A DNA stretch of 64,000 bases from Hexactinellida sp. DTS-2022 (taxonomy: Eukaryota > Porifera > Hexactinellida). Under the pieces are notes generated by a model that worked only from the letters and a program-made list of their open reading frames with translations, did no database searches and was not told the origin of the DNA. Location of the stretch: assembly GCA_028753945.1 (NCBI GenBank), contig JAPNXP010000012.1:3162001-3226000 (forward strand), written 5' to 3'. How positions within the stretch are numbered: position 1 is the stretch's first letter; each line of letters opens with the position of its first letter. A program made the translations under genes and the position numbers. Of the stretch, positions 1 through 64,000 are shown piece by piece.

Positions 1-396
1 TATACGGAAATTTGCTGAAGCCGCATACCTCAATAACCCTATATATTTGACATATACGAATATGGCCAATTGAATCAACATACACGACTTCCTATTCAAC
101 ATTAATACATTAATGCATTTAGTTTTAGGCTTTTAGCGATAACAATGGACTCGAGTCTGAAGACCCGAAATTGAGAGTCGACCGTCCTGACTCTATAGTA
201 TTATTAGCAGTCTTTTCTCTAACCTAATTTGAGTAATTTGTACATTCCTAATAGACTTGATATCCGCTTTATTCTGGCTATTTCCCGGATTGTAATTAAT
301 ACACACCATATTTGTTTGTATATCACCTGAACTCAATTTCTTTTAGTTATGCGAAATATTACCTTATTCTAGGAAACTAAAGTATCTAAATTAAAG
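1..396. other. AT-rich non-coding sequence, no gene seen
   Basis: No reading frame, domain or repeat could be recognised here. It lies upstream of the first visible exon of the giant gene. Because that exon begins mid-domain, this stretch is probably intronic, but it could be other non-coding sequence. Confidence 0.5.
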
Positions 397-540
397 TTGC
401 ACGCGGGCCGAATTTTTGTAACCGCTGCCCGCCCCGCGGCCCGCCATTTAGGTTAAACTGACCCGCAGCCCGCACGGGCCGCGGGCCGATATGAAAAATA
501 GACCCGAAACCCGCAACCGGCCCGCAAATAATCTATTACC
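397..540. repeat. GC-rich cluster, left partner of an inverted pair
   Basis: In otherwise AT-rich DNA this block is made of degenerate CCCGC and GGGCCG words. It begins with GTTGCACGCGGG. A matching cluster at 3020-3156 ends with the reverse complement of that word (CCCGCGTGCAAC in degenerate form). The two clusters may be subterminal regions of one transposon about 2.7 kb long, invaded by the elements between them. No target-site duplication was found. Confidence 0.5.
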
Positions 541-617
541 TTGTATATTAAATTTACATAACGATTTGCATTGTAAATGTTCGGAAAGCGCAATATACTC
601 CAATGTATGCAATCAAG

Positions 618-1269
618 CAGGGCTGTATCAACTCATTTTGAGTTGGTAAAAAAACTCATTTCCTCGGAACCAACTCATTCATTTATATTGTACCAACTCA
701 TTCAACTCATTCATTTGGATGTAACCAACTCATTCAATTTATCCAGTTTTATGCAACCAACTCATTTCAACTCATTTCAACTCATTCAACTCATTTCAAC
801 TCATTTTAAAACTCGTTCAACTCGACTCATTTAATTACACATTCAAATGCATGTAACTCACATGCAATTAACTCATTTAAAAAATTGTATACATATGCGA
901 TGCAAGCCACTGTTGCTAAAAAACTTGCTTCAGCACTATTTTCATGATTTCGAGTATTTTTCGAGTATTGAGATGGGATCTGCATCTCACTATGGGTTGA
1001 CGCAAATACTACTTATGCCACATGGCAGGACAATTATTGTCTATGATATATATTTTAACCAATTTTAGAAATGAGTTGGTTCAAACCAACCATTTCTAAA
1101 ATGAGTTGATTCAACCAACTCATTTCTAAAATGAGTTGAACTCATTTCAACTCATTCAAGTGAGCTATCAACTCATTCAACTCATTCATTTAGACCACTA
1201 CCAACTCATTCAACTCATTCAGAAAAATGAGTTGATTTTGCCAACTCAAAATGAGTTGATACAGCCCTG
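618..1269. mobile_element. hAT-type MITE with 8-bp target-site duplication
   Basis: The ends are inverted repeats starting CAGGGCTGTATCAACTCA. The element is flanked by a perfect 8-bp duplication, CAATCAAG, at 610-617 and 1270-1277. CAG...CTG termini and 8-bp duplications are typical of the hAT superfamily. The interior is mostly tandem copies of CAACTCATT in the left half and their complement AATGAGTTG in the right half, so the whole can fold back. It encodes nothing convincing. Confidence 0.88.
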
Positions 1270-1349
1270 CAATCAAGGCATGGCCCTGGTTTAATATAAT
1301 AATGATTTAATTCTAAAGTTTAGACGAATAAACAACAAACATATATATA

Positions 1350-2892
1350 GTCCAGCGGCATAGACATGAAGTTTCAACAGATTGTTCATTTTTTGATAAA
1401 AACACCAAAATTTATACACATGTACTTTGATGTAGTGCGAACATTTTTGGATATTGAGGCAATTGAAAAAGAGTCTATATCGGCCATGACAGCTCGTCAA
1501 AGTTAACACGTCCGATAGTGTTCGCCGGACTTGTTTCCCATAAAAACTTGTTCAAATTAAGTTATGTCGTCTTTTTATTGTTGAATTCGGTTTCCAAGTA
1601 AAATTTCCGATAAATTGATATATCACATAACCATATTTGGAAGAATTTTCCATAGCAACGCTGGAATGTACCAGGGATGTATGAAAAATTCCAAATTCCA
1701 ATTGTGTCCTTACCCGATCGAGTGACCCCTCTTTCGACTCCAATCGACTATCTGAGTATAATTATACACATACCGTCCCTATAAAACGTGATTTGATTAA
1801 AATTTTCAAGATTCACCGTGATTTAGCATAAATATCGAATAATTTTATCAAATCACGTTTTACAGGGTCGGTATGTGTATAATTATACTCAGGAATTTGA
1901 TTGGAGTCGAAATAGTGGTCACTCGATCGGGTAAGGACACAATTGGAGAATGGGATTTTTCATACATTCCTGGTACATTCCAGCGTAGCTATGGAAAAAC
2001 TCTTCCAAATATGGTCATGTGATAATTCAAATTATCGGAAATTTTAGTTGGAAACTGAATTCAACAATAAAAAGACGATATAATTTAATTTGGACAAGTT
2101 TTTATGGGAAACAAGTCCGGCGAACACTATCAGCGTGTTAACTTTGACGAGCTGTCATGGCCGATATAGACACTCTTTCAATTGCCTCAATATCCAAAAA
2201 TGTTCGAACTACATCAAAGTACAGGGCCCGTATTCACTAAGATTACTTAGTACTTAAGTACTAAGTATATACTTAAGTACTAAGTACGTACTTAGTTAAG
2301 TACATACTTAAGTCGTATTCACTAAGAAATATTGTTGTACTTAAGTACATACTTAACTAAGTACGTACTTAAGTACGAAATTGAATTATATTTATTGAAT
2401 TATATTTAATAGCATAGCATATTAGTGTATGGAATGCTATTGTAATAGCTTGCTGTATTCTTTAACTTTAAAAAGAATATTCTCAATGAAGTTCCTGTGA
2501 TTTTTGTGCTTGAGAAAAAACAGACTTTTAGAAAACAACAACCAATTGTAATAAATGTTGAAAATAGAATCATAAACTTCCCCTAAAGTAAAGCAAGTAT
2601 TACTAGAATTCTAATACAATGTTCTAATTAAACACCAACGTCTAAAGAGTCAATAAAAGAAAATTCTTATAAGTTAAGTCAACTTAGTAGGTTACTTAAG
2701 TTTTGTACTTAAGTATGTACTTAAGTACACACTTAAATCTTAATGAATACCAATCTTAGTGAATACGACTTAAGTACTAAGTACGTACTTAAGTACGTAC
2801 TTAACTTCTTAGTGAATACGGGCCCAGGTGTACAAATTTTGGTGCTTTTATCAAAAAAATGAACAATGTATGGTTGTGCCGCTGCACTAATA
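1350..2892. repeat. Long foldback element, interrupted by a nested insertion
   Basis: The left arm (about 1350-1807) and right arm (about 1838-2223, resuming at 2826-2892) are inverted copies around a loop near 1808-1837. The innermost arms share TAAAACGTGATTTGAT with its complement, and outer parts pair throughout (for example GTCCGGCGAACACTATC near 2115 against its complement near 1520). The arms have many mismatches, so the element is old. The right arm is split by the element at 2224-2825. Confidence 0.8.
2224..2825. mobile_element. Nested MITE with GGGCCCGTATTCACTAAG ends
   Basis: The inverted ends begin GGGCCCGTATTCACTAAG on the left and are mirrored on the right. Next to both ends are runs of palindromic ACTTAAGTA-type words. 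It sits inside the right arm of the surrounding foldback: that arm's pairing stops at 2223 and resumes at 2826, which fixes both borders. No clear target-site duplication was seen and no protein is encoded. Confidence 0.8.
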
Positions 2893-3019
2893 ACAAGGAG
2901 TTATGAGCTGAAAATAGTAATTACAGTAATTTGGGTAAATCGCTAAAGTTTAACAAGATGTTGAGTTAATTGGTCATTGAACTACTTGACTGTCCTGACC
3001 ATTGTTGAGTATAACGTAT

Positions 3020-3156
3020 TGTGCGGGCCTATTGCGGGGTGTTGCGGGCCAACGGCCCGCAACAAATATTATCGACCCGCAAGGCCCGCGGGCTGATAAT
3101 CAAACTCGGCCCGCATCCACGGGCTTGCGGGCCAGCCCGCCCCGCGTGCAACTCTG
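3020..3156. repeat. GC-rich cluster, right partner of the inverted pair
   Basis: This block is rich in GGCCCGC and GCGGGCC words and ends with CCGCGTGCAACTCTG. It is in inverted orientation to the cluster at 397-540. Several internal words are themselves palindromic, such as GCGGGCCAACGGCCCGC. It is probably the other terminal region of the same old element. Confidence 0.5.
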
Positions 3157-3389
3157 ATCAAAATGCGGACTTGATGCTATATCTCAGATGTAAGCGTAAC
3201 TTAATGCCTGGAATATATTAGTGTTTTAATTAAGTCTTCTGGATGAATAAAAGACTATTTTTCGAATATTTAGATTTAGTAGTAGATTCGAATATTATTA
3301 TACTTTATACGTAATTATATCAGGCGTCCCCGGAAGAGAAAATTTATTTACTAATTGCTATTTATCTATTTCTTATATTCCTTCTTTAG

Positions 3390-3945
3390 TTATCATATGA
3401 ATCTATCCAGTGGTATCTCTTTAAGTTCTTCCAGCTCTTCTTTATTCACCTTACTTTCTTCATCAAATTTAAACGCAATCAAGGCTATACCTATTTGTAC
3501 TTCTAGCAATGATTGTTTCATTTCCTTCAGCAGAGATTTAATTCTGGATATGGTGGGTTTGACAGTATTAGAGAGACCAGATGGGCATGCCTTACCTGTG
3601 TTTTTTGTTCCTGATGATAGCAGCCCTTCTTTAGTCAGTTTTGATGAATTTAATCTGAATAATCATTCCATCACTATTACAATTGATGAGACAATAAATA
3701 TACATACTATTAATTTTACATCGATAGTTTTACAGTGTCTCTTTGAGAACCCTCTGAGCAGTATTCAGCTTAAATATCCCGCTTCCGTTGTTCAAATTAA
3801 CTCAACTAAAATATACTATAATCTAAATATCATGGACATTGACAGGATCAAGCTAAATCCTTTCATTTGTAATTACAGAGGAGACTGTTATATTAAACTA
3901 TTTTCTTCATTTATAAAAGACATGAATGGCAATTCAATCTCAGAG
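3390..3945 (+). CDS. Giant Ig-like repeat protein, first visible exon (partial gene)
   Basis: This exon encodes the C-terminal half of domain R-13 and nearly all of R-12 (D at 3613). The acceptor is a pyrimidine-rich tract ending CTTCTTTAG at 3389; the preceding intron is phase 2, so at least one more exon lies upstream. The donor is GAG|GTAAGC at 3946. Both domains carry a cysteine pair where other domains have L-A-T...N-T-Y (TGT codons at 3496 and 3514, then 3868 and 3886). Both have the N-L-N-A-I-K or D-I-D-R-I-K motif and an I-x-D-M motif. Hydrophobic codons just before the exon could be mistaken for a signal peptide, but they lie in the pyrimidine tract and no ATG precedes them. Confidence 0.85.
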
Positions 3946-3957
3946 GTAAGCTGATAT

Positions 3958-4301
3958 CAGTGATGTTTTCCGTTACTATAACTTCCGTTACTTATTTGTT
4001 CCGTTACCGTCACTTTTTCTCTCCTGTTACCATTACTTTATTCCTTCCGTTACCGTTACTGCGTTACTTTTGTTCAGTTACTCCGTTTACCCTTAATCAG
4101 TTACCGTTACTTTAATGTAACGGTAATTCATTAAAAGTAACGGAGTAGCGGCATTGGAATATGTTTAACGTAGTAACGATAACAGTGTTACTGTAATGTA
4201 ATGGTAAGAGTAACTGATTAAAATAACAGTTACTAGTTAAAATTAGCGTAAGTCCGTTACCGTTACTTTACTCCGTTACTGAGAAACGGAGCACATCACT
4301 G
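3958..4301. mobile_element. MITE of CCGTTAC repeats, CAGTGATG ends
   Basis: The left end starts CAGTGATG and the right end stops with CATCACTG, its complement. The left half consists of degenerate CCGTTACTTT words and the right half of their complement GTAACGG, so it folds back. It lies in intron 1, thirteen bases past the donor. The hAT-like CAG...CTG ends suggest hAT origin, but no 8-bp duplication is visible. Confidence 0.7.
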
Positions 4302-4622
4302 AGTGACCGACATAGATGACAGATTGCTTTTAGCATTTCATAATATATAAATGTTATATTTACAACCAGAACCAGTGGTCAGGCCAGTGCTTGCTGACCG
4401 GACCGCTGCCTTACATAAATTATACTTGCGCGTTTAGCTTGCGTGGTCGTTTCACGGCAGAACTAGCGTTTCTAGCGCTAATTAGTTATTAGAATACCGT
4501 AGTGTTCGCGTAATCGCAAGTAGCATTTTGCACTAAATTTCCTTGCTAATAGTTCCAATTAGGCGGATTCAATTGCATCTACCAATCCGTTTTATACTAT
4601 TAATTGTATCAATTTTAACAGT
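4302..4622. other. Intronic spacer, nothing recognised
   Basis: This part of intron 1 lies between two MITEs. It contains a short inverted word near 4375-4405 (GGTCAGGCCAGTGC then GCTGACCGGACC) but no gene or transposon that I can name. Confidence 0.4.
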
Positions 4623-4630
4623 ATACTATG

Positions 4631-4983
4631 CAGGGGCGTAACTAGAGCGTTGGCCAGTGGGGGGGGGCAGGTGGCACATGAGGGGCCCCAGTAAATAAGA
4701 CGATTTTTAGTAGTATAAAACCTGATGTAAAAGATGTATTTTATAGTAGTATAAAATCTGTAATAAGCTGTATTTTATATTCTCCAGCGACCGAAATAGA
4801 TTTTAAAAATTAATTTCAAAAATATAGTTTCGCTATTTTCTTGTAGAATTAGTACTTAGTAGTATGCGTGCATTCATGTCCAGTTGTTCCCGACAAATCC
4901 GTTCCCAAGGGATATCTGGCCCCCACGGCAGAGGGGGAGGGCCATGGCCCCCCTGCCCCCTCTTCCCCCCCAGTACGCCCCTG
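4631..4983. mobile_element. hAT-type MITE, CAGGGGCGTA ends, 8-bp duplication
   Basis: The left end is CAGGGGCGTAACTAG and the right end is the complement of CAGGGGCGTACTGG. Both are followed inward by G-rich and C-rich runs. The flanks carry a perfect 8-bp duplication, ATACTATG, at 4623-4630 and 4984-4991. This marks a fairly young hAT-type insertion in intron 1, ending 72 bases before exon 2. No transposase is encoded. Confidence 0.9.
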
Positions 4984-5055
4984 ATACTATGTATAAAACT
5001 TGTATATAATATTGCAAATGTGACTGCGTTAAAGTAAATTTTATTTTGTTTGCAG

Positions 5056-5466
5056 GTGAATAATGTATTTCCTGGATATCCTGTTTTTGAATTTATACCT
5101 GACAAGACCTCACCTTATCTACTCTCTTTCGATATTAACTTGGCAAATGGGACTTTGATGCTCACTTTTTCTGAACCTGTTAGCGTCAGTTCTTTCCATC
5201 CCACATATTTAACACTTCATGGTGAATCTAATGCTACTTTTCTAAATGTCTCATCTATTTTCCCACTGAGTGGTGGTTATTCTAACTCTCTTAATGGAAG
5301 AATTATTATCTTAATTATATCTCCCAGTGATTTGTCTAATATTAAGGCTTCTAATTTTATTAAGAGTAAAGAGACAACATATTTGTCTATTTCAAACTTG
5401 ACTATTACTGATCTAGCATTAGTCCCAAATTTCGTGGTTACGATATCGCCGCTAACTCCTATTCAG
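5056..5466 (+). CDS. Giant Ig-like repeat protein, exon 2
   Basis: The acceptor is TTTGTTTGCAG at 5055 and the donor is CAG|GTTTGC at 5467; both flanking introns are phase 0. The exon completes domain R-12 and holds almost all of R-11, starting at the D-K-T-S-P-Y-L motif (5101). R-11 has an S-E-P-V variant of the usual S-E-T-V, an L-S-G-G turn and a D-L-S-N-I-K motif. Spliced domain length across the exon 1/2 junction is 126 residues, in the normal range, which supports the model. The protein function is inferred to be extracellular and structural from the domain type only. Confidence 0.87.
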
Positions 5467-5537
5467 GTTTGCTATTTTTTATTTTATTTTAAATATAATT
5501 TTCTTACCATTTTATATCCCATTTGTAATTCAATATA

Positions 5538-5796
5538 CCGTATTTCCCCGAATATGCGCCCCGACGCTTATTGTTTTCGTGGGCCAAAATAATCCTGAAA
5601 TTTTTGTGAAAAATTCAGAATATAATATTTAAGTGGGTTCTAATGGTTTCCACGAACAGTATACCTACTGAAGTTGCCAAAATCAATGGAATTACTTTAC
5701 AGTGATCTAGTAATGTGTTTAAATTTTATCATACCAATGTCATTTTTATTGACCCGGCGCTTATTCAAGCCCCGGCGCTTATTCGGGGAAATACGG
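5538..5796. mobile_element. MITE with CCGTATTTCCCCGAA ends, TA duplication
   Basis: The inverted ends start CCGTATTTCCCCGAATA and are flanked by TA on both sides (5536-5537 and 5797-5798), as in Tc1/mariner-type insertions. The right part contains GGCGCTTATTC words in tandem. It lies near the start of intron 2 and encodes nothing recognisable. Confidence 0.8.
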
Positions 5797-6445
5797 TAGT
5801 TGCATATGGTCCGAGATTTTCCTTGTGAATTTAATGGTTTGTTATTTATTAGTTAATTAATAACTCAATAATTCTTTAGGGTACCTCGTTCAGCTATATT
5901 TAAAGGTTAGTTTGTTAGCTCAAATAAATTGAAACCTGTGGTTGGTAAATTATACGCAATTAATTATTTTAATTAATTGCATTGCAAATTAATTTACATA
6001 CTAACTCTGGATTGCAAAATATTTGATTTAATTGATAGTAATGTCACGACCTAATTAATGTTTGTACGTATATCGACCTCCGTGTACCAATAACAAATAC
6101 GATTAAGAACGGTATAATTATCAAGCTAGTCACAGAATAATAAGTGAGTATTTGAGTAAAGGAACACTAGCCTATATATAAGTTATTTAGATTAAGTAGC
6201 TTTGATTCAGTGATCCTGTTATGGACCTAATTTAACCTATTATATCATTTCCCTCCACACACCCTGGTTATCGCTGTCGTATAATAATTCCTCAGACTAT
6301 TGAGCTCCTAGTAATTTTCTGGATGGTGTCCTTATCTCTCAGACCTGTACCGGGGCGCTGACTTAAGCTCTCTTAGCATTCGCATGCGGTATCTGGCTCA
6401 TATTCTTTGTATTTCTGATCAGCACCCCTGTGAATCACCTATTTC
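5797..6445. other. Intronic sequence before the retroelement relic
   Basis: No gene was seen. The last 200 bases may be 3' sequence of the minus-strand Ty3/gypsy relic, possibly part of an LTR, but I could not identify a matching LTR on the far side. Confidence 0.35.
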
Positions 6446-6448
6446 GCT

Positions 6449-6962
6449 TCAAAAGTCGATGTGAATATCTATTGCGTTGCCTATTGATGGGGTGATTACT
6501 GACCTTTGGCATGGGTCAGAGACTAATATTTTACACTGGTTGAAATGTATCATTTTCTCTATCTTTCTTCCCTTTGCCTCCTGATTGGCCAAGACGTTCT
6601 GTCCAATTCTCTTCAGAACAGGATAGGGTCCTTTGAAATGTTGATTCAATCCGCTTTTCCTGTTATGTTCCCAGTTCTCCAAACTTATTCCTGAATCACT
6701 TTACCCCTATCATGAGCTCTTTTCATCTTCTCTCGCGCTATCTCCAAGTTTTCTTCCACTTCCTCGACAACACATTTCACCAGCTCCTCCGTTTCTTTAA
6801 TATACTGTAGGATGGGGTAGTTACCATGCCTTTCGCATCTAGTGCGGATAACGAGAGTGGCTTTGGGTCTACCCCGATCATGATTCGGTAGTGTGTTAAC
6901 CCTGTACTATCGTAGGTATGGAATTCAGGATATAACCTACTTTGGGAAGTAGTAATGGCCAA
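6449..6962 (-). pseudogene. Integrase C-terminal region, Ty3/gypsy relic
   Basis: Two short frames carry typical integrase tail sequence: an N-x-H-F-K-G-P-Y-P-V-L block followed by a V-x-F/H-F-N-Q-C-K-like end (6449-6682), and a T-G-L-T-H-Y-x-x-M-I-G block upstream (6777-6962) that matches the T-G-x-x-P-y-x-l-x-f-G segment after the catalytic core. The two parts are in different frames. Confidence 0.75.
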
Positions 6963-7009
6963 CTATCTATTGATAATTCATTTCTTGCAACAGACATCTC
7001 ATTATTTGT

Positions 7010-7430
7010 TCAACTCTTGAATGCCTTGTTCACTTTTTCCGTCTCCCTCAGGGTAATAGGGAGAGCTCCTTTCTTTCCAATGCCATATTTGGCCGATGCT
7101 ACCCTCACTTGAGTTCCGTCTACGTTTGGACTTTGATCGCTTAACATATAATTTAGAGGACCATGAACCCATTCGTCAAGAATCGCGCTCACGATAGTGG
7201 ATGCCTCCTGATCTGCCATTCGGCACAACTCAACGAATTTCCAATTTCTATGTTGGGTTGAATCCCATGGAAGCGTAGCTACATCGAAGGCTACGATATC
7301 TCGAGGTTCTTTGCCACGATGAGTGGGACCAATTTCTCTTTGGATTGATTCTTTGGTTTATTTTTCTGAAAAATCAAACATCCTCTACAATATCGATCTA
7401 TGTCCGAGTCCATGCTCATTCAGTTGTTTG
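7010..7430 (-). pseudogene. Integrase zinc-binding region and catalytic core, broken
   Basis: The core carries L-S-D-Q-S-P-N-V-D-G-T, the second catalytic Asp region of retroviral-type integrases, in the frame at 7010-7228. Upstream on the minus strand (about 7365-7425) is D-I-D-R-Y-C-R-G-C, which matches the cysteine half of the integrase H2C2 zinc finger. Frame changes separate them. Confidence 0.75.
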
Positions 7431-7559
7431 ATCGCTGCAGATATATTGGGATCGTCATCTTGAACGTGTCTCATCCTTTTTCGAAACTCAGGTTCCTTTG
7501 CTGACTCAAATAAATGTGCCTCTCGAACTGTTCCTGATCGTCGTTCACCGCCCAATCGA

Positions 7560-7698
7560 TCATACTATCCATTCGTGATATGTAATCTGCTGATGCGTTC
7601 TCCGCAACTCTGTAATTAAACGTTTCTAATTCCTGGATTCATCTATCGATTTTTCCACGTGGAACCTTCTGCTGTCTCAACCAGACGAGAGGGTAGTG
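7560..7698 (-). pseudogene. RNase H, C-terminal half
   Basis: Minus-strand sequence here reads as W-L-R-Q-Q-K then R-x-I-Q-E-L-E-T-F-N-Y and, further on, A-S-A-D-Y-I-S-R. This matches the end of Ty3/gypsy RNase H (W-i-x-e-L-x-x-F-n-y ... A-D-x-L-S-R). Its first half lies beyond the insertion at 7701-8832. Confidence 0.75.
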
Positions 7699-7700
7699 CA

Positions 7701-8832
7701 CAGTGGTTTAGAAGCAAAGAATAGCAAAAAAATGATTTCATTTGAATGGTTTCAACTCCTTTTGGATTGGTTAAATAACTCTAATTTCAAATTGCTAATC
7801 AATTGAGTGCCTAGAAGTGATAGAATTCTTGCTTCAATTATGCATGAAATTTAGTTAAGATTGCGGTTTCGGTAATTCTAATATTAGCCTCATTTCTAGT
7901 TAAGAGCTAGTTCATTTTGGAATTATCTATTAAGCTGCATTCAACTTTCTTATATATAATTCGAATATGCTAAATATAATTCACTTGTTTTGATTACTGT
8001 ATCTTCAACACATTAATTTTAAATTCAATTTTATTTCTGCTACTTCACACAAGTGTAGTATTATTTTTGAAAACTTTTTGAAGTAACCGCAAAATTAAAC
8101 ACCAAAAAACACCACTAAGAAATTAATACTTGTTATGCAGAACAGCATGTAGAAAAATATATTAAAATGACAAACCCCGAAACAGTGCGCAACTTTAAAT
8201 ATTTTAGCGAATTCCATTGTCACTTTGTGTTGCTATGAAAATGCTAAAACTAATTATTCGCTACTATTCAGTAGTATATCTTATTTGGTTACCCAAATGT
8301 ATGTAAATATTGTCTATTAAGAACAACTGAGCACTTAAGTACAATTTCATCAATGAGAGCAGCGAACTATGAACTCATATTGGGATTTTGATATTGAAGG
8401 AAGTTAGTTTTGCACAATTCGGGGGTTATTTAGTGTGATGTACAAGTGACAGCTATGCTAGAAAAAGTCATCTAGGGTTTATATGAGTTCTAATACACAT
8501 TATAATTACATTCAGTAACCATCTACCCACTTTACATGAGTGTACAAATCCTTATATCCTTTGGGGACCTGACTTATACGAAATATTCCCCATGTTCAAG
8601 ATATTTTAACGATAACTGTGGGTGAGAATTAAAAGATTGTTAACAAACCAAAAATTTGTGTTTCATTGATTTACAACAAATCGCCCAGACCTAAACTTAA
8701 AAGAGTGGATACATCATTTTTGATGATGCCATTCAATTCGCAGCTATCAATAACCCATATGCATTTAATACATTTATATGTCTACCTGCAACCAGGATAC
8801 CTATTCTTTACTAACTCCCATTTTTACCACTG
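7701..8832. mobile_element. Insertion splitting the RNase H of the Ty3/gypsy relic
   Basis: RNase H similarity stops at about 7700 and resumes at about 8833. The borders carry short inverted ends, CAGTGGTTTAGAAGC on the left and the complement of CAGTGGTAAAAATGG on the right, both followed inward by AAAGAATAG-like words. It is 1.1 kb long, AT-rich and has no recognisable protein. Flanking duplications are too decayed to call (GTAGTG-like against GTTGTG-like). It may be a non-autonomous hAT-type element. Confidence 0.6.
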
Positions 8833-8935
8833 TGTTGTGGTCCGAGATAAAACGAATCTTTGGAGCCGTCTGCAAGTACTTTCTGAATTTACGACTAGCC
8901 ACTATCAATGCCCAGCATTCAAGTTTTCCGGCTGA
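8833..8935 (-). pseudogene. RNase H, N-terminal half
   Basis: On the minus strand this reads D-Y-S-A-G-K-L-E-C-W-A-L-I-V-A-S-R-K-F, then I-R-F-I-S-D-H-N. It closely matches the Ty3/gypsy RNase H pattern y-S-x-x-E-x-E-C-l-A-l-V-x-A ... f-x-D-H. The stretch ends exactly where the 1.1-kb insertion begins. Confidence 0.82.
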
Positions 8936-9199
8936 GTAATCTTCTGTGTGGGGTCAACCCCGATGAGGAGAAGGAAATAGGTCGAAGATTCTCACTCGCG
9001 CCTCCGAGTTCCGGGGATAGCACTCCACCCACGGCTACCGATGATGCCTCAACTTGCAACAATAATACCGAACTCCAACTGGAAAAACAAGCACTACCGG
9101 TGCATCAACCAATCTTACTTTTAGCGTTTCAAAAGCTTGCTGCCTCGTTCCAAATCCATTCTACTGACTCGCTTGTCAAATGATATAGGGGATCTGCTA

Positions 9200-9990
9200 C
9201 ATCTGCGAATTTCGGCACGTGCTCATGGTAAAATTTACCGATCCTAGGAATTTGAGTAATTCCTTCTTTGTATTGGGAATCCTCGCGTTTCTAATCTTTT
9301 CCACTAGTCTAGGAACCGCGTAATGTCCCTATTCCGAAACCATATGCCCAACAATTTCCCTTGAAGTAGCCGAATAAACATTTGTGCCTTCTGAGTTGAA
9401 TATTTCTTCCTTAAGGCCTCTAATGTTGCATTTAAGTAACGTAGGTTTCCCTCAAATCTGATCGAATGCACGCAGACGTCGTCAACATATGGATCAGCTC
9501 TGTCTACGGATCTCAGAGTTTCGTCCATTAAATGCTGGTAAGTAGAACCGCTATTTATTTGACCAAATGGAATATGATTGAATTCATATAAGCATTTCGG
9601 AGTTATGAATGCAGTCTTTTATTTATCTTTTTCGTTTATTTCAATAGCCCAATATGCCGACGCTCCGTCAAGGATTGAATAATATGAATCTCCTTGCATT
9701 CTATCTACTATCTAGGATATCTTTTGGATGGGGGCACCGGGTTTGAATCAGCGCGTGTTACCTTGTTAAGCTCTCTGAAATCTACGCAGAACCGCTTAGT
9801 ACTACCGTCCCGTTTGGTGACAAGTATTACCCTGCTCGCTCAGGGTGAGTTGGAGGGGCGACATATTTGGTTCGATATCATTTCCCGTATCTGTGACATC
9901 ACTTCCTCCTCACGGAAGGGACTACAGGATACGATTTCTGTTTTACCGGTTGTGCACTTCCCGTGTCGATTACATGCCTAACTCATTTGA
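9200..9990 (-). pseudogene. Reverse transcriptase, Ty3/gypsy type
   Basis: The fingers region is visible on the minus strand near 9755-9860 as V-I-L-V-T-K-R-D-G-S-T-K-R-F-C-V-D-F-R, followed by E-L-N-K-V-T. The catalytic Y-V-D-D box lies in the frame at 9304-9528, followed by the V-C-V-H-S segment. Frames change between these parts and stops interrupt them, so it is a relic. Confidence 0.85.
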
Positions 9991-10050
9991 CTACTATAGG
10001 AGACTTGGGGTTGTCAGCAAACACATCTGCATCTTTCTTAAGAAGTATGA

Positions 10051-10317
10051 CTAACTCTTTCTTCTGAACATTGGATAAATCTGGATTAACATCAAAGTGC
10101 CGTTTTCTTCGTTACCGCTCGATTTCTCGAATGCATAGTTTGGCTCGGAATCGCTTGTAGAAATTGATCCTGAAATGTACGCTCTCATTAGGGGTGCCCC
10201 TCCTTCTATTGTGAACTGAGAATCTTTCCACACATCGCCAATACATAACTTGTGATTTTTTCCTATTAATTCCGGCACTCCAAACATCGCCAGTAGATCT
10301 CGTCCTAAGATGCGAAA
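10051..10317 (-). pseudogene. Retropepsin-like protease, C-terminal part
   Basis: The minus strand reads I-L-G-R-D-L-L-A-M-F-G-V-P, the conserved I-[IL]-G-x-D-[LF]-L close of the retroelement aspartic protease. It lies directly upstream of the reverse transcriptase. The catalytic D-T/S-G was not found, so the relic seems truncated near 10320. Confidence 0.65.
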
Positions 10318-10319
10318 TT

Positions 10320-10980
10320 AATAAACGAAATTAATGACTTAGTATGTATAATATGTATGTCCCATCTAATGCCGAGCGAGCTTAGCGAACAAAAAAGCAA
10401 AATTTTGTAAATTATCGAGTCCTCTTTAAATGTGTCCAGGCATATTAGCCAATGTCCTGGGAAATTTTAGCATGCGTCCAGGTATTTGTCTAGGATAACT
10501 TGGCTGATTTGAAATTATCAGCTCCCTCACCCTGGTTACGCCAGCGACGAGACTGAAGGGCTTGTATTTTACAAAACTTTATTACATTCCTTAACAATCG
10601 AATTGCTTCATTGTAGAACGATAAAATCCAAATTACATCCTCTCAAAAATATGAAAAATTACAATGCTTCGACCTGTCCCAAAGGTCTTTCTAGGAAATA
10701 GGTCTCGATAATAATTACAAATACATCGTTTGGTATACATAATCAGATGCCAATAATATTAGATTCGAGCTGTTATTTTCATCCTGATCAAACATCTTGC
10801 TAAATTAATGGTATCTAAATTTGATTGAAATATTAACCTGCATCTTCACTTTTAAATAAATAAGAATTAAATTTGTTGTAATCACCTTGTATAATATTGA
10901 TTAGTTCGGAAATTAACCTGCCATTTGAACTGCAATAATTTGTATTAATACATTCAAACTTATAGGAGCATTATAACATT
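10320..10980. other. Intronic AT-rich sequence, nothing recognised
   Basis: This is intron 2 sequence beyond the truncated end of the Ty3/gypsy relic. I see no gene, inverted termini or simple repeat. Confidence 0.4.
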
Positions 10981-10982
10981 AC

Positions 10983-11163
10983 AGGTAAAATCCCAAACGG
11001 CACCTCCGAGTAGCGGCAACCTCCGAGAAGCGGCACAAAATCATTCTCCCGATGGGTGCCGCTTTGGGAGTTTTACCTTACGAGCAACCTCCCAAAGCGG
11101 CAACCTCCGAGAAGCGGCACAAAATCATTCTCCCGATGGGTGCCGCTTTGGGAGGTTTACCTG
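10983..11163. repeat. Tandem foldback repeat of GCCGCTTTGGGAGG type
   Basis: Two copies of a palindromic unit of about 85-95 bp stand in tandem. Each has CCTCCGAGAAGCGGCAC near the middle and GTGCCGCTTTGGGAG towards the end, so each can fold on itself. The shared part CACAAAATCATTCTCCCGAT is identical in both copies, pointing to a recent local duplication. It is intronic. Confidence 0.75.
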
Positions 11164-11167
11164 TAGT

Positions 11168-11420
11168 AGATGAAATAGCAACATTTTTGAATTTACATTT
11201 TTATGGAGGTGTTAAACTCATTAACTATATTATTAGCTAGTTAAATATATAATTTCTGATCATTGCGAGGCAATGAGAATATACAATTTCTGATTGCATA
11301 TTTCAATTCCGCATGGTCGAATTACTCTAGGTACATGATTTCAACCACAGGTTGCTCTTGGCAGGAACACTTGTACCACTTCATGGATATTGGTAAATGA
11401 CATGAATTCACAATTTATAC
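11168..11420. repeat. Intron segment also present in intron 4
   Basis: This stretch is clearly similar to 20219-20470: both have AATAGCAA...TTTACATTTT.ATGG.GGTGTTAA, then ATAATTTCTGATCATT with GAGGCAAT-AGAATAT, then a shared GAATTACTCT-GG block. It may be an interspersed repeat or trace of a duplication within the gene. No termini are clear. Confidence 0.65.
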
Positions 11421-11690
11421 TTTTGGCTGGTTAGTGTACTAGAAGACAAAAATCTGCATTAAAACAATAATATGAGTTCGTTTATCAAAAGATCCCATAG
11501 AGAACTTTGTAGAACTTTCATAATTCTCTTAATTTTATTCCTTGGGCTACACATACTGAAATTGCGAAATCAGGTCTATACTTACACATATAATTCCATT
11601 GTTTCAATGATAAAAATGTCTTTAACATGCTCTTTTATCACTTTGAGCCGTTTTAAACTTATTTCCCCATTTCTAACTATATTTTTCTAG

Positions 11691-12873
11691 GTCTTAAGAT
11701 ATATTCGAGATTATATTGGACCGATCTTACAAGAATTCACACTAGACTATAATTCTGATAAATTGATATTTACATTTAACGAACCAGTTCTCAGTTCCAC
11801 ACTTAATGCATCTCTTATAACTTTCTCGGCATCCTCAAATCTTTTTGCTTTAAATTATTCTCTGACTGGTGGAGCTGTAGAATTTACATCGACTGCATTT
11901 GGTGTTCTCCAATTCAATCTACATTTAATTCGTATTGATATTCTTGAACTAAAAGTTTCTAAATTTATCGCAAATTCACGTTTTGACACATATTTATCCC
12001 TTTCTTTTGGAGCTATTCAAGACACTTCTTATACTCACAATGAAGTTTTGTACTTTCAGAGAGTATCTTCTTTTTACTTAGATTCTAACCCTGTTGAGGT
12101 CGAGGATTTCTCTATTGACTTGAACCTTGGCATTTTGTTTTTAACTTTTAACGACGTTATTGACGTAAGTTCTTTTGATCCAAGTGGCTTAACATTGCAC
12201 AATTCAAGGACTCCTGGAAACAGTACTAGTTACACCTTGTCACTTAAATCTTTTGCTCGGAACCTGGATGGATATCATCTTGATATTGAATTATCTTATT
12301 CCGATTTTAATTCTATTTCTTTTATTCCTCGTTTAGCAGCTAGTCTTAATCTTACTTATATTTATTATGGTGCAAATTTAATTGATGATATATTTGGCAC
12401 TAATATTCTTGCTCTAACTAGTGATGATGCAATTATGGCACATGTTTATATCCCAGATAGCACCCGTCCTCAACTCTTAAAATTTGACTTCAATGTTGAT
12501 GAAAGCTTACTAATATTGTACTTCAATGAGGCAATAGATTTATCAACTTTCAGGATTGATCAATTAAAGATATTAGCTGGTAACAGATCTTCAATTTATA
12601 TACAATTAAGCGAACTGATAAGCAGTATTTATCTGAACATGACTACACTATTAATCCAGATACCTAGCGAATTCACTAATTTAATCAAGCTGAATCCTAA
12701 TCTTGCTACTTCGTCTTCTGATACTTTTCTTTCAATCACTAACCGAACAGTGAGAGACTTTGCAAATAATGCTATATTTCCCATTTCTACTGATCTGCCT
12801 AAACAAGTTGGAGACTATATTGCTGATTCTATTCCCCCAGAACTCATATCTTTTGATTTTGACAATGACAAAG
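11691..12873 (+). CDS. Giant Ig-like repeat protein, exon 3
   Basis: The acceptor is ATTTTTCTAG at 11690 (phase 0) and the donor is AAAG|GTATGG at 12874, splitting a Gly codon (phase 1). The exon holds domains R-10 (D at 11709), R-9 (12081), R-8 (12456) and the start of R-7 (12825). R-10 has F-N-E-P instead of F-S-E-T, and R-9 has F-N-D-V. Both are landmark variants of the 18-domain super-repeat and match R8/R26 and R9/R27 in the last exon. R-9 also shares F-G-T-N-I-L-A-L-T with R27 and R63. Spliced R-11 and R-7 are each 128 residues, so both junctions keep register. Confidence 0.9.
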
Positions 12874-13113
12874 GTATGGTTAATAAATTAATACTTACTA
12901 GTTTCGAGATAGCTATGAAAGTGATTTATACATAGTATATAGACCTTGAAAGATTCTTTAGCTCTAAATATTTTAATTTATTTAATCCTATAGAATTCCA
13001 AATGTTAATAAAATTGATCTCTTGATTACTATTTTCACTGATCGCCCTTAGAGGTCTTACAGCTGGAGACTTCCTTAATTTTGATGGGTATTCCTAAAAT
13101 GATTACTGTGCCT

Positions 13114-13220
13114 ACTATACTATAGTATAGTGGCCCAGTATTGAAATCACTGCCTATATTATTACTACTATACTATACTATGCTATACTATACAATACTA
13201 TACTTAGTATACTATACTAT
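13114..13220. repeat. TATAC microsatellite at left border of the P element
   Basis: ACTATACTAT-type pentamer repeats precede the left inverted repeat of the P element, and similar ones follow the right inverted repeat (16591-16631). The word TATAGTGGCCCAGT occurs at 13127, again at 16627, and a third time near 18105 away from the P element. Confidence 0.7.
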
Positions 13221-13438
13221 ACACAGCCTACTTAACTATAGCCTATTCACGGTATTTAACCATGGATTACTTCAAGTCTTAAGTGCAAAATACAAGCTGT
13301 ATTGCATATCTATATTTTTAGCTGAAATTTAATGGAGTGTAATGAATATTAATACAATAGAGGTGGAAAATTGTGATAGTTCTCTCTCTTACTACAAACT
13401 AACATGTATAAGAATAAAAATACATACTAAAATGGATA

Positions 13439-14227
13439 TTATTCAGATTGTAATTTTTGTAGTTTTCTCTTGGATCCACCGTGATATTTTTCTAAGCTCC
13501 TTTTAGAATTCATATTGCGGACCTTATTCTTTAGTAAACAGTTGCTAGCGGCAGAGAGTATTTTGTTTAGATAAAAAAGGAATGGTGTGTGACAACTAGG
13601 GCAGTTAGATCTCCAGAAATCAAAACTCTCAAACTCTATCCTCGAAATTGAGAGTTGAATAAGAATAGTTTTGCTGGTACTAGCAACAAATTGTCTCATT
13701 AAGCAACTGTTCTGTTCAATTCTATAAAGGATCTTCCATAGTGCTCTGACTGCATTTAAAACTTCATCAGAAGGATATTTAAGTCCTCCTCGGTCTGCTA
13801 AGTGAATTAAGATCAAGTCAGATTCTTCACACTCCAGGGCAAAGCTTTCATCGTGTGTGAGTAAAGACAAGCATTGGGAACATAATGAAGTGGTGGCATT
13901 TGAAAGAAATTTCTTTGAATATAACTTTGACTTGCAAATACCATGCATAGCATATCCAGCAATGAAAGCCAAGGATTGGCGAATTTCTGTCATTGGTGAA
14001 AAATCAAAGTTTTGGTGAAGAAGTGAAGAGTAAGTGCTTAGGTCTGTTGGTAGAGTTGCAGCGTTATCAGGTTCCATGTCACACGAGAAAGTTCCAACAA
14101 ATTCCTTAAGCGAAGTCTCAAATTTGCTGTCTTGAGCTCGGTATATTTTTAAGATGTTAGAAAGTTTAATTCTACGTTCACTCTCAAGAATTTGGCACAC
14201 AGAAATGTTGTAATTACAACCGGACAT
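13439..14227 (-). pseudogene. P-element transposase C-terminal part
   Basis: The 262-residue frame carries S-L-A-F-I-A-G-Y-A near residues 85-92 (a block typical of P-type transposases), a C-x2-C pair in L-C-S-Q-C, and a late N-C-P-S-C block in an F-W-R-S-N-C-P-S-C context. It opens with M-S-G-C-N-Y-N, which corresponds to the G-G-x-x-x-N-P-T region after the catalytic core. It is separated from the core by about 170 bases that still look transposase-like in shifting frames. A decayed relative of this part lies at 21791-22460. Confidence 0.78.
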
Positions 14228-14399
14228 TAATCTGTAAACACCAAAGTGTTTTCTTGAGAATCGTTTTGTAGAAATCCTGTTAGAACATAAGAAAATCCAC
14301 AGTCATCACTGGTTAAATAGTTGACAATTTTTGGTATAACTTGACAGGTGTGAATTAAGCTGGTAAAAGTTTGTGAGCTAAGTTTTCCTGCTCTACCGC

Positions 14400-16037
14400 T
14401 CAACTAAAGGTCTTCCAATCCTGAAGCCAAGAAACAAACTTGGAAAAAAACACAAAACGGTCATCTTGAAGCTTGAAAACCTTTAAATCAGGATCACGTA
14501 AGCGAATATCTTTGCCTGGACTATGTATGTTACACATCTTCCAAAATCTGGTTATGAGAGAAATGAATTGATAGGTTTGGTTGGAAATACAATTCTTTTC
14601 ATTATACAACAATACTGCATTGTATGTTGACTGATCCCAAACCGCAAGAGCCAAAGGTACACTTTGTCTTTCAAGAACTGATGGCCAAACAACTTTGGAT
14701 GTTAATTTATGAGCGATCTTAGCGTTTGAATATTGTTCGGACTTGTAAATATTTCTGAGATCCTTGAATGAAGCGTTTGAAAGGTGATATGGAAAAGTTT
14801 CACTAAAGTAATGATCAATTGATGGAAAGGTAAATGTTGTATTGGTATCCTTTTGATTTATCCAATTATTTCGGATACACTTCACAATATGAACTGGATC
14901 AAACATCAAGAAAATAGATCTAGTAGGGTCTGATGGGTTTGGACAAGTTAGTTGTAAACTTGTACTACCAGCTAGAGACTTGAATAAGCTCACGTTTAGT
15001 TGATAATCGTCTGTACAAATAACTATTACTTTAAGGTCACACTTCTCGATGTCAATAATAACTTGCCTTACTATTGGAAGCAAGTCAGAAGATTTAGCAT
15101 TGCAACATGGAAGGAGTCTCACAATTTCTGACCACTTTGTGAAAAGGCTTGTAACTTGAAAAGCTAAAACAGTCTTAGCTGGATCAAATTCAGAAGAATT
15201 GTTGTTTTCTGGATTTGTTGAATCAGTTTTGACAAAAGAGGAACCAAAGATTTTACCTCCTTTATAAGTGTAGTCTGACCTTACGTGAATTTCGTCCAAC
15301 TGTAGGAGGACATGTTTCTTGAATTTGTTGAAGTCTTGGGATGCAACCTTCAGGTAATCAATAAAATTTGTGTCCAAGCCAATGTTCGAATACAGCCTCC
15401 GGAGAGTGGATGGATGAGGCAGAGAGAGGCATTCTAATGATTGCAAATAACGATAGCAACCTGAAGAGATTAGTTGGGCTTTGAGAGATAGAACCAAGGT
15501 TAAGACATTATATCGACGGTTATTCTTTGAAACCTTCAAATTTTCAAGTTGGCACAGGATAAACTGTAGCTGATTGAAGATGCCCTGGAATTTTTTTCCT
15601 TCTTCGCAAGCTGTCAACTTCTCTATGGTAGATCTAACCGAACAAATAGCCTTATTGATACCAATCTCAATATCATCTCGTTGATATGTATCAAGCTCTT
15701 GAGTTAACTGAGAAATTTGACGAATATCAGTTATAGAAGTGATTTTGGTTGGAATATCAACTTCATCTAGAAAACATCTCACATGCAATGTATCGTTAAT
15801 ACAGATCTGGTGAGACATAATCAATAACGGGCCAGATTGAATCTTCTTGAATATATGCAAGGTAGTTTGGCTTGAGCGAATATAGATCCATTTTTCTGAT
15901 AGATTTAGTGTCGAATACTTCAGCTCGATTTCATCAATATCAGAAACTGAAAAGCTGTCATTTTCCTTTTTATAATCCGCATGACTCAACTCAAGAGCTT
16001 GATGAAAATGCCGGATATCAATTTCACCTCGGTTCAA
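14400..16037 (-). pseudogene. P-element transposase core, 545 residues
   Basis: The frame contains blocks expected of the P-element RNase H-like core with its GTP-binding insertion: L-D-E-I-H at 247-251 (first catalytic Asp region), C-T-D-D-Y-Q at 341-346 (second Asp region), and F-D-P-V-H-I-V-K-C-I-R-N-N-W at 379-392 (the D-P-x-H-x-x-K-x-x-R-N motif). Its first ATG overlaps the stop of the THAP frame by four bases. A stop at 14400 ends it before the C-terminal part. A 545-residue open frame implies fairly recent decay, or an intron-containing gene. Confidence 0.85.
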
Positions 16038-16351
16038 ACGTTCTGGGTGTTCAGAAGATCCTTGTAGATATGAAGGGCAATTAGGAAGATTGAAGGGCTT
16101 GGCATTTTTCCGAAGACCAGGTTTTCTGGAAACTTTTGGGGAATATCGAAGTGAAGTAGTATATCCTCGTCACAGAAATGTCTCGCACAGATGAAGACTC
16201 TCGCCAATTTCAATGCATCATCTCTATGGAGAAACCTTCGCCATTCATCTTGTATTTCTTTGGACCAATGATTCAACATTTCAAACACTGGAACGTAATC
16301 AGTGCCGTCGTAATTGGAGCAGCAGTTGGCTACACTACACCTATTTGGCAT
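16034..16351 (-). CDS. THAP zinc-finger domain of the P-element transposase
   Basis: This 105-residue frame starts M-P-N-R-C and has the C2CH pattern of THAP domains: C5, C10, C55 and H58, spacing C-x4-C-x44-C-x2-H. THAP domains bind the transposon ends. W29, W37 and F40 lie between the zinc ligands, and a C-A-R-H-F-C segment ends the finger. It joins the 545-residue core after a frame change, so it is the N-terminal part of one transposase and not a free gene. It could be translated on its own only if the break is not spliced. Confidence 0.82.
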   Translation of the reverse strand: MPNRCSVANCCSNYDGTDYVPVFEMLNHWSKEIQDEWRRFLHRDDALKLARVFICARHFCDEDILLHFDIPQKFPENLVFGKMPSPSIFLIALHIYKDLLNTQNV

Positions 16352-16590
16352 ATTGCTAAGGAAAATGTACGTGTGGATGAATAAATTGGGAATTAGGAAG
16401 AAAATGTATGAAATATTGTAGGGATTCTAGGGAATACACTACAACAATGATGCTTATCCTATATTATACATTGCATTTTATCGTAGTCAAATTAATTTCA
16501 AACATTATGGTTTATTTATAAAATAGACTTAAAGTAATCCATGGTGAGGTAAAATTCCTACCGTGAATAGGCTATAGTTACGTAGGCTGT

Positions 16591-16631
16591 TTATACTATA
16601 CTATACTATACTATACTATACTATACTATAG
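16591..16631. repeat. TATAC microsatellite at right border of the P element
   Basis: CTATA pentamer repeats about 40 bp long lie just outside the right inverted repeat and mirror those at the left border. Confidence 0.85.
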
Positions 16632-16845
16632 TGGCCCAGTTTTGAAATTGGAGTTAGGTGATCACCCAACACGCGCACTTAAAAATGCTGAGTCTTCACC
16701 TATTATATTCTACTGGAACTTGAATATCTCTGAAATTAAATGAGCTAAAACGAAACTTCCAACTCACGAAGTGTCGTTGCCTTCCGAAAAATCTTTCTGA
16801 AATGGTTTAACACCCTCATAGTGAGTGATGATGACATGGCGAAAG

Positions 16846-16973
16846 AAAACCAAAATTGCAGCTGTGCCGAAAGCATTTCCTTTTGAGGCACTATTCAATT
16901 GATGAACCACAAAAATATAGTGCACTTCAAAGGATCATGCTGTCGGCACAGCTTGAATTTTGGATTTTTGTTG
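16846..16973. repeat. Foldback MITE, CAAAATTGCAGCTGTGCCGA family, copy A
   Basis: The arms CCAAAATTGCAGCTGTGCCG and CGGCACAGCTTGAATTTTGG are inverted, with a loop containing CAATTGATGAACCAC. Inner words GAGGCACTAT and ATAGTGC also pair. Two relatives lie at 17612-17700 (decayed) and 18873-18998. Confidence 0.8.
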
Positions 16974-17611
16974 TATTTTCTTTTCTCCATAAACGGTGCC
17001 CTAGCCACGCCTGTATACTACATTGAGGGTTGAAACTTGGCATGTAGGTGCGTAGTGGCCGTCTAATTTGCACCTGTGGTTACGATTTTTCTTCAAAGAA
17101 TTATAACAGCTATTTAAACTAATTATGGCTCATAACATGAAATAATGATTAGTGAGCTTGATAAAATTTACATATTTGGAACGAGAATAAAATTCTACAC
17201 CTTTTGGCAAATCACAATTGTGATTTTTTGGCCTTGGTTTGTGGCATAATTGGGGTGCCAATCTCCTCTATTTCCTCACACTTCAGATTCAGTGAAACTG
17301 TTAAATCTAATTCCATTCTTTCAACTTGTAATAAATACATTGATTTAACTTGTTAAATCTTACTCTATTTTTTCAACTTGCGATAATTATAATGATTCAA
17401 CTTGTGAATTCGACCCTGCTTCTATTTAAATGTAGTATTCCTTACTATGCAATGGATTAATGCAAATTAAATAAATTAAATAAGGAATTTGTTGACTTAA
17501 CTCAACTCACGTGGGTGATACCTTTGCTAAAATATTTAACTAATAATATTTTGCATATTTAATGAATGGCATTAAATTCAAAATGGTTTAAGATAGAAAC
17601 AAACTTCTAAT
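16974..17611. repeat. Interspersed repeat, copy 1 of 2 in intron 3
   Basis: This segment is similar to 18165-18780. Shared words include GAAACTTGGCATGTAGGT, then GTTACGATTTTT, and further on TTTCAACTTG-AATAATTATATTGAT-type sequence. No protein is seen. The two copies, each followed by a foldback of the same MITE family, suggest a composite repeat. Confidence 0.7.
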
Positions 17612-17700
17612 TTAGGAGGCGCTATCAATTAACAACCACCAAAATATAGTGCCCTCAAAGGATCATGTGTCGGCACAGCTACAATATTGGAATTTTTTAT
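17612..17700. repeat. Foldback MITE, copy B (decayed)
   Basis: It carries GGCGCTATCAATTAACAACC, AAAATATAGTGCC and TCGGCACAGCTACAATATTGG, matching the right two thirds of copies A and C. The left arm is missing or unrecognisable. Confidence 0.65.
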
Positions 17701-18164
17701 ACATAGGGATTAAAACTAAAATTCAGCTGTTCCTACTACATCTTAGTTACTATATTTTGTTGGTTGATTGATAGTGCCTCCATCATAGGTACAATGCTGT
17801 TTCACACATTTAATTTTAGCTTTTTCCTTATTGGCGGAATGGGCATACTATTTTTTGTGTTGTTTGATTTATTACTCCTCAATACGAACACAATTTTCTT
17901 CACTTTTCCAAGCGATTTAGAATTTCCCGCGACCTGGTGGGCTTTAGAGACTAAGCCAGTATTTTTTATATTTCGTCTCCCAATTTAAACTTTTGATGTG
18001 GCTCAACCTAAAAATGGTACTTTTTGGCAAAATTTTGGTCTTTTCATTTGACTCAAATTTACTGTTTCCCATTTACCTTTTTTACTGTGCCGACTATACT
18101 ATAGTATAGTGGCCCAGTATTGGAATCACTGCCTTTATTATTATTATTTTTATTATTATTATTA
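17701..18164. other. Intronic sequence with a lone TATAGTGGCCCAGT block
   Basis: No gene was seen. Near 18086-18140 it repeats the sequence found left of the P element (CTATACTATAGTATAGTG, GCCCAGTATTG, AATCACTGCC), showing that this block is an independent repeat and not part of the P element. An ATT trinucleotide run follows at about 18138-18168. Confidence 0.5.
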
Positions 18165-18780
18165 TTTCTCCGTAGACGGTACCCTGCCCTCACCTTTATA
18201 CATTAAGGGCTGAAACTTGGCATGTAGGTTCGGAGTGACCGTATGATTTGCACCTGGGGTTACGATTTTTGATTAAGAAATTTTGGACACATCTTTAACA
18301 TCTTTCAAATTTGTCTGGTCCATAACTCAAAATATGTTTTATTAAACACAAAAATTTTATTTCATATTTAGATTAATCTTAAAATTCTGCGTCTGATGGG
18401 AGAAGAAAATTTGTTAAAATTGGTTTAATTTCTGCCATAAATGGGAGTTGAAATTCCTTTGTTTACTCAACACTTCAATTTCAATAAAACTGTGAAATCT
18501 AATTCCATTGTTTCAACTTGTAATAATTATATTGATTTAACTTGTTAATTCTTTCACTATTGTTTCAACTTGCGATAATTATATTGATTCAACTTATAAA
18601 TCCCAGCTGGCTTCTAATTAATTGTAGTATACAATGGATTAAATAAAATATAATAATATAAGGAATTTGTTGACTAAACTCAAATCACCGTGGATAACAT
18701 TGCTAAAATGAATGACTAATAATATAATTTATTATCAGTACATAATGAATGAATGGCATTAAACTCAAGATGGTTTATGA
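18165..18780. repeat. Interspersed repeat, copy 2 of 2 in intron 3
   Basis: This is the counterpart of 16974-17611, beginning around CTCCGTAGACGGTACCCT and containing GGGCTGAAACTTGGCATGTAGG. It leads into the third foldback. Confidence 0.7.
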
Positions 18781-18872
18781 TAGAAACAAACTTCAAATTT
18801 ATCAATCGTTCCTTGTGGCTCGGATCAATTAACAAATGGATCATGACACCTTGAGGCGTTGATGACATGGCG

Positions 18873-18998
18873 AAAAAAATCCAAAATTGCAGCCTGTGCG
18901 ACAGCATGTTCCTTTGGAGGCACTATCAATAAACAACCAACAAAATATAGTGCCACCAAAGGAACTTGCGTCGGCACAGGCTGCAATTTTGGATTTTT
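18873..18998. repeat. Foldback MITE, copy C, next to the exon 4 acceptor
   Basis: The arms 18873-18925 and 18944-18998 pair almost throughout: AATCCAAAATTGCAGCCTGT with its complement, then GGAGGCACTAT with ATAGTGCCACC. This is the best-preserved copy. It ends only 27 bases before exon 4. Confidence 0.88.
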
Positions 18999-19025
18999 AA
19001 TCAATTATGAATAATATTCATTTAG

Positions 19026-20131
19026 GATTGATTCTACTAACTTTCTCCGAGACTATTGATGCTTTTACACTTTCTATTACTATGATAACTATTCAGAGTT
19101 CTTTTAATCTTCAAATTGATTCACAATTTAAAGAGTTTTACACTTTGAAGGATTCAACTTATCGCATTGTAAATTCTGAATATATTGATATTATATTATC
19201 TTTTTCAGATTCTAATAATATTAAATCGCTGAATACATTGGCTGTTAATGAATATACGACCTATATGTCCACAGGAACGATACTTGTTAGAGATATGAGT
19301 GGACTGACTTCTAAGCAAATATTCGATAATTCTGCTCTTCAAGTTTCCCGTTTTGTGAAAGATTCTACTAGACCCCAGATTTCTCAAGCGATTTTTAATC
19401 TGACGAGTGAAACTATTACTATTTACATTAGCGAGACGGTTAGAGTAAATTCAGTCAATTTGACTCAGTTCTACTTGCATAGTTCCGCAATTAAATATTT
19501 TTCTTTAACAGGCGGAACAGTGTCTACAATTGATGGGCCTATTTTTACATTTACACTGAGAACTCAAGATTTAAATCTAATCAAACGCGATATGCACTTT
19601 GCAACGAATATTTCCAACGTATTTTTTTCTGTCACTGAAAATTTCTTATTGGACATGAGTGATAATCTAGTTATGCCAATTAATAAATCCAACCCATTCA
19701 CTTTCACTGAATTTGTTCCAGACAACATTCCACCAACTTTAGATGGTTTCATTATCGATTTGAACACTGGTACTTTATCGTTAATGTTCTCGGAAACTGT
19801 GAGGGCTATAACTGTTTTTTCTTGTACGATTACATTGTCTAGACCAAATTTATCATCAAATTTACCACTCTCAAATTTTTCAATTCACGCTCTATCTGAT
19901 TCACCTCAAATTCAAGTCACCTTCTCAAATTCTGATTTAAATTCTTTCAAATTATTGTTGATAAGTACTTCATATGTCTTCCTCTTTGTTAAAAATTGCT
20001 ATATCAGTGATATGAACAATAATTTTCTTGTCCCGGTTACTCAAGGAAATGGTCTAATATCTACACAAATCTACCCAGATATTACTTCACCACAATTATT
20101 GTCATTCGATTTTAATCTTAATAAATCTCAG
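19026..20131 (+). CDS. Giant Ig-like repeat protein, exon 4
   Basis: The acceptor is ATTCATTTAG at 19025, with a poor pyrimidine tract. The exon completes the Gly codon begun in exon 3, giving D-N-D-K-G-L-I-L-L-T-F, which fits the domain consensus residue for residue. The donor is CAG|GTAAGC at 20132 (phase 0). It finishes R-7 and holds R-6 (D at 19361), R-5 (19721) and the start of R-4 (20078). Each has the [ST]-E-T-[IV], D-L-N-x-[IF]-K-type and I-x-D-M blocks. Spliced R-7 is 128 residues. The domains appear ordinary, lacking the cysteine or E-P variants, as the 18-domain register predicts. Confidence 0.9.
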
Positions 20132-20218
20132 GTAAGCTGTCATTTTGTTTGCTTATTATACTCTCAAAGTACAAAAAACTGGCCAAATGTATTTGGACAA
20201 CTGTTATGTTCAATAAAA

Positions 20219-20470
20219 TAGCAATAATTTTGGATTTACATTTTATGGTGGTGTTAATAGCTATAATTAGCATATAATTTCTGATCATTATGAGGCAATT
20301 AGAATATCAAAATTTTGATTTCAATACCACATTGTGGAATTACTCTGGGTGCATAATTTATAATCTTTACGATTATTTTCCTCTGAGGTACAACCACATT
20401 CCCATCTGTGCCGCAAGTGGCAAGGACACTATTGTCACTTCATGTATATGTTATGTCAATTTTGTCAAAT
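20219..20470. repeat. Intron segment also present in intron 2
   Basis: It matches 11168-11420 over about 240 bases with many differences, including ATAATTTCTGATCATTATGA and a GAATTACTCTGGGTGCAT block. It begins within 100 bases of the exon 4 donor. Confidence 0.65.
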
Positions 20471-20471
20471 G

Positions 20472-20875
20472 TTGATTATACAAAATCAACATGAATCAAC
20501 ATTCTCTGTCAAGGTGTGGAATGAGGGTAAAAGCCATGCTTAAACGAGTAAGCATGTAGCACATAACAAGATAAAAAGAACCAGGCTTTAAACAAGGTGT
20601 CTTGTATGATTATTTGAAACGCTCGGTCCATTGAAAGTGTGTGTTAACAAAGTCAACGAATAAAATATGTTGATTTTATAAAATCGACATTCTGAAAATA
20701 GTTGGTTTTGCAAAATCGACATATTTTATTCGTTGATTTTGTAAATCGACTTTTAAGAATGTCAATTTTACAAATTAAAGTTAAGTTTGTATGTTGATTT
20801 TACAAAATCGACGTTTTAGATGTTGATTTTGTAAAATCAACATTTAACAAAATCGACATAACATATGTATATTTA
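20472..20875. repeat. Iterated palindromes TGTTGATTTT/AAAATCAACA
   Basis: Many copies of the near-palindrome TTGATTTTRYAAAATCRAC occur, at about 20472-20495 and densely at 20660-20865. This is probably a MITE or a small satellite. No coding potential was seen. Confidence 0.7.
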
Positions 20876-21790
20876 ATATAAATGACTGGAAATCAAAATG
20901 TTGTGAATTTTATAACAATGGCTATTAATTTAAAGTCTTTTCAGACTAATTCAAACTGCCCTTAATACGCTACAAAAAGCATATTGTGTCTGGAATAACA
21001 TTCCTGTTATTAAAATATTGGTCTGTTTGAGATACTAACTACTGTAGTACAGTCAATTCCTAATCGTGTCACTTTATCCTAAGGAAGTTTGACAGGATTA
21101 AGCGGATAATCCAAATAACTGAAATTATGGAATTTTTGGCATTAAAAAATGTTTTATAAATCAATATCCTAGGTTGGGAACCACTGCACTGCACTGTATT
21201 AGTAGTTTGGAATACGATTATCATATAATCATTCCATTCAATAATGTTAATACTTAATTGGTATAAGTTCGGTAAATATAAAAAATCTAAGAACAGATTT
21301 TTGATAGTCGCTTTTGTTCGATGAATTGAATTTACGAGGTTCAAGTGCAAAAGAATCAATCGATTAGATTAGAATATTCCATCACAGGAATATTCTAATT
21401 GATTAATGTAACAATAGTAAATTCTACTAGAAGATTTGGATGGAATTCAACCGGATGTCTACCCGGGCGAAAAGCAACTCAGGACCCGGGGCCGGGGCAG
21501 AGTCTACTAGATCGCCCCCCCCCCTGGGACCGCCACTTGGGATGGGGTCACCGATCGATTATGAAAATTACGATTTATTCTTCCAATTATCAAATTTGGT
21601 CAACCATGGTCTACAAAACATATGACTTCTCATTTTTTAGAGAAATTTGGACCAAGGATGCAATAGTGGATGAAAGACGAAATGGATTTATTCTATTTTA
21701 TTGCCAAATTCTTTGAATCAGAAAGGGAAATTCTTAAGGAATATTTACAATTAGCACTTTAATTGATTGGAGGATGTTGAAACAATGAAT
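20876..21790. other. Intronic sequence, no gene recognised
   Basis: Apart from a short GC-rich patch at 21450-21550, containing CCCGGGGCCGGGGCAG, it is AT-rich without recognisable domains. The patch may be the edge of a MITE. Confidence 0.4.
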
Positions 21791-22460
21791 CTAATTATTA
21801 CAAATAGTAACAAAATGCTTAATCTTCCTTGAACGTGAACTTAAGTAAGAAAAACGTAGAAATGTAGGATATGTGCTGCCAATGAAAGAACTAAGGATTA
21901 AACTTCTTGAATTTTCTTCTTTAGAAATTACCTTAGAATTGTAATTTTTCACTTTATTAACTATTAAACAATTTACTTCAATGATTACAACTTTGCGAAG
22001 AATCAATGACATATATAATTCGCAAGAGGGACATTGTTCTCTCCAACTTCCATCAACAACTGAACATTCAAGATCCAGTAGAATCTGCCTAGATGGTCCT
22101 TCAACAAATATGCGCATATTTGTTGAAGGACCATCATATATTTTAACTATCGATAATAGTTAAAATATTCGAAACAGCTATTATGGAATCCAAGAGTAGT
22201 TCAGATGGATATTTCAGACCTCCACGATCAGTAAGTACCAATTAGCCTATACTGAGATCCGGCTGATTCATCAATTAGGGAATTTTTATCAATGGTTAAT
22301 AGATCTTGACATATGTGGCATGGTAGACTACGTATAAGCCATTGGTGTGAGGCATATCCGGCTACAAAAGCTAATGATTGAAGTGTTTGGGAATCACACT
22401 CAATGTTGGATACATCTGAAATTTAATTAAGGAAAGGGTCAAGATTAATATCAGTATCCG
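21791..22460 (-). pseudogene. Relic of a second P-element transposase, C-terminal part
   Basis: On the minus strand this matches the C-terminal part of the P element in intron 3: W-R-E-Q-C-P-S-C-E corresponds to W-R-S-N-C-P-S-C-H, followed by a shared L-x-x-K-V-x-x-x-N-S-K tail. Upstream, near 22345-22400, the sequence matches the S-L-A-F-I-A-G-Y-A block. Frames are broken and a 44-bp palindrome sits inside. No inverted ends were found. Confidence 0.75.
22092..22135. repeat. Perfect 44-bp palindrome
   Basis: GATGGTCCTTCAACAAATATGC is followed immediately by its exact reverse complement, with the centre between 22113 and 22114. It lies within the P-element relic. Confidence 0.95.
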
Positions 22461-22711
22461 AAATGGCTTATTTTCAGATGAAAAGGACTGGATAAATTAT
22501 TGTAAAGAATAACTACAAGTTTCAGACTGATAGGAAAATAGATCTAAAATATTTGAAAATTTCAGAGTCTCTCAGCTTCAGGGTTTCATCCATGCGTATG
22601 CAACGCGCCTCCAGGCGCATAATTTCAAAAGGAGACTTTTCTAGGCACGCGAAAATCGATAGATGCTCCCATAGACGTAATACAAATTGAGTATTTTAGG
22701 CGCGTGTGAGC

Positions 22712-22864
22712 GAGCTCAAACTTTATCTAGGCGCGCGGGAAATTTTGCCTGGATGAAAGCCAAAGCGGTCGTCATTAACGGTCGTCATTAAAAGGAGCTC
22801 AAACTTTATCTAGGCGCGCGGGAAATTTTGCCTGGATGAAAGGCAAAGCGGTCGTCATTAAAGG
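22712..22864. repeat. Tandem duplication, 83-bp unit
   Basis: Two near-identical copies begin GAGCTCAAACTTTATCTAGG at 22712 and 22795, with GCGCGCGGGAAATTTTGCCT in each. The first copy has an extra GTCGTCATTA. It is a recent local duplication in intron 4. Confidence 0.9.
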
Positions 22865-23121
22865 TGAATGGTTGAGAGGGTCGATCGTTAAAAGAACATG
22901 CTTGTATGGAGAATTTATATTGAACTCGACATTATCTTATCCATAAAGGTAAGATAATGTCGAGAAAATCTGAAGTATTAGTAATAAAGCCCAATTTTGA
23001 TCGACTTCGATATGTTTACTTTTCTTTGCGCGCTTTATCGGTATTTCATGCAAATTTCTAAGCCATTTTGAAAAACTTATGTTATATCTGGCGTTGTTTG
23101 GTAGTGATCGACCGGGACCAA

Positions 23122-23314
23122 CAGTGTTTCAGCCAGACATTTAGGCAAGGGGGGGGGGCACATTAGAGTTTTGGGAATGTGAGTTGCGGCGGCTTCAGCT
23201 TTGATCAATGTATTTTTCAAATCCCAAAGGGGGGGACATAGGATCCAAGGGAGGGGGGGGGGGGGGGGGCAAATGCCCCCCCCCCCCCCCCGCCCCTCCC
23301 TTTATGAAACCCTG
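23122..23314. repeat. MITE-like element with long G/C homopolymer hairpin
   Basis: The ends CAGTGTTTCA and the complement of CAGGGTTTCA are similar. The core is a run of 17 G (23253-23269), a 6-base spacer and a run of 16 C (23276-23291), which can form one hairpin. Homopolymer lengths may be assembly-dependent. Confidence 0.6.
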
Positions 23315-23619
23315 ACCAATATTTTTTCTGGGAACGGGAATATAATTTTTCGGATTATTACCGGCATCGAATTAAATCAAATGATGGCCCTTACAATAGA
23401 CATGTTGTTCCCATTAGGGGTTCTAACACACTAGGGGAAGTTTACATGGTCCACGGGGCGAAGAATGGGAAAGTGTAGTTACAATACATATTGTAGAATA
23501 ATGTTTGCACTGTTGTTTTGCAATAACACAGCTACCTAAAATCAAAGATAATTATTCACCATTCACCAATTAGATTATGCCAATCAGCAGTTGGCTTTTT
23601 ACCAATATGAAAATTACTG

Positions 23620-24150
23620 CAAGGTTGTAACCGCTCGAACCGAATATCAGTATTTATGAATAGTTTCCCTACCCGAACACGAATACTGATATTCGGTTGA
23701 GTAACCGAATACGAATACTGATAATATTCGGTTGCTTCAACCGAATACAATTCCTGATAATATTCGGTTGCTTTAACCGAATACTAATACTGATAATATT
23801 TGGTTACGTTAACCAAATACCAGGGAAATATCTAGGAGCGCGGGAAGCTCCTTTTGCAGTATGATTATGAAATGAATTAATTAGGAGCGCGGAAAATTGG
23901 AATCTTCTCCAATACCGTTACATTAATTTGGGATTTCGGCGTATTTACAAATGGCTGTATAATACACTGCCGAATATACGAACATTGATAATACTCGGCT
24001 TTGTCAACCGAATACGAATAATGATATTATTCGCTCGGCAGACCGATTACCGAATACCGAATACTGATATCAGGTTGGCAACCAAATATCAACTATTCGG
24101 CAAATAATATTCGGTTCAACCAAATATATCAGTATTCGGTTTCAACCTTG
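23620..24150. mobile_element. MITE with CAAGGTTG ends, rich in CCGAATA words
   Basis: The left end CAAGGTTGTAACCG and right end CGGTTTCAACCTTG are inverted. The interior consists of degenerate AACCGAATACTGATATTCGG words that are themselves palindromic, interrupted by an unrelated stretch near 23825-23940. No target-site duplication was clear. Confidence 0.7.
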
Positions 24151-24294
24151 GAATATAGTAATATAGAATTATACAAAGAACTAGTTATGGTGTAATTTCT
24201 ATTGAATTTCATTAATCACGATCCGCTACTTTTCCAGAGATCTTGTTTCGCTTTCTGTTCCTCTTCGAGTTAAATCCTACACATACAATCGATC

Positions 24295-26307
24295 ATGAGT
24301 AAGCGTCCCAGATCGAGTGTATGGTCCTATTTCACTGTGGATCCTAATAACCAAGCTATTGCTATTTGTAAGGCTGACGGTTGCAAAAATAACAATGTCC
24401 GTAGAGGAAAAGATGGAGCTCAGAAAAAGACTTCTCAACTAAAGCTATTTGGATCCATTTACAAAATTTGCACAAAGTGGACTATGATGGTGCCAGCGAT
24501 GAGCGAATTACGACTGAAGCAACAAAACAAGCAAAGATAGTTGAAAAAGAGCATAAAAAGAGGTGTACTCACTCACTACAATACAATTGACGTTACCAGA
24601 AACTAATGACCATTGCACTAAATGGAATTCAGATAGGCCTGAACAGATTTGGGTGAAAGACTATTGGTACAGTGGCTGTGTGACCGTTTATTGCCATATT
24701 CAACGGTTAGCAATGACCAGTTCCAGAAAATGATTTCTCATTTAAATAAAGGGGTTTTTTCCATCAGAGAAGACAATTAAACAAAAATTGTTCCCCGAGT
24801 TATATTGACAAGTGCAATACAAGATAAAACAGTCTTTCGATGAAAATGATTTTGCTGTATATTCGATAACAACAGATATTTGGTCTGGCAAAGGACAACG
24901 ATCTTTTATTAGTACACCGTACACTATATTAATGTTAATTGTCAGAGAAAGATAGCAATTCTACGATGTATGCCTTACGACAGCGCACATACTGGAGAAA
25001 GCATCGCTATGGTTTTGTCAGAAATTAGAAAGAGCTGGTGTCTGCAAAAAGTCCATCGCCTTGTTAGAGACAATGCAGCTAACCTAGTAAAAGGCTCTGA
25101 AATTGCAAACCAACAGTCAGTTGGTTGCATGTGCCACACCCTCCATCTTATTGTGAAACATGCGGATTTAGAACAAAGTGGTGTGAAGCTGAAGAGACAA
25201 CGCCTGAAAAAACTAGTTAAAAAACTCCGAAAACCAAAGCAAATGCTATTGTAAGAAAGATCCAGCAGGAAATTAGGATTACCTGAAAAATCTTTGATTA
25301 TTTGTGTGGAAACCAGATGGGATAGTGACTACTTGATGTTTGAAAGGGCTTTCGAATTAAAACTCCCATTAGAGCCGTTGAAGATGATGCTCAACTAATT
25401 ATCTCCACAGATTGTAAATTGACCCCCACTGACTGGGATCTTATGCCGAAAGTAATAAAGCTCCTTACACCCATTTTCGCTGCTACTTTCTCTGTTGAAG
25501 GTGACCAAGCTTCAATTTCTGATATTATTCCTATCACTAAACGGATGAAAATGGAGATCTAACAGGTACACGAATTTGGAATAGGAACGTTGAAGAGTAA
25601 ATTATTATAAAATATTCACAAGTATTTAGAGGGTGGCGATATCAGAGCACATTTTGTCTATGTTGAAATAAGTGATCTCCATACATTTGCAACCCACGAT
25701 ACAAGGGATGTTTTTCCAAAAGAAAGAAAATGCTGAAAGAGCTAAACAAAGGGTAAGTATCTAGCTAAAGATGTTCTAGATCTAAGAAATTTTGAAGCCG
25801 CTGATCCTACCCCAAACACTTTTGATTCAGTTGACGAGATCGAGAAGGACAATCGATCTAATTCATTATCATGGGAAGACTTGAAAGGAATAAGTGATAT
25901 CGAGAAGGAATTTACTGACTATTTCTCAAAATGCAAAGAATACCCATTGATGGGACTGTCTTATGTTTTGGAAAGTAAGTGAAAAACAGTTTCCTATCTT
26001 AAGTTCCTTAGCAAAAACATATATTTGCCCACCCGCAAGTTCGTCTACGTCGGAAAGAGAATTTAGAATAGCTGGAATAATCACAAACAATCGACGAATC
26101 AGGCTGCTTCCTACAAATACTGAAAGATTACTTTTCCTAAGGTACAATCAGCGAGCTATTGGATGGGATACTCAGATTCCTCAGCCCACAGAATCGTTCA
26201 GTCAACCAAATGATTTAACTGTCGAAATGTTGGGAGCAAACCAGGACGGTGACATTTATCAGGTGGAAAGTGAAAACAGTGACAGTGAAGAAAGTGACTA
26301 TGAATAG
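24295..26307 (+). pseudogene. Decayed hAT transposase with BED-like finger
   Basis: The N-terminal frame (24295-24540) has a BED-type start, V-W-S-Y-F ... C-K-A-D-G-C. A middle frame (24970-25254) has the hAT core pattern V-R-D-N-A-A-N ... C-M-C-H-T-L-H-L-I-V. At about 25305 a V-E-T-R-W-D-S block follows. The last frame (25963-26307) has the hAT dimerisation region, with P-I-L-S-S-L-A, S-S-T-S-E-R-E-F and an acidic tail. Order and motifs identify a ZBED/hAT transposase, broken by frameshifts and stops. It is the only protein-coding transposon relic in the introns on the same strand as the host gene. Confidence 0.85.
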
Positions 26308-28690
26308 ACACTTTGGGTTATATTGGTTGTTTTAGTAAATCGTAGTTAGTAATTTAGAATTTTAGATGGTAGTTATAGGAATTACTTCCACATGAAAGAA
26401 AAAGTTGATATTTTAATAAATTAATTAACTCGCGGATTCCCTGGAATGTGAAATTGAAACTGAAAGTTAGTTGAATTTCAATTGAAAGTGAAAATGAAAA
26501 TGGGTTTTTCTATTTATACCTTTTGACCCCAAGTATTCCGGATGTTTTAATATCACCTTCCATTTCATAAATACTATGTCAGAGGACTTGGAATACTCAA
26601 TGAAAAAAGTTCATTTTTAGAATTTTTCTTCAATGACAATGTTTATTCATTCAATTAACAACTTTGAGTTGTCCATTCCCGTTTACGAATCCAGGAAATC
26701 ATCAATATTTACCAGGACCGGGACTCTACAAACAGCCGGGACTAAAACCGGGATCCCGGTCGTTTCCTATTGTTTGGTCGGATGTTAACATTTCACATAC
26801 TCTTATTGGCCCGATACTTCCTGATATATTATAATAGGGTAATTGTAGATCTTTTTTGTAGAGATTTTTGTGAGATACTAGTGAACCAGTGACATAAATA
26901 TATATTTTCGGAAATTTATTGTTCGTAAGTTTGTTAAAAGAACATTAAGCTGACTTTAAGTATATGGAAATATCCTGAAATAGCCATAGCCAAATACATG
27001 CAAGCTTAATAAATCGGCTGTTCGTAAGGTAAATATCAAATTCAGAATGTGCTTCGGATATATATTTGAAAGGTTATCAAAACTATAGGACTAGTTTGTA
27101 CGTTCTCAATTTGTTGGTAGTAGTAATTATTTACGTCAATATTTTCGATCGTTTTACTGTCTCTGTTCGTTTTCTCTTGAGATATGTTTAGAGTCAAACT
27201 TCATTTTTCAGATGAGATATCTCACCATAATTTGTGACATTTCCTTCTTGGATATAGATACTTTATGTTTGCCTGAAAGGTGGGAATTTCACCTTCTTCT
27301 TCCCTGAAAGTATTGGCAATTGTGCGCTTTCTGCTTGTAATATGGGAGATATGTTGTAAACATTAGCATCAAAAATTGCTAACTAGAATCCACTTAGTGT
27401 ATTTATATATTTCCCATTCTTCAGCAGTTAATTCGAATGAAAATATTTGGGTCGGTACAAGAGGAATAGAGTTTACGATATTGTTTCCAGTAGTAGTTAT
27501 GCAAGGTAATAAGGAGTCGTTTCCAAAACCAAGAACAGTACTTCATGCTTCTTCATCCGTATATTGAGCTGGGCCATGATTATCTCGTCGGTGCTTACTT
27601 GAAATATGTTACTATAGGAACCTGAGTAAGCGAATCATTCCTGATTCTTGATTTGGAGTGTTTGAATTTTGGTTTTATCTCAATTCTTACGATGTGTGGT
27701 CTGCTGACATTATGAATTGATCCTTTAAACGAGGGTTTCCTGTCCGGCCCGCCAGCCTGTAAATCGAAAGTAAACCATAGCGGACAAACCAAAATAATAC
27801 TATGAAAACATTTCTATTGCATAAATAATATAAAGTTTTCTCAAATACTTTGTATTGATCTAATTTATATGTTGTACAGTTTCACTGCAGAGTTTCTTTA
27901 TAAACTTCAGGCAAGGTGTCATCTCAAATTTGTTATCTATGCATTTATATCACAAGGCTTAAGTTAAGTCATATATGTATTTATTTGTATGTTCGAGTTG
28001 ATTAAAGAATCTGGACGGTTTCCATATATGATTTTTACATATAGTATTAACCTTGGGTCTCCAACTATTGACAACAAGTTGAGGATTTCACACTCCTCGC
28101 CAATTTATGATGTAATTTTCAGATTTGGGAAGGGTAACTGTTTGGTAGTACATATTGCTGCGAACATTATTTTTCAGAATGAAAAACGTTAAAACACAAA
28201 TGAAATCTAAATTGATAGACGATCATTTTCCCGGAATACTCCTTATCGCTACAGCAAGTCTACCGGCAGACATAGACTACTTCTGCTTACAAAACAATTC
28301 CAAACTTCTCACTAAAGTTCAAAAATAAAGACATCTATACTGATTATCTAGCTATACTTAGACTTTCATTTGATTAATTGAGGTCGGAAATCCCTGATCT
28401 AAATCATTCCCATTTTGCTTGAAATTAACACAAAGGAAAAGTCTATCCTTGCTGGTAGTGTTTTGATAAAAATTCACGAGCGATTTTTTGTATCGGGCTA
28501 ATTGTAAATTTGAAGCTAGGCATTCAGGGATGGAATGTTTCAGAAATGAGCTGAGCTTTGGTTGCTTTCCGAGATTTGGTTTGCTTTTTGGAGAGTGAAA
28601 CTGCTCCTTACACAGAAATAATATCAATCAAATCATGAACTGTATGTTGCTGATGATAGAGAATCGGTCTATCTTTATGGCGCAGCTAAA
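26308..28690. other. Intron 4 sequence, no gene recognised
   Basis: I see only short unsupported frames. Near 26694-26765 GC-rich words (ACCGGGACTC, GCCGGGACTA, CCGGGATCCCGG) may be the right end of the hAT element or a separate MITE. The rest is AT-rich without clear repeats. Confidence 0.45.
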
Positions 28691-28753
28691 ATTTATTGAG
28701 CCATAAATATGACTAGCGCGCTTCGCTTCCTAGGTCGCTTCGCGGCAGAACAC

Positions 28754-28790
28754 AACCACACACCAACCGCGAAGCGGTTGGTGTGTGGTT
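28754..28790. repeat. Perfect hairpin, 17-bp stem and GAA loop
   Basis: AACCACACACCAACCGC, the loop GAA, then the exact complement. It follows CGCTTCGC-rich sequence. A short related word (GCGAAGCGATC) occurs near 31726. Confidence 0.9.
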
Positions 28791-29188
28791 TATGTACTCC
28801 TAATATTGATTATAAAGCGTAAATAGGCTTAAATATTCAAATTTAACAATGTGAAATTTTAATGATTACGTCATCATGCGATAATGAGTTAGCATAGTGG
28901 CGATCTGGTGTGACCAACTTGACCGCATCATTAATGTACATGTTCTATTAAATTTTCAAATTTTTATCTCTTAGAAGTCGCGAATTATGTGAGATTAAGT
29001 GAATTTTTAGGGTCTCGAAATGTGACAATGACGTCATAACTTGTCGAGGTGTGATAAATTTTGAGTGGAAACCTCAACTTGTTGGCGGGTGCCAAAAGTT
29101 ACCCCTATATGCCAAATATCACATTTGGAAACCGTCCACTTTCTTCAATCAACTCGTAACATACAAACAAATATATATATACACATAA

Positions 29189-29336
29189 CAGGGCCGGCGC
29201 CACCGGGGGTGTCCTGGGTGTCCGGACACCCACTGCCTCAAGGAAATGAAGAGGTGCTTGTACAGTGACACACACACTAGACTATACAGTGGACACCCAC
29301 TACACCCACACCTCATAATACGTGGCGGCGGCAATG
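29189..29336. mobile_element. Short MITE with CAGGGCCGGCGCCACC end
   Basis: The left end CAGGGCCGGCGCCACC is mirrored imperfectly on the right by the complement of CATTGCCGCCGCCACG. Inside are inverted GGACACCCAC-type words. It is flanked by AT dinucleotide runs (29171-29180 and 29339-29355), which blur any duplication. The CAG start suggests hAT type. Confidence 0.65.
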
Positions 29337-29801
29337 ACATATATATATATATATACACCCAGGCTTGTGTTTTAATAGTATAGATAATTTGATTTTCCCA
29401 AAAATTGTGTACATGCTTATTAAGGGGACTTTATGAGGAATCGATTTATTACGTCCGTTTAATGTGGAGAATAAGGCAGATGCATAAAACGATTTATTAT
29501 ACAAAAGCTAAACCCTGTAATAGCATTAATTAATTAGTTGACATACCTTGGTTCCAAAATACCAAATTCTGAATTGAATTAATTACGTGTAAGTCACGAA
29601 TGGCGGAAAATTAGTCGCGGGGAAATATAGTCGCTTTTTAGTCAATGACCACAGTAACTCAAAAATGATCAATTTGATGGTATTTTTAATACTTAATATA
29701 ATGACGTGTATGTTATTTTAATCATTGTAATATTGGAAACATAAATGCAAAATTATTTTAAGAAATTGAATACATATGAAAGATAATGAAAATGATTTTA
29801 A

Positions 29802-30452
29802 TTAAAAGTTATATGCTATTCCTTTCAAAAATGTCTTTTTATCACTAAATTGATAATCAGCTACAAGTGATAAGATGCGAGTATCACGTACTAAACTTGC
29901 TTTAGACTGCTTTTTTCGTTCTCCTGCCTCCCACTTTGCAAATATAGCCTCCTGAATTGATTGCTCCCTCTGGAGAAATGTCGATAATTTGGAAAAAATA
30001 GGATGTGAGCAGACTAGCATTGAGGCGAATTCGTTATGCCATCCCTCAACACTGTTGTTTGTTCGTGCTAGATGATTATTGATTCTAGAAAACAATTCCA
30101 TACTCTAATTGGAAACATAGGCGTCCTTCTACTTTGATCTGGCAAGACTTTACCCAAGAAAGTATTTTCAAAGTATTTCGCAATGTCTATTGCCTCTTCT
30201 GGGAAATCTTCCATTCGAATATTAAAACAACTTATCACATCGTTTTCAGGGACAAATGCTAAACTTCCAAGCATCTTTCTCTTGAGAGCGAAATCATTAT
30301 CTGCTTGGTACCGAGTGGTAAATCATTGTTGCTGAACACGTTTATATACATTTTGTCTCAAGTGAAAAAAGCATCCAGAGATGATAGAAATAAAATATCT
30401 TCAAAAGCATTCATTGAGGCCTTCTCAAAATCAACCATAATAGTCATCGGAT
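29802..30452 (-). pseudogene. MULE transposase, C-terminal two thirds, broken
   Basis: Minus-strand frames carry V-D-F-E-K-A near 30420-30440 (the second catalytic Asp region), a G-C-F-F-H-L segment near 30370 (the C-x2-H motif of MULEs), then L-G-S-L-A-F-V-P and, in another frame, N-N-S-V-E-G-W-H-N-E-F, the conserved N-N-x-x-E-G-x-H block. Stops and frame changes separate these parts. Confidence 0.8.
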
Positions 30453-31247
30453 TTAGCAAGGTTCTATTTCTAATAATATTTTGAATAACCTATAATAGGT
30501 TACTTCACTCAAATTCGGGAGCAGTGCGTAGATACACGGAAAAATAACGCCATCTTTTTCAGCATGAAGAGTGTACAGTTTTAGAAATAAGTTTGGAACT
30601 ACACTAAACGTTCCATCGCAATACCAGTTCTCGCTCGTACATAATAATGAAACAAATTTAAGCGTTCCATTGACAATGATTCTTTGCTCATCTCCAATTC
30701 CTGAATCAAAAAGCAAAAATGGATCACCTTTTAGCGTACTTTTATACTTATCAGGGATGACGATTTTAGCTGCACAGGTCGGGTTGCCACAACTTTCGAC
30801 ATTTTTACACTTATAATTTCGAATTGTTCTTTTGACAGATTCTAATTTAGGTAGTTTATTTATGGTCATTTGATGCATTGTTGCCGTACCTAAAGATAAA
30901 ATACCTCTAGTACTCTGCTCAGATGTAGTTGCCAAGTTTTTCATTTCCCCATATTGCTTTAACATTTCAATTCGATCTTGTGAAGGTGGGTGTGCATGAG
31001 ATTGCTCTATTTCCGATACTTCAAGAGGCTTGGTGAAAACATCGTTAATTGTATGCATTCTAGCCTTGCATATACCACGTTTCTCACACACCCAATACGA
31101 TACTTCATCAGATATACGGTTTAAGGTATAAATATATCCTGAAAAATTTGCTTTATCTTTATTCTTGCTGCTCCTGATCCTTTCAATAAATAATTCAGAG
31201 GCCATCAGAGAAACCGAAGTGAAGTTAATAGGCAAATGTGACTTCAA
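30453..31247 (-). pseudogene. MULE transposase N-terminal part with FLYWCH finger
   Basis: The 264-residue frame starts with a FLYWCH-type zinc finger at about residues 35-90: F-S-G-Y-I-Y, then Y-W-V-C (C54), C60, R-M-H (H65) and a H-x-H-P-P end (H84, H86). After a linker comes C-D-G-T-F-S-V-V-P near residue 215, the first catalytic Asp block of MULE transposases. The frame ends at E-I-E-P-C, where the catalytic domain should go on, so it is truncated by a stop at 30453. Confidence 0.82.
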
Positions 31248-31475
31248 ACTACACCATGCAGTTATTTTTTCCTTAAATAATCAAATGCTATGGTGTCTAA
31301 ACTAAACATGTGGTCGTTGAGATAATAACAAATTAATAGTAAGTGACATCATCATAACAATGAGTGAAATATCAAGAGTAGATAATTAATCTTTAACACT
31401 ATGTTTTCTGCTATCATTAATTCCCGCGACCAACTTTCCATCAACGATAATTTTTCAAGATTTCTAAAATTACTA

Positions 31476-31586
31476 GAGACCATTTTTCCTCGCGACCAAA
31501 TTTCCACGCGACCAAATTTCCACGCGACCAAATTTCCACGCGACCAAATTTCCACGCGACCAAATTTCCACGCGACCAATTTCCGC
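31476..31586. repeat. 16-bp minisatellite inside the MULE right end
   Basis: Five perfect copies of GCGACCAAATTTCCAC run from 31492 to 31571, with a diverged copy on each side. Read on the minus strand, the unit is GTGGAAATTTGGTCGC, close to the terminal repeat motif GTCGCGGGGAAAATTAGTTG of the MULE. Confidence 0.93.
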
Positions 31587-31738
31587 AACTAATTTTCCCC
31601 GCGACAATCTTTCCGTCAACGGTAAGTTACATGTTTGACTTATTTATTATGAGTTCTATTCTGAGGAGGGTCGTGAAGAGGCCGTTAATTGTGTTGTTTA
31701 GTGTCTAACACGAACGAATAAAGGTAGCGAAGCGATCT

Positions 31739-31796
31739 TTGTGTGTGTGAGTGTGTGTGTTTGTTTGTTTGTTTGTTTGTTTGTTTGTTGTTTGTA
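31739..31796. repeat. GT and GTTT microsatellite
   Basis: A GT dinucleotide run with one interruption is followed by seven or so GTTT units. Confidence 0.9.
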
Positions 31797-32065
31797 CGGA
31801 TTGTATTAAATAAATATTGGAATAGAACCGCATTTATATTTGAGAAATAACTTCCAAATGCTATTATATAGGTGAACCGGTTTCCTGACTACGAATTAAT
31901 TTTTTCATATCTTTTATTAAATATTTATTGTCTATTGAAAAAATCGATAGCGCGTAGCGGTTGAGTTATCCGTCGCGAAGGGACCGAGACCATGGTGCTC
32001 TTAACTTTATAATATTTACTTATTTAGATTATTTTGACCTTTATTAATTGTTTTTTATTCTCTAG
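31797..32065. other. End of intron 4
   Basis: AT-rich sequence ending in a good pyrimidine tract and acceptor, TTTTTTATTCTCTAG, at 32065. Nothing else was seen. Confidence 0.6.
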
Positions 32066-33762
32066 CTTGTCCTATACTTTGATGAACCGATAGACTCATC
32101 TTCAATTAATTTTCGAGAATTTTCTTTACAAAATATTTTTAACTTAACTCTTGATTTATATCAAGAATTCCATTTTTTTATTTCCCCTTTCCTAATTGTT
32201 GATAATCCTTCGCTTATAATTGAATTGCTTATTGATAGCACTGATATTGATTTGATATTTAATCTTACTAATCTTGCTACTAATGTAAACAACACTTTTA
32301 TTTCATTCTCAAATCTTTCTACTCAAGATACCTCTGAAAATTATGTTATTCCTATATTACCTTCTAGTGCCCTACCTGTTAATATATTTCTTCCAGATAA
32401 GCGTAGCCCATCTCTTTCTTCTTATTCACTTGATTTAAACAGTGGGATTTTATCTTTTACATTTGATGAATTAGTTCGAGTAAGTTCTCTGGACGTAACC
32501 ACCCTTTCTTTACACGACAGTAGGGTATCATCACTGTGCAGTTACACATTAACAGAAGGCCTTCTTCTTTCTCCCAATAGTAACATTGTTTATTTCAAAT
32601 TAAATGTTGTTGATATTAATAAAATAAAACGTTTGACATGTCTCGCGACAATGCTAGCAAATACTTATATTACAATTGGCTCGACATTTATACGAGATAT
32701 GAATCAAAACTACGTTAATTCGATATCAGGTATTTTTGCACTTCGTGTTGACTTCTTTATTCCTGATTCAACTAATCCGGAATTATTGTCCTTTGACCTA
32801 GATTTGAACTTAGGTACTCTTTTGTTGCAATTTGATGAAACTGTAAATGCTTCTAGCCTTTTGGTAAATGCAGTCATTTTATCGAACACTAGTTTTAATA
32901 TCTTTGGACAACAATTCGTTGTTTTAACTGGGGCTTATGTCTCTCCTATTGACTCAACTGATATTATCATAACTCTTAAGAATAGTCATCTGGATTCATT
33001 AAAATTGAATCGGAATTTCGCAACACAAAAAAATGATACTTTTCTAAGTTTTTATACTTATTCTATTATGGATATGTCATCTAACTCTCTTACTGGAATT
33101 ACCTTACTAGTTGATGAACTTACTCTTGATACAATTAATCCAAATCTTATATTATGGTATCCAGATCTGGACAAATCAACTATTACTCTAATATTTGACG
33201 AACCCATTGATTCCGAGAGTATTGTTGTCACTTCAATCAGCTTCCAATCTGAACTTATTTTTAATATGACTAGCACAAACTATTTTACACTTACTGGTGG
33301 AACTACATCAAGCCCAGATGGTAAGATGATAATCATAGACATTTCGATGAGTGATCTTAATGCTATCAAAGCTAAAGCATTGCTTCTCAGTTCTATCAAC
33401 AGTTCATATATTACATTCAATTCCTTATTATGTCGGGATATTGGGGGAAACAAATTAGTTGAGGTATCTACAAATATGTCAAAAATTGCATCTATTTTTA
33501 TAAGAGACAATGTTGCTCCTCGTCTTATTAGCTGGAATCTTGATATGGACAGTGGAATTGTTAACCTTACTTTTGGTGAAACAGTAAACGTATCTTCTGT
33601 GTATTTCCCTGGAATTGGACTCCAGGCTACATTTAACTCCAGTGAAAGCTATGGAATCAAGCTGACAGGAGGCTCTGTACTCAATCAGAATCACGATATT
33701 TTTATTTCTATTCAATTAACTAACGATGATTTAAACCGCATGAAACAGTTAGGCATTGCAAG
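32066..33762 (+). CDS. Giant Ig-like repeat protein, exon 5
   Basis: The acceptor TTCTCTAG ends at 32065 (phase 0). Joined to exon 4, the sequence reads F-N-L-N-K-S-Q-L-V-L-Y-F, which matches the domain consensus without a gap. The donor is CAAG|GTAATA at 33763 (phase 2). The exon finishes R-4 and holds R-3 (D at 32396), R-2 (32765), R-1 (33128) and most of R0 (33506). R-1 has F-D-E-P, as do R17, R35, R53 and R71 at 18-domain steps. L-T-G-G and D-L-N-x-[IM]-K occur in the canonical places. Spliced R-4 is 128 residues and R0 is 127. Confidence 0.93.
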
Positions 33763-34057
33763 GTAATATAAATTCATTTTATCTGTTTAAATTTTGTATA
33801 GATTTAAATTTTTAGTGCCTATATTGAGTACGACTGCAATATTCCTGTTATGTTTTCTCTCTCTTAATCTCTTAATCTTTTTAAAAAGCTCATTCTCAGT
33901 GATCACCATGGTTGCGTGGGAATTGGAAATCCTATGGGAATTCTGTGGGGATTCTATGGGAATACTGTGGTTGAAATAATGTATTATAATGTGATTAATG
34001 TCATGTCATTGTAACAAATTTAGTGTAATATTTATAGAATTTCCTTGTATATTTTAG
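33763..34057 (+). other. Intron 5, 295 bp, transposon-free
   Basis: The only short intron in the visible gene. It has GTAATA at the start and ATATTTTAG at the end, and contains short direct repeats GGGAATTCTGTGGGG and GGGAATACTGTGG. Confidence 0.85.
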
Positions 34058-37000
34058 ATTCTCTTATCGAAGCTATATTACTCTTGATAGTACAAGCATT
34101 TCGGACCTCGTTGGTAAACCTGTATATGAGCAAATCGATGCCTTGTCTCCCATTCAAGCTAATCAATCACTTTATTCCCCAGATTCTACTGACCCTGTTC
34201 TCTTATCATTTGATCTCAATCTTAGTACCGATCAATTGATCTTGAGGTTTAATGAAGTTGTCGACGTGGGCTCAACTCTTCGTGTAGAATTCCTTATATT
34301 CCAAAATTCATTAAATAATTCTATTTCAGTTTATAGTCTAAAAGATTCTGAATCGTATTCAACTAATATCGTTTCTAACTTCACAATAAATTTAAGTTAT
34401 TTAGACTTAAATAATATAAAACGAATAAGAAACCTCCTTACAACCAAGAACAATAGTTTTCTAAACATCCAACCCCAATTTATTTCTGACGTGTTCCATA
34501 ACCAATTGCAAACTATTTCACTTCTTGTTTCAAATTATGTATCCGATTTAATTTCACCACAACTTGACCACTTTTCCCTTAACTTAACTAATGAAACTCT
34601 AACTCTTTTCTTTTCTGAAACTGTCTTATCAACGAGTTTAAATAGCAGTCAAATTAAGCTGTTAAATGCACCTTCACTCAATTCAGCGAATATAACATTG
34701 CACAATTCTCCCTCTCTACTTGGTGATGATTATGTTATTAGTTTTACCCTCCATGAGGATGATTTGAATTCGCTTAAACTATTTACTGATCTTGCTATAT
34801 CTGAACAAAGTACATTTATTTCTCTTACTCCAAACCTTATCACGGATATGAACAATAATGTAGTAGTTGAGGTAGATGCTGTACAAGCTCTTAAAGTAAA
34901 TTCTTTTTTCCCTGATTTAATCCGACCTTCGTTAGTTAATTACACTCTAGATTTGGATGGTTCTCCTGTTCTATCTCTGACATTTTCAGAAACTGTTCAC
35001 AGTCTGTCATTAGATCCATTACAAATTAGTCTTCAAAACTCCGATACTCCACATTATTATCGAAATTTAACTAGTGGGTATACTGCCAGCCCCAATGGCA
35101 CTGTAATTATTTTAGTTATGTCCAAATATGACATTGAGTATATTAAACAAAATTTACGACTCGCTACAACAATTTATGACACCTATCTTCAACATGGCTC
35201 CTATATGATACAAGATATGAATGCAAACTTAATTAATCCTATTCCAAATGGAATGGGACAACAAGCAAATTCATATATACAAGATACTACCCATCCTTTT
35301 CTAACACATTTTGATTTGGATATGAATTATGGTATAGTAACCCTATATTTTTCTGAATCAATCAACGTTGATACTTTTTTCCCTAATAATATCAGGTTAC
35401 AAGCTCAGATGTTTGCAGTTTTAGATAGTAATTTGGATTTCTCACTCACAGGTGGTAATATATCAACTGGTAACGACACTAAACTCAGTTTCTCAATCTT
35501 AAAACCAGATCTAGACAATCTTAAGTTATTGCCTCAGCTCTGCGTTTCGATTAATTCTACATATATACGCTTTCCAGAAACTATGGTCGAAGATATGAAT
35601 GGGAATTCAATAATACCTCAGAATAATGGAAATGCGACCATTGTTAGAAACTTTATCAACGATACGACCGAACCATATATTTATGCGTTTGATATTGATT
35701 TGAATAGTTACTTGATTTCAATTACCCTCTATTTTAGCGAGGCAGTAAATGTTAGCTCGCTAAATCTATCTGAGCTCACTCTAATTAATCAACCTTATAA
35801 TAACGCCTCGAATTATTCAGATTCTTATTTTCTTGACATTTCTGGTGGCACCTTCTCGTTGGAGAATGGAATTATAATTACTGTAACTCTACTGTTTACG
35901 GATAGTAATGCAATTAAAGGACTACAATTATGCTCTGAATCAAAGAGGGTCGATAACTGTTATTTATCACTCACCAGTGATTTGATTCGCGATATGAATG
36001 GGAATACTGTCGAACCTATATTTCCAGAAGAATCTCAACAGGTTCGTTTCTTTATTCCTGATAGATATTCCCCTTTCTTACTTCAATTTATTGAATTCGA
36101 TTATAACACTGAAACTGTTACCCTTAAATTTGATGAAACTTTTAACATTTCTACATTCGACCCTACTCAAATCAGTTTTCAACGTTGGGGGTTTGACGAT
36201 GGAACTATCATACCATTTAATATCATTAATCTAACAGGTGGAAATAATTTCACACAGCTTGATGATATTCGATTACGTTTTACACTGAATGATTTTGACC
36301 TTAACAGAATCAAACAGCACTCTGATGTATGTCCTGAAAAAGATAATTGCTTTATTCGCTTCACTCCTATGATTATTAGGGATATGGCTGGAAATTTGGC
36401 CCGTCCACTTGTAAATCCTATTGTTCAACAAATACAACGATTTGAGTACGCTGAAATTCTAAACAAGGATGTTACTAGGCCTTACCTTGTTGCTTTCAGT
36501 ATTGATCTCGATCGACTTAATATCTCCTTAACATTCGACGAAACTATTGATTATTCTGATTTTAACGCTCAAGCAATTACTATAAGCAATAGTCCTTTTA
36601 ACTCTTCCGAGAATTATACTCTAACAGAAACTCTCCCTACTACAACAGAGAATTGGATCTATTTAACCTTCATAATTAACCAAGACGATGCTACTCAATT
36701 GAAATATTTGGAAAATTTAGCCACTAATACTAACACAACCTTCCTTACAATTTCTGGAAAGTTAATAGAAGATGTCAGCAATAATGACCCGCTTACTACA
36801 TCAGGTATTGAAGGAATATATCCGCACCTATTTATCCCAGACTCTACTAATCCAAAATTTATTAGATTTGATTTCTTTCTTACCGAGAAGTATCTCCTCC
36901 TTACTTCAAATGAACCAGTTTACCTTCCTTCTTTTAATCCCACTTTTATCACAATTCAATCTTCTACAGATATACTATCGAATGGAACTTATTTTCAATC

Positions 37001-40000
37001 ATTGGTTAATGGGAATGTTTCATATTATGAAGCAGATTCTTTTCGGAAACTAGTTATAAGGATAGACTTGTTTAGACAGAATCTTCTTCCAATTTTATTG
37101 AATAATAATTTCGCGACTTCTCCACAAAACACCTTTGTTTCTCTACTTACAGGTACTATGGAAGATATGTTTAACAATCCTTCAATAGGTGTAACTAATG
37201 AAACAGCGCTTCAGGTCACCACTTTCATTGGTGATGGCTTGCCTGCAAGTCTGGAATTCTTTACTGTTGACTTAGATGAAGGTATCATGAATTTATACTT
37301 TAATGATGTTATTCGAGTAGAAAGCTTTGAACCAACCGGCTTAATTTTGCAGGATAACTTAGCTTTGATTAGAATAACTTCTTATGCACTCACTTCTGGA
37401 TCAATTGCGATTACAAGTTCTAATTACCACTTTACAATTCAATTTTCTGATGAGGATTTAAATGAGATAAAAAGAGATCTTGCTCTTTTAACTAACACAA
37501 ATAACACTTGTTTAGTTATACAAGGGGTTTCAAATTCTCCTTTGAGTGACACCAATAATCGTCATGTCGAACCTACTGCTGATTGTTTTTTCGCATTTAG
37601 CTTTATTCCAGACACAACAAGGCCAATTTTACATTCCTTTATTGTTGATATGAATATTGGTGAACTTCAACTAACCTTTTCTGAAACCATGAGAGCAGAC
37701 AGCTTAAATATTTCATATATTATATTATTGAATTCTCAAAGTGCATCCAACACTTCCATCATTTTTCCTTTATCTGGTGGTAATTCATCTATTACCAATG
37801 GGCTTATGATAACTATTACATTTTCTATTAACGACTTTAACAAACTTAAGAGGTTATCACCACGAATATTGACATCTATTACTGATTCTTACATTTCGTT
37901 TAATAATAAAACTCTCTATGATATGAACTTCAATCCTATTACTGATATTTCTATTGAAAATGCTAAGGAAGCTGCTTTTTTCCTTCCTGATGAAACACGT
38001 CCTTATTTAGTAGATTTTGAACTAAATCTCAGCACAGAAATCTTGATTATGACTTTCTCTGAGACGATTAGAGCTAATTCATTTTTTGCAAATGAAATTT
38101 TCTTATATTCTTCAAACATTGGTGGTAATTCATATAGATTGACAGGAGGTGAGCATTCTAATATCAACTCTACGATACTCAATTTGACTTTAAGTACTGG
38201 TGATCTAAACAATATAAAGAGACTGACATCACTTGCTACTGATATACATTCAACGTTTCTTTATGCAAGACCTCTCCTGATATCAGATATGGCATCTAAT
38301 CCAATAAATCAAATATTCTCCCACTCACCACTACAAGTACATTCATTCACGTCCGATTTAGTGTCTCCTTACCTTGAATCATATGATTTAGATCTGAACA
38401 ATAATCAACTAAAGTTAACATTTTCAGAAACCATGCAATCCAGTAGCATCATAATCGATAATTTTGTCCTAATTAATAATTTATCTAATTGGACAGTTTA
38501 CTATCCATTCAGTTCTGGTAATTGGTCTACTTATGATGATACATTAATTGTTATCAATATTGGCAAAGTTGATTCTGATAATATTCGTTTATTTCCTGAC
38601 CTTGCTACATCTCCCAATAATACGTATTTATACTTCCTTAACTTAAGTATTACTGATATGAATGGGAATTTTTTGGACAGCACAATTCAAAAGGTAAAAC
38701 AATTTACCTCTGACCGAATTAGACCTAGCATACTTGGCTTTGATCTTGATTTGGACTCTGCATTTCTAACACTTTCATTTTCAGAAATAGTTTTAGCAAG
38801 TTCTTTTAATTCCACTCAATTAATTCTTCATAGTGAACTACCTACTTCAATTTCAATCACGAGCCTGAAGCTAAGTAGCACCAGGTCACTTTATGGTTCA
38901 AACACTACAATATTTATGAAATTAAGTAATAATGATTTGAATGAGATCAAACGCCTTAGAAATCTTGCAATTAATTCTGATTCTACATTTCTTTCTGTAA
39001 CTCAATTTACAATAACTGATATGAATTTCAATAAGTTGAATGCAGTTCAGTATTCTGATTCTATTCCTGTCACTAAATTTTTAAGTGACACGACTCTTCC
39101 TGAATTAATTGACTTCATTTTCGATCTGAATACAGGGCAAATGACACTGACGTTTTCAGAAACAGTAGATACGTCTTCATTTAATCCAAATGGATACACT
39201 CTCCAGTCTCATTCTAACTTGACAGATACTGATAATATGAGCTTGGTACTGGACTTCCCAACTAATACATCTTCCTTGGATTCAACAGTGATTGTTATTA
39301 TTCTTAGTATTGAAGATTTAAATGAAATAAAGAGAATAATTGGATTAGCAGATCACTCACTCACTACTTATCTCAGTGTTGCATCTTTTGCGATTAGAGA
39401 TATGAATTCCAATCCTTTATCCCTTATTCTTAACAGCAATGCTAAACAAGATCTTGGCTTTCTTCCTGATATTACAAGTCCAAGTCTTAACTCTTTTAAC
39501 TTAAACATGAATACCGGATTTTTAACACTCTTATTTTCTGAAACTGTTAAAGCATCATCCTTACAAGTGGATGGTATTACACTCCAATCCTGCCTAAATG
39601 CTACAAATTTCAATAATTCATACACCCTTACTTCTGATAGTAGCATGTTGTTCAGTAACGATAGTACAACAATCCGAATCTATATTGGATTTAGTGATAT
39701 AAATATTATTAAATATTTATCCACAATGGCAACTAGTACCAATAATACTTATATTTCTATTAAAAACTATACCATCAATGATATGTCATTATTATACATT
39801 GAATCAATATCACCAACTCAAGCATTACGAGTTGACAATTTTATTCCCGATGAGCAAGGGCCGATACTTCAACAGTTTAATATAGATCTAACGAATGAAA
39901 CAATAACTCTAATATTTGACGAAACTGTAGACATCAATAGTTTTACTCCCCAACTTGTTTTCTTAAGAGCATCTGTAAATTCTTCTACTGTTCAACTTGC

Positions 40001-43000
40001 TGGATCATTTAACTCTGCAGGCCACTACATAGTTGTTTTGATGATTGATTATGATATTCTCAACATTGTTAAGCTTGATACAAAGCTCGCGACAAGTTCA
40101 TCAAATACTTTTCTAACAGTAATGCCAAATTTTATCACGGATCTTTCAATTCTTCCAAATGGCGCCAAATTCAATACTTTACATGTGTCTCAATTCACAG
40201 AAGATTTTATTTCTCCACGTATTATTAGCTTTATGGTTGATTTTAACCTTGGACATATTATTTTTAACTTCAATGAGCCTGTATTAGCTCGATCATTAGA
40301 AATTTCTGCTTTGATTCTTCAGTCATCTTCTAATTATTCAAATAATGGGGTCATACATCAACTGAAATACTCTCTAATGCAGAATACTTCTATTAGCCTG
40401 AATGGCCTTAGTATTATTATTATTTTGTCTCAAGTCGATTTAAACATTATAAAAGGAAATCCTTCTCTTTATACGAGTCTCAATACGTCTTACATGTCTT
40501 TTTCGTCTAATTTTGTGACTGACATGAACTATCGTCTTGTTTCCCCTATTCTTATAAGTAGTGCATTCCCAGCTACTGCTTATGTTAATGATAGCCAGCG
40601 TCCAGAACTGTTATATTTTGATTTTGATCTTAACACCGGTCTATTTACACTTTATTTTTCTGAAACAATGAACATTACAAGTATTCACACACATAAATTG
40701 AGTTTTCAACGATTCTCCTATATTAATAATAGTATGTTTTCTTACTTTTTACAGACCAACAATCTGCTTTCAATCGAACCTTCGCCACTTATTCAGTTAA
40801 ATCTGGATAACAATGATCTAAATGAATTAAAGAGAAGGATGATAGCATTAACCTCGGCGACTTTATTCTTAGCCTTCGACAGTTTTACTATACAGGATAT
40901 GAATATAAACTATGCACATTCTCGAGTAAATGGTCTAAATGCTGCTCAAGTCCGGCACTTTATGCTGGATATTATATCACCCTATATTACAGAATTCGAT
41001 TTAGATATGAATACTGGGCTTATTACAATATCCTTTTCTGAGACTATATCCAGTTCTTCCATCAATGTACAGTATTTATCATTTCAAGATAGGCGAAATG
41101 TGACTGACAGCAACAAATTTTTTACTTTAACCACCAATAGTTATAGTCTTTTATTACAGGATGATACCCAAACAACAATTAATATAGGTATAATGGATTT
41201 GAATGCAATTAAAGGCCTTGAAACTCTTGCGGTCTCATCTTCTTCGTCCTACTTATATTTATCAGCTTATTTCTTAATGGACGTGTCTGATAATCATATT
41301 ATACCTATATCTAACCTAGATGCCGCGAGAGTGAGGCTTTTTCAACCCGACACAACTCGTCCATCACTTACCTCATTTGGTTTCGATTTAAATACTGGTA
41401 TACTAACTATGTCCTTCACAGAAATTGTCGATATTTCATCACTCAACCTCTTAATGACTTTGTTGCTCTCTTCCTCATTTTCTGTGTCAGACGTTTCTTA
41501 TGAAATCACTGGAGGATTAGTACTTGAAGGAAATAACCAACTAATCTATATTGAACTAACTTATTTTGACCTGAACAATATAAAGAACCACACCCAACTT
41601 GCTACTCCTCTATCTAACTTATATTTGCAAATTTATAATGATTCATTTGTTAAGGACATGGTAGGGAATTATATTGAGACTACACAGTTATTAGGGACTT
41701 ACTTCACACCTGATACTACATCGCCTTACCTCAAGTCCTTTAACCTTGATCTTACTCTTGGTCAATTAACACTCTACTATTCAGAAACGGTTGATGTTAC
41801 TACATTAAATGTTGATCTGTTTGTTTTGCAAAAAACGGCTTTTACTGGCAGTGTCTCGCACAGGATAGTAAACGCAACCCTCCTATCATACAATTCACCT
41901 GTTGTTGCTATACAGTTATCAACTTCTGATCTAAATTCAATCAAGGAACTGCATACTTTTTCATTGGCCATTTCCCAATATACTACTTATATTTCATTTT
42001 CTTCCAATTCCATTCAAGACATGGCTGGGAATCAAGTTGTCCCATCTAATGTCACTGCTATTTTGGTTACACATTATGTACCTGATTTATTTGCTCCAAT
42101 TCTCGAAACCTTTACTTTAGATCTTAACTTAGGTATACTTGGCTTAACATTTTCTGAAACTGTTGATATAGACACTTTCTTCCCACCCGAAATTACGATA
42201 CAAACTGAAAGAGAAGAATCACTTCAAGTTATTCAATACCATCAATTATCTGGTGGACAACATTCATTTATACATTTTACTAGCATTTATCTATATATCA
42301 CTATTTCAGATTTAGATGAAATTAAGAGGCTTTCCGAGTTAGCAACAAGTATCGAATCGACTTTTCTTTCATGTACACCCAAACTAATTCAAGATACAAG
42401 TGGCAACAAATTAGAATCCATTACTACTCAGAATGCAATACAGGTTTCCTCATTAGTATTTGATGCTACAAGGCCAAAACTTGTTGACTTTTCTATTGAT
42501 ATGAATATGGGAAATATTGGTTTATATTTTGACGAGACAGTCAACGTTTCCACTTTGAAGATAGATCAAATTGTATTATTAAATCGAAAGAATTTATTTT
42601 TAAACCAAAGTTTACTTTCAAATTATGATGATCGATCTTCTCTTTCCAATCTCTATCACACTCTTACAGGAGGCATTAATATTAACCCTGATGGAACTTT
42701 TGCAACTATCCTACTGAGCACAGGAGACCTTAATGAAATTAAACGCAAAGATCTTTGTTCTGATATTATGCGCGAAAAAAATTGTTTCTTAACTGTTACT
42801 AATAACACTATTAAGGACATGCAAGGCAACCCTGTTATAGCTATTGAAACAATAGCTCTCAATTCCAATTCATTTATACCAGATACGACTCCCCCTATTA
42901 TTGTGCTCTTCTACGAATTTAATCTCGTTAATTTAACTATTTCTATTCAGTACGATGAAACAGTTAATATTTCAAGTTTCAATTTTATAACAGTCAAATT

Positions 43001-46000
43001 ACAGACTTTTTTCGAAGATCCAGAATACACCATTACGTTAACTGGGGGTGCTATTACTCATGCCAACTCTTATCAGGTTACAATTCACTTAAACCAACTT
43101 GACGTCGATTTAATTAAATCACACTCTAGGATTTGTAAAAAGAGGAATCTTTGTTGGATAAGTCTCTCAAACAGCTCTGTAATGGATATGGCCGGAAATC
43201 CCGCAGATGCAATATTTGAAGGGAAGGGGAAATATGTGTACCGATTTGTTAAAGACAGTATATCACCCTTTCTTTTACATTGGGATATCTCTGTGAACAA
43301 TGGAACTGTATGGTTATATTTTAATGAACCTGTAACTGTTTCGTCTCCTGAATTTCTTCATATTTCTTTTCATCCTTCTCATAATAGTTCCTTAAATTAT
43401 ACTCTTGTAGGGGAAAGTGTCTCTATTGTTAATGTGAAAGTTGTTACTATATACCTATCTCTATCCGACCTTCTTTCAATACGCAGAACAACTTTTGTTA
43501 AAAGCTTAAATGATTCATTTATCAGTTTCGATTCTGCCCTTTTAACTGATACAGCACAACCACCTAATTATATCTTATCTATTTATATTCCTGCCGCTAA
43601 GCAGGTCCGAAATCATTATCCTGACACTTCTGGACCTAATCTAGTGGCATCAGTCCTCGATCTCAAGTTAGATTTTTTAACTCTTGTGTTTGATGAACCT
43701 GTCATCCCACAATCAATTAATATCAATTTTATAACATTAAGTAGTTCACCTGTTTACTCAGATAACACAAGTCAGAACCTAACCGGGGGGATAATATTTA
43801 ACACGGATTCATCAAATTCCATTGTTCTACAGTTAATTCGAAGTGATTTGGTATTGATTAAGAATCATGCTGGTTATATGAGTGAAGAAGATCTGGTATT
43901 TATTTCGCTTGCAATGGATGCAATATTTGATACCCAAATGCAATCGAGTACTCCTATCAATGGACAGTTATCGGAGTATATATTTGATACAATCCCTGCT
44001 AATTTGGAATCATTTACCTTTGATCTTAATGCTGGAGTAATTTCTCTAATATTTAATGACGTCATGGATGCTGGCAGTATTAAAGTGAATGGTATTTCTA
44101 TTCAAAACATGGCTCATGCAGCAGTCTCTGACAAATACACATTTCAATCTTCTATGACATCCACATTTATTAACGGTTACAATTTCTCAATATTAATTTC
44201 AAACGATGATTTGAATTTCTTAAAAGATAATGCTAATCTTGCTACTAGTATTAATACTACTTACATCACTTTATATGCATATACGGCAAATGATATATAT
44301 GGTATAGATGTACTTGCTATCACTGACCAAAACATTATTCAAGCTTCTAAATTTATTCCAGATACATCTGCTCCATATTTGACTAATTTCTATCTTGATC
44401 TTGACTCAAACTTGTTGCTACTAACTTACTCTGAAACTGTTGATTTCTTTTCATTTGACGTAACTAAACTATCGCTCCATGCTACAAGATTTGGCTTAAG
44501 ATTTAAACCCTTATCGCCCTCTACGGAATCTATTCAATCGAATTGTACTTCTATTGAAATTCATATTAAACAGTTGGACGTCAATTTACTTACTAAGAAT
44601 ATCACAATTGCAACTTCTAGATTAAATACATATTTGACTATCAATCCAAATTCAATTCAGGATACAAGCGGTAATTCTCTAAATATTACGCAAATACTAC
44701 AAGCTTCATCACTGGTACCGGATCTTCAATCACCTTTTTTGCTGGGATTCAAATTAAACTTGAACTTGAATAGCTTAGAACTCATATTTTCTGAAATAGT
44801 AAATAGTTCTTCTCTTGACACATCACAAATTTCAATTTTTTCATTGAATGGGTGGAGCTTAACTAATCACTCCCTAATTAATAGCTCGACTATTTTTGGA
44901 ATTTTTGCTGATACTATACTTGTTTCCCTTGGGACCACAGACCTGAATGCTATCAAAGAAGACAATTTTCTCGCAGTATCAAACAGTACAACTTTTATCC
45001 GTTTATCCCAATTTGTAATTAAAGATATGTCAGACAATTATAATGCTCCATTATCACATACTGACCTTTTTTCAGTCGATGTTTTCACTCAGGATCAAAC
45101 TCAACCCACTCTTTTAGCTTTTTCTTTGAACTTAACCTCGGAACTTCTCTCTTTTGAATTTTCTGAAACAATTTCAATCTCTTCTATCGATTTGACACGA
45201 TTTGTGTTATCTGACAACTCTACTAGTCACTATCGATTGTCTGGGGGTACCATAAGTTCTACTCTGAATAATAATATAATAGACGTTATCTTATCAACTG
45301 CAGATCTCAACAATATCAAGAGACTTACAAGTGTCGCAACGTTGTTGGATAATTCGTATCTTTCTGTATTGGTTGGGGCCCTTACAGATACGAGTGGAAA
45401 TTACGTCATTTCGACTCTTCTGTTAGCTCAAGATTTTTTTCCGGACGAAATTCACCCTGAAGTTATCCTCTTTACCCTTGATCTCACCAGTAACATTATT
45501 ATCCTAAAATTTTCTGAGACAGTACAACTGGGTACGACACTTAATTTAAATAATCTTGTCCTTATAAGTTCTTCATCTGGATTCATCCAGAGTACAATTC
45601 TGTTAAGTAGCTATCATAACGATTCTATCAGTGATATTTTGACTATATTTTTGTCTTTCAATGATTTAAGCTCAATACAATCTCAAGAAAACCTTTGTAC
45701 CAATGTCTTAAATTGCTTTCTTTCGTACTCAAATACATTAGTCTTTGATCTTAATTTTAACCGAATTATTCCGCGGTTATTTCCTTCTAATAACCTACTA
45801 CCAGTTTCTGAGTTTATTTCTGACATGGTTTCTCCAAGACTTCTCAATTTTTCATTTGATCTTAATTCTGGAGACTTAACATTCACTTTTAATGAAATAA
45901 TTATGTATTCTTCAGTCTCTGTTGCAGAAATTATATTACAAGATAACGTACTGCTATCTAATTATTATGTCACTCTGAGAACTCTCTTTGTAAATACAAT

Positions 46001-49000
46001 AAATCATTTTGTTATCAATGCTCAAGTTTCAATTACAGACTTAAACGTTATTAAACGAATTAAATCGCTTTGTATTTCTATTAATACCACTTTCATTTCA
46101 TTTACTTCACCTGCATTTAAAGATATGAACTTTAATTTTATAGATCCAGTGTTTAATGCATCTGCTCTGAGAGTTTCTCACTTTACTCAAGATTACACTA
46201 GGCCAACATTGGGGAACTTCTCTTTTGATGTCGATATGAATTCTCTTGTCTTGACTTTTATTGAAACGGTTGATGTTGAGAGTTTCGATGGATCTCAAAT
46301 TTCTATTTTGAATAGCGTTAGTGGATCATTATTTGTTCGATTAACTGACACATTAGTAATCAATGCTGATTCAGGGCCAATTATTTACCTCCGTCTCTTA
46401 GAAAATGATCTGAATCTTATAAAAGTAATTCCTGGCCTTGCAAAGATGCGCACTAATACATTTATTAGTTTTAACTCAGATCTTGTACGTGATATGGCTG
46501 GAAATAGTGTACTTCCTCTCACTTCTTCAAATTCAATCATGGTTTTAGAGTATATGGAAGATCAGTCCGGTCCTATTCTACAATCTTTTGATCTTGATAT
46601 GAATGAAGGTATTCTTATCCTGAATTTTGATGAAGTTGTACGAGTGAGTAGCATTAGGCTAAATCTCTATACTCTTATGAACTCTCCCGTCCATGCTAGT
46701 TATACTTACACCTTAAATGGAGAAGTTGTAGCTTCTAATGATTCCACTTCAATTAGTTTGAAACTTGACGATGTTGACATATTAGGAATAAAAACTAACC
46801 TTCAACTAGCTACGAACAGAAATAATACTTGGTTATTCGCTGATAATGCGGCTGCTCGAGATACATCATTGAGATATAATCCGAATAATAATGAAACAAT
46901 ATCTGTTAGAAATTTTGTTCGTGATTCCACCGGTCCACTAATTGTTATTTCTAATGTGTTGCTAGATTTGGATGCTGGTATTATTATCCTTGAATTTAAC
47001 GAGCCTGTGAATCGAGATTCTCTTAACGCCACAGGAATATCCTTGCAATCTGATCCTGACTCTTTGACTAAACTACAGTTAACTGGTGGTTTTACAATGT
47101 CACCTGACGGATTTGTAATTGTTGTTACACTCAATACCTATGATCTGAATGCAATTAAACAAAATGATTATCTTTGTACATCGTTTGGGATGGATTGTTA
47201 TCTATCGGCAAGTAGTGACACGATTCTTGATAATTCTGGGAACAGACTAATTTCGATTAGTCCATTTAACCCACAACTGATAACTCAAGTCGTTAATGAT
47301 ACAGATTTTCCTAATTTAGACAATTTTAGTTTAGATATGAACACTGGAACTTTGATTCTCACCTTCTCTGAGACCGTGAATAGTTTCTCCTTGAACATAA
47401 GAGAACTGAGGTTGCAAACAACAAAAGATTCCCGTTCTTCAAAATATCAATCTCATTCATTGACTTCAGGAACTCTTCTCGTTCATGCTAATTCCACAAT
47501 AGTCACAATATTAATCAGCCCCTATGATCTCAATATTCTTAAAATACTACTCATAGGAGAATTTGTTAATTCTACATGGCTTGTAGCAACAAATCAAACT
47601 ATTTTAGATATGAATGGAAACAACAACTATCCGATAATTTCTAACATCAATACCTTAAATGTGGCAAATTTGACTACAGACAGTACATCACCTAGATTGA
47701 TTAGCTTTTTATTGGATCTTAATACGGGAAACCTCGACATTTCTTTTGACGAGAGTGTTGACGTAAGTACATTAAATGTTAAATTAATAACTATACAAAA
47801 TGAAGCGAATAGTTTTAACTACACATTATCTGGTGGACATATCAGTACAATTGATCGACCTACATTGTCAGTTCTTCTCTCTCTTACAGACAGTAATGCT
47901 ATTAAAAGGATCACTCAGCTAGCAACTTCGAATAACACCACATATATCTCATTTCCTTCTCAACTTATTGCAGATATGTTTAGTAACGAAATAATTCCTA
48001 TTTATTTTACTAACCCAACTCAAGTCCTAACCTTTATTGAAGATTATACTCCACCTGTTCTTCTGACTTTTGAGATCAATTTAACATTGGAACAAATTAT
48101 CCTCTCTTTTTCAGAGACAGTAAGCTTTTCCACACTTGTGGCTTCTCAACTTACTCTACAGCAAACAATGGTGGGTGGAACTTTATATACACTGACAAAT
48201 GGTACGATCTCACAGAAACTTGATGATCCTATTATAATTCTCAACCTCATTCAATTTGATCTCAATATTATTAAGAATATAACCAACGTTGCTACAAATC
48301 CTTCCAATACTTATCTATCTATCTCAGACTTGTTAATACTAGATATGAATGATAATAAAAATGAACCTATCTTTTTTAACAATTCTCTTCGTGTTTCTTA
48401 TTACACCGAGGATTTAATTGATCCAGAAATGCTAAGCTTCCATCTAGATATGGATACTTCGATTTTGTATTTAACTTTCAGTGAGACTGTCAATACTCAC
48501 TCTCTCAGTCCAACTCTATTGACCATACAAAACTTATTATTTGATTATATAATTCTGACACTAACAGGGGGATCAGTCTCTCAAAAGAATAGCACTATTG
48601 TTACTATTTTTCTTAACATTCGAGATTCGAATTTTCTCAAGCAAAATACTGACCTTGCTACTTCAATTTCAGACACTAATGTTACGTTTTCAACCGGCCT
48701 GATCCTAGATATGTCTAATAACGCAATCCAATATCGAGATAATGCGAATGCATTAGCGGCATCACATTTTACAGACGATTTTAGCCGTCCCAGCCTTACC
48801 TCTTTCTCATTTGACTTAAATAGTGGTGTATTATATTTTATATTTTCTGAATCGATAAATGGCGATACCTTTCATCCTACCCAGTTAACGCTTCAAGTCC
48901 AAAATGTTTTTACTAATAATTTTGGGCTAAACTATACATTGACTGGAGGTAATTCTATACATGAAAATTTCACTTCCCTTACCACCACTCTAATTAAGCA

Positions 49001-52000
49001 CGATATCGACCAATTGAAAAAATTGTCTTCGCTTGCTACTTCAACTAATTCTACCTATCTTAGTCATACCTCTCAATTAGTTAGAGACATGAATAATAAT
49101 CTTATTTTTCCGATTTTATCTTCAGACGCATTACAAGTTATTAATTTTACACAGGACATGACAGCTCCCACCTTTAGTAATTGGGAGATTAATATGAATA
49201 CTGGAATTTTTACCCTCTCGTTTAGCGAGACAATGAATAGTTCAAGTAGTAATTTTAATGGAATTACTCTTTCTGATCGAGCAGTTGTTGACAATAACTC
49301 CGTTTTTATTGCTCTTAAACATGGCACAATATTGTCTCTCGATAGTACAAGTATCAGTTATATATTTACCATAGAAGATTTGAATTTAATTAAAAAGTTA
49401 AATCTATGTTCTGATCGATTGCAGCATCTTAACTGCTTTATTTCATTATCTTACGATACTATCAAAGATATGAGTGGATTATCTATAAAACCAATTCCCC
49501 TCAACCAATCCAGGGAGGTATTGAATTATATTAGGGATGTCACCCGCCCGATACTTGTAAAATTTCTTATATTTAATGCATCAAGCGGAATTATGACTAT
49601 TTTATTTAGTGAGACTGTTAATATATCCAGTTTCGATATTTCCAAAATATCCTTGCAGAGGTGGTCTTTTGACGAAGGTCTCCTACCAAGACCATTTCCC
49701 GTTGTGTCCCTAAAACCTTCAACGTTGCTCACAACTGAAGATGGCCTTGAAGTATCATTCCTCATTGATATATATGACCTTAACAGGATTAAACAGATTA
49801 CATCCCTCTGTATTAGTAAAGCTTCATGTCACATTCGGTTCAATGAGAATTTGCTCAAGGATATGGCAGGAAACCAAATTATTATGATAGTTGATAACAT
49901 CATTACAGTTCCTGTTTCTGAATATGCAGAGATATTTGTCTCTGACAAAGTGAATCCTTCATTAATAGGATTTATGATTGATTTAACCTTACAAAATGTT
50001 ACCTTGACATTTGATGAAACAGTCGATCTTTCTACTTTTGATTCATTGCAAATCACTTTCCTCAACTCTCCCAACCCTATCCTGCTTCATACCTTAAACA
50101 CTCCTGGCACCACTGTTACTATAGGAAATTGGCTATATGTTGAATTTTTGTTATCAAATGAAGATCTTCAGGTTATTAAATATATGGATGAACTGGCCAC
50201 AAATGTAAATGACACTTATATTTCTGTTACATCAACATTAATTAAAGACATGAACCAGAACCAGTTGAACGTTATTCCATATATTGAAGCCATTAGAGCT
50301 ACTTCGTACGAGCGTGATTCTATTGCTCCTCAGCTAACTGGTTTCATACTGAATTTACAGGAATATCATCTCTTATTAACTTTCGATGAACCTGTGAAAT
50401 TTAATTCAACTATTCCAAGTTTTATTACTCTACTCAGTGGTAGCAACATTTCAATTAGTGGAACTAACTCTTATACTCTCACAGGTGGAACTTATGGATA
50501 TCACTCTGTTGTCCAAAGTAAAACTGTTATACAAATATACCTCATTCCAAAAGATCTTCAAGAGATAAAATTAGATCCAGAAATCTCAACAGTAGTTTTT
50601 ATTTCCTTTAGATATAATATGATCCAAGACACTAGTTGCAATCCTATTTCGAGCCTTTCTAACTCCACTTCTCTACCTGGTACCCTAGTGCTCGATGCCA
50701 TTAACCCCTCATTAATCCAATTTGATATCGATTTAGATGAAGGCACTTTGACTCTGACTTTTGATGATGTTGTTTCAGCAGCTAGTTTAATGATTCAACA
50801 AATTACATTGTTAAACATAACTTCTTTATTGGGAAGTAGCTCTTATACTTTGAAAGGCGGGTTTTCCTACTCACCAGATGGCTATTTTATTGTAATCATA
50901 TTACTAACGACAGATCTTAATATTCTTAAGGGGAATCAAAGCCTTGTAACTAATAAAAACAATTCATGGCTCGTACACCCAAGAGAATTAATACAAGATG
51001 AAAGGGGGTTGTATGTATTTCCCCATACAAATATTGATGGAATTCAGGTGAATTCCTTCATTTCAGACACAACCTCGCCAGAGCTTTTAACATTCAATTT
51101 AGATATGAATGAAGGCACTATTTACTTACTTTTTTCTGAAACAATAAAAAGTGACACTCTTAAAATTTCTAATATATTCTTACAAAATACAATTTCAGTC
51201 AATTCAAATCAATCAAATCTTGGTCCAAGTGTTTTAGAAGAGCTTGCGCACAAGATCTCCACTCACAGTACTCACACAGTTGCTATTGATGATATATCTC
51301 TTATTATCACACTTTCTCTTTACGACCTGAATGAACTCAAGAGACTCCATGGATTAGTTATATCTCCTTTTACCTCATTTATTTTATTTAATGCAGATAC
51401 GTTGTTGGATATGAATATGAATAATATTGTAGCTGTATCCTCCCAGAATGCAACTATGGTACTGGAATTTATCTCTGATACTACTAAACCAGTCATTACG
51501 AACTGGTACTTTGATATGGATGAAGGAACAATGGTATTTTTCTTTAGTGAAACTGTCAATGCTTCTTCTTTTAGTGCGATAAGTATTACTATACAGTCAT
51601 CGAATAACATTACAAATTTTGATTTTCTAGCGTACACACTAACTGGAGGATCACACAGTAACCAATATGATACTATTATTTACCTTAATTTAACAAAATC
51701 TGATTTGAATGAAGTTAAACGAATAGAAACTATAGGAACTTCTTCTAATGATTCGTTTATTTCTTACAATGAGGATCTCATTTTGGATATGAATGGAAAT
51801 CATTTGGTGGCTAGGTCAAGTCAAGATGCACAACAGGTATTGAGATATACTTTAGATAGTACACCTCCATTTCTTCTAAATTTTACTTTAGATATGAACA
51901 GTGGTTTTATTCTCTTTACATTTTCAGAAACCGTTAAATCTAATTCAATTAACTTCAAATTATTTACCTTACATAATTCTCCCGGTTTGGTGAATGGAAG

Positions 52001-55000
52001 TCAAGCTAGCTTCACTCTAACCGATGGGATTGTCTCGATTCGTGATTCTATTTATATACAAGTTAACTTAACATTATCTGACTTGGATGATATTAAAAGG
52101 ATTTACTTATTGGCTATCTCTATGAATACATCATTTATCTCGATCCAACAAAACAGCATCTTAGATAAGAATGGAAATCAGTTACTACCTGTCTACTCCT
52201 ATTCGGCACGACAAGCCAGTGCTTTCTATCCAGATATCACGCGTCCCTTCTTAAGCTCTTTCATTTTGGACTTAAATGTAGGATTGCTTGTGCTGACATT
52301 TTCAGAGACAATGAATACCGATACACTACATATATCTGACATAATTATACATCATTCGCAATCACTCGATTTACAATATTCGATCATTGTTGGTTTATCT
52401 AACTACTCCCTTGGAAATGACACTGTTATTAGCATCTTGCTCAATACAGATGATCTCAATGAGATAAAGCGCTTAAGACTGCTCGCTACCCGATTGAACA
52501 ACACTTTTGTTTCTTTCAATGATTCTTTAATATTTGACATGAGCAACAATGCTATCCTGACCACGTTAGGGTTCAGGGTTAGTACATTTATTCCTGATCA
52601 CGTTGAACCAGAATTAATCAGATTTTCGCTTAACCTAACTATTGATCAACTTGTTCTCATCTTCTCGGAAACAGTATCAACATTACCTCATGATATTTCG
52701 AACATATTTTTACAAAATATTGGTAATTCTTCTTCTTCAAGTGAATACGAACTTCTCCAGCTTTCAAACAGTTCTTACTCGTCATCTGCAGATGGGACTG
52801 TTTTAATTGTTCAACTGAGTCTAACGGACTTGAATTTTCTAAAGAGAATGCGGAGTTTGGCCACGAATATTAATGACACATTTCTTTATGTTCATTCATC
52901 TCTCTTGCGAGATATGAATGACAACGAAATAATCGCAATAGATAGTTACAGTGCCCTAGGTGTATCTAATTTTTATAAAGATACAATACCTCCTATTTTA
53001 CTTAGATTTAATCTTGATATGGATATTGGCGAGCTCCAAATTTATTACTCTGAGACAATTGATCTTGCTTCTTTGCAAATTACTGAAGTAACTTTACAAT
53101 CCTCTCGCAACCTCTCCAGTCCTAAATACTCCATGTACAATATATTAGAGGAATGCATTGGCTGTGCTTATACCAATGACTCAGATGCGGATGTTGTAAC
53201 TATTTCATTGGGATTAATAAATGTAAACCGGATAATGGAAGATTATTATCTCGCTCAATCCCCTGAAAACACTTATCTTTCGATTACTTCTACACACGTC
53301 AATGATACTTTCCTTAATCCCATCGTATCTATCCCTATCTCATTAGCTTATAAAGTTTCACTATTCATTCCAGACACTACTGCTCCACGTTTAGAATTTT
53401 TCTCTCTCAACCTCACCTCTGAACAACTTACTCTTACCTTCGATGAAATTATTAATATATCATCTCCTATTATCAACCAAATTGCTATACTTAATAGGCC
53501 TTATCTCTTAGCGAATATAACCAACGACCAAACCAGAGTTTTATTTCTCACTAATTCATTCAGAATTACTCAAGAAGATTCTGCCATTATTACTTTCAGC
53601 TTATCAATATTTGATATTAACTATATTAAAATCTTGCCTGAACTAGCTACTAGTTCCTTTAACACATTTATTTACTTGCAAAATGGATCCGTAGTTGATA
53701 ATTCATTGTCTGAAAACCCCAATTTCAATATTATCTTAAGAGTAAATTCTTTTTTCCCCGATTTCACTGCTCCTCGCCTTCTCAATTATACCGTAGACAT
53801 GGATATTGGTACTTTAACTTTAAACTTCAATGAACCAATAAATGTTTCTAGTATTGATTTCACTGGACTTTTGCTTCAAAATAGCATATTATCAAATAGC
53901 CTTAGTAACGAACTACGGTTAACTGGAGGTAATACAATAAGTCATAACGGTCTTCAAATAATAATTAATCTACTTGTCCAGGATTTGAATGAATTAAAGC
54001 GAAAAGGTGAACTCTATGATGATCTCGAAACTTCCTACTTAGTAATATATTCCTCCTTTATCCAAGATATGAATAGTAATCAAGTATATCCTATAGAAAA
54101 CGGAAATGCCCGTCAAGTTCTTGCTTTCAGAATTGACTCTACTGGACCTGCACTTGTTAGGTTTGATCTCGATATGGATGAAGGTCGCATTAACCTATAT
54201 TTCACAGAGACAGTGAATGTTACTTCCCTCCTCATTAGCAATCTTCGTCTTCAAAGTTCACCTGCCATTGGTAATCACTCCCTTTCAGAATATTCATTAA
54301 CTGGTGGTAATATTCTCACTGCTGACAATAGCATCTCTATATCTTTCGTAATCTTGGAATCCGATCTAAATATTATAAAGAGCAGACGCATTGGTTCAAA
54401 CAATATTACGGCCTGGCTAGTATTCCCAAAATACACTATCTTAGATATGAATGGTATTTCAATCTTGCCACAATTAGATGGAATAAATGCTACTCCTTCA
54501 ACTGATTTCTACCCAGATACGACCAAACCATACCTTATAAACTATGATATTGATTTATCAAATGAAAGTCTTACACTAACATTCTCTGAAACCATTATTA
54601 CCAGTACGCTCTCCCTTTCTAATTTTCTGTTCCAAAGTGTGGAAATACCAGTACGCGTCTATTTCGAATCGTTGCATTTGAGCTCCGATTCAAAAACATT
54701 ATCTGAAGATAATCCCATAATTCGGATTGAACTTGGATTAAATGATCTGAATGAGATTAAAAAGCTGACAGATCTCCTAATAGATAAAAACCACACTTAT
54801 TTATCTTTCCCCCCTCAATACATCACTGACTATATTGGGAATGTTGTGCTAGGTATTCCGCCTAATTTTCCTTTGCAAGTGAATACGTTCACAAGTGATA
54901 CTATATCCCCCGTTTTGATGTCCTATTCCTTAAATCTCACTTCAGAGATATTGTCTCTCTCTTTCTCAGAAACGATAGACTATACCACTTTCTCAGTCAA

Positions 55001-58000
55001 TCAGGTCACAGTTTTATCCCAACCAATTAGTCAAAGTTTATTAGATACTACCCAACATTACACTTTAACTGGGTTTAAGAATTCTCTAATTGAACCTTCC
55101 CCAATTCTCACTATATTGTTCACAAACAGTGATCTTGATATAATAAAACAACTTTATTCTCTAGCCACCTCTTTCAATACTACATATATTTCTATATCAA
55201 ATTTTACTGTAGCTGATATGATTGGAAACCAGAATGTAGAAATATCCACTTTAACCCCTCTCCCTCCTGTGCGTTTTACTCCAGACAATATACGTCCTTA
55301 TCTTATATCATATGATCTTGACTTGGATGGGACAGGATTTATGACGCTCTCATTTTCTGAAACTATGAAAATTTTCACTTTGAATCTTATTCAACTTACG
55401 ATACAACATCTTCCAAGTTCCTTTTTCCAATTTAACTTTTTTAACTCACTTTTCTCTCAAGCCAACAGCACTACAATCAACATTTACTTTAGCAACGAAG
55501 ATCTTAATACATTGAAATTAAATTTTAATGTTGCTACCAACAGAGAGTCAACCTATCTCACTTTTGGATCTTCGCTTTTAAAGGACATGACTAACAATGA
55601 AATAGTACCAATTTCAAATGGTAATGGAAGAGAGGTGTTTACATATATCCCAGATACTTCTTCACCAGTTTTATTAAACTTTTCTCTTGATATGTCTTTG
55701 GCAGTCCTGCATTTATTTTTCTCTGAAATTGTTCATTCATCAACTCTTAACCCAACATACATTTCATTACAAAACTTTGAATCTTCTAGTCATAACACTA
55801 TAAGCTATACCCTCACAGGTGGCCATAATTCTGAATCCAACGATACTACAGTATTACTTCTACTCAATTCTGTGGACTTGAATAATATTAAACTTTTGTC
55901 AGACTTAGCAGTTTCTATTAATACAACTTATATCTCCCTCAAACAAGGAACAATAAAAGACGTTAGTAGAAACGATATTTCACAAATCTCGAGTTTTAAT
56001 GCGTTAAGAGTTTTTAACCTCACTCAAGATACCATCAGTCCTACTTTGGATAGATTTCTAATTGACATGGATGTTGGCCTGATACGGATCAACTTTAGTG
56101 AAGCAATCAACATTGCTTACCTGCAACCCGTACATCTTACTCTACTTGACTGCTGTTTATATGGTGAATACTCTAGATTGTCTAATACTTCTCTATACAA
56201 TCACACATTTACTGGGGGTTATTGTGATAGTATTGATCAAACATATTTCACCTGTTCACTCACTGAACTAGATTTAAATGCGATTAAGCTAAAGAATATA
56301 TGTACCGAAAACCACAAAACCAGAGACTGTTGCTTAACGATTCCTGGAACTAGCATATATGATCTCTCCAATAATCCCTTTTTACCCATTTTCGAGGGAT
56401 GTGGATTCCCTGCTGACGAGTTTATCGATGATGATACTCCGCCCTCTATTCTTGAATTTTCTGTATTTAACCTCAATGAAGGAACTGTTAGATTAACAAT
56501 AGATGAAACTGTTAATTCTAAAACAATAAATTTAACCAAAATCACTCTTCAGTCATTTTTTCGATCTCCCTTATCAATATTTGCACTTACTGGTGGTTAC
56601 CTAACTTCTCTTAATTCAATAATAATTACATTAAACCTCACTTTTGATGATATCGAGACAATTAAACTTTTACCAGACCTATGCTCTGAAGAGAATAACT
56701 GTTGGTTGTCCATTTCAAATACTTTTGTATTGGACATGGCAAACAATGCAGCTGATTCTATTTCTTTTTCTAATGCTCTTGCTTCTCTTATATTTATTGA
56801 CGATACAACTTCTCCCAGCCTTCTTTCCTACTCATTTAATATGGATATTGGCACCATCATATTTACTTTTGACGAGTCAGTTGATGCAATGTCTCTTAAC
56901 CCAAGTTCTGCTACTATTCAAGATTCCGGAACAGAATCTTTAAAATTTTATACATTTACAGGTGGCTCCAATTCCATTATGAATGGAAGAATAGTCTCAC
57001 TTAAACTCACATTGGAAGATGTTAATATCTTGAAATCTATCGATATTTTAGGTTCTAACCTTTTTAATACTTATCTTCATATCACTGATACTTTCATTTC
57101 TGACCTCGCTTCACGTGCCCCAAACGCAAATACCATTATTTCTCCTCTTTCAGCATTACGTACTTCAAACTACAGAAAAGATGCTACACCGCCAAATATT
57201 TCCTCATTTTATTTGGACTTAGATTCTGATTTTTTGTGGGTCTCCTTCGATGAACCGATCAGGATTTCTTCACTAAATCTACTCAAATTTACGATACTTT
57301 CAGATAAAACTTGGCCTACTGAATTTCTCACACTGACAGGTGGGACAGTGGATACTCTGAGTAATTACAATGGAACTTTGAATATTATGATATATTTAGT
57401 TAAACCCGATATCCGTTACCTAAAGCTATCATCTTTGATAGCTACTACAAAACAGAATACCTTTTTGATAGTTGAACAGGATGGTGTAAGAGATATGTCC
57501 AATAATTCTATTTTAAACTTGCCAATCTCTAATGCTGTAATTGCAAGCCGATTTGTTCCTGACGATACTAGAGCATCTCTACTCAGCTTCTCCTTGGATA
57601 TGAACACTGGTTATCTAAACTTGACTTTTAATGACATCATTCAAGCATCTACGCTCTACTCTAGTGCATTTACTATCCAGCATTCAGAGCTTTTGGATTT
57701 AAGGTTTATGCATACTCTTACCAGTTCAACGATTACCAACAGTATGAATGGGTATTATATTTCTCTGGAAATGTCCTTTTCAGACCAGAATTCAATTAAG
57801 CAAAACATAGGCCTTGCGACGAATACTAATAATACTTATTTAAGCATGAGAGCAGATGCTTTTGATGATAATTATGGAATCGATATACTTGCAGTCACGC
57901 ATGATATGGGAATCCGTTCTAATCTCTATATAGTCGACGCTACTTCACCTTCTCTGTTGTATTGTACTCTTGATATGGACTTGGGCCAAATTAAACTGAC

Positions 58001-61000
58001 TTTTGATGAAGTACTTAAAGGGACCAGTTTCATTACTGAATCATTAACACTTCAAAGCACTCGTATGTATTCTAATAACACGGTATCATATTCTCTTAAG
58101 TACAGTCATTCGAGTCCGCTTAATTCAACAGTAATTACTGTTTACATTAATGACACTGATCTTAATGTTATCAAGGTGTTAACAACTCTTGCAACTTCTA
58201 GATTTAATATATATGTTTCGCATGATAGTTTGTTAACTGTAGACATAGTAGGAAACTCAATAACTGCTATTCCGAGAAGTAATAGTTTAGATGTGACACG
58301 TTTTATATCAGATACCACTAGCCCTAGCTTAGTTGCCTTCTCTTTGAATCTTACATCTCAAATTCTAACCTTGGTATTTGATGAGACTGTTAATGCAAGT
58401 TCATTCACAATAACGGAACTCGCACTCCTTGATCAATCATCGAGCTCCTTATACCCCCTAACATCAGGCACATCTTCTTCATTAGACAGCACTGTAATAT
58501 TTGTAAGCCTCTCGTTAACTGATCTAAATGGCATAAAAGCTATACAAAGCCTTGCTACTGAGATTAACAACACGTATTTATCTGCTCGCCAGAACACAAT
58601 TACAGATATGAACGGAAATGTACTATTTGACGTGCCATTGACATACTCAATTAAAATTTCTTATTTTTATGGCGATTTTATTCCACCAACATTGGAGTTA
58701 TTTGAGTTGAATTTAGACACTAATGTTTTAATTCTATTTTTTAGTGAAACAATTAATTTTGCCACAGTTTTCCCAGAATATTTTACGCTCCATAGCACGA
58801 GTAACTCTTCATCTTCTTCACATATATCATTAACTCTTGAAAGTAAAAATGTTAGTAAAAATAACGATTATATAATTATTATTTATTTAAATCCTACTGA
58901 TAGTAATGCAATACGACAGTTATCTAACCTGGCTACATCTAACAATGATACATATCTATTCGTATTAAAAGGAGCTGTGTCTGATATGAATAATAATCAA
59001 TTGGTCCCTGTAATTTCTCTTAGTGTGAATACTTATACACAAGACTCTTCAAGGCCGAATATTGAATCAGCTATACTCGACATGAATATTGGTGTGTTAT
59101 ACCTTTTCTTTTCTGAAACTATTCAAGTTTCAACTTTGAACATCTCTATTTTGACTCTCCAAAGTTCTCTCGATCTACAGCCTAACTCTCACTTCTCTCT
59201 GACTTATAATTCTTCAACCCGATCCATGGATGATACTTCACTCATGCTCTTAATTGGACATCTAGACCTCAACGAAATCAAAAGAATTCCTTCTCTTGCT
59301 ACAAATTTATTTAATACATTCCTTTCATTCGCCTCAAATCTTATTAAAGATATGAATAATAATCCAATCATACCCGTATCCTCAACTTCATCTACACAGA
59401 TAAATGAATACATTTCTGACTTCACAAATCCCATCCTGCAAAGTTTTCACCTCAATTTGAATACCAGTGAAATCAGACTCTATTTCTCTGAGATTGTCCG
59501 TGGCTCTACACTACGAGTCATTAGTATTTCTCTAAATTCTGCAAGAAATACATCCCAATATGGTAGCAGTTATTCTTTGACGGAAAGTTCTTCTACCCAA
59601 ACTGAAAATTATGACTCATTAGTTATCAGTATTGGACTAGTTGATACTAACGAAATTAAGAAACTAGTCAATCTTGCAACTAGTACGAATAACACATTCT
59701 TATCAATTGAAGCTCATACTATTATAGATATGAATGCTAACTATGTTGAGCCTATATCGATCTCGAATTCACTCCAAGCAGCACGATTCACAGCAGATAT
59801 TACACGGCCTTATATGACTGAATTTAGTTTGGATATGAATTCAGCTCTACTGCTGTTAACTTTTTCTGAAACTATTTTGGTTTCAACTCTCAATATTTCT
59901 TCAATCAATCTACAATCTTTTTCCCAGATAACCAATAATGAGTTCGTTCATCTCCAAGTATTGAATTCTAACTTTAGCCCCTTAAATAATTTTTATGTCA
60001 GTCTTGTACTCGGGATTAATAATGCTAATGCGTTAAAGACTATTCCTGCCCTCGCTACTGATTATTCCAATACATTCATCAGCTTTTCTTCTAACTTTCT
60101 TACCGATATGAGTTTCAATCAAATAATAGCTATTTCTCAGTCAAACGCTATTCCTGTGAGTGATTACTCGCCTGATATCGAAGGTCCACTATTGCTATCC
60201 TTTGCTCTAGATCTGACTTCAGACATGTTATTTCTTACTTTTGATGAAGTGATCAATGTTCAGAGTATATCTCTCTCACTAGTTACTCTATCATCCAATA
60301 TATTGAGTTCAGATGCTTTCACGTTTAGTTCTACTTATAGGGACATATCAACAGCAAATGCTACTTCTCTCTCTGTGACCCTTAATATTGATGACATTAA
60401 TGCTATTAAATTAGTCCAATCACTAGCAACCTCTCTCAACAACACATATTTAGTTATGTACAATGATTCTATATTTGACATGGCTCTGCATCCTAATCCA
60501 TCCATTCGTCTGTTTCCCATACGTGCAAGATACTTCAATGGTGACAGAATTAATCCCAATCTGCTTTCTTTCATTGTGGACATGAATTATGGTATACTTT
60601 CGCTAAACTTTGATGAGCCTATACTTTCATCAAGTTTCAATATTACAAATAGCATTTATTTATTTTCTTCTCTAAATTCTTCCATCTCTTCTGGTTATAC
60701 TGTCAAATATGCTGAAGTTAGTAGTACAGATGACTTGATGCTAATAATAGTTTTATCCAACAATGATCTTAATGAAATTAAAAGGAGGGATGAATTCTTT
60801 ATAAGCAGAAGTACATCTCATCTCTCTGTCATGTCAAATCTTATCCGTGATATGAACAATAACCCTCTCAATTCTATTAACATCCCAATCCAAGCAATAT
60901 TTTTTAATAATGACACAACAATGCCCGTAATAATTAGTTTTGGTTTGGATATGGATGAAGGAATACTGAGTCTCACATTTCCTGAAACAGTTGACGTCTC

Positions 61001-64000
61001 CAGCGTGATGTTTGAAAGTATTACTTTCCAGAAGGCAGCTAATGTAACATTATCAATCAACAGATTCTCGTTAACTGATGGAAATATTTTTATATTAGAA
61101 GATAATACTATTGCATATTTAAAACTTATCAATTCTGATTTAAATATGCTAAAGCAGAGAAGAATTGCTAGATCATCGAATTTGACTTACCTAGCAATCG
61201 AGAGTAGTGCGATAGTTGACAAAAGTAATCAGCGTGTCCAAGCACTAAAAAATGGTATCAATACCTTGAGGGTAACTACATATATTTCAGACACTACCAG
61301 TCCTATCCTCAACAACTTTGTAATCGATCTCACGGCCGAGATAATTATATTACACTTCTCAGAGACGGTTGCTGTAGCTTCTTTGGACATGACTAGACTG
61401 ACTCTGCAGGCACATTCTAAAGCCAATCATACAATTGAGCTATACACTCTCACTCAAAATACAACTACTAACTCTACAGATTCAACTATCATTTCTTTAA
61501 AACTTGGCATTACAGATTTGAATTATATTAAACAACTGACTTCTCTTGCAACTGAACTTTCTAACACGTATCTCTCATTAACTTCTGAGTTTATACATGA
61601 TACATTCGACAATCCAATTTATCCAATTCTTAAGAATTTGTCTCTCCGAGCTTCTGTTTTCGTTTCAGACATCATCCAACCACAGTTGAGCAGTTTTGAA
61701 ATTAATCTTAATTCAAGAATGCTTACACTCTACTTTACAGAAACTGTCAATGTATCTTCGGTGAATATTTCTCAATTGACCATTCACTGTGAGCCTTCTA
61801 CTTATTTTGAGAATTGTTCTTATTCGTTGACTTATTATACTTATACTTCTGACCCCAATCAACATTTCCTGAGAATTCAGATGAGTGACGAGGATTTCAA
61901 TGAAATTACAAAAAGGAAAATCCTCGCAACTGAATTATCCAATAGTTACATATCTATTACATCTGATTTTGTGCTTGACATGTTCTCTAACCCAATATTA
62001 TCAATTAGGATGCCTGGTATCAAAGCTAGTAAATATTATCCTGACAGATCAAGACCCAGGCTTTTGTCATTCTCACTTAATATGAATTATGGCTATATTC
62101 TTCTCAAATTTAGTGAGACCATGGATATCAACACTTTCAACCCTTCCTTTATAACATTACAAATAAATGCTACATCTACCTTATTTAGTTTCTCTCTGAA
62201 TGGAGCTACTAATTTCTCCTCGTTTAATGAACAATTACAGTCAATTGACCAACATTATAACCAGCCTTATGTGATTATTTTCTTACTTAATTCGGACCTC
62301 AACAACTTAAAGAGGAACACAAAGCTAGCTACGTCCAAATATAATACTTTTATTGGCTTTGAATCGAACCTAATTGCTGACATAAGCAACAATCTGGTTA
62401 TAAATGTTTCATCTGTTGCTGCTCAACCTGTCAATTTATTTACATCAGACAAAGTAAACCCAATTTTGACTTCTTTCAATTTTGACTTAGACACGGGTGT
62501 TGTTAGCCTTCTCTTCAGTGAGACTATTAATTCTTCTTCTTTTCTACCAAACACAATTTCTATCCAGAATATTAATTCCAGGGATAATTATACATTAGTT
62601 TATTCTCTCACTGGCGGCGAATTGATCAAACACTACGATGATCCTCTAATACATTTCACACTCAATATTATTGATACTAATGAAATTAAGAAAATTGATT
62701 TATTAGCCACATTGGATTCTAATACTTTTATTACTATTGACGATCATACAGTTCTGGACATGAATGACAATAACTTAGTTCCTATCAGTAGTTCTGATGC
62801 TCTCTTGGTCAATTTATACACCAATGATAGTACACGACCCAGTCTGAATTCATTCTCGCTTAACTTAACTTCTGAGATCATGACTCTTTCCTTCACGGAA
62901 CCTGTCATCTTACATACTTTTAATTCTTCTCAAATCACTCTTTCTAACAACCAAACTCTTTTATTCAGATTGACTGATGGTTATTTATTTCATCAGGGTA
63001 ATGAAATTCGTTTTGATTTGATATTAACTACTTCTGATTTGAACTACATCAAAGAGTTAACCCCCCTAGTAGTCTCCAAAGATTCTACATTCATATCAAT
63101 AACTTCAGAGTTAGTCTCAGATACGCATTCGAATCAAGTCGTTCCGATAAATTATCTTCAAGTTATGGAATTCTTCCCTGATTTAATCAATCCGCTATTA
63201 AATGATTTCGATTTGGATATGAATAACGGAATACTCACTTTATATTTCAGTGAAACTGTGAATGCCTCCTCTCTGATGACGATACATCTTAGTATTTTGT
63301 CTTCAAATGAGAGTTCTGTACTGTGGCATACTCTAGGGGAATCCTCGTATACCAACTCTTCTAATTCGTATATAGTAACAGTTTTAATTAGCTTAGATGA
63401 TCTTAATCAAATTAAACAGTTAAAATATTTAGCCACTGACGTAGATAATTCATTTATTGTGATTAGTAGAGAGTTTATTAATGACATGAACCACAATCCT
63501 ATAATTCCTATTGTGTCCACTCTACCATTGCATATTCGTAACTTCACTAGAGATTCTACTTCTCCAGTTCTTGACAGTTTCAGTCTGGACATGAATATTG
63601 GGCTATTAACTCTTTTCTTTAGTGAAACTATAAATTCAACTACTATCCGCATTACTGATATCCTACTACAATCTCTTCCACACTCTAGTTTTTATTCAGT
63701 ACCATTAACATCCACTAGATTCTTTGAATTTGATGGCCCTAATATCACAATTACTCTCTCAGATTATGATCTAAATCACATTAAACAAATGAATACCCTT
63801 GCTCTAGATATCAACTCTACTTACCTCATTATCAACTCATCTGCAGTTTACGATTTAACTGGAAACCCTTCGATTGTAATTCTGGGCAATCAAGGACTGA
63901 AAGCATCTGTTTTTATCCCAGATATTACGAATCCTAATATTGAGGGATTCTCTCTTGATTTAAATACAGGCCTGTTTGTATTATCTATATCCGAAATTCC
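34058..64000 (+). CDS. Giant Ig-like repeat protein, exon 6, at least 29.9 kb, 3' end outside window
   Basis: After the phase 2 acceptor ATTTTAG at 34057 one frame stays open to the end of the window: about 9,980 codons with no stop seen and 80 domain starts all in the same frame (first D at 34182, last at 63921). Domain length is 117-140 residues, mean 125.5. Typical blocks by approximate position: D-x-T-x-P-x-L-x-S-F-x-L-D-L-N-x-G (1-17), L-x-F-S-E-T-[VI]-x-x-S-[ST] (20-30), I-x-L-Q (38), L-T-G-G (55), L-x-x-x-D-L-N-x-I-K (75-83), L-A-T-x-x-N-[ND]-T-[YF]-[LI]-S (88-98), I-x-D-M-x-G-N (104-110). The layout resembles SbsA/Big_5 Ig-like domains. N-x-[ST] sequons are dense, so a secreted or surface protein is likely; this is inference. 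No transmembrane or enzyme motif was noticed. The symbol is unknown to me. Confidence 0.95.
35661..42461 (+). repeat. 18-domain super-repeat block B (R5-R22)
   Basis: Landmarks by unit in the block: units 1 and 2 have cysteine pairs (TGC 35931 with TGT 35958; TGT 36330 with TGC 36348). Unit 2 has Q-R-W-G-F-D-D-G. Unit 4 (from 36840) has N-E-P-V, unit 5 (from 37233) has F-N-D-V, and unit 13 (from 40203) has F-N-E-P. Length is 6,801 bp. The corresponding earlier block (R-13 to R4) is spread over exons 1-6 with introns between. Confidence 0.85.
42462..49154 (+). repeat. 18-domain super-repeat block C (R23-R40)
   Basis: Units 1 and 2 carry cysteine pairs (TGT 42756 with TGT 42783; TGT 43134 with TGT 43152). 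Unit 2 has L-Q-T-F-F-E-D-P, like R-12 and R60. Unit 4 (43623) has F-D-E-P, unit 5 (43986) F-N-D-V, unit 13 (46923) F-N-E-P. Unit 5 holds Y-G-I-D-V-L-A-I-T. Two further cysteine-pair domains occur at units 9 (45444) and 13. Length is 6,693 bp. Confidence 0.85.
49155..56027 (+). repeat. 18-domain super-repeat block D (R41-R58)
   Basis: Units 1 and 2 carry cysteine pairs (TGT 49407 with TGC 49434; TGT 49809 with TGT 49827). Unit 2 has Q-R-W-S-F-D-E-G, like R6. Unit 3 (49944) resembles R7 in its F-D-E-T-V-D and N-W-L-Y segments. Unit 4 (50316) has F-D-E-P, unit 5 (50694) F-D-D-V, unit 13 (53760) F-N-E-P. Length is 6,873 bp. Confidence 0.85.
56028..62825 (+). repeat. 18-domain super-repeat block E (R59-R76)
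   Basis: Units 1 and 2 carry cysteine pairs (TGT 56301 with TGT 56328; TGC 56682 with TGT 56700). Unit 1 has several extra cysteines. Unit 2 has L-Q-S-F-F-R-S-P, like R24. Unit 4 (57180) has F-D-E-P, unit 5 (57564) F-N-D-I with Y-G-I-D-V-L-A-V-T, unit 13 (60543) F-D-E-P. Length is 6,798 bp. Confidence 0.85.
62826..64000 (+). repeat. Domains R77-R80, super-repeat landmarks absent
   Basis: If the period continued, R77 and R78 would carry cysteine pairs and R80 an E-P. R77 and R78 have ordinary V-x-K-D-S-T-F and L-A-T-x-x-D-N-S-F segments. R80 reads S-E-I-P at the window end and not S-E-P. R77 itself has a T-E-P-V. The domains are otherwise normal, so the super-repeat seems to end or change near 62826. 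Confidence 0.7.

Follow-up and report, generated by a model that had tools for sequence, protein, structure and literature searches.

An 18-domain super-repeat, shared with other sponge classes, in a giant tandem-domain gene of a glass sponge

A giant gene of the glass sponge Hexactinellida sp. DTS-2022 appears, from comparison of its parts, to have grown by duplication of whole 18-domain blocks. The window analysed here (64,000 nucleotides; contig JAPNXP010000012.1 of assembly GCA_028753945.1, positions 3,162,001 to 3,226,000, forward strand) holds the last (3') part of this gene, which spans at least 179 kb and, by a domain HMM and predicted upstream exons, encodes 126 contiguous domains of about 124 amino acids each. 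Its product is a giant protein, almost wholly composed of tandem domains and probably secreted. We consider it probable that such a protein, with duplicated 18-domain blocks and conserved specialised ‘nodes’, forms a filament in which spacers fix the distance between nodes. As far as predicted proteins can tell, the picture goes beyond that of a preliminary description of this DNA in three respects: the duplications are ancient, the number and order of domains are common to other sponge classes, and a sister gene has this node too, at a different period.

The domain HMM was trained on this array alone, and domain numbers are lower by one than those of the preliminary description. A stop-to-stop frame at 34038-67643 (11,202 amino acids) contains 89 contiguous domains, R0-R88, so that 89 of the 126 lie in a predicted last exon of 33.6 kb (33,571 bases). 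The part of this predicted exon within the window (34073-64000, + strand, with a weak acceptor at 34073) covers R0-R78 and the start of R79; the exon continues to 67643, R88 being its last domain. Upstream on the same strand, exons were predicted from GT-AG joins, selected on reading frame and HMM score, at 3390-3945 (the second half of R-14, which lies partly upstream of the window, and most of R-13, both cysteine domains), 5056-5466 (the end of R-13, and R-12), 11691-12873 (R-11 with E-P, R-10 with F-N-D, R-9 and the start of R-8), 19026-20131 (the remainder of R-8 through the start of R-5) and 32066-33762 (the remainder of R-5 to the first part of R-1, including R-2 with an E-P at 33125-33502). 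The five C-termini observed in relatives stop directly after R88. At the other end, a half domain precedes R-37 in relatives P0056 and P0065, both of which begin with a hydrophobic leader, as judged by eye; in a search for a leader exon, tblastn of their N-termini against the first 25 kb of the upstream stretch gave only the known first exon among the matches listed.

The higher-order arrangement is visible in variants of single domains: E-P in place of E-T, F-[ND]-D in place of F-S-E, and paired ‘Cys domains’ (both cysteines in the same two alignment columns). The preliminary description had counted 93 domains, a number returned by the independent HMM count (R-14 to R78), with the landmarks remaining in register. 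E-P recurs at step 9 as described, filling all ten positions congruent to 7 modulo 9 (8 in the earlier numbering) as against four of the remaining 83 (Fisher 1.2e-10); F-[ND]-D recurs at step 18, at all five positions congruent to 8 modulo 18 and none of 88 others (1.9e-8); and Cys pairs, also at step 18, occupy 10 of 12 positions of phases 4 and 5 against 2 of 81 others, the exceptions being R76/R77 (empty) and R30 and R34 (extra). When periods from 5 to 40 were scanned in all phases, E-P and F-x-D outperformed the strongest of 60 shuffles by at least three orders of magnitude; the cysteines, scored phase by phase, did so by a margin of only about twofold (8.5e-5 versus 1.7e-4). Landmark scoring places phase-16 E-P domains, on the + strand, at R16 (40200-40586), R34 (46920-47294, also a lone Cys domain), R52 (53757-54131) and R70 (60540-60908). 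Of the finer motifs reported to repeat every 36 domains, each is present in the domains listed for it and absent from all others of the 126, with one exception, N/D-G-Y, found additionally in R13, R44 and R76.

The claim of exact register is true of about 96 of the 126 domains (about R-20 to R75) and fails outside them. Upstream, R-29 lacks the expected E-P, R-28 the F-x-D and R-32/-31 the Cys pair; downstream, the E-P expected at R79 is missing, and by segment and landmark tests the tail from R76 (62823-64000, + strand, continuing to R88 beyond the window) is out of the 18-register. A 7-domain shift of the register to account for this tail (offset 29, z 2.6) was rejected on a segment score of 6.1, below the shuffle 99% value of 17.9, as was a +5 shift for R-29 to R-20 (10.2, likewise under the shuffle 99%); a +6 shift of R-37 to R-34 rests on landmarks and is common to P0056 and P0065. 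E-P by itself is no register marker, because that at R-2 occurs in this genome only (one of three compared) and the off-register one at R84 is kept in six of six.

The strictest element recurring every 18th domain is a five-domain node with the order Cys, Cys, x, E-P, F-x-D, placed by landmark scoring on the + strand at R4-R8 (35658-37607, with F-N-D), R22-R26 (42459-44357), R40-R44 (49152-51062) and R58-R62 (56025-57932). Pooled over nine proteins of the 18-register class (R-20 to R75), its residues are nearly invariant: at least two cysteines in 19/19 and 20/20 domains, E-P in 20/20 and F-x-D in 20/21, with the phase-16 E-P present in 22/26.

The same periods appear in whole-domain similarity. 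The identity matrix has the stripes at 18 and 36 domains that the preliminary description anticipated, and also one at 54; over R-14 to R71 (86 domains), z is 10.2 at 36, 6.0 at 18, 5.2 at 54 and 2.9 at 72. With landmark columns and all cysteines masked, z remains 9.1 at 36, 4.4 at 18 and 4.6 at 54 (-0.6 at 9), and spacer domains alone give 4.6 at 36 and only 2.2 at 18. Leave-one-out prediction on the 86 domains assigns the correct phase to 39 at period 18, where shuffles give 7.0, and to 31 at period 36, where they give 4.6. Single domains have diverged as deeply as had been proposed, with a mean identity of about 29% and a maximum of 48%.

Phase layout, block similarity and a block tree together delimit five 18-domain blocks of two kinds, alternating B-A-B-A-B; on the + strand of the window lie U1 (R4-R21, 35658-42458, kind A), U2 (R22-R39, 42459-49151, kind B), U3 (R40-R57, 49152-56024, kind A) and U4 (R58-R75, 56025-62822, kind B). 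Blocks 36 domains apart resemble each other by 1.3-1.7 sd, versus 0.6-1.05 sd for those 18, 54 or 72 apart. The tree (23 blocks, each with at least 8 of 18 domains and gaps padding those missing; a single fixed model, LG+F+R4) makes U1 and U3 sisters (99.5/100), separates U0 and U2 from U1, U3 and U4 (99.9/100) and groups blocks by position, not by species. Comparison of the predicted domains shows that whole 18-domain blocks were duplicated and that two diverged kinds alternate.

The gene belongs to a class of sponge giants, defined here by the 18-register and by colinearity with relatives from other sponge classes. A model from the demosponge Dysidea avara is colinear over R-37 to R12 and R29 to R88, one from the homoscleromorph Corticium candelabrum over R43 to R88, and an Oopsacas piece over R-25 to R-15. 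Seen in models from a glass sponge, a demosponge and a homoscleromorph, this common order amounts to synteny at the level of single domains within one gene, preserved for a very long time. Because the same domains stand in the same order, the block duplications predate the split of these sponge classes, and comparison shows the blocks to have been distinct already by then. Eleven of 19 arrays compared follow the order of this gene, paralogous domains having about 30% identity; the other eight (P0077, P0078, P0068, P0064, P0063, P0082, P0092 and the C18 array) do not. What looked like insertions of one domain in P0060, P0061 and P0075 and close to the end of P0057 proved to be single domains split by a long loop; a 127-aa gap after domain 25 of P0057 could conceal one extra domain. 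A rotation test (unmasked, taking the best over all rotations and compared with shuffles treated alike) was applied to the 77 relatives, of 132 scanned, with at least 34 domains: 12 fitted the 18-register at z of at least 5 (9 at 10 or more), 31 a 23-register (25 at 10 or more) and 34 neither. Other periods were seen in P0126 (14), P0071 (5 and 22) and P0088 (4). The identifiers of P0074 and P0131 (both EukProt) resemble in style those of choanoflagellate transcriptomes, but the register fit of P0074 is as strong as that of sponges.

The 23-register is exemplified in the same genome by a sister gene, the ‘C12’ frame of 49,073 amino acids, in which the node recurs at alternating distances of 11 and 12 domains; this super-repeat was established on a sampled 60 of about 147 kb. 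Compared as whole arrays, the two genes have no common diagonal, and their phases match with z 0.0, so that the present gene falls outside the 23-register; the node is nevertheless common to both. Among 414 phase pairs between the classes, scored with landmark columns and cysteines masked, the 14 best include 10 that are node-aligned (the others being 15-22, 15-4, 11-22 and 17-19), a comparison that shows the node to be homologous to the 11/12-spaced nodes of the sister giant. Landmark frequencies in the 23-class are partly fitted, because rotations were fitted beforehand. A 49,014-aa protein encoded by one 147-kb exon has been described in Aphrocallistes vastus (Avas.s016.g412.i1; PMC10282587). 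Matched by length and single exon only, the C12 frame is probably this protein, which would place the latter in the present domain family, and probably the largest reported for a glass sponge; the gene in the window is a separate one, with period 18 rather than 23. The passages of PMC10282587 consulted describe no domain order. Two choanoflagellate arrays of this domain (Salpingoeca rosetta PTSG_06209 and Monosiga brevicollis MONBRDRAFT_33612) also carry Cys, E-P and F-[ND]-D landmarks and match the sponge 23-register in part, but differ in having 35 and 33 domains found, respectively, F-[ND]-D spacings of 11/11 and 9/12, and, in S. rosetta, 680 amino acids of other sequence before the array.

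The domains are probably Ig-like beta sandwiches. Around the F-S-E-T strand they have weak profile similarity to Pfam Big_5 (PF13205; bacterial Ig-like, SbsA-type), a fold that they may possess despite listed scores below the gathering cut-off of 23.6 bits: two multi-domain pieces score 16.2 and 16.3 bits, a third has no match, and 6 of 78 single domains match (best E 7.8e-4). A PDB sequence search found no solved relative (best E 0.53), and NCBIfam gave no credible match. The closest organisational parallel is with titin and nebulin, likewise giant tandem-domain proteins whose domain types follow a higher-order repeat of fixed pattern; titin’s A-band super-repeats contain 7 or 11 Ig/FnIII domains (PMC3859903). 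The sponge protein is of a different domain family, uses a single domain type throughout with periods of 18 and 23, and is probably secreted, not sarcomeric. Membership in the titin family was rejected, since no Ig, FnIII or kinase family appeared among the best 25 of 36 families when three pieces and 78 single domains were scanned against Pfam. Among the titles listed in a search of the open-access literature, none concerns the domain order of such giants.

In the explanation that we favour, the protein would be a long extracellular filament, extended like titin, whose specialised nodes are kept at set distances by spacer domains. Nodes would be stiffened by local disulphide clasps and could act as joints or docking sites; a domain adds about 4 nm of length, which would put successive nodes some 70 nm apart. 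Selection would have kept the nodes, and the domain count may be partly frozen, diverged repeats no longer mispairing. A serious competitor, to which we give somewhat under an even chance, holds that the register is only a ‘fossil’: an ancient block duplication whose divergence ended unequal crossing-over and froze the count, with spacing functionless and landmarks surviving domain by domain. Repeats so dissimilar would not easily mispair; moreover, order is kept without register, because the out-of-register flanks R-37 to R-21 and R76-R88 are also common to relatives, and, at 0.35 (n 99), same-position identity outside the core comes near the value inside. Against it, the pooled proteins retain node residues at 95-100%, compared with an in-phase identity of 0.28-0.38, and the 23-class employs the same node with a different fixed spacing. 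More speculatively, and in our view doubtfully, selection for spacing might reach further back: these genes may represent a pre-metazoan family of giant extracellular filaments, whose portable Cys-Cys-x-EP-FxD node, at gene-specific spacings (18; 11/12), would provide periodic docking or cross-link points along a molecular ruler selected since the choanoflagellate-sponge ancestor, and whose incomplete first and shortened last domains, each a Cys-type domain, may serve as head-to-tail joints between molecules.

The preliminary description had proposed growth from 9 to 18 to 36 domains, of which the 18 and 36 steps, followed by in-register divergence, are borne out by the block tree and block similarity. 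The 9-domain step, with half-blocks diverged beyond recognition save for E-P, we regard as unlikely. E-P does occur at both phases 7 and 16, and the 23-class has a half-unit (distance 11, z 4.0, p 0.0004); but only that residue recurs at 9, with no stripe over R-14 to R71 at 9 (z -0.4), 27 (z 0.8) or 45 (z -1.9), phases nine apart are no more alike than any phase pair (z -1.3, landmark columns masked), and R16-type domains most resemble phase 6, not phase 7. Recent duplication, concerted evolution or assembly error, for which no supporting point was found, is refuted by the low identities, by the same order in other species’ models and by the grouping of blocks by position, and chance patterning, plausible only in that the landmarks were first picked by eye, is equally refuted by the independent count, the masked stripes and the permutation controls.

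The sponge giants present a super-repeat system as ordered as that of titin, in a different protein family and in animals without muscle, and part of this order is present in choanoflagellates. A 49,073-aa frame is resolved, where sampled, into a 23-domain super-repeat. With two paralogues of unlike period to compare in many species, it becomes testable whether selection maintains super-repeat order or the order is simply frozen, and likewise what role giant extracellular proteins played at the base of the animals.

The last exon of the gene under study (the C4 gene, named after its contig) lies in an 11,202-aa open frame that runs from window position 34038 to a stop at 67646, beyond the window end, and an HMM seeded with seven domains from this same frame resolves it as an unbroken series of 89 domains, each ~124 aa long (R0 to R88, R0 being the first domain in that exon). 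Exons with the same domain were traced upstream with this HMM to position -111661 (130 kb upstream searched), and fifteen frame-keeping GT-AG joins (for one of which, index 5, a stronger acceptor was chosen manually) yield a predicted chain of 15,751 aa and 126 domains (R-37 to R88); counted from its first recognisable strand, this chain would weigh 1.75 MDa, with a calculated pI of 4.4 and 363 N-glycosylation sequons. Introns within the window also contain two minus-strand open frames, of 287 aa (13442-14302) and 589 aa (14403-16169), between the exons ending at 12873 and starting at 19026, which perhaps represent a mobile element, and tandem repeats of period 83 (22712-22865) and period 16 (31478-31605; called as 32 and 48 too).

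The preliminary description had proposed a nested order of 9, 18 and 36 domains, marked by E-P, F-[ND]-D and paired cysteine domains; its domain numbers are each one higher than those used here. Its count of 93 domains was found again with an independent HMM; E-P occupied 10 of 10 expected positions (versus 4 of 83 others) and F-[ND]-D all five (versus 0 of 88), the five Cys pairs were recovered, and the finer motifs were all present in the domains named, although N/D-G-Y was not as exclusive as claimed. A domain-by-domain identity matrix (mean pairwise identity 0.287) displayed stripes at offsets of 36 (z 8.3), 18 (5.0) and 54 (5.0), but none at 9 (-0.7), nor at 27 or 45. For R-14 to R71 alone the values were z 10.2 (36), 6.0 (18) and 5.2 (54); the stripes remained when landmark columns and all Cys were masked (9.1, 4.4 and 4.6, respectively), and within the ‘spacer’ domains only, offset 36 was still clear (z 4.6), with 54 at z 3.4 and 18 weak (z 2.2). 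The best ungapped segments pair R-20..R39 with R16..R75 at offset 36 (score 60.9) and R-14..R57 with R4..R75 at offset 18 (27.1), each against a shuffle 99% value of 17.9, and the 18-domain register is absent beyond about R-20..R75. Its five successive blocks (U0 to U4) are most alike when 36 domains apart (1.3-1.7 sd, versus 0.6-1.05 sd at 18, 54 or 72), and thus alternate as B-A-B-A-B.

The strictest recurring part of the array is a five-domain ‘node’ at phases 4-8 of the 18, composed of Cys, Cys, x, E-P and F-x-D domains. E-P by itself is unsafe as a register mark, because those at R-2 and R76 are private to this genome (one of three and one of six arrays compared, respectively), whereas the off-register E-P at R84 is kept in all six arrays compared. 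One domain, R58 (window 56025-56426), has eight cysteines in model columns, versus two or three in other node domains.

The order of the C4 domains was followed in 11 of 19 arrays compared, four of which (P0057, P0060, P0061 and P0075) were counted after allowing for long-loop HMM domain splits; P0057 has, besides its split domains, an unexplained 127-aa gap. The remaining eight, including an array on contig C18 of the same genome, did not follow it. Colinearity extends over R-25..R-15 in a shorter protein of the hexactinellid Oopsacas minuta (56% identity), over R-37..R12 and R29..R88 in two models of the demosponge Dysidea avara, over R43..R88 in the homoscleromorph Corticium candelabrum, and over R-37..R24, R33..R88, R41..R88 and R44..R88 in other giant relatives. 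Same-position identity with colinear sponges of other classes is 0.36-0.38, while shifted diagonals of at least 20 domains reach 0.32-0.34 at best, and the best match is the same position for 34/110 Dysidea and 16/46 Corticium domains, a modest share (chance about 1 in 126).

In a tree of blocks, to which Corticium contributes U3 and U4 only, glass sponge and demosponge U1 group together (100/100), as do U3 (100/100) and U4 (99.9/100) of all three classes, U0 (99.9/99) and, less firmly, U2 (93.1/89), while U1 joins U3 (99.5/100); inside U4, the grouping of Corticium with the glass sponge is without support (10.9/50). Since the blocks group by position across classes, the tree indicates that, among the glass sponge, demosponge and homoscleromorph compared, all five were already distinct before glass sponges and demosponges parted, and U3 and U4 before homoscleromorphs parted.

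In two related proteins, P0056 and P0065, an N-terminal leader that looks hydrophobic by eye precedes a two-Cys half domain, which is followed by a complete Cys domain, x, E-P and F-D-D, so that these molecules begin with a node. At the other end, R88 (67257-67637) is a Cys domain without its last strand; a conserved G-C-R closes the six C-termini examined, at most 15 residues past the R88 D-M motif (G-C-Q in the C4 gene), and the relatives’ models whose C-termini were examined have no membrane segment past R88. The initial half Cys domain (R-38) of P0056 and P0065 and the truncated R88 lie 126 (7 x 18) domains apart.

A sister array on contig C12 (~3527099-3673795, minus strand) lies within one open frame of 49,073 aa, of which 60 kb were read (162 domains, no stop). 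Its period is 23 (z 10.1; 46, 69 and 92 at z 6.9-7.4), with no signal at 18 (0.3) or 36 (1.0) in those 162 domains. F-x-D falls at domains 0, 11, 23, 34, 46, 57, 69, 80, 92, 103, 115, 126, 138 and 149, the thirteen intervals being alternately 11 and 12, with five F-x-D domains off this ladder (1, 49, 84, 93 and 139); fourteen Cys pairs alternate likewise, plus a lone Cys domain (61). Once landmark columns and Cys are masked, the top phase pairs between the 18-register and 23-register classes are 8-0 (z 8.6), 5-20 (6.7), 5-8 (5.6), 7-22 (4.7) and 7-10 (3.5); among the 14 highest-scoring pairs (414 in all), 10 align nodes, the exceptions being 15-22 (3.4), 15-4 (2.6), 11-22 and 17-19. The node is thus homologous between the two genes, which differ in spacer number. 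The C18 array (~6067566-6110000, plus strand; HMM domains in several frames of 703-5874 aa) has no clear period in the 30 kb read (80 domains), and fits both registers partially.

The giant size of proteins in this family is already published for Aphrocallistes vastus, where a 49,014-aa single-exon protein is described (PMC10282587); the C12 frame resembles it in length and single exon. Super-repeat order, which the C4 gene shares, is already known in titin and nebulin (PMC3859903). No report of the C4 or C12 domain order was found in searches of openly available papers.

Among the matches listed, every long array with a named organism comes from a sponge or a choanoflagellate; the Aureococcus match (P0055) comprises three domains and shows no register, and the spread may be wider than these two groups. 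Salpingoeca rosetta PTSG_06209 repeats internally with a period of 22 (z 15.6) and carries F-D-D at domains 8, 19 and 30, and its domains 1-20 fit the sponge 23-register (20.5 masked; shuffle 99% 13.1; 0/400), with no significant masked fit to the 18-register (7.6; 99% 8.7). Monosiga brevicollis domains 11-28 also fit the 23-register (24.0 versus 13.0; unmasked, 100 shuffles), and PTSG_12324, another S. rosetta protein, fails to fit it (12.2 versus 13.5). One Ephydatia protein fits it well (48.3 versus 15.4) and another marginally (12.4 versus 10.5), while an Amphimedon protein fits both registers (18 at 38.2 versus 13.3; 23 at 29.9 versus 18.3). Some relatives show other strong internal periods (P0126, 14; P0071, 5 and 22; P0088, 4), which might reflect additional classes of super-repeat or else duplications of recent date.

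At the level of sequence, these comparisons demonstrate block duplication, early fixation, a shared order and conserved nodes. That the register is merely ‘frozen’ history is a serious alternative: repeats so diverged can hardly mispair, and out-of-register flanks are conserved too, but such an account fits poorly with node residues that are conserved almost absolutely and with a node reused at a different spacing in the C12 gene. The favoured reading is that the C4 product is a secreted filament, along which the nodes may serve as regularly spaced stiff joints or docking sites.
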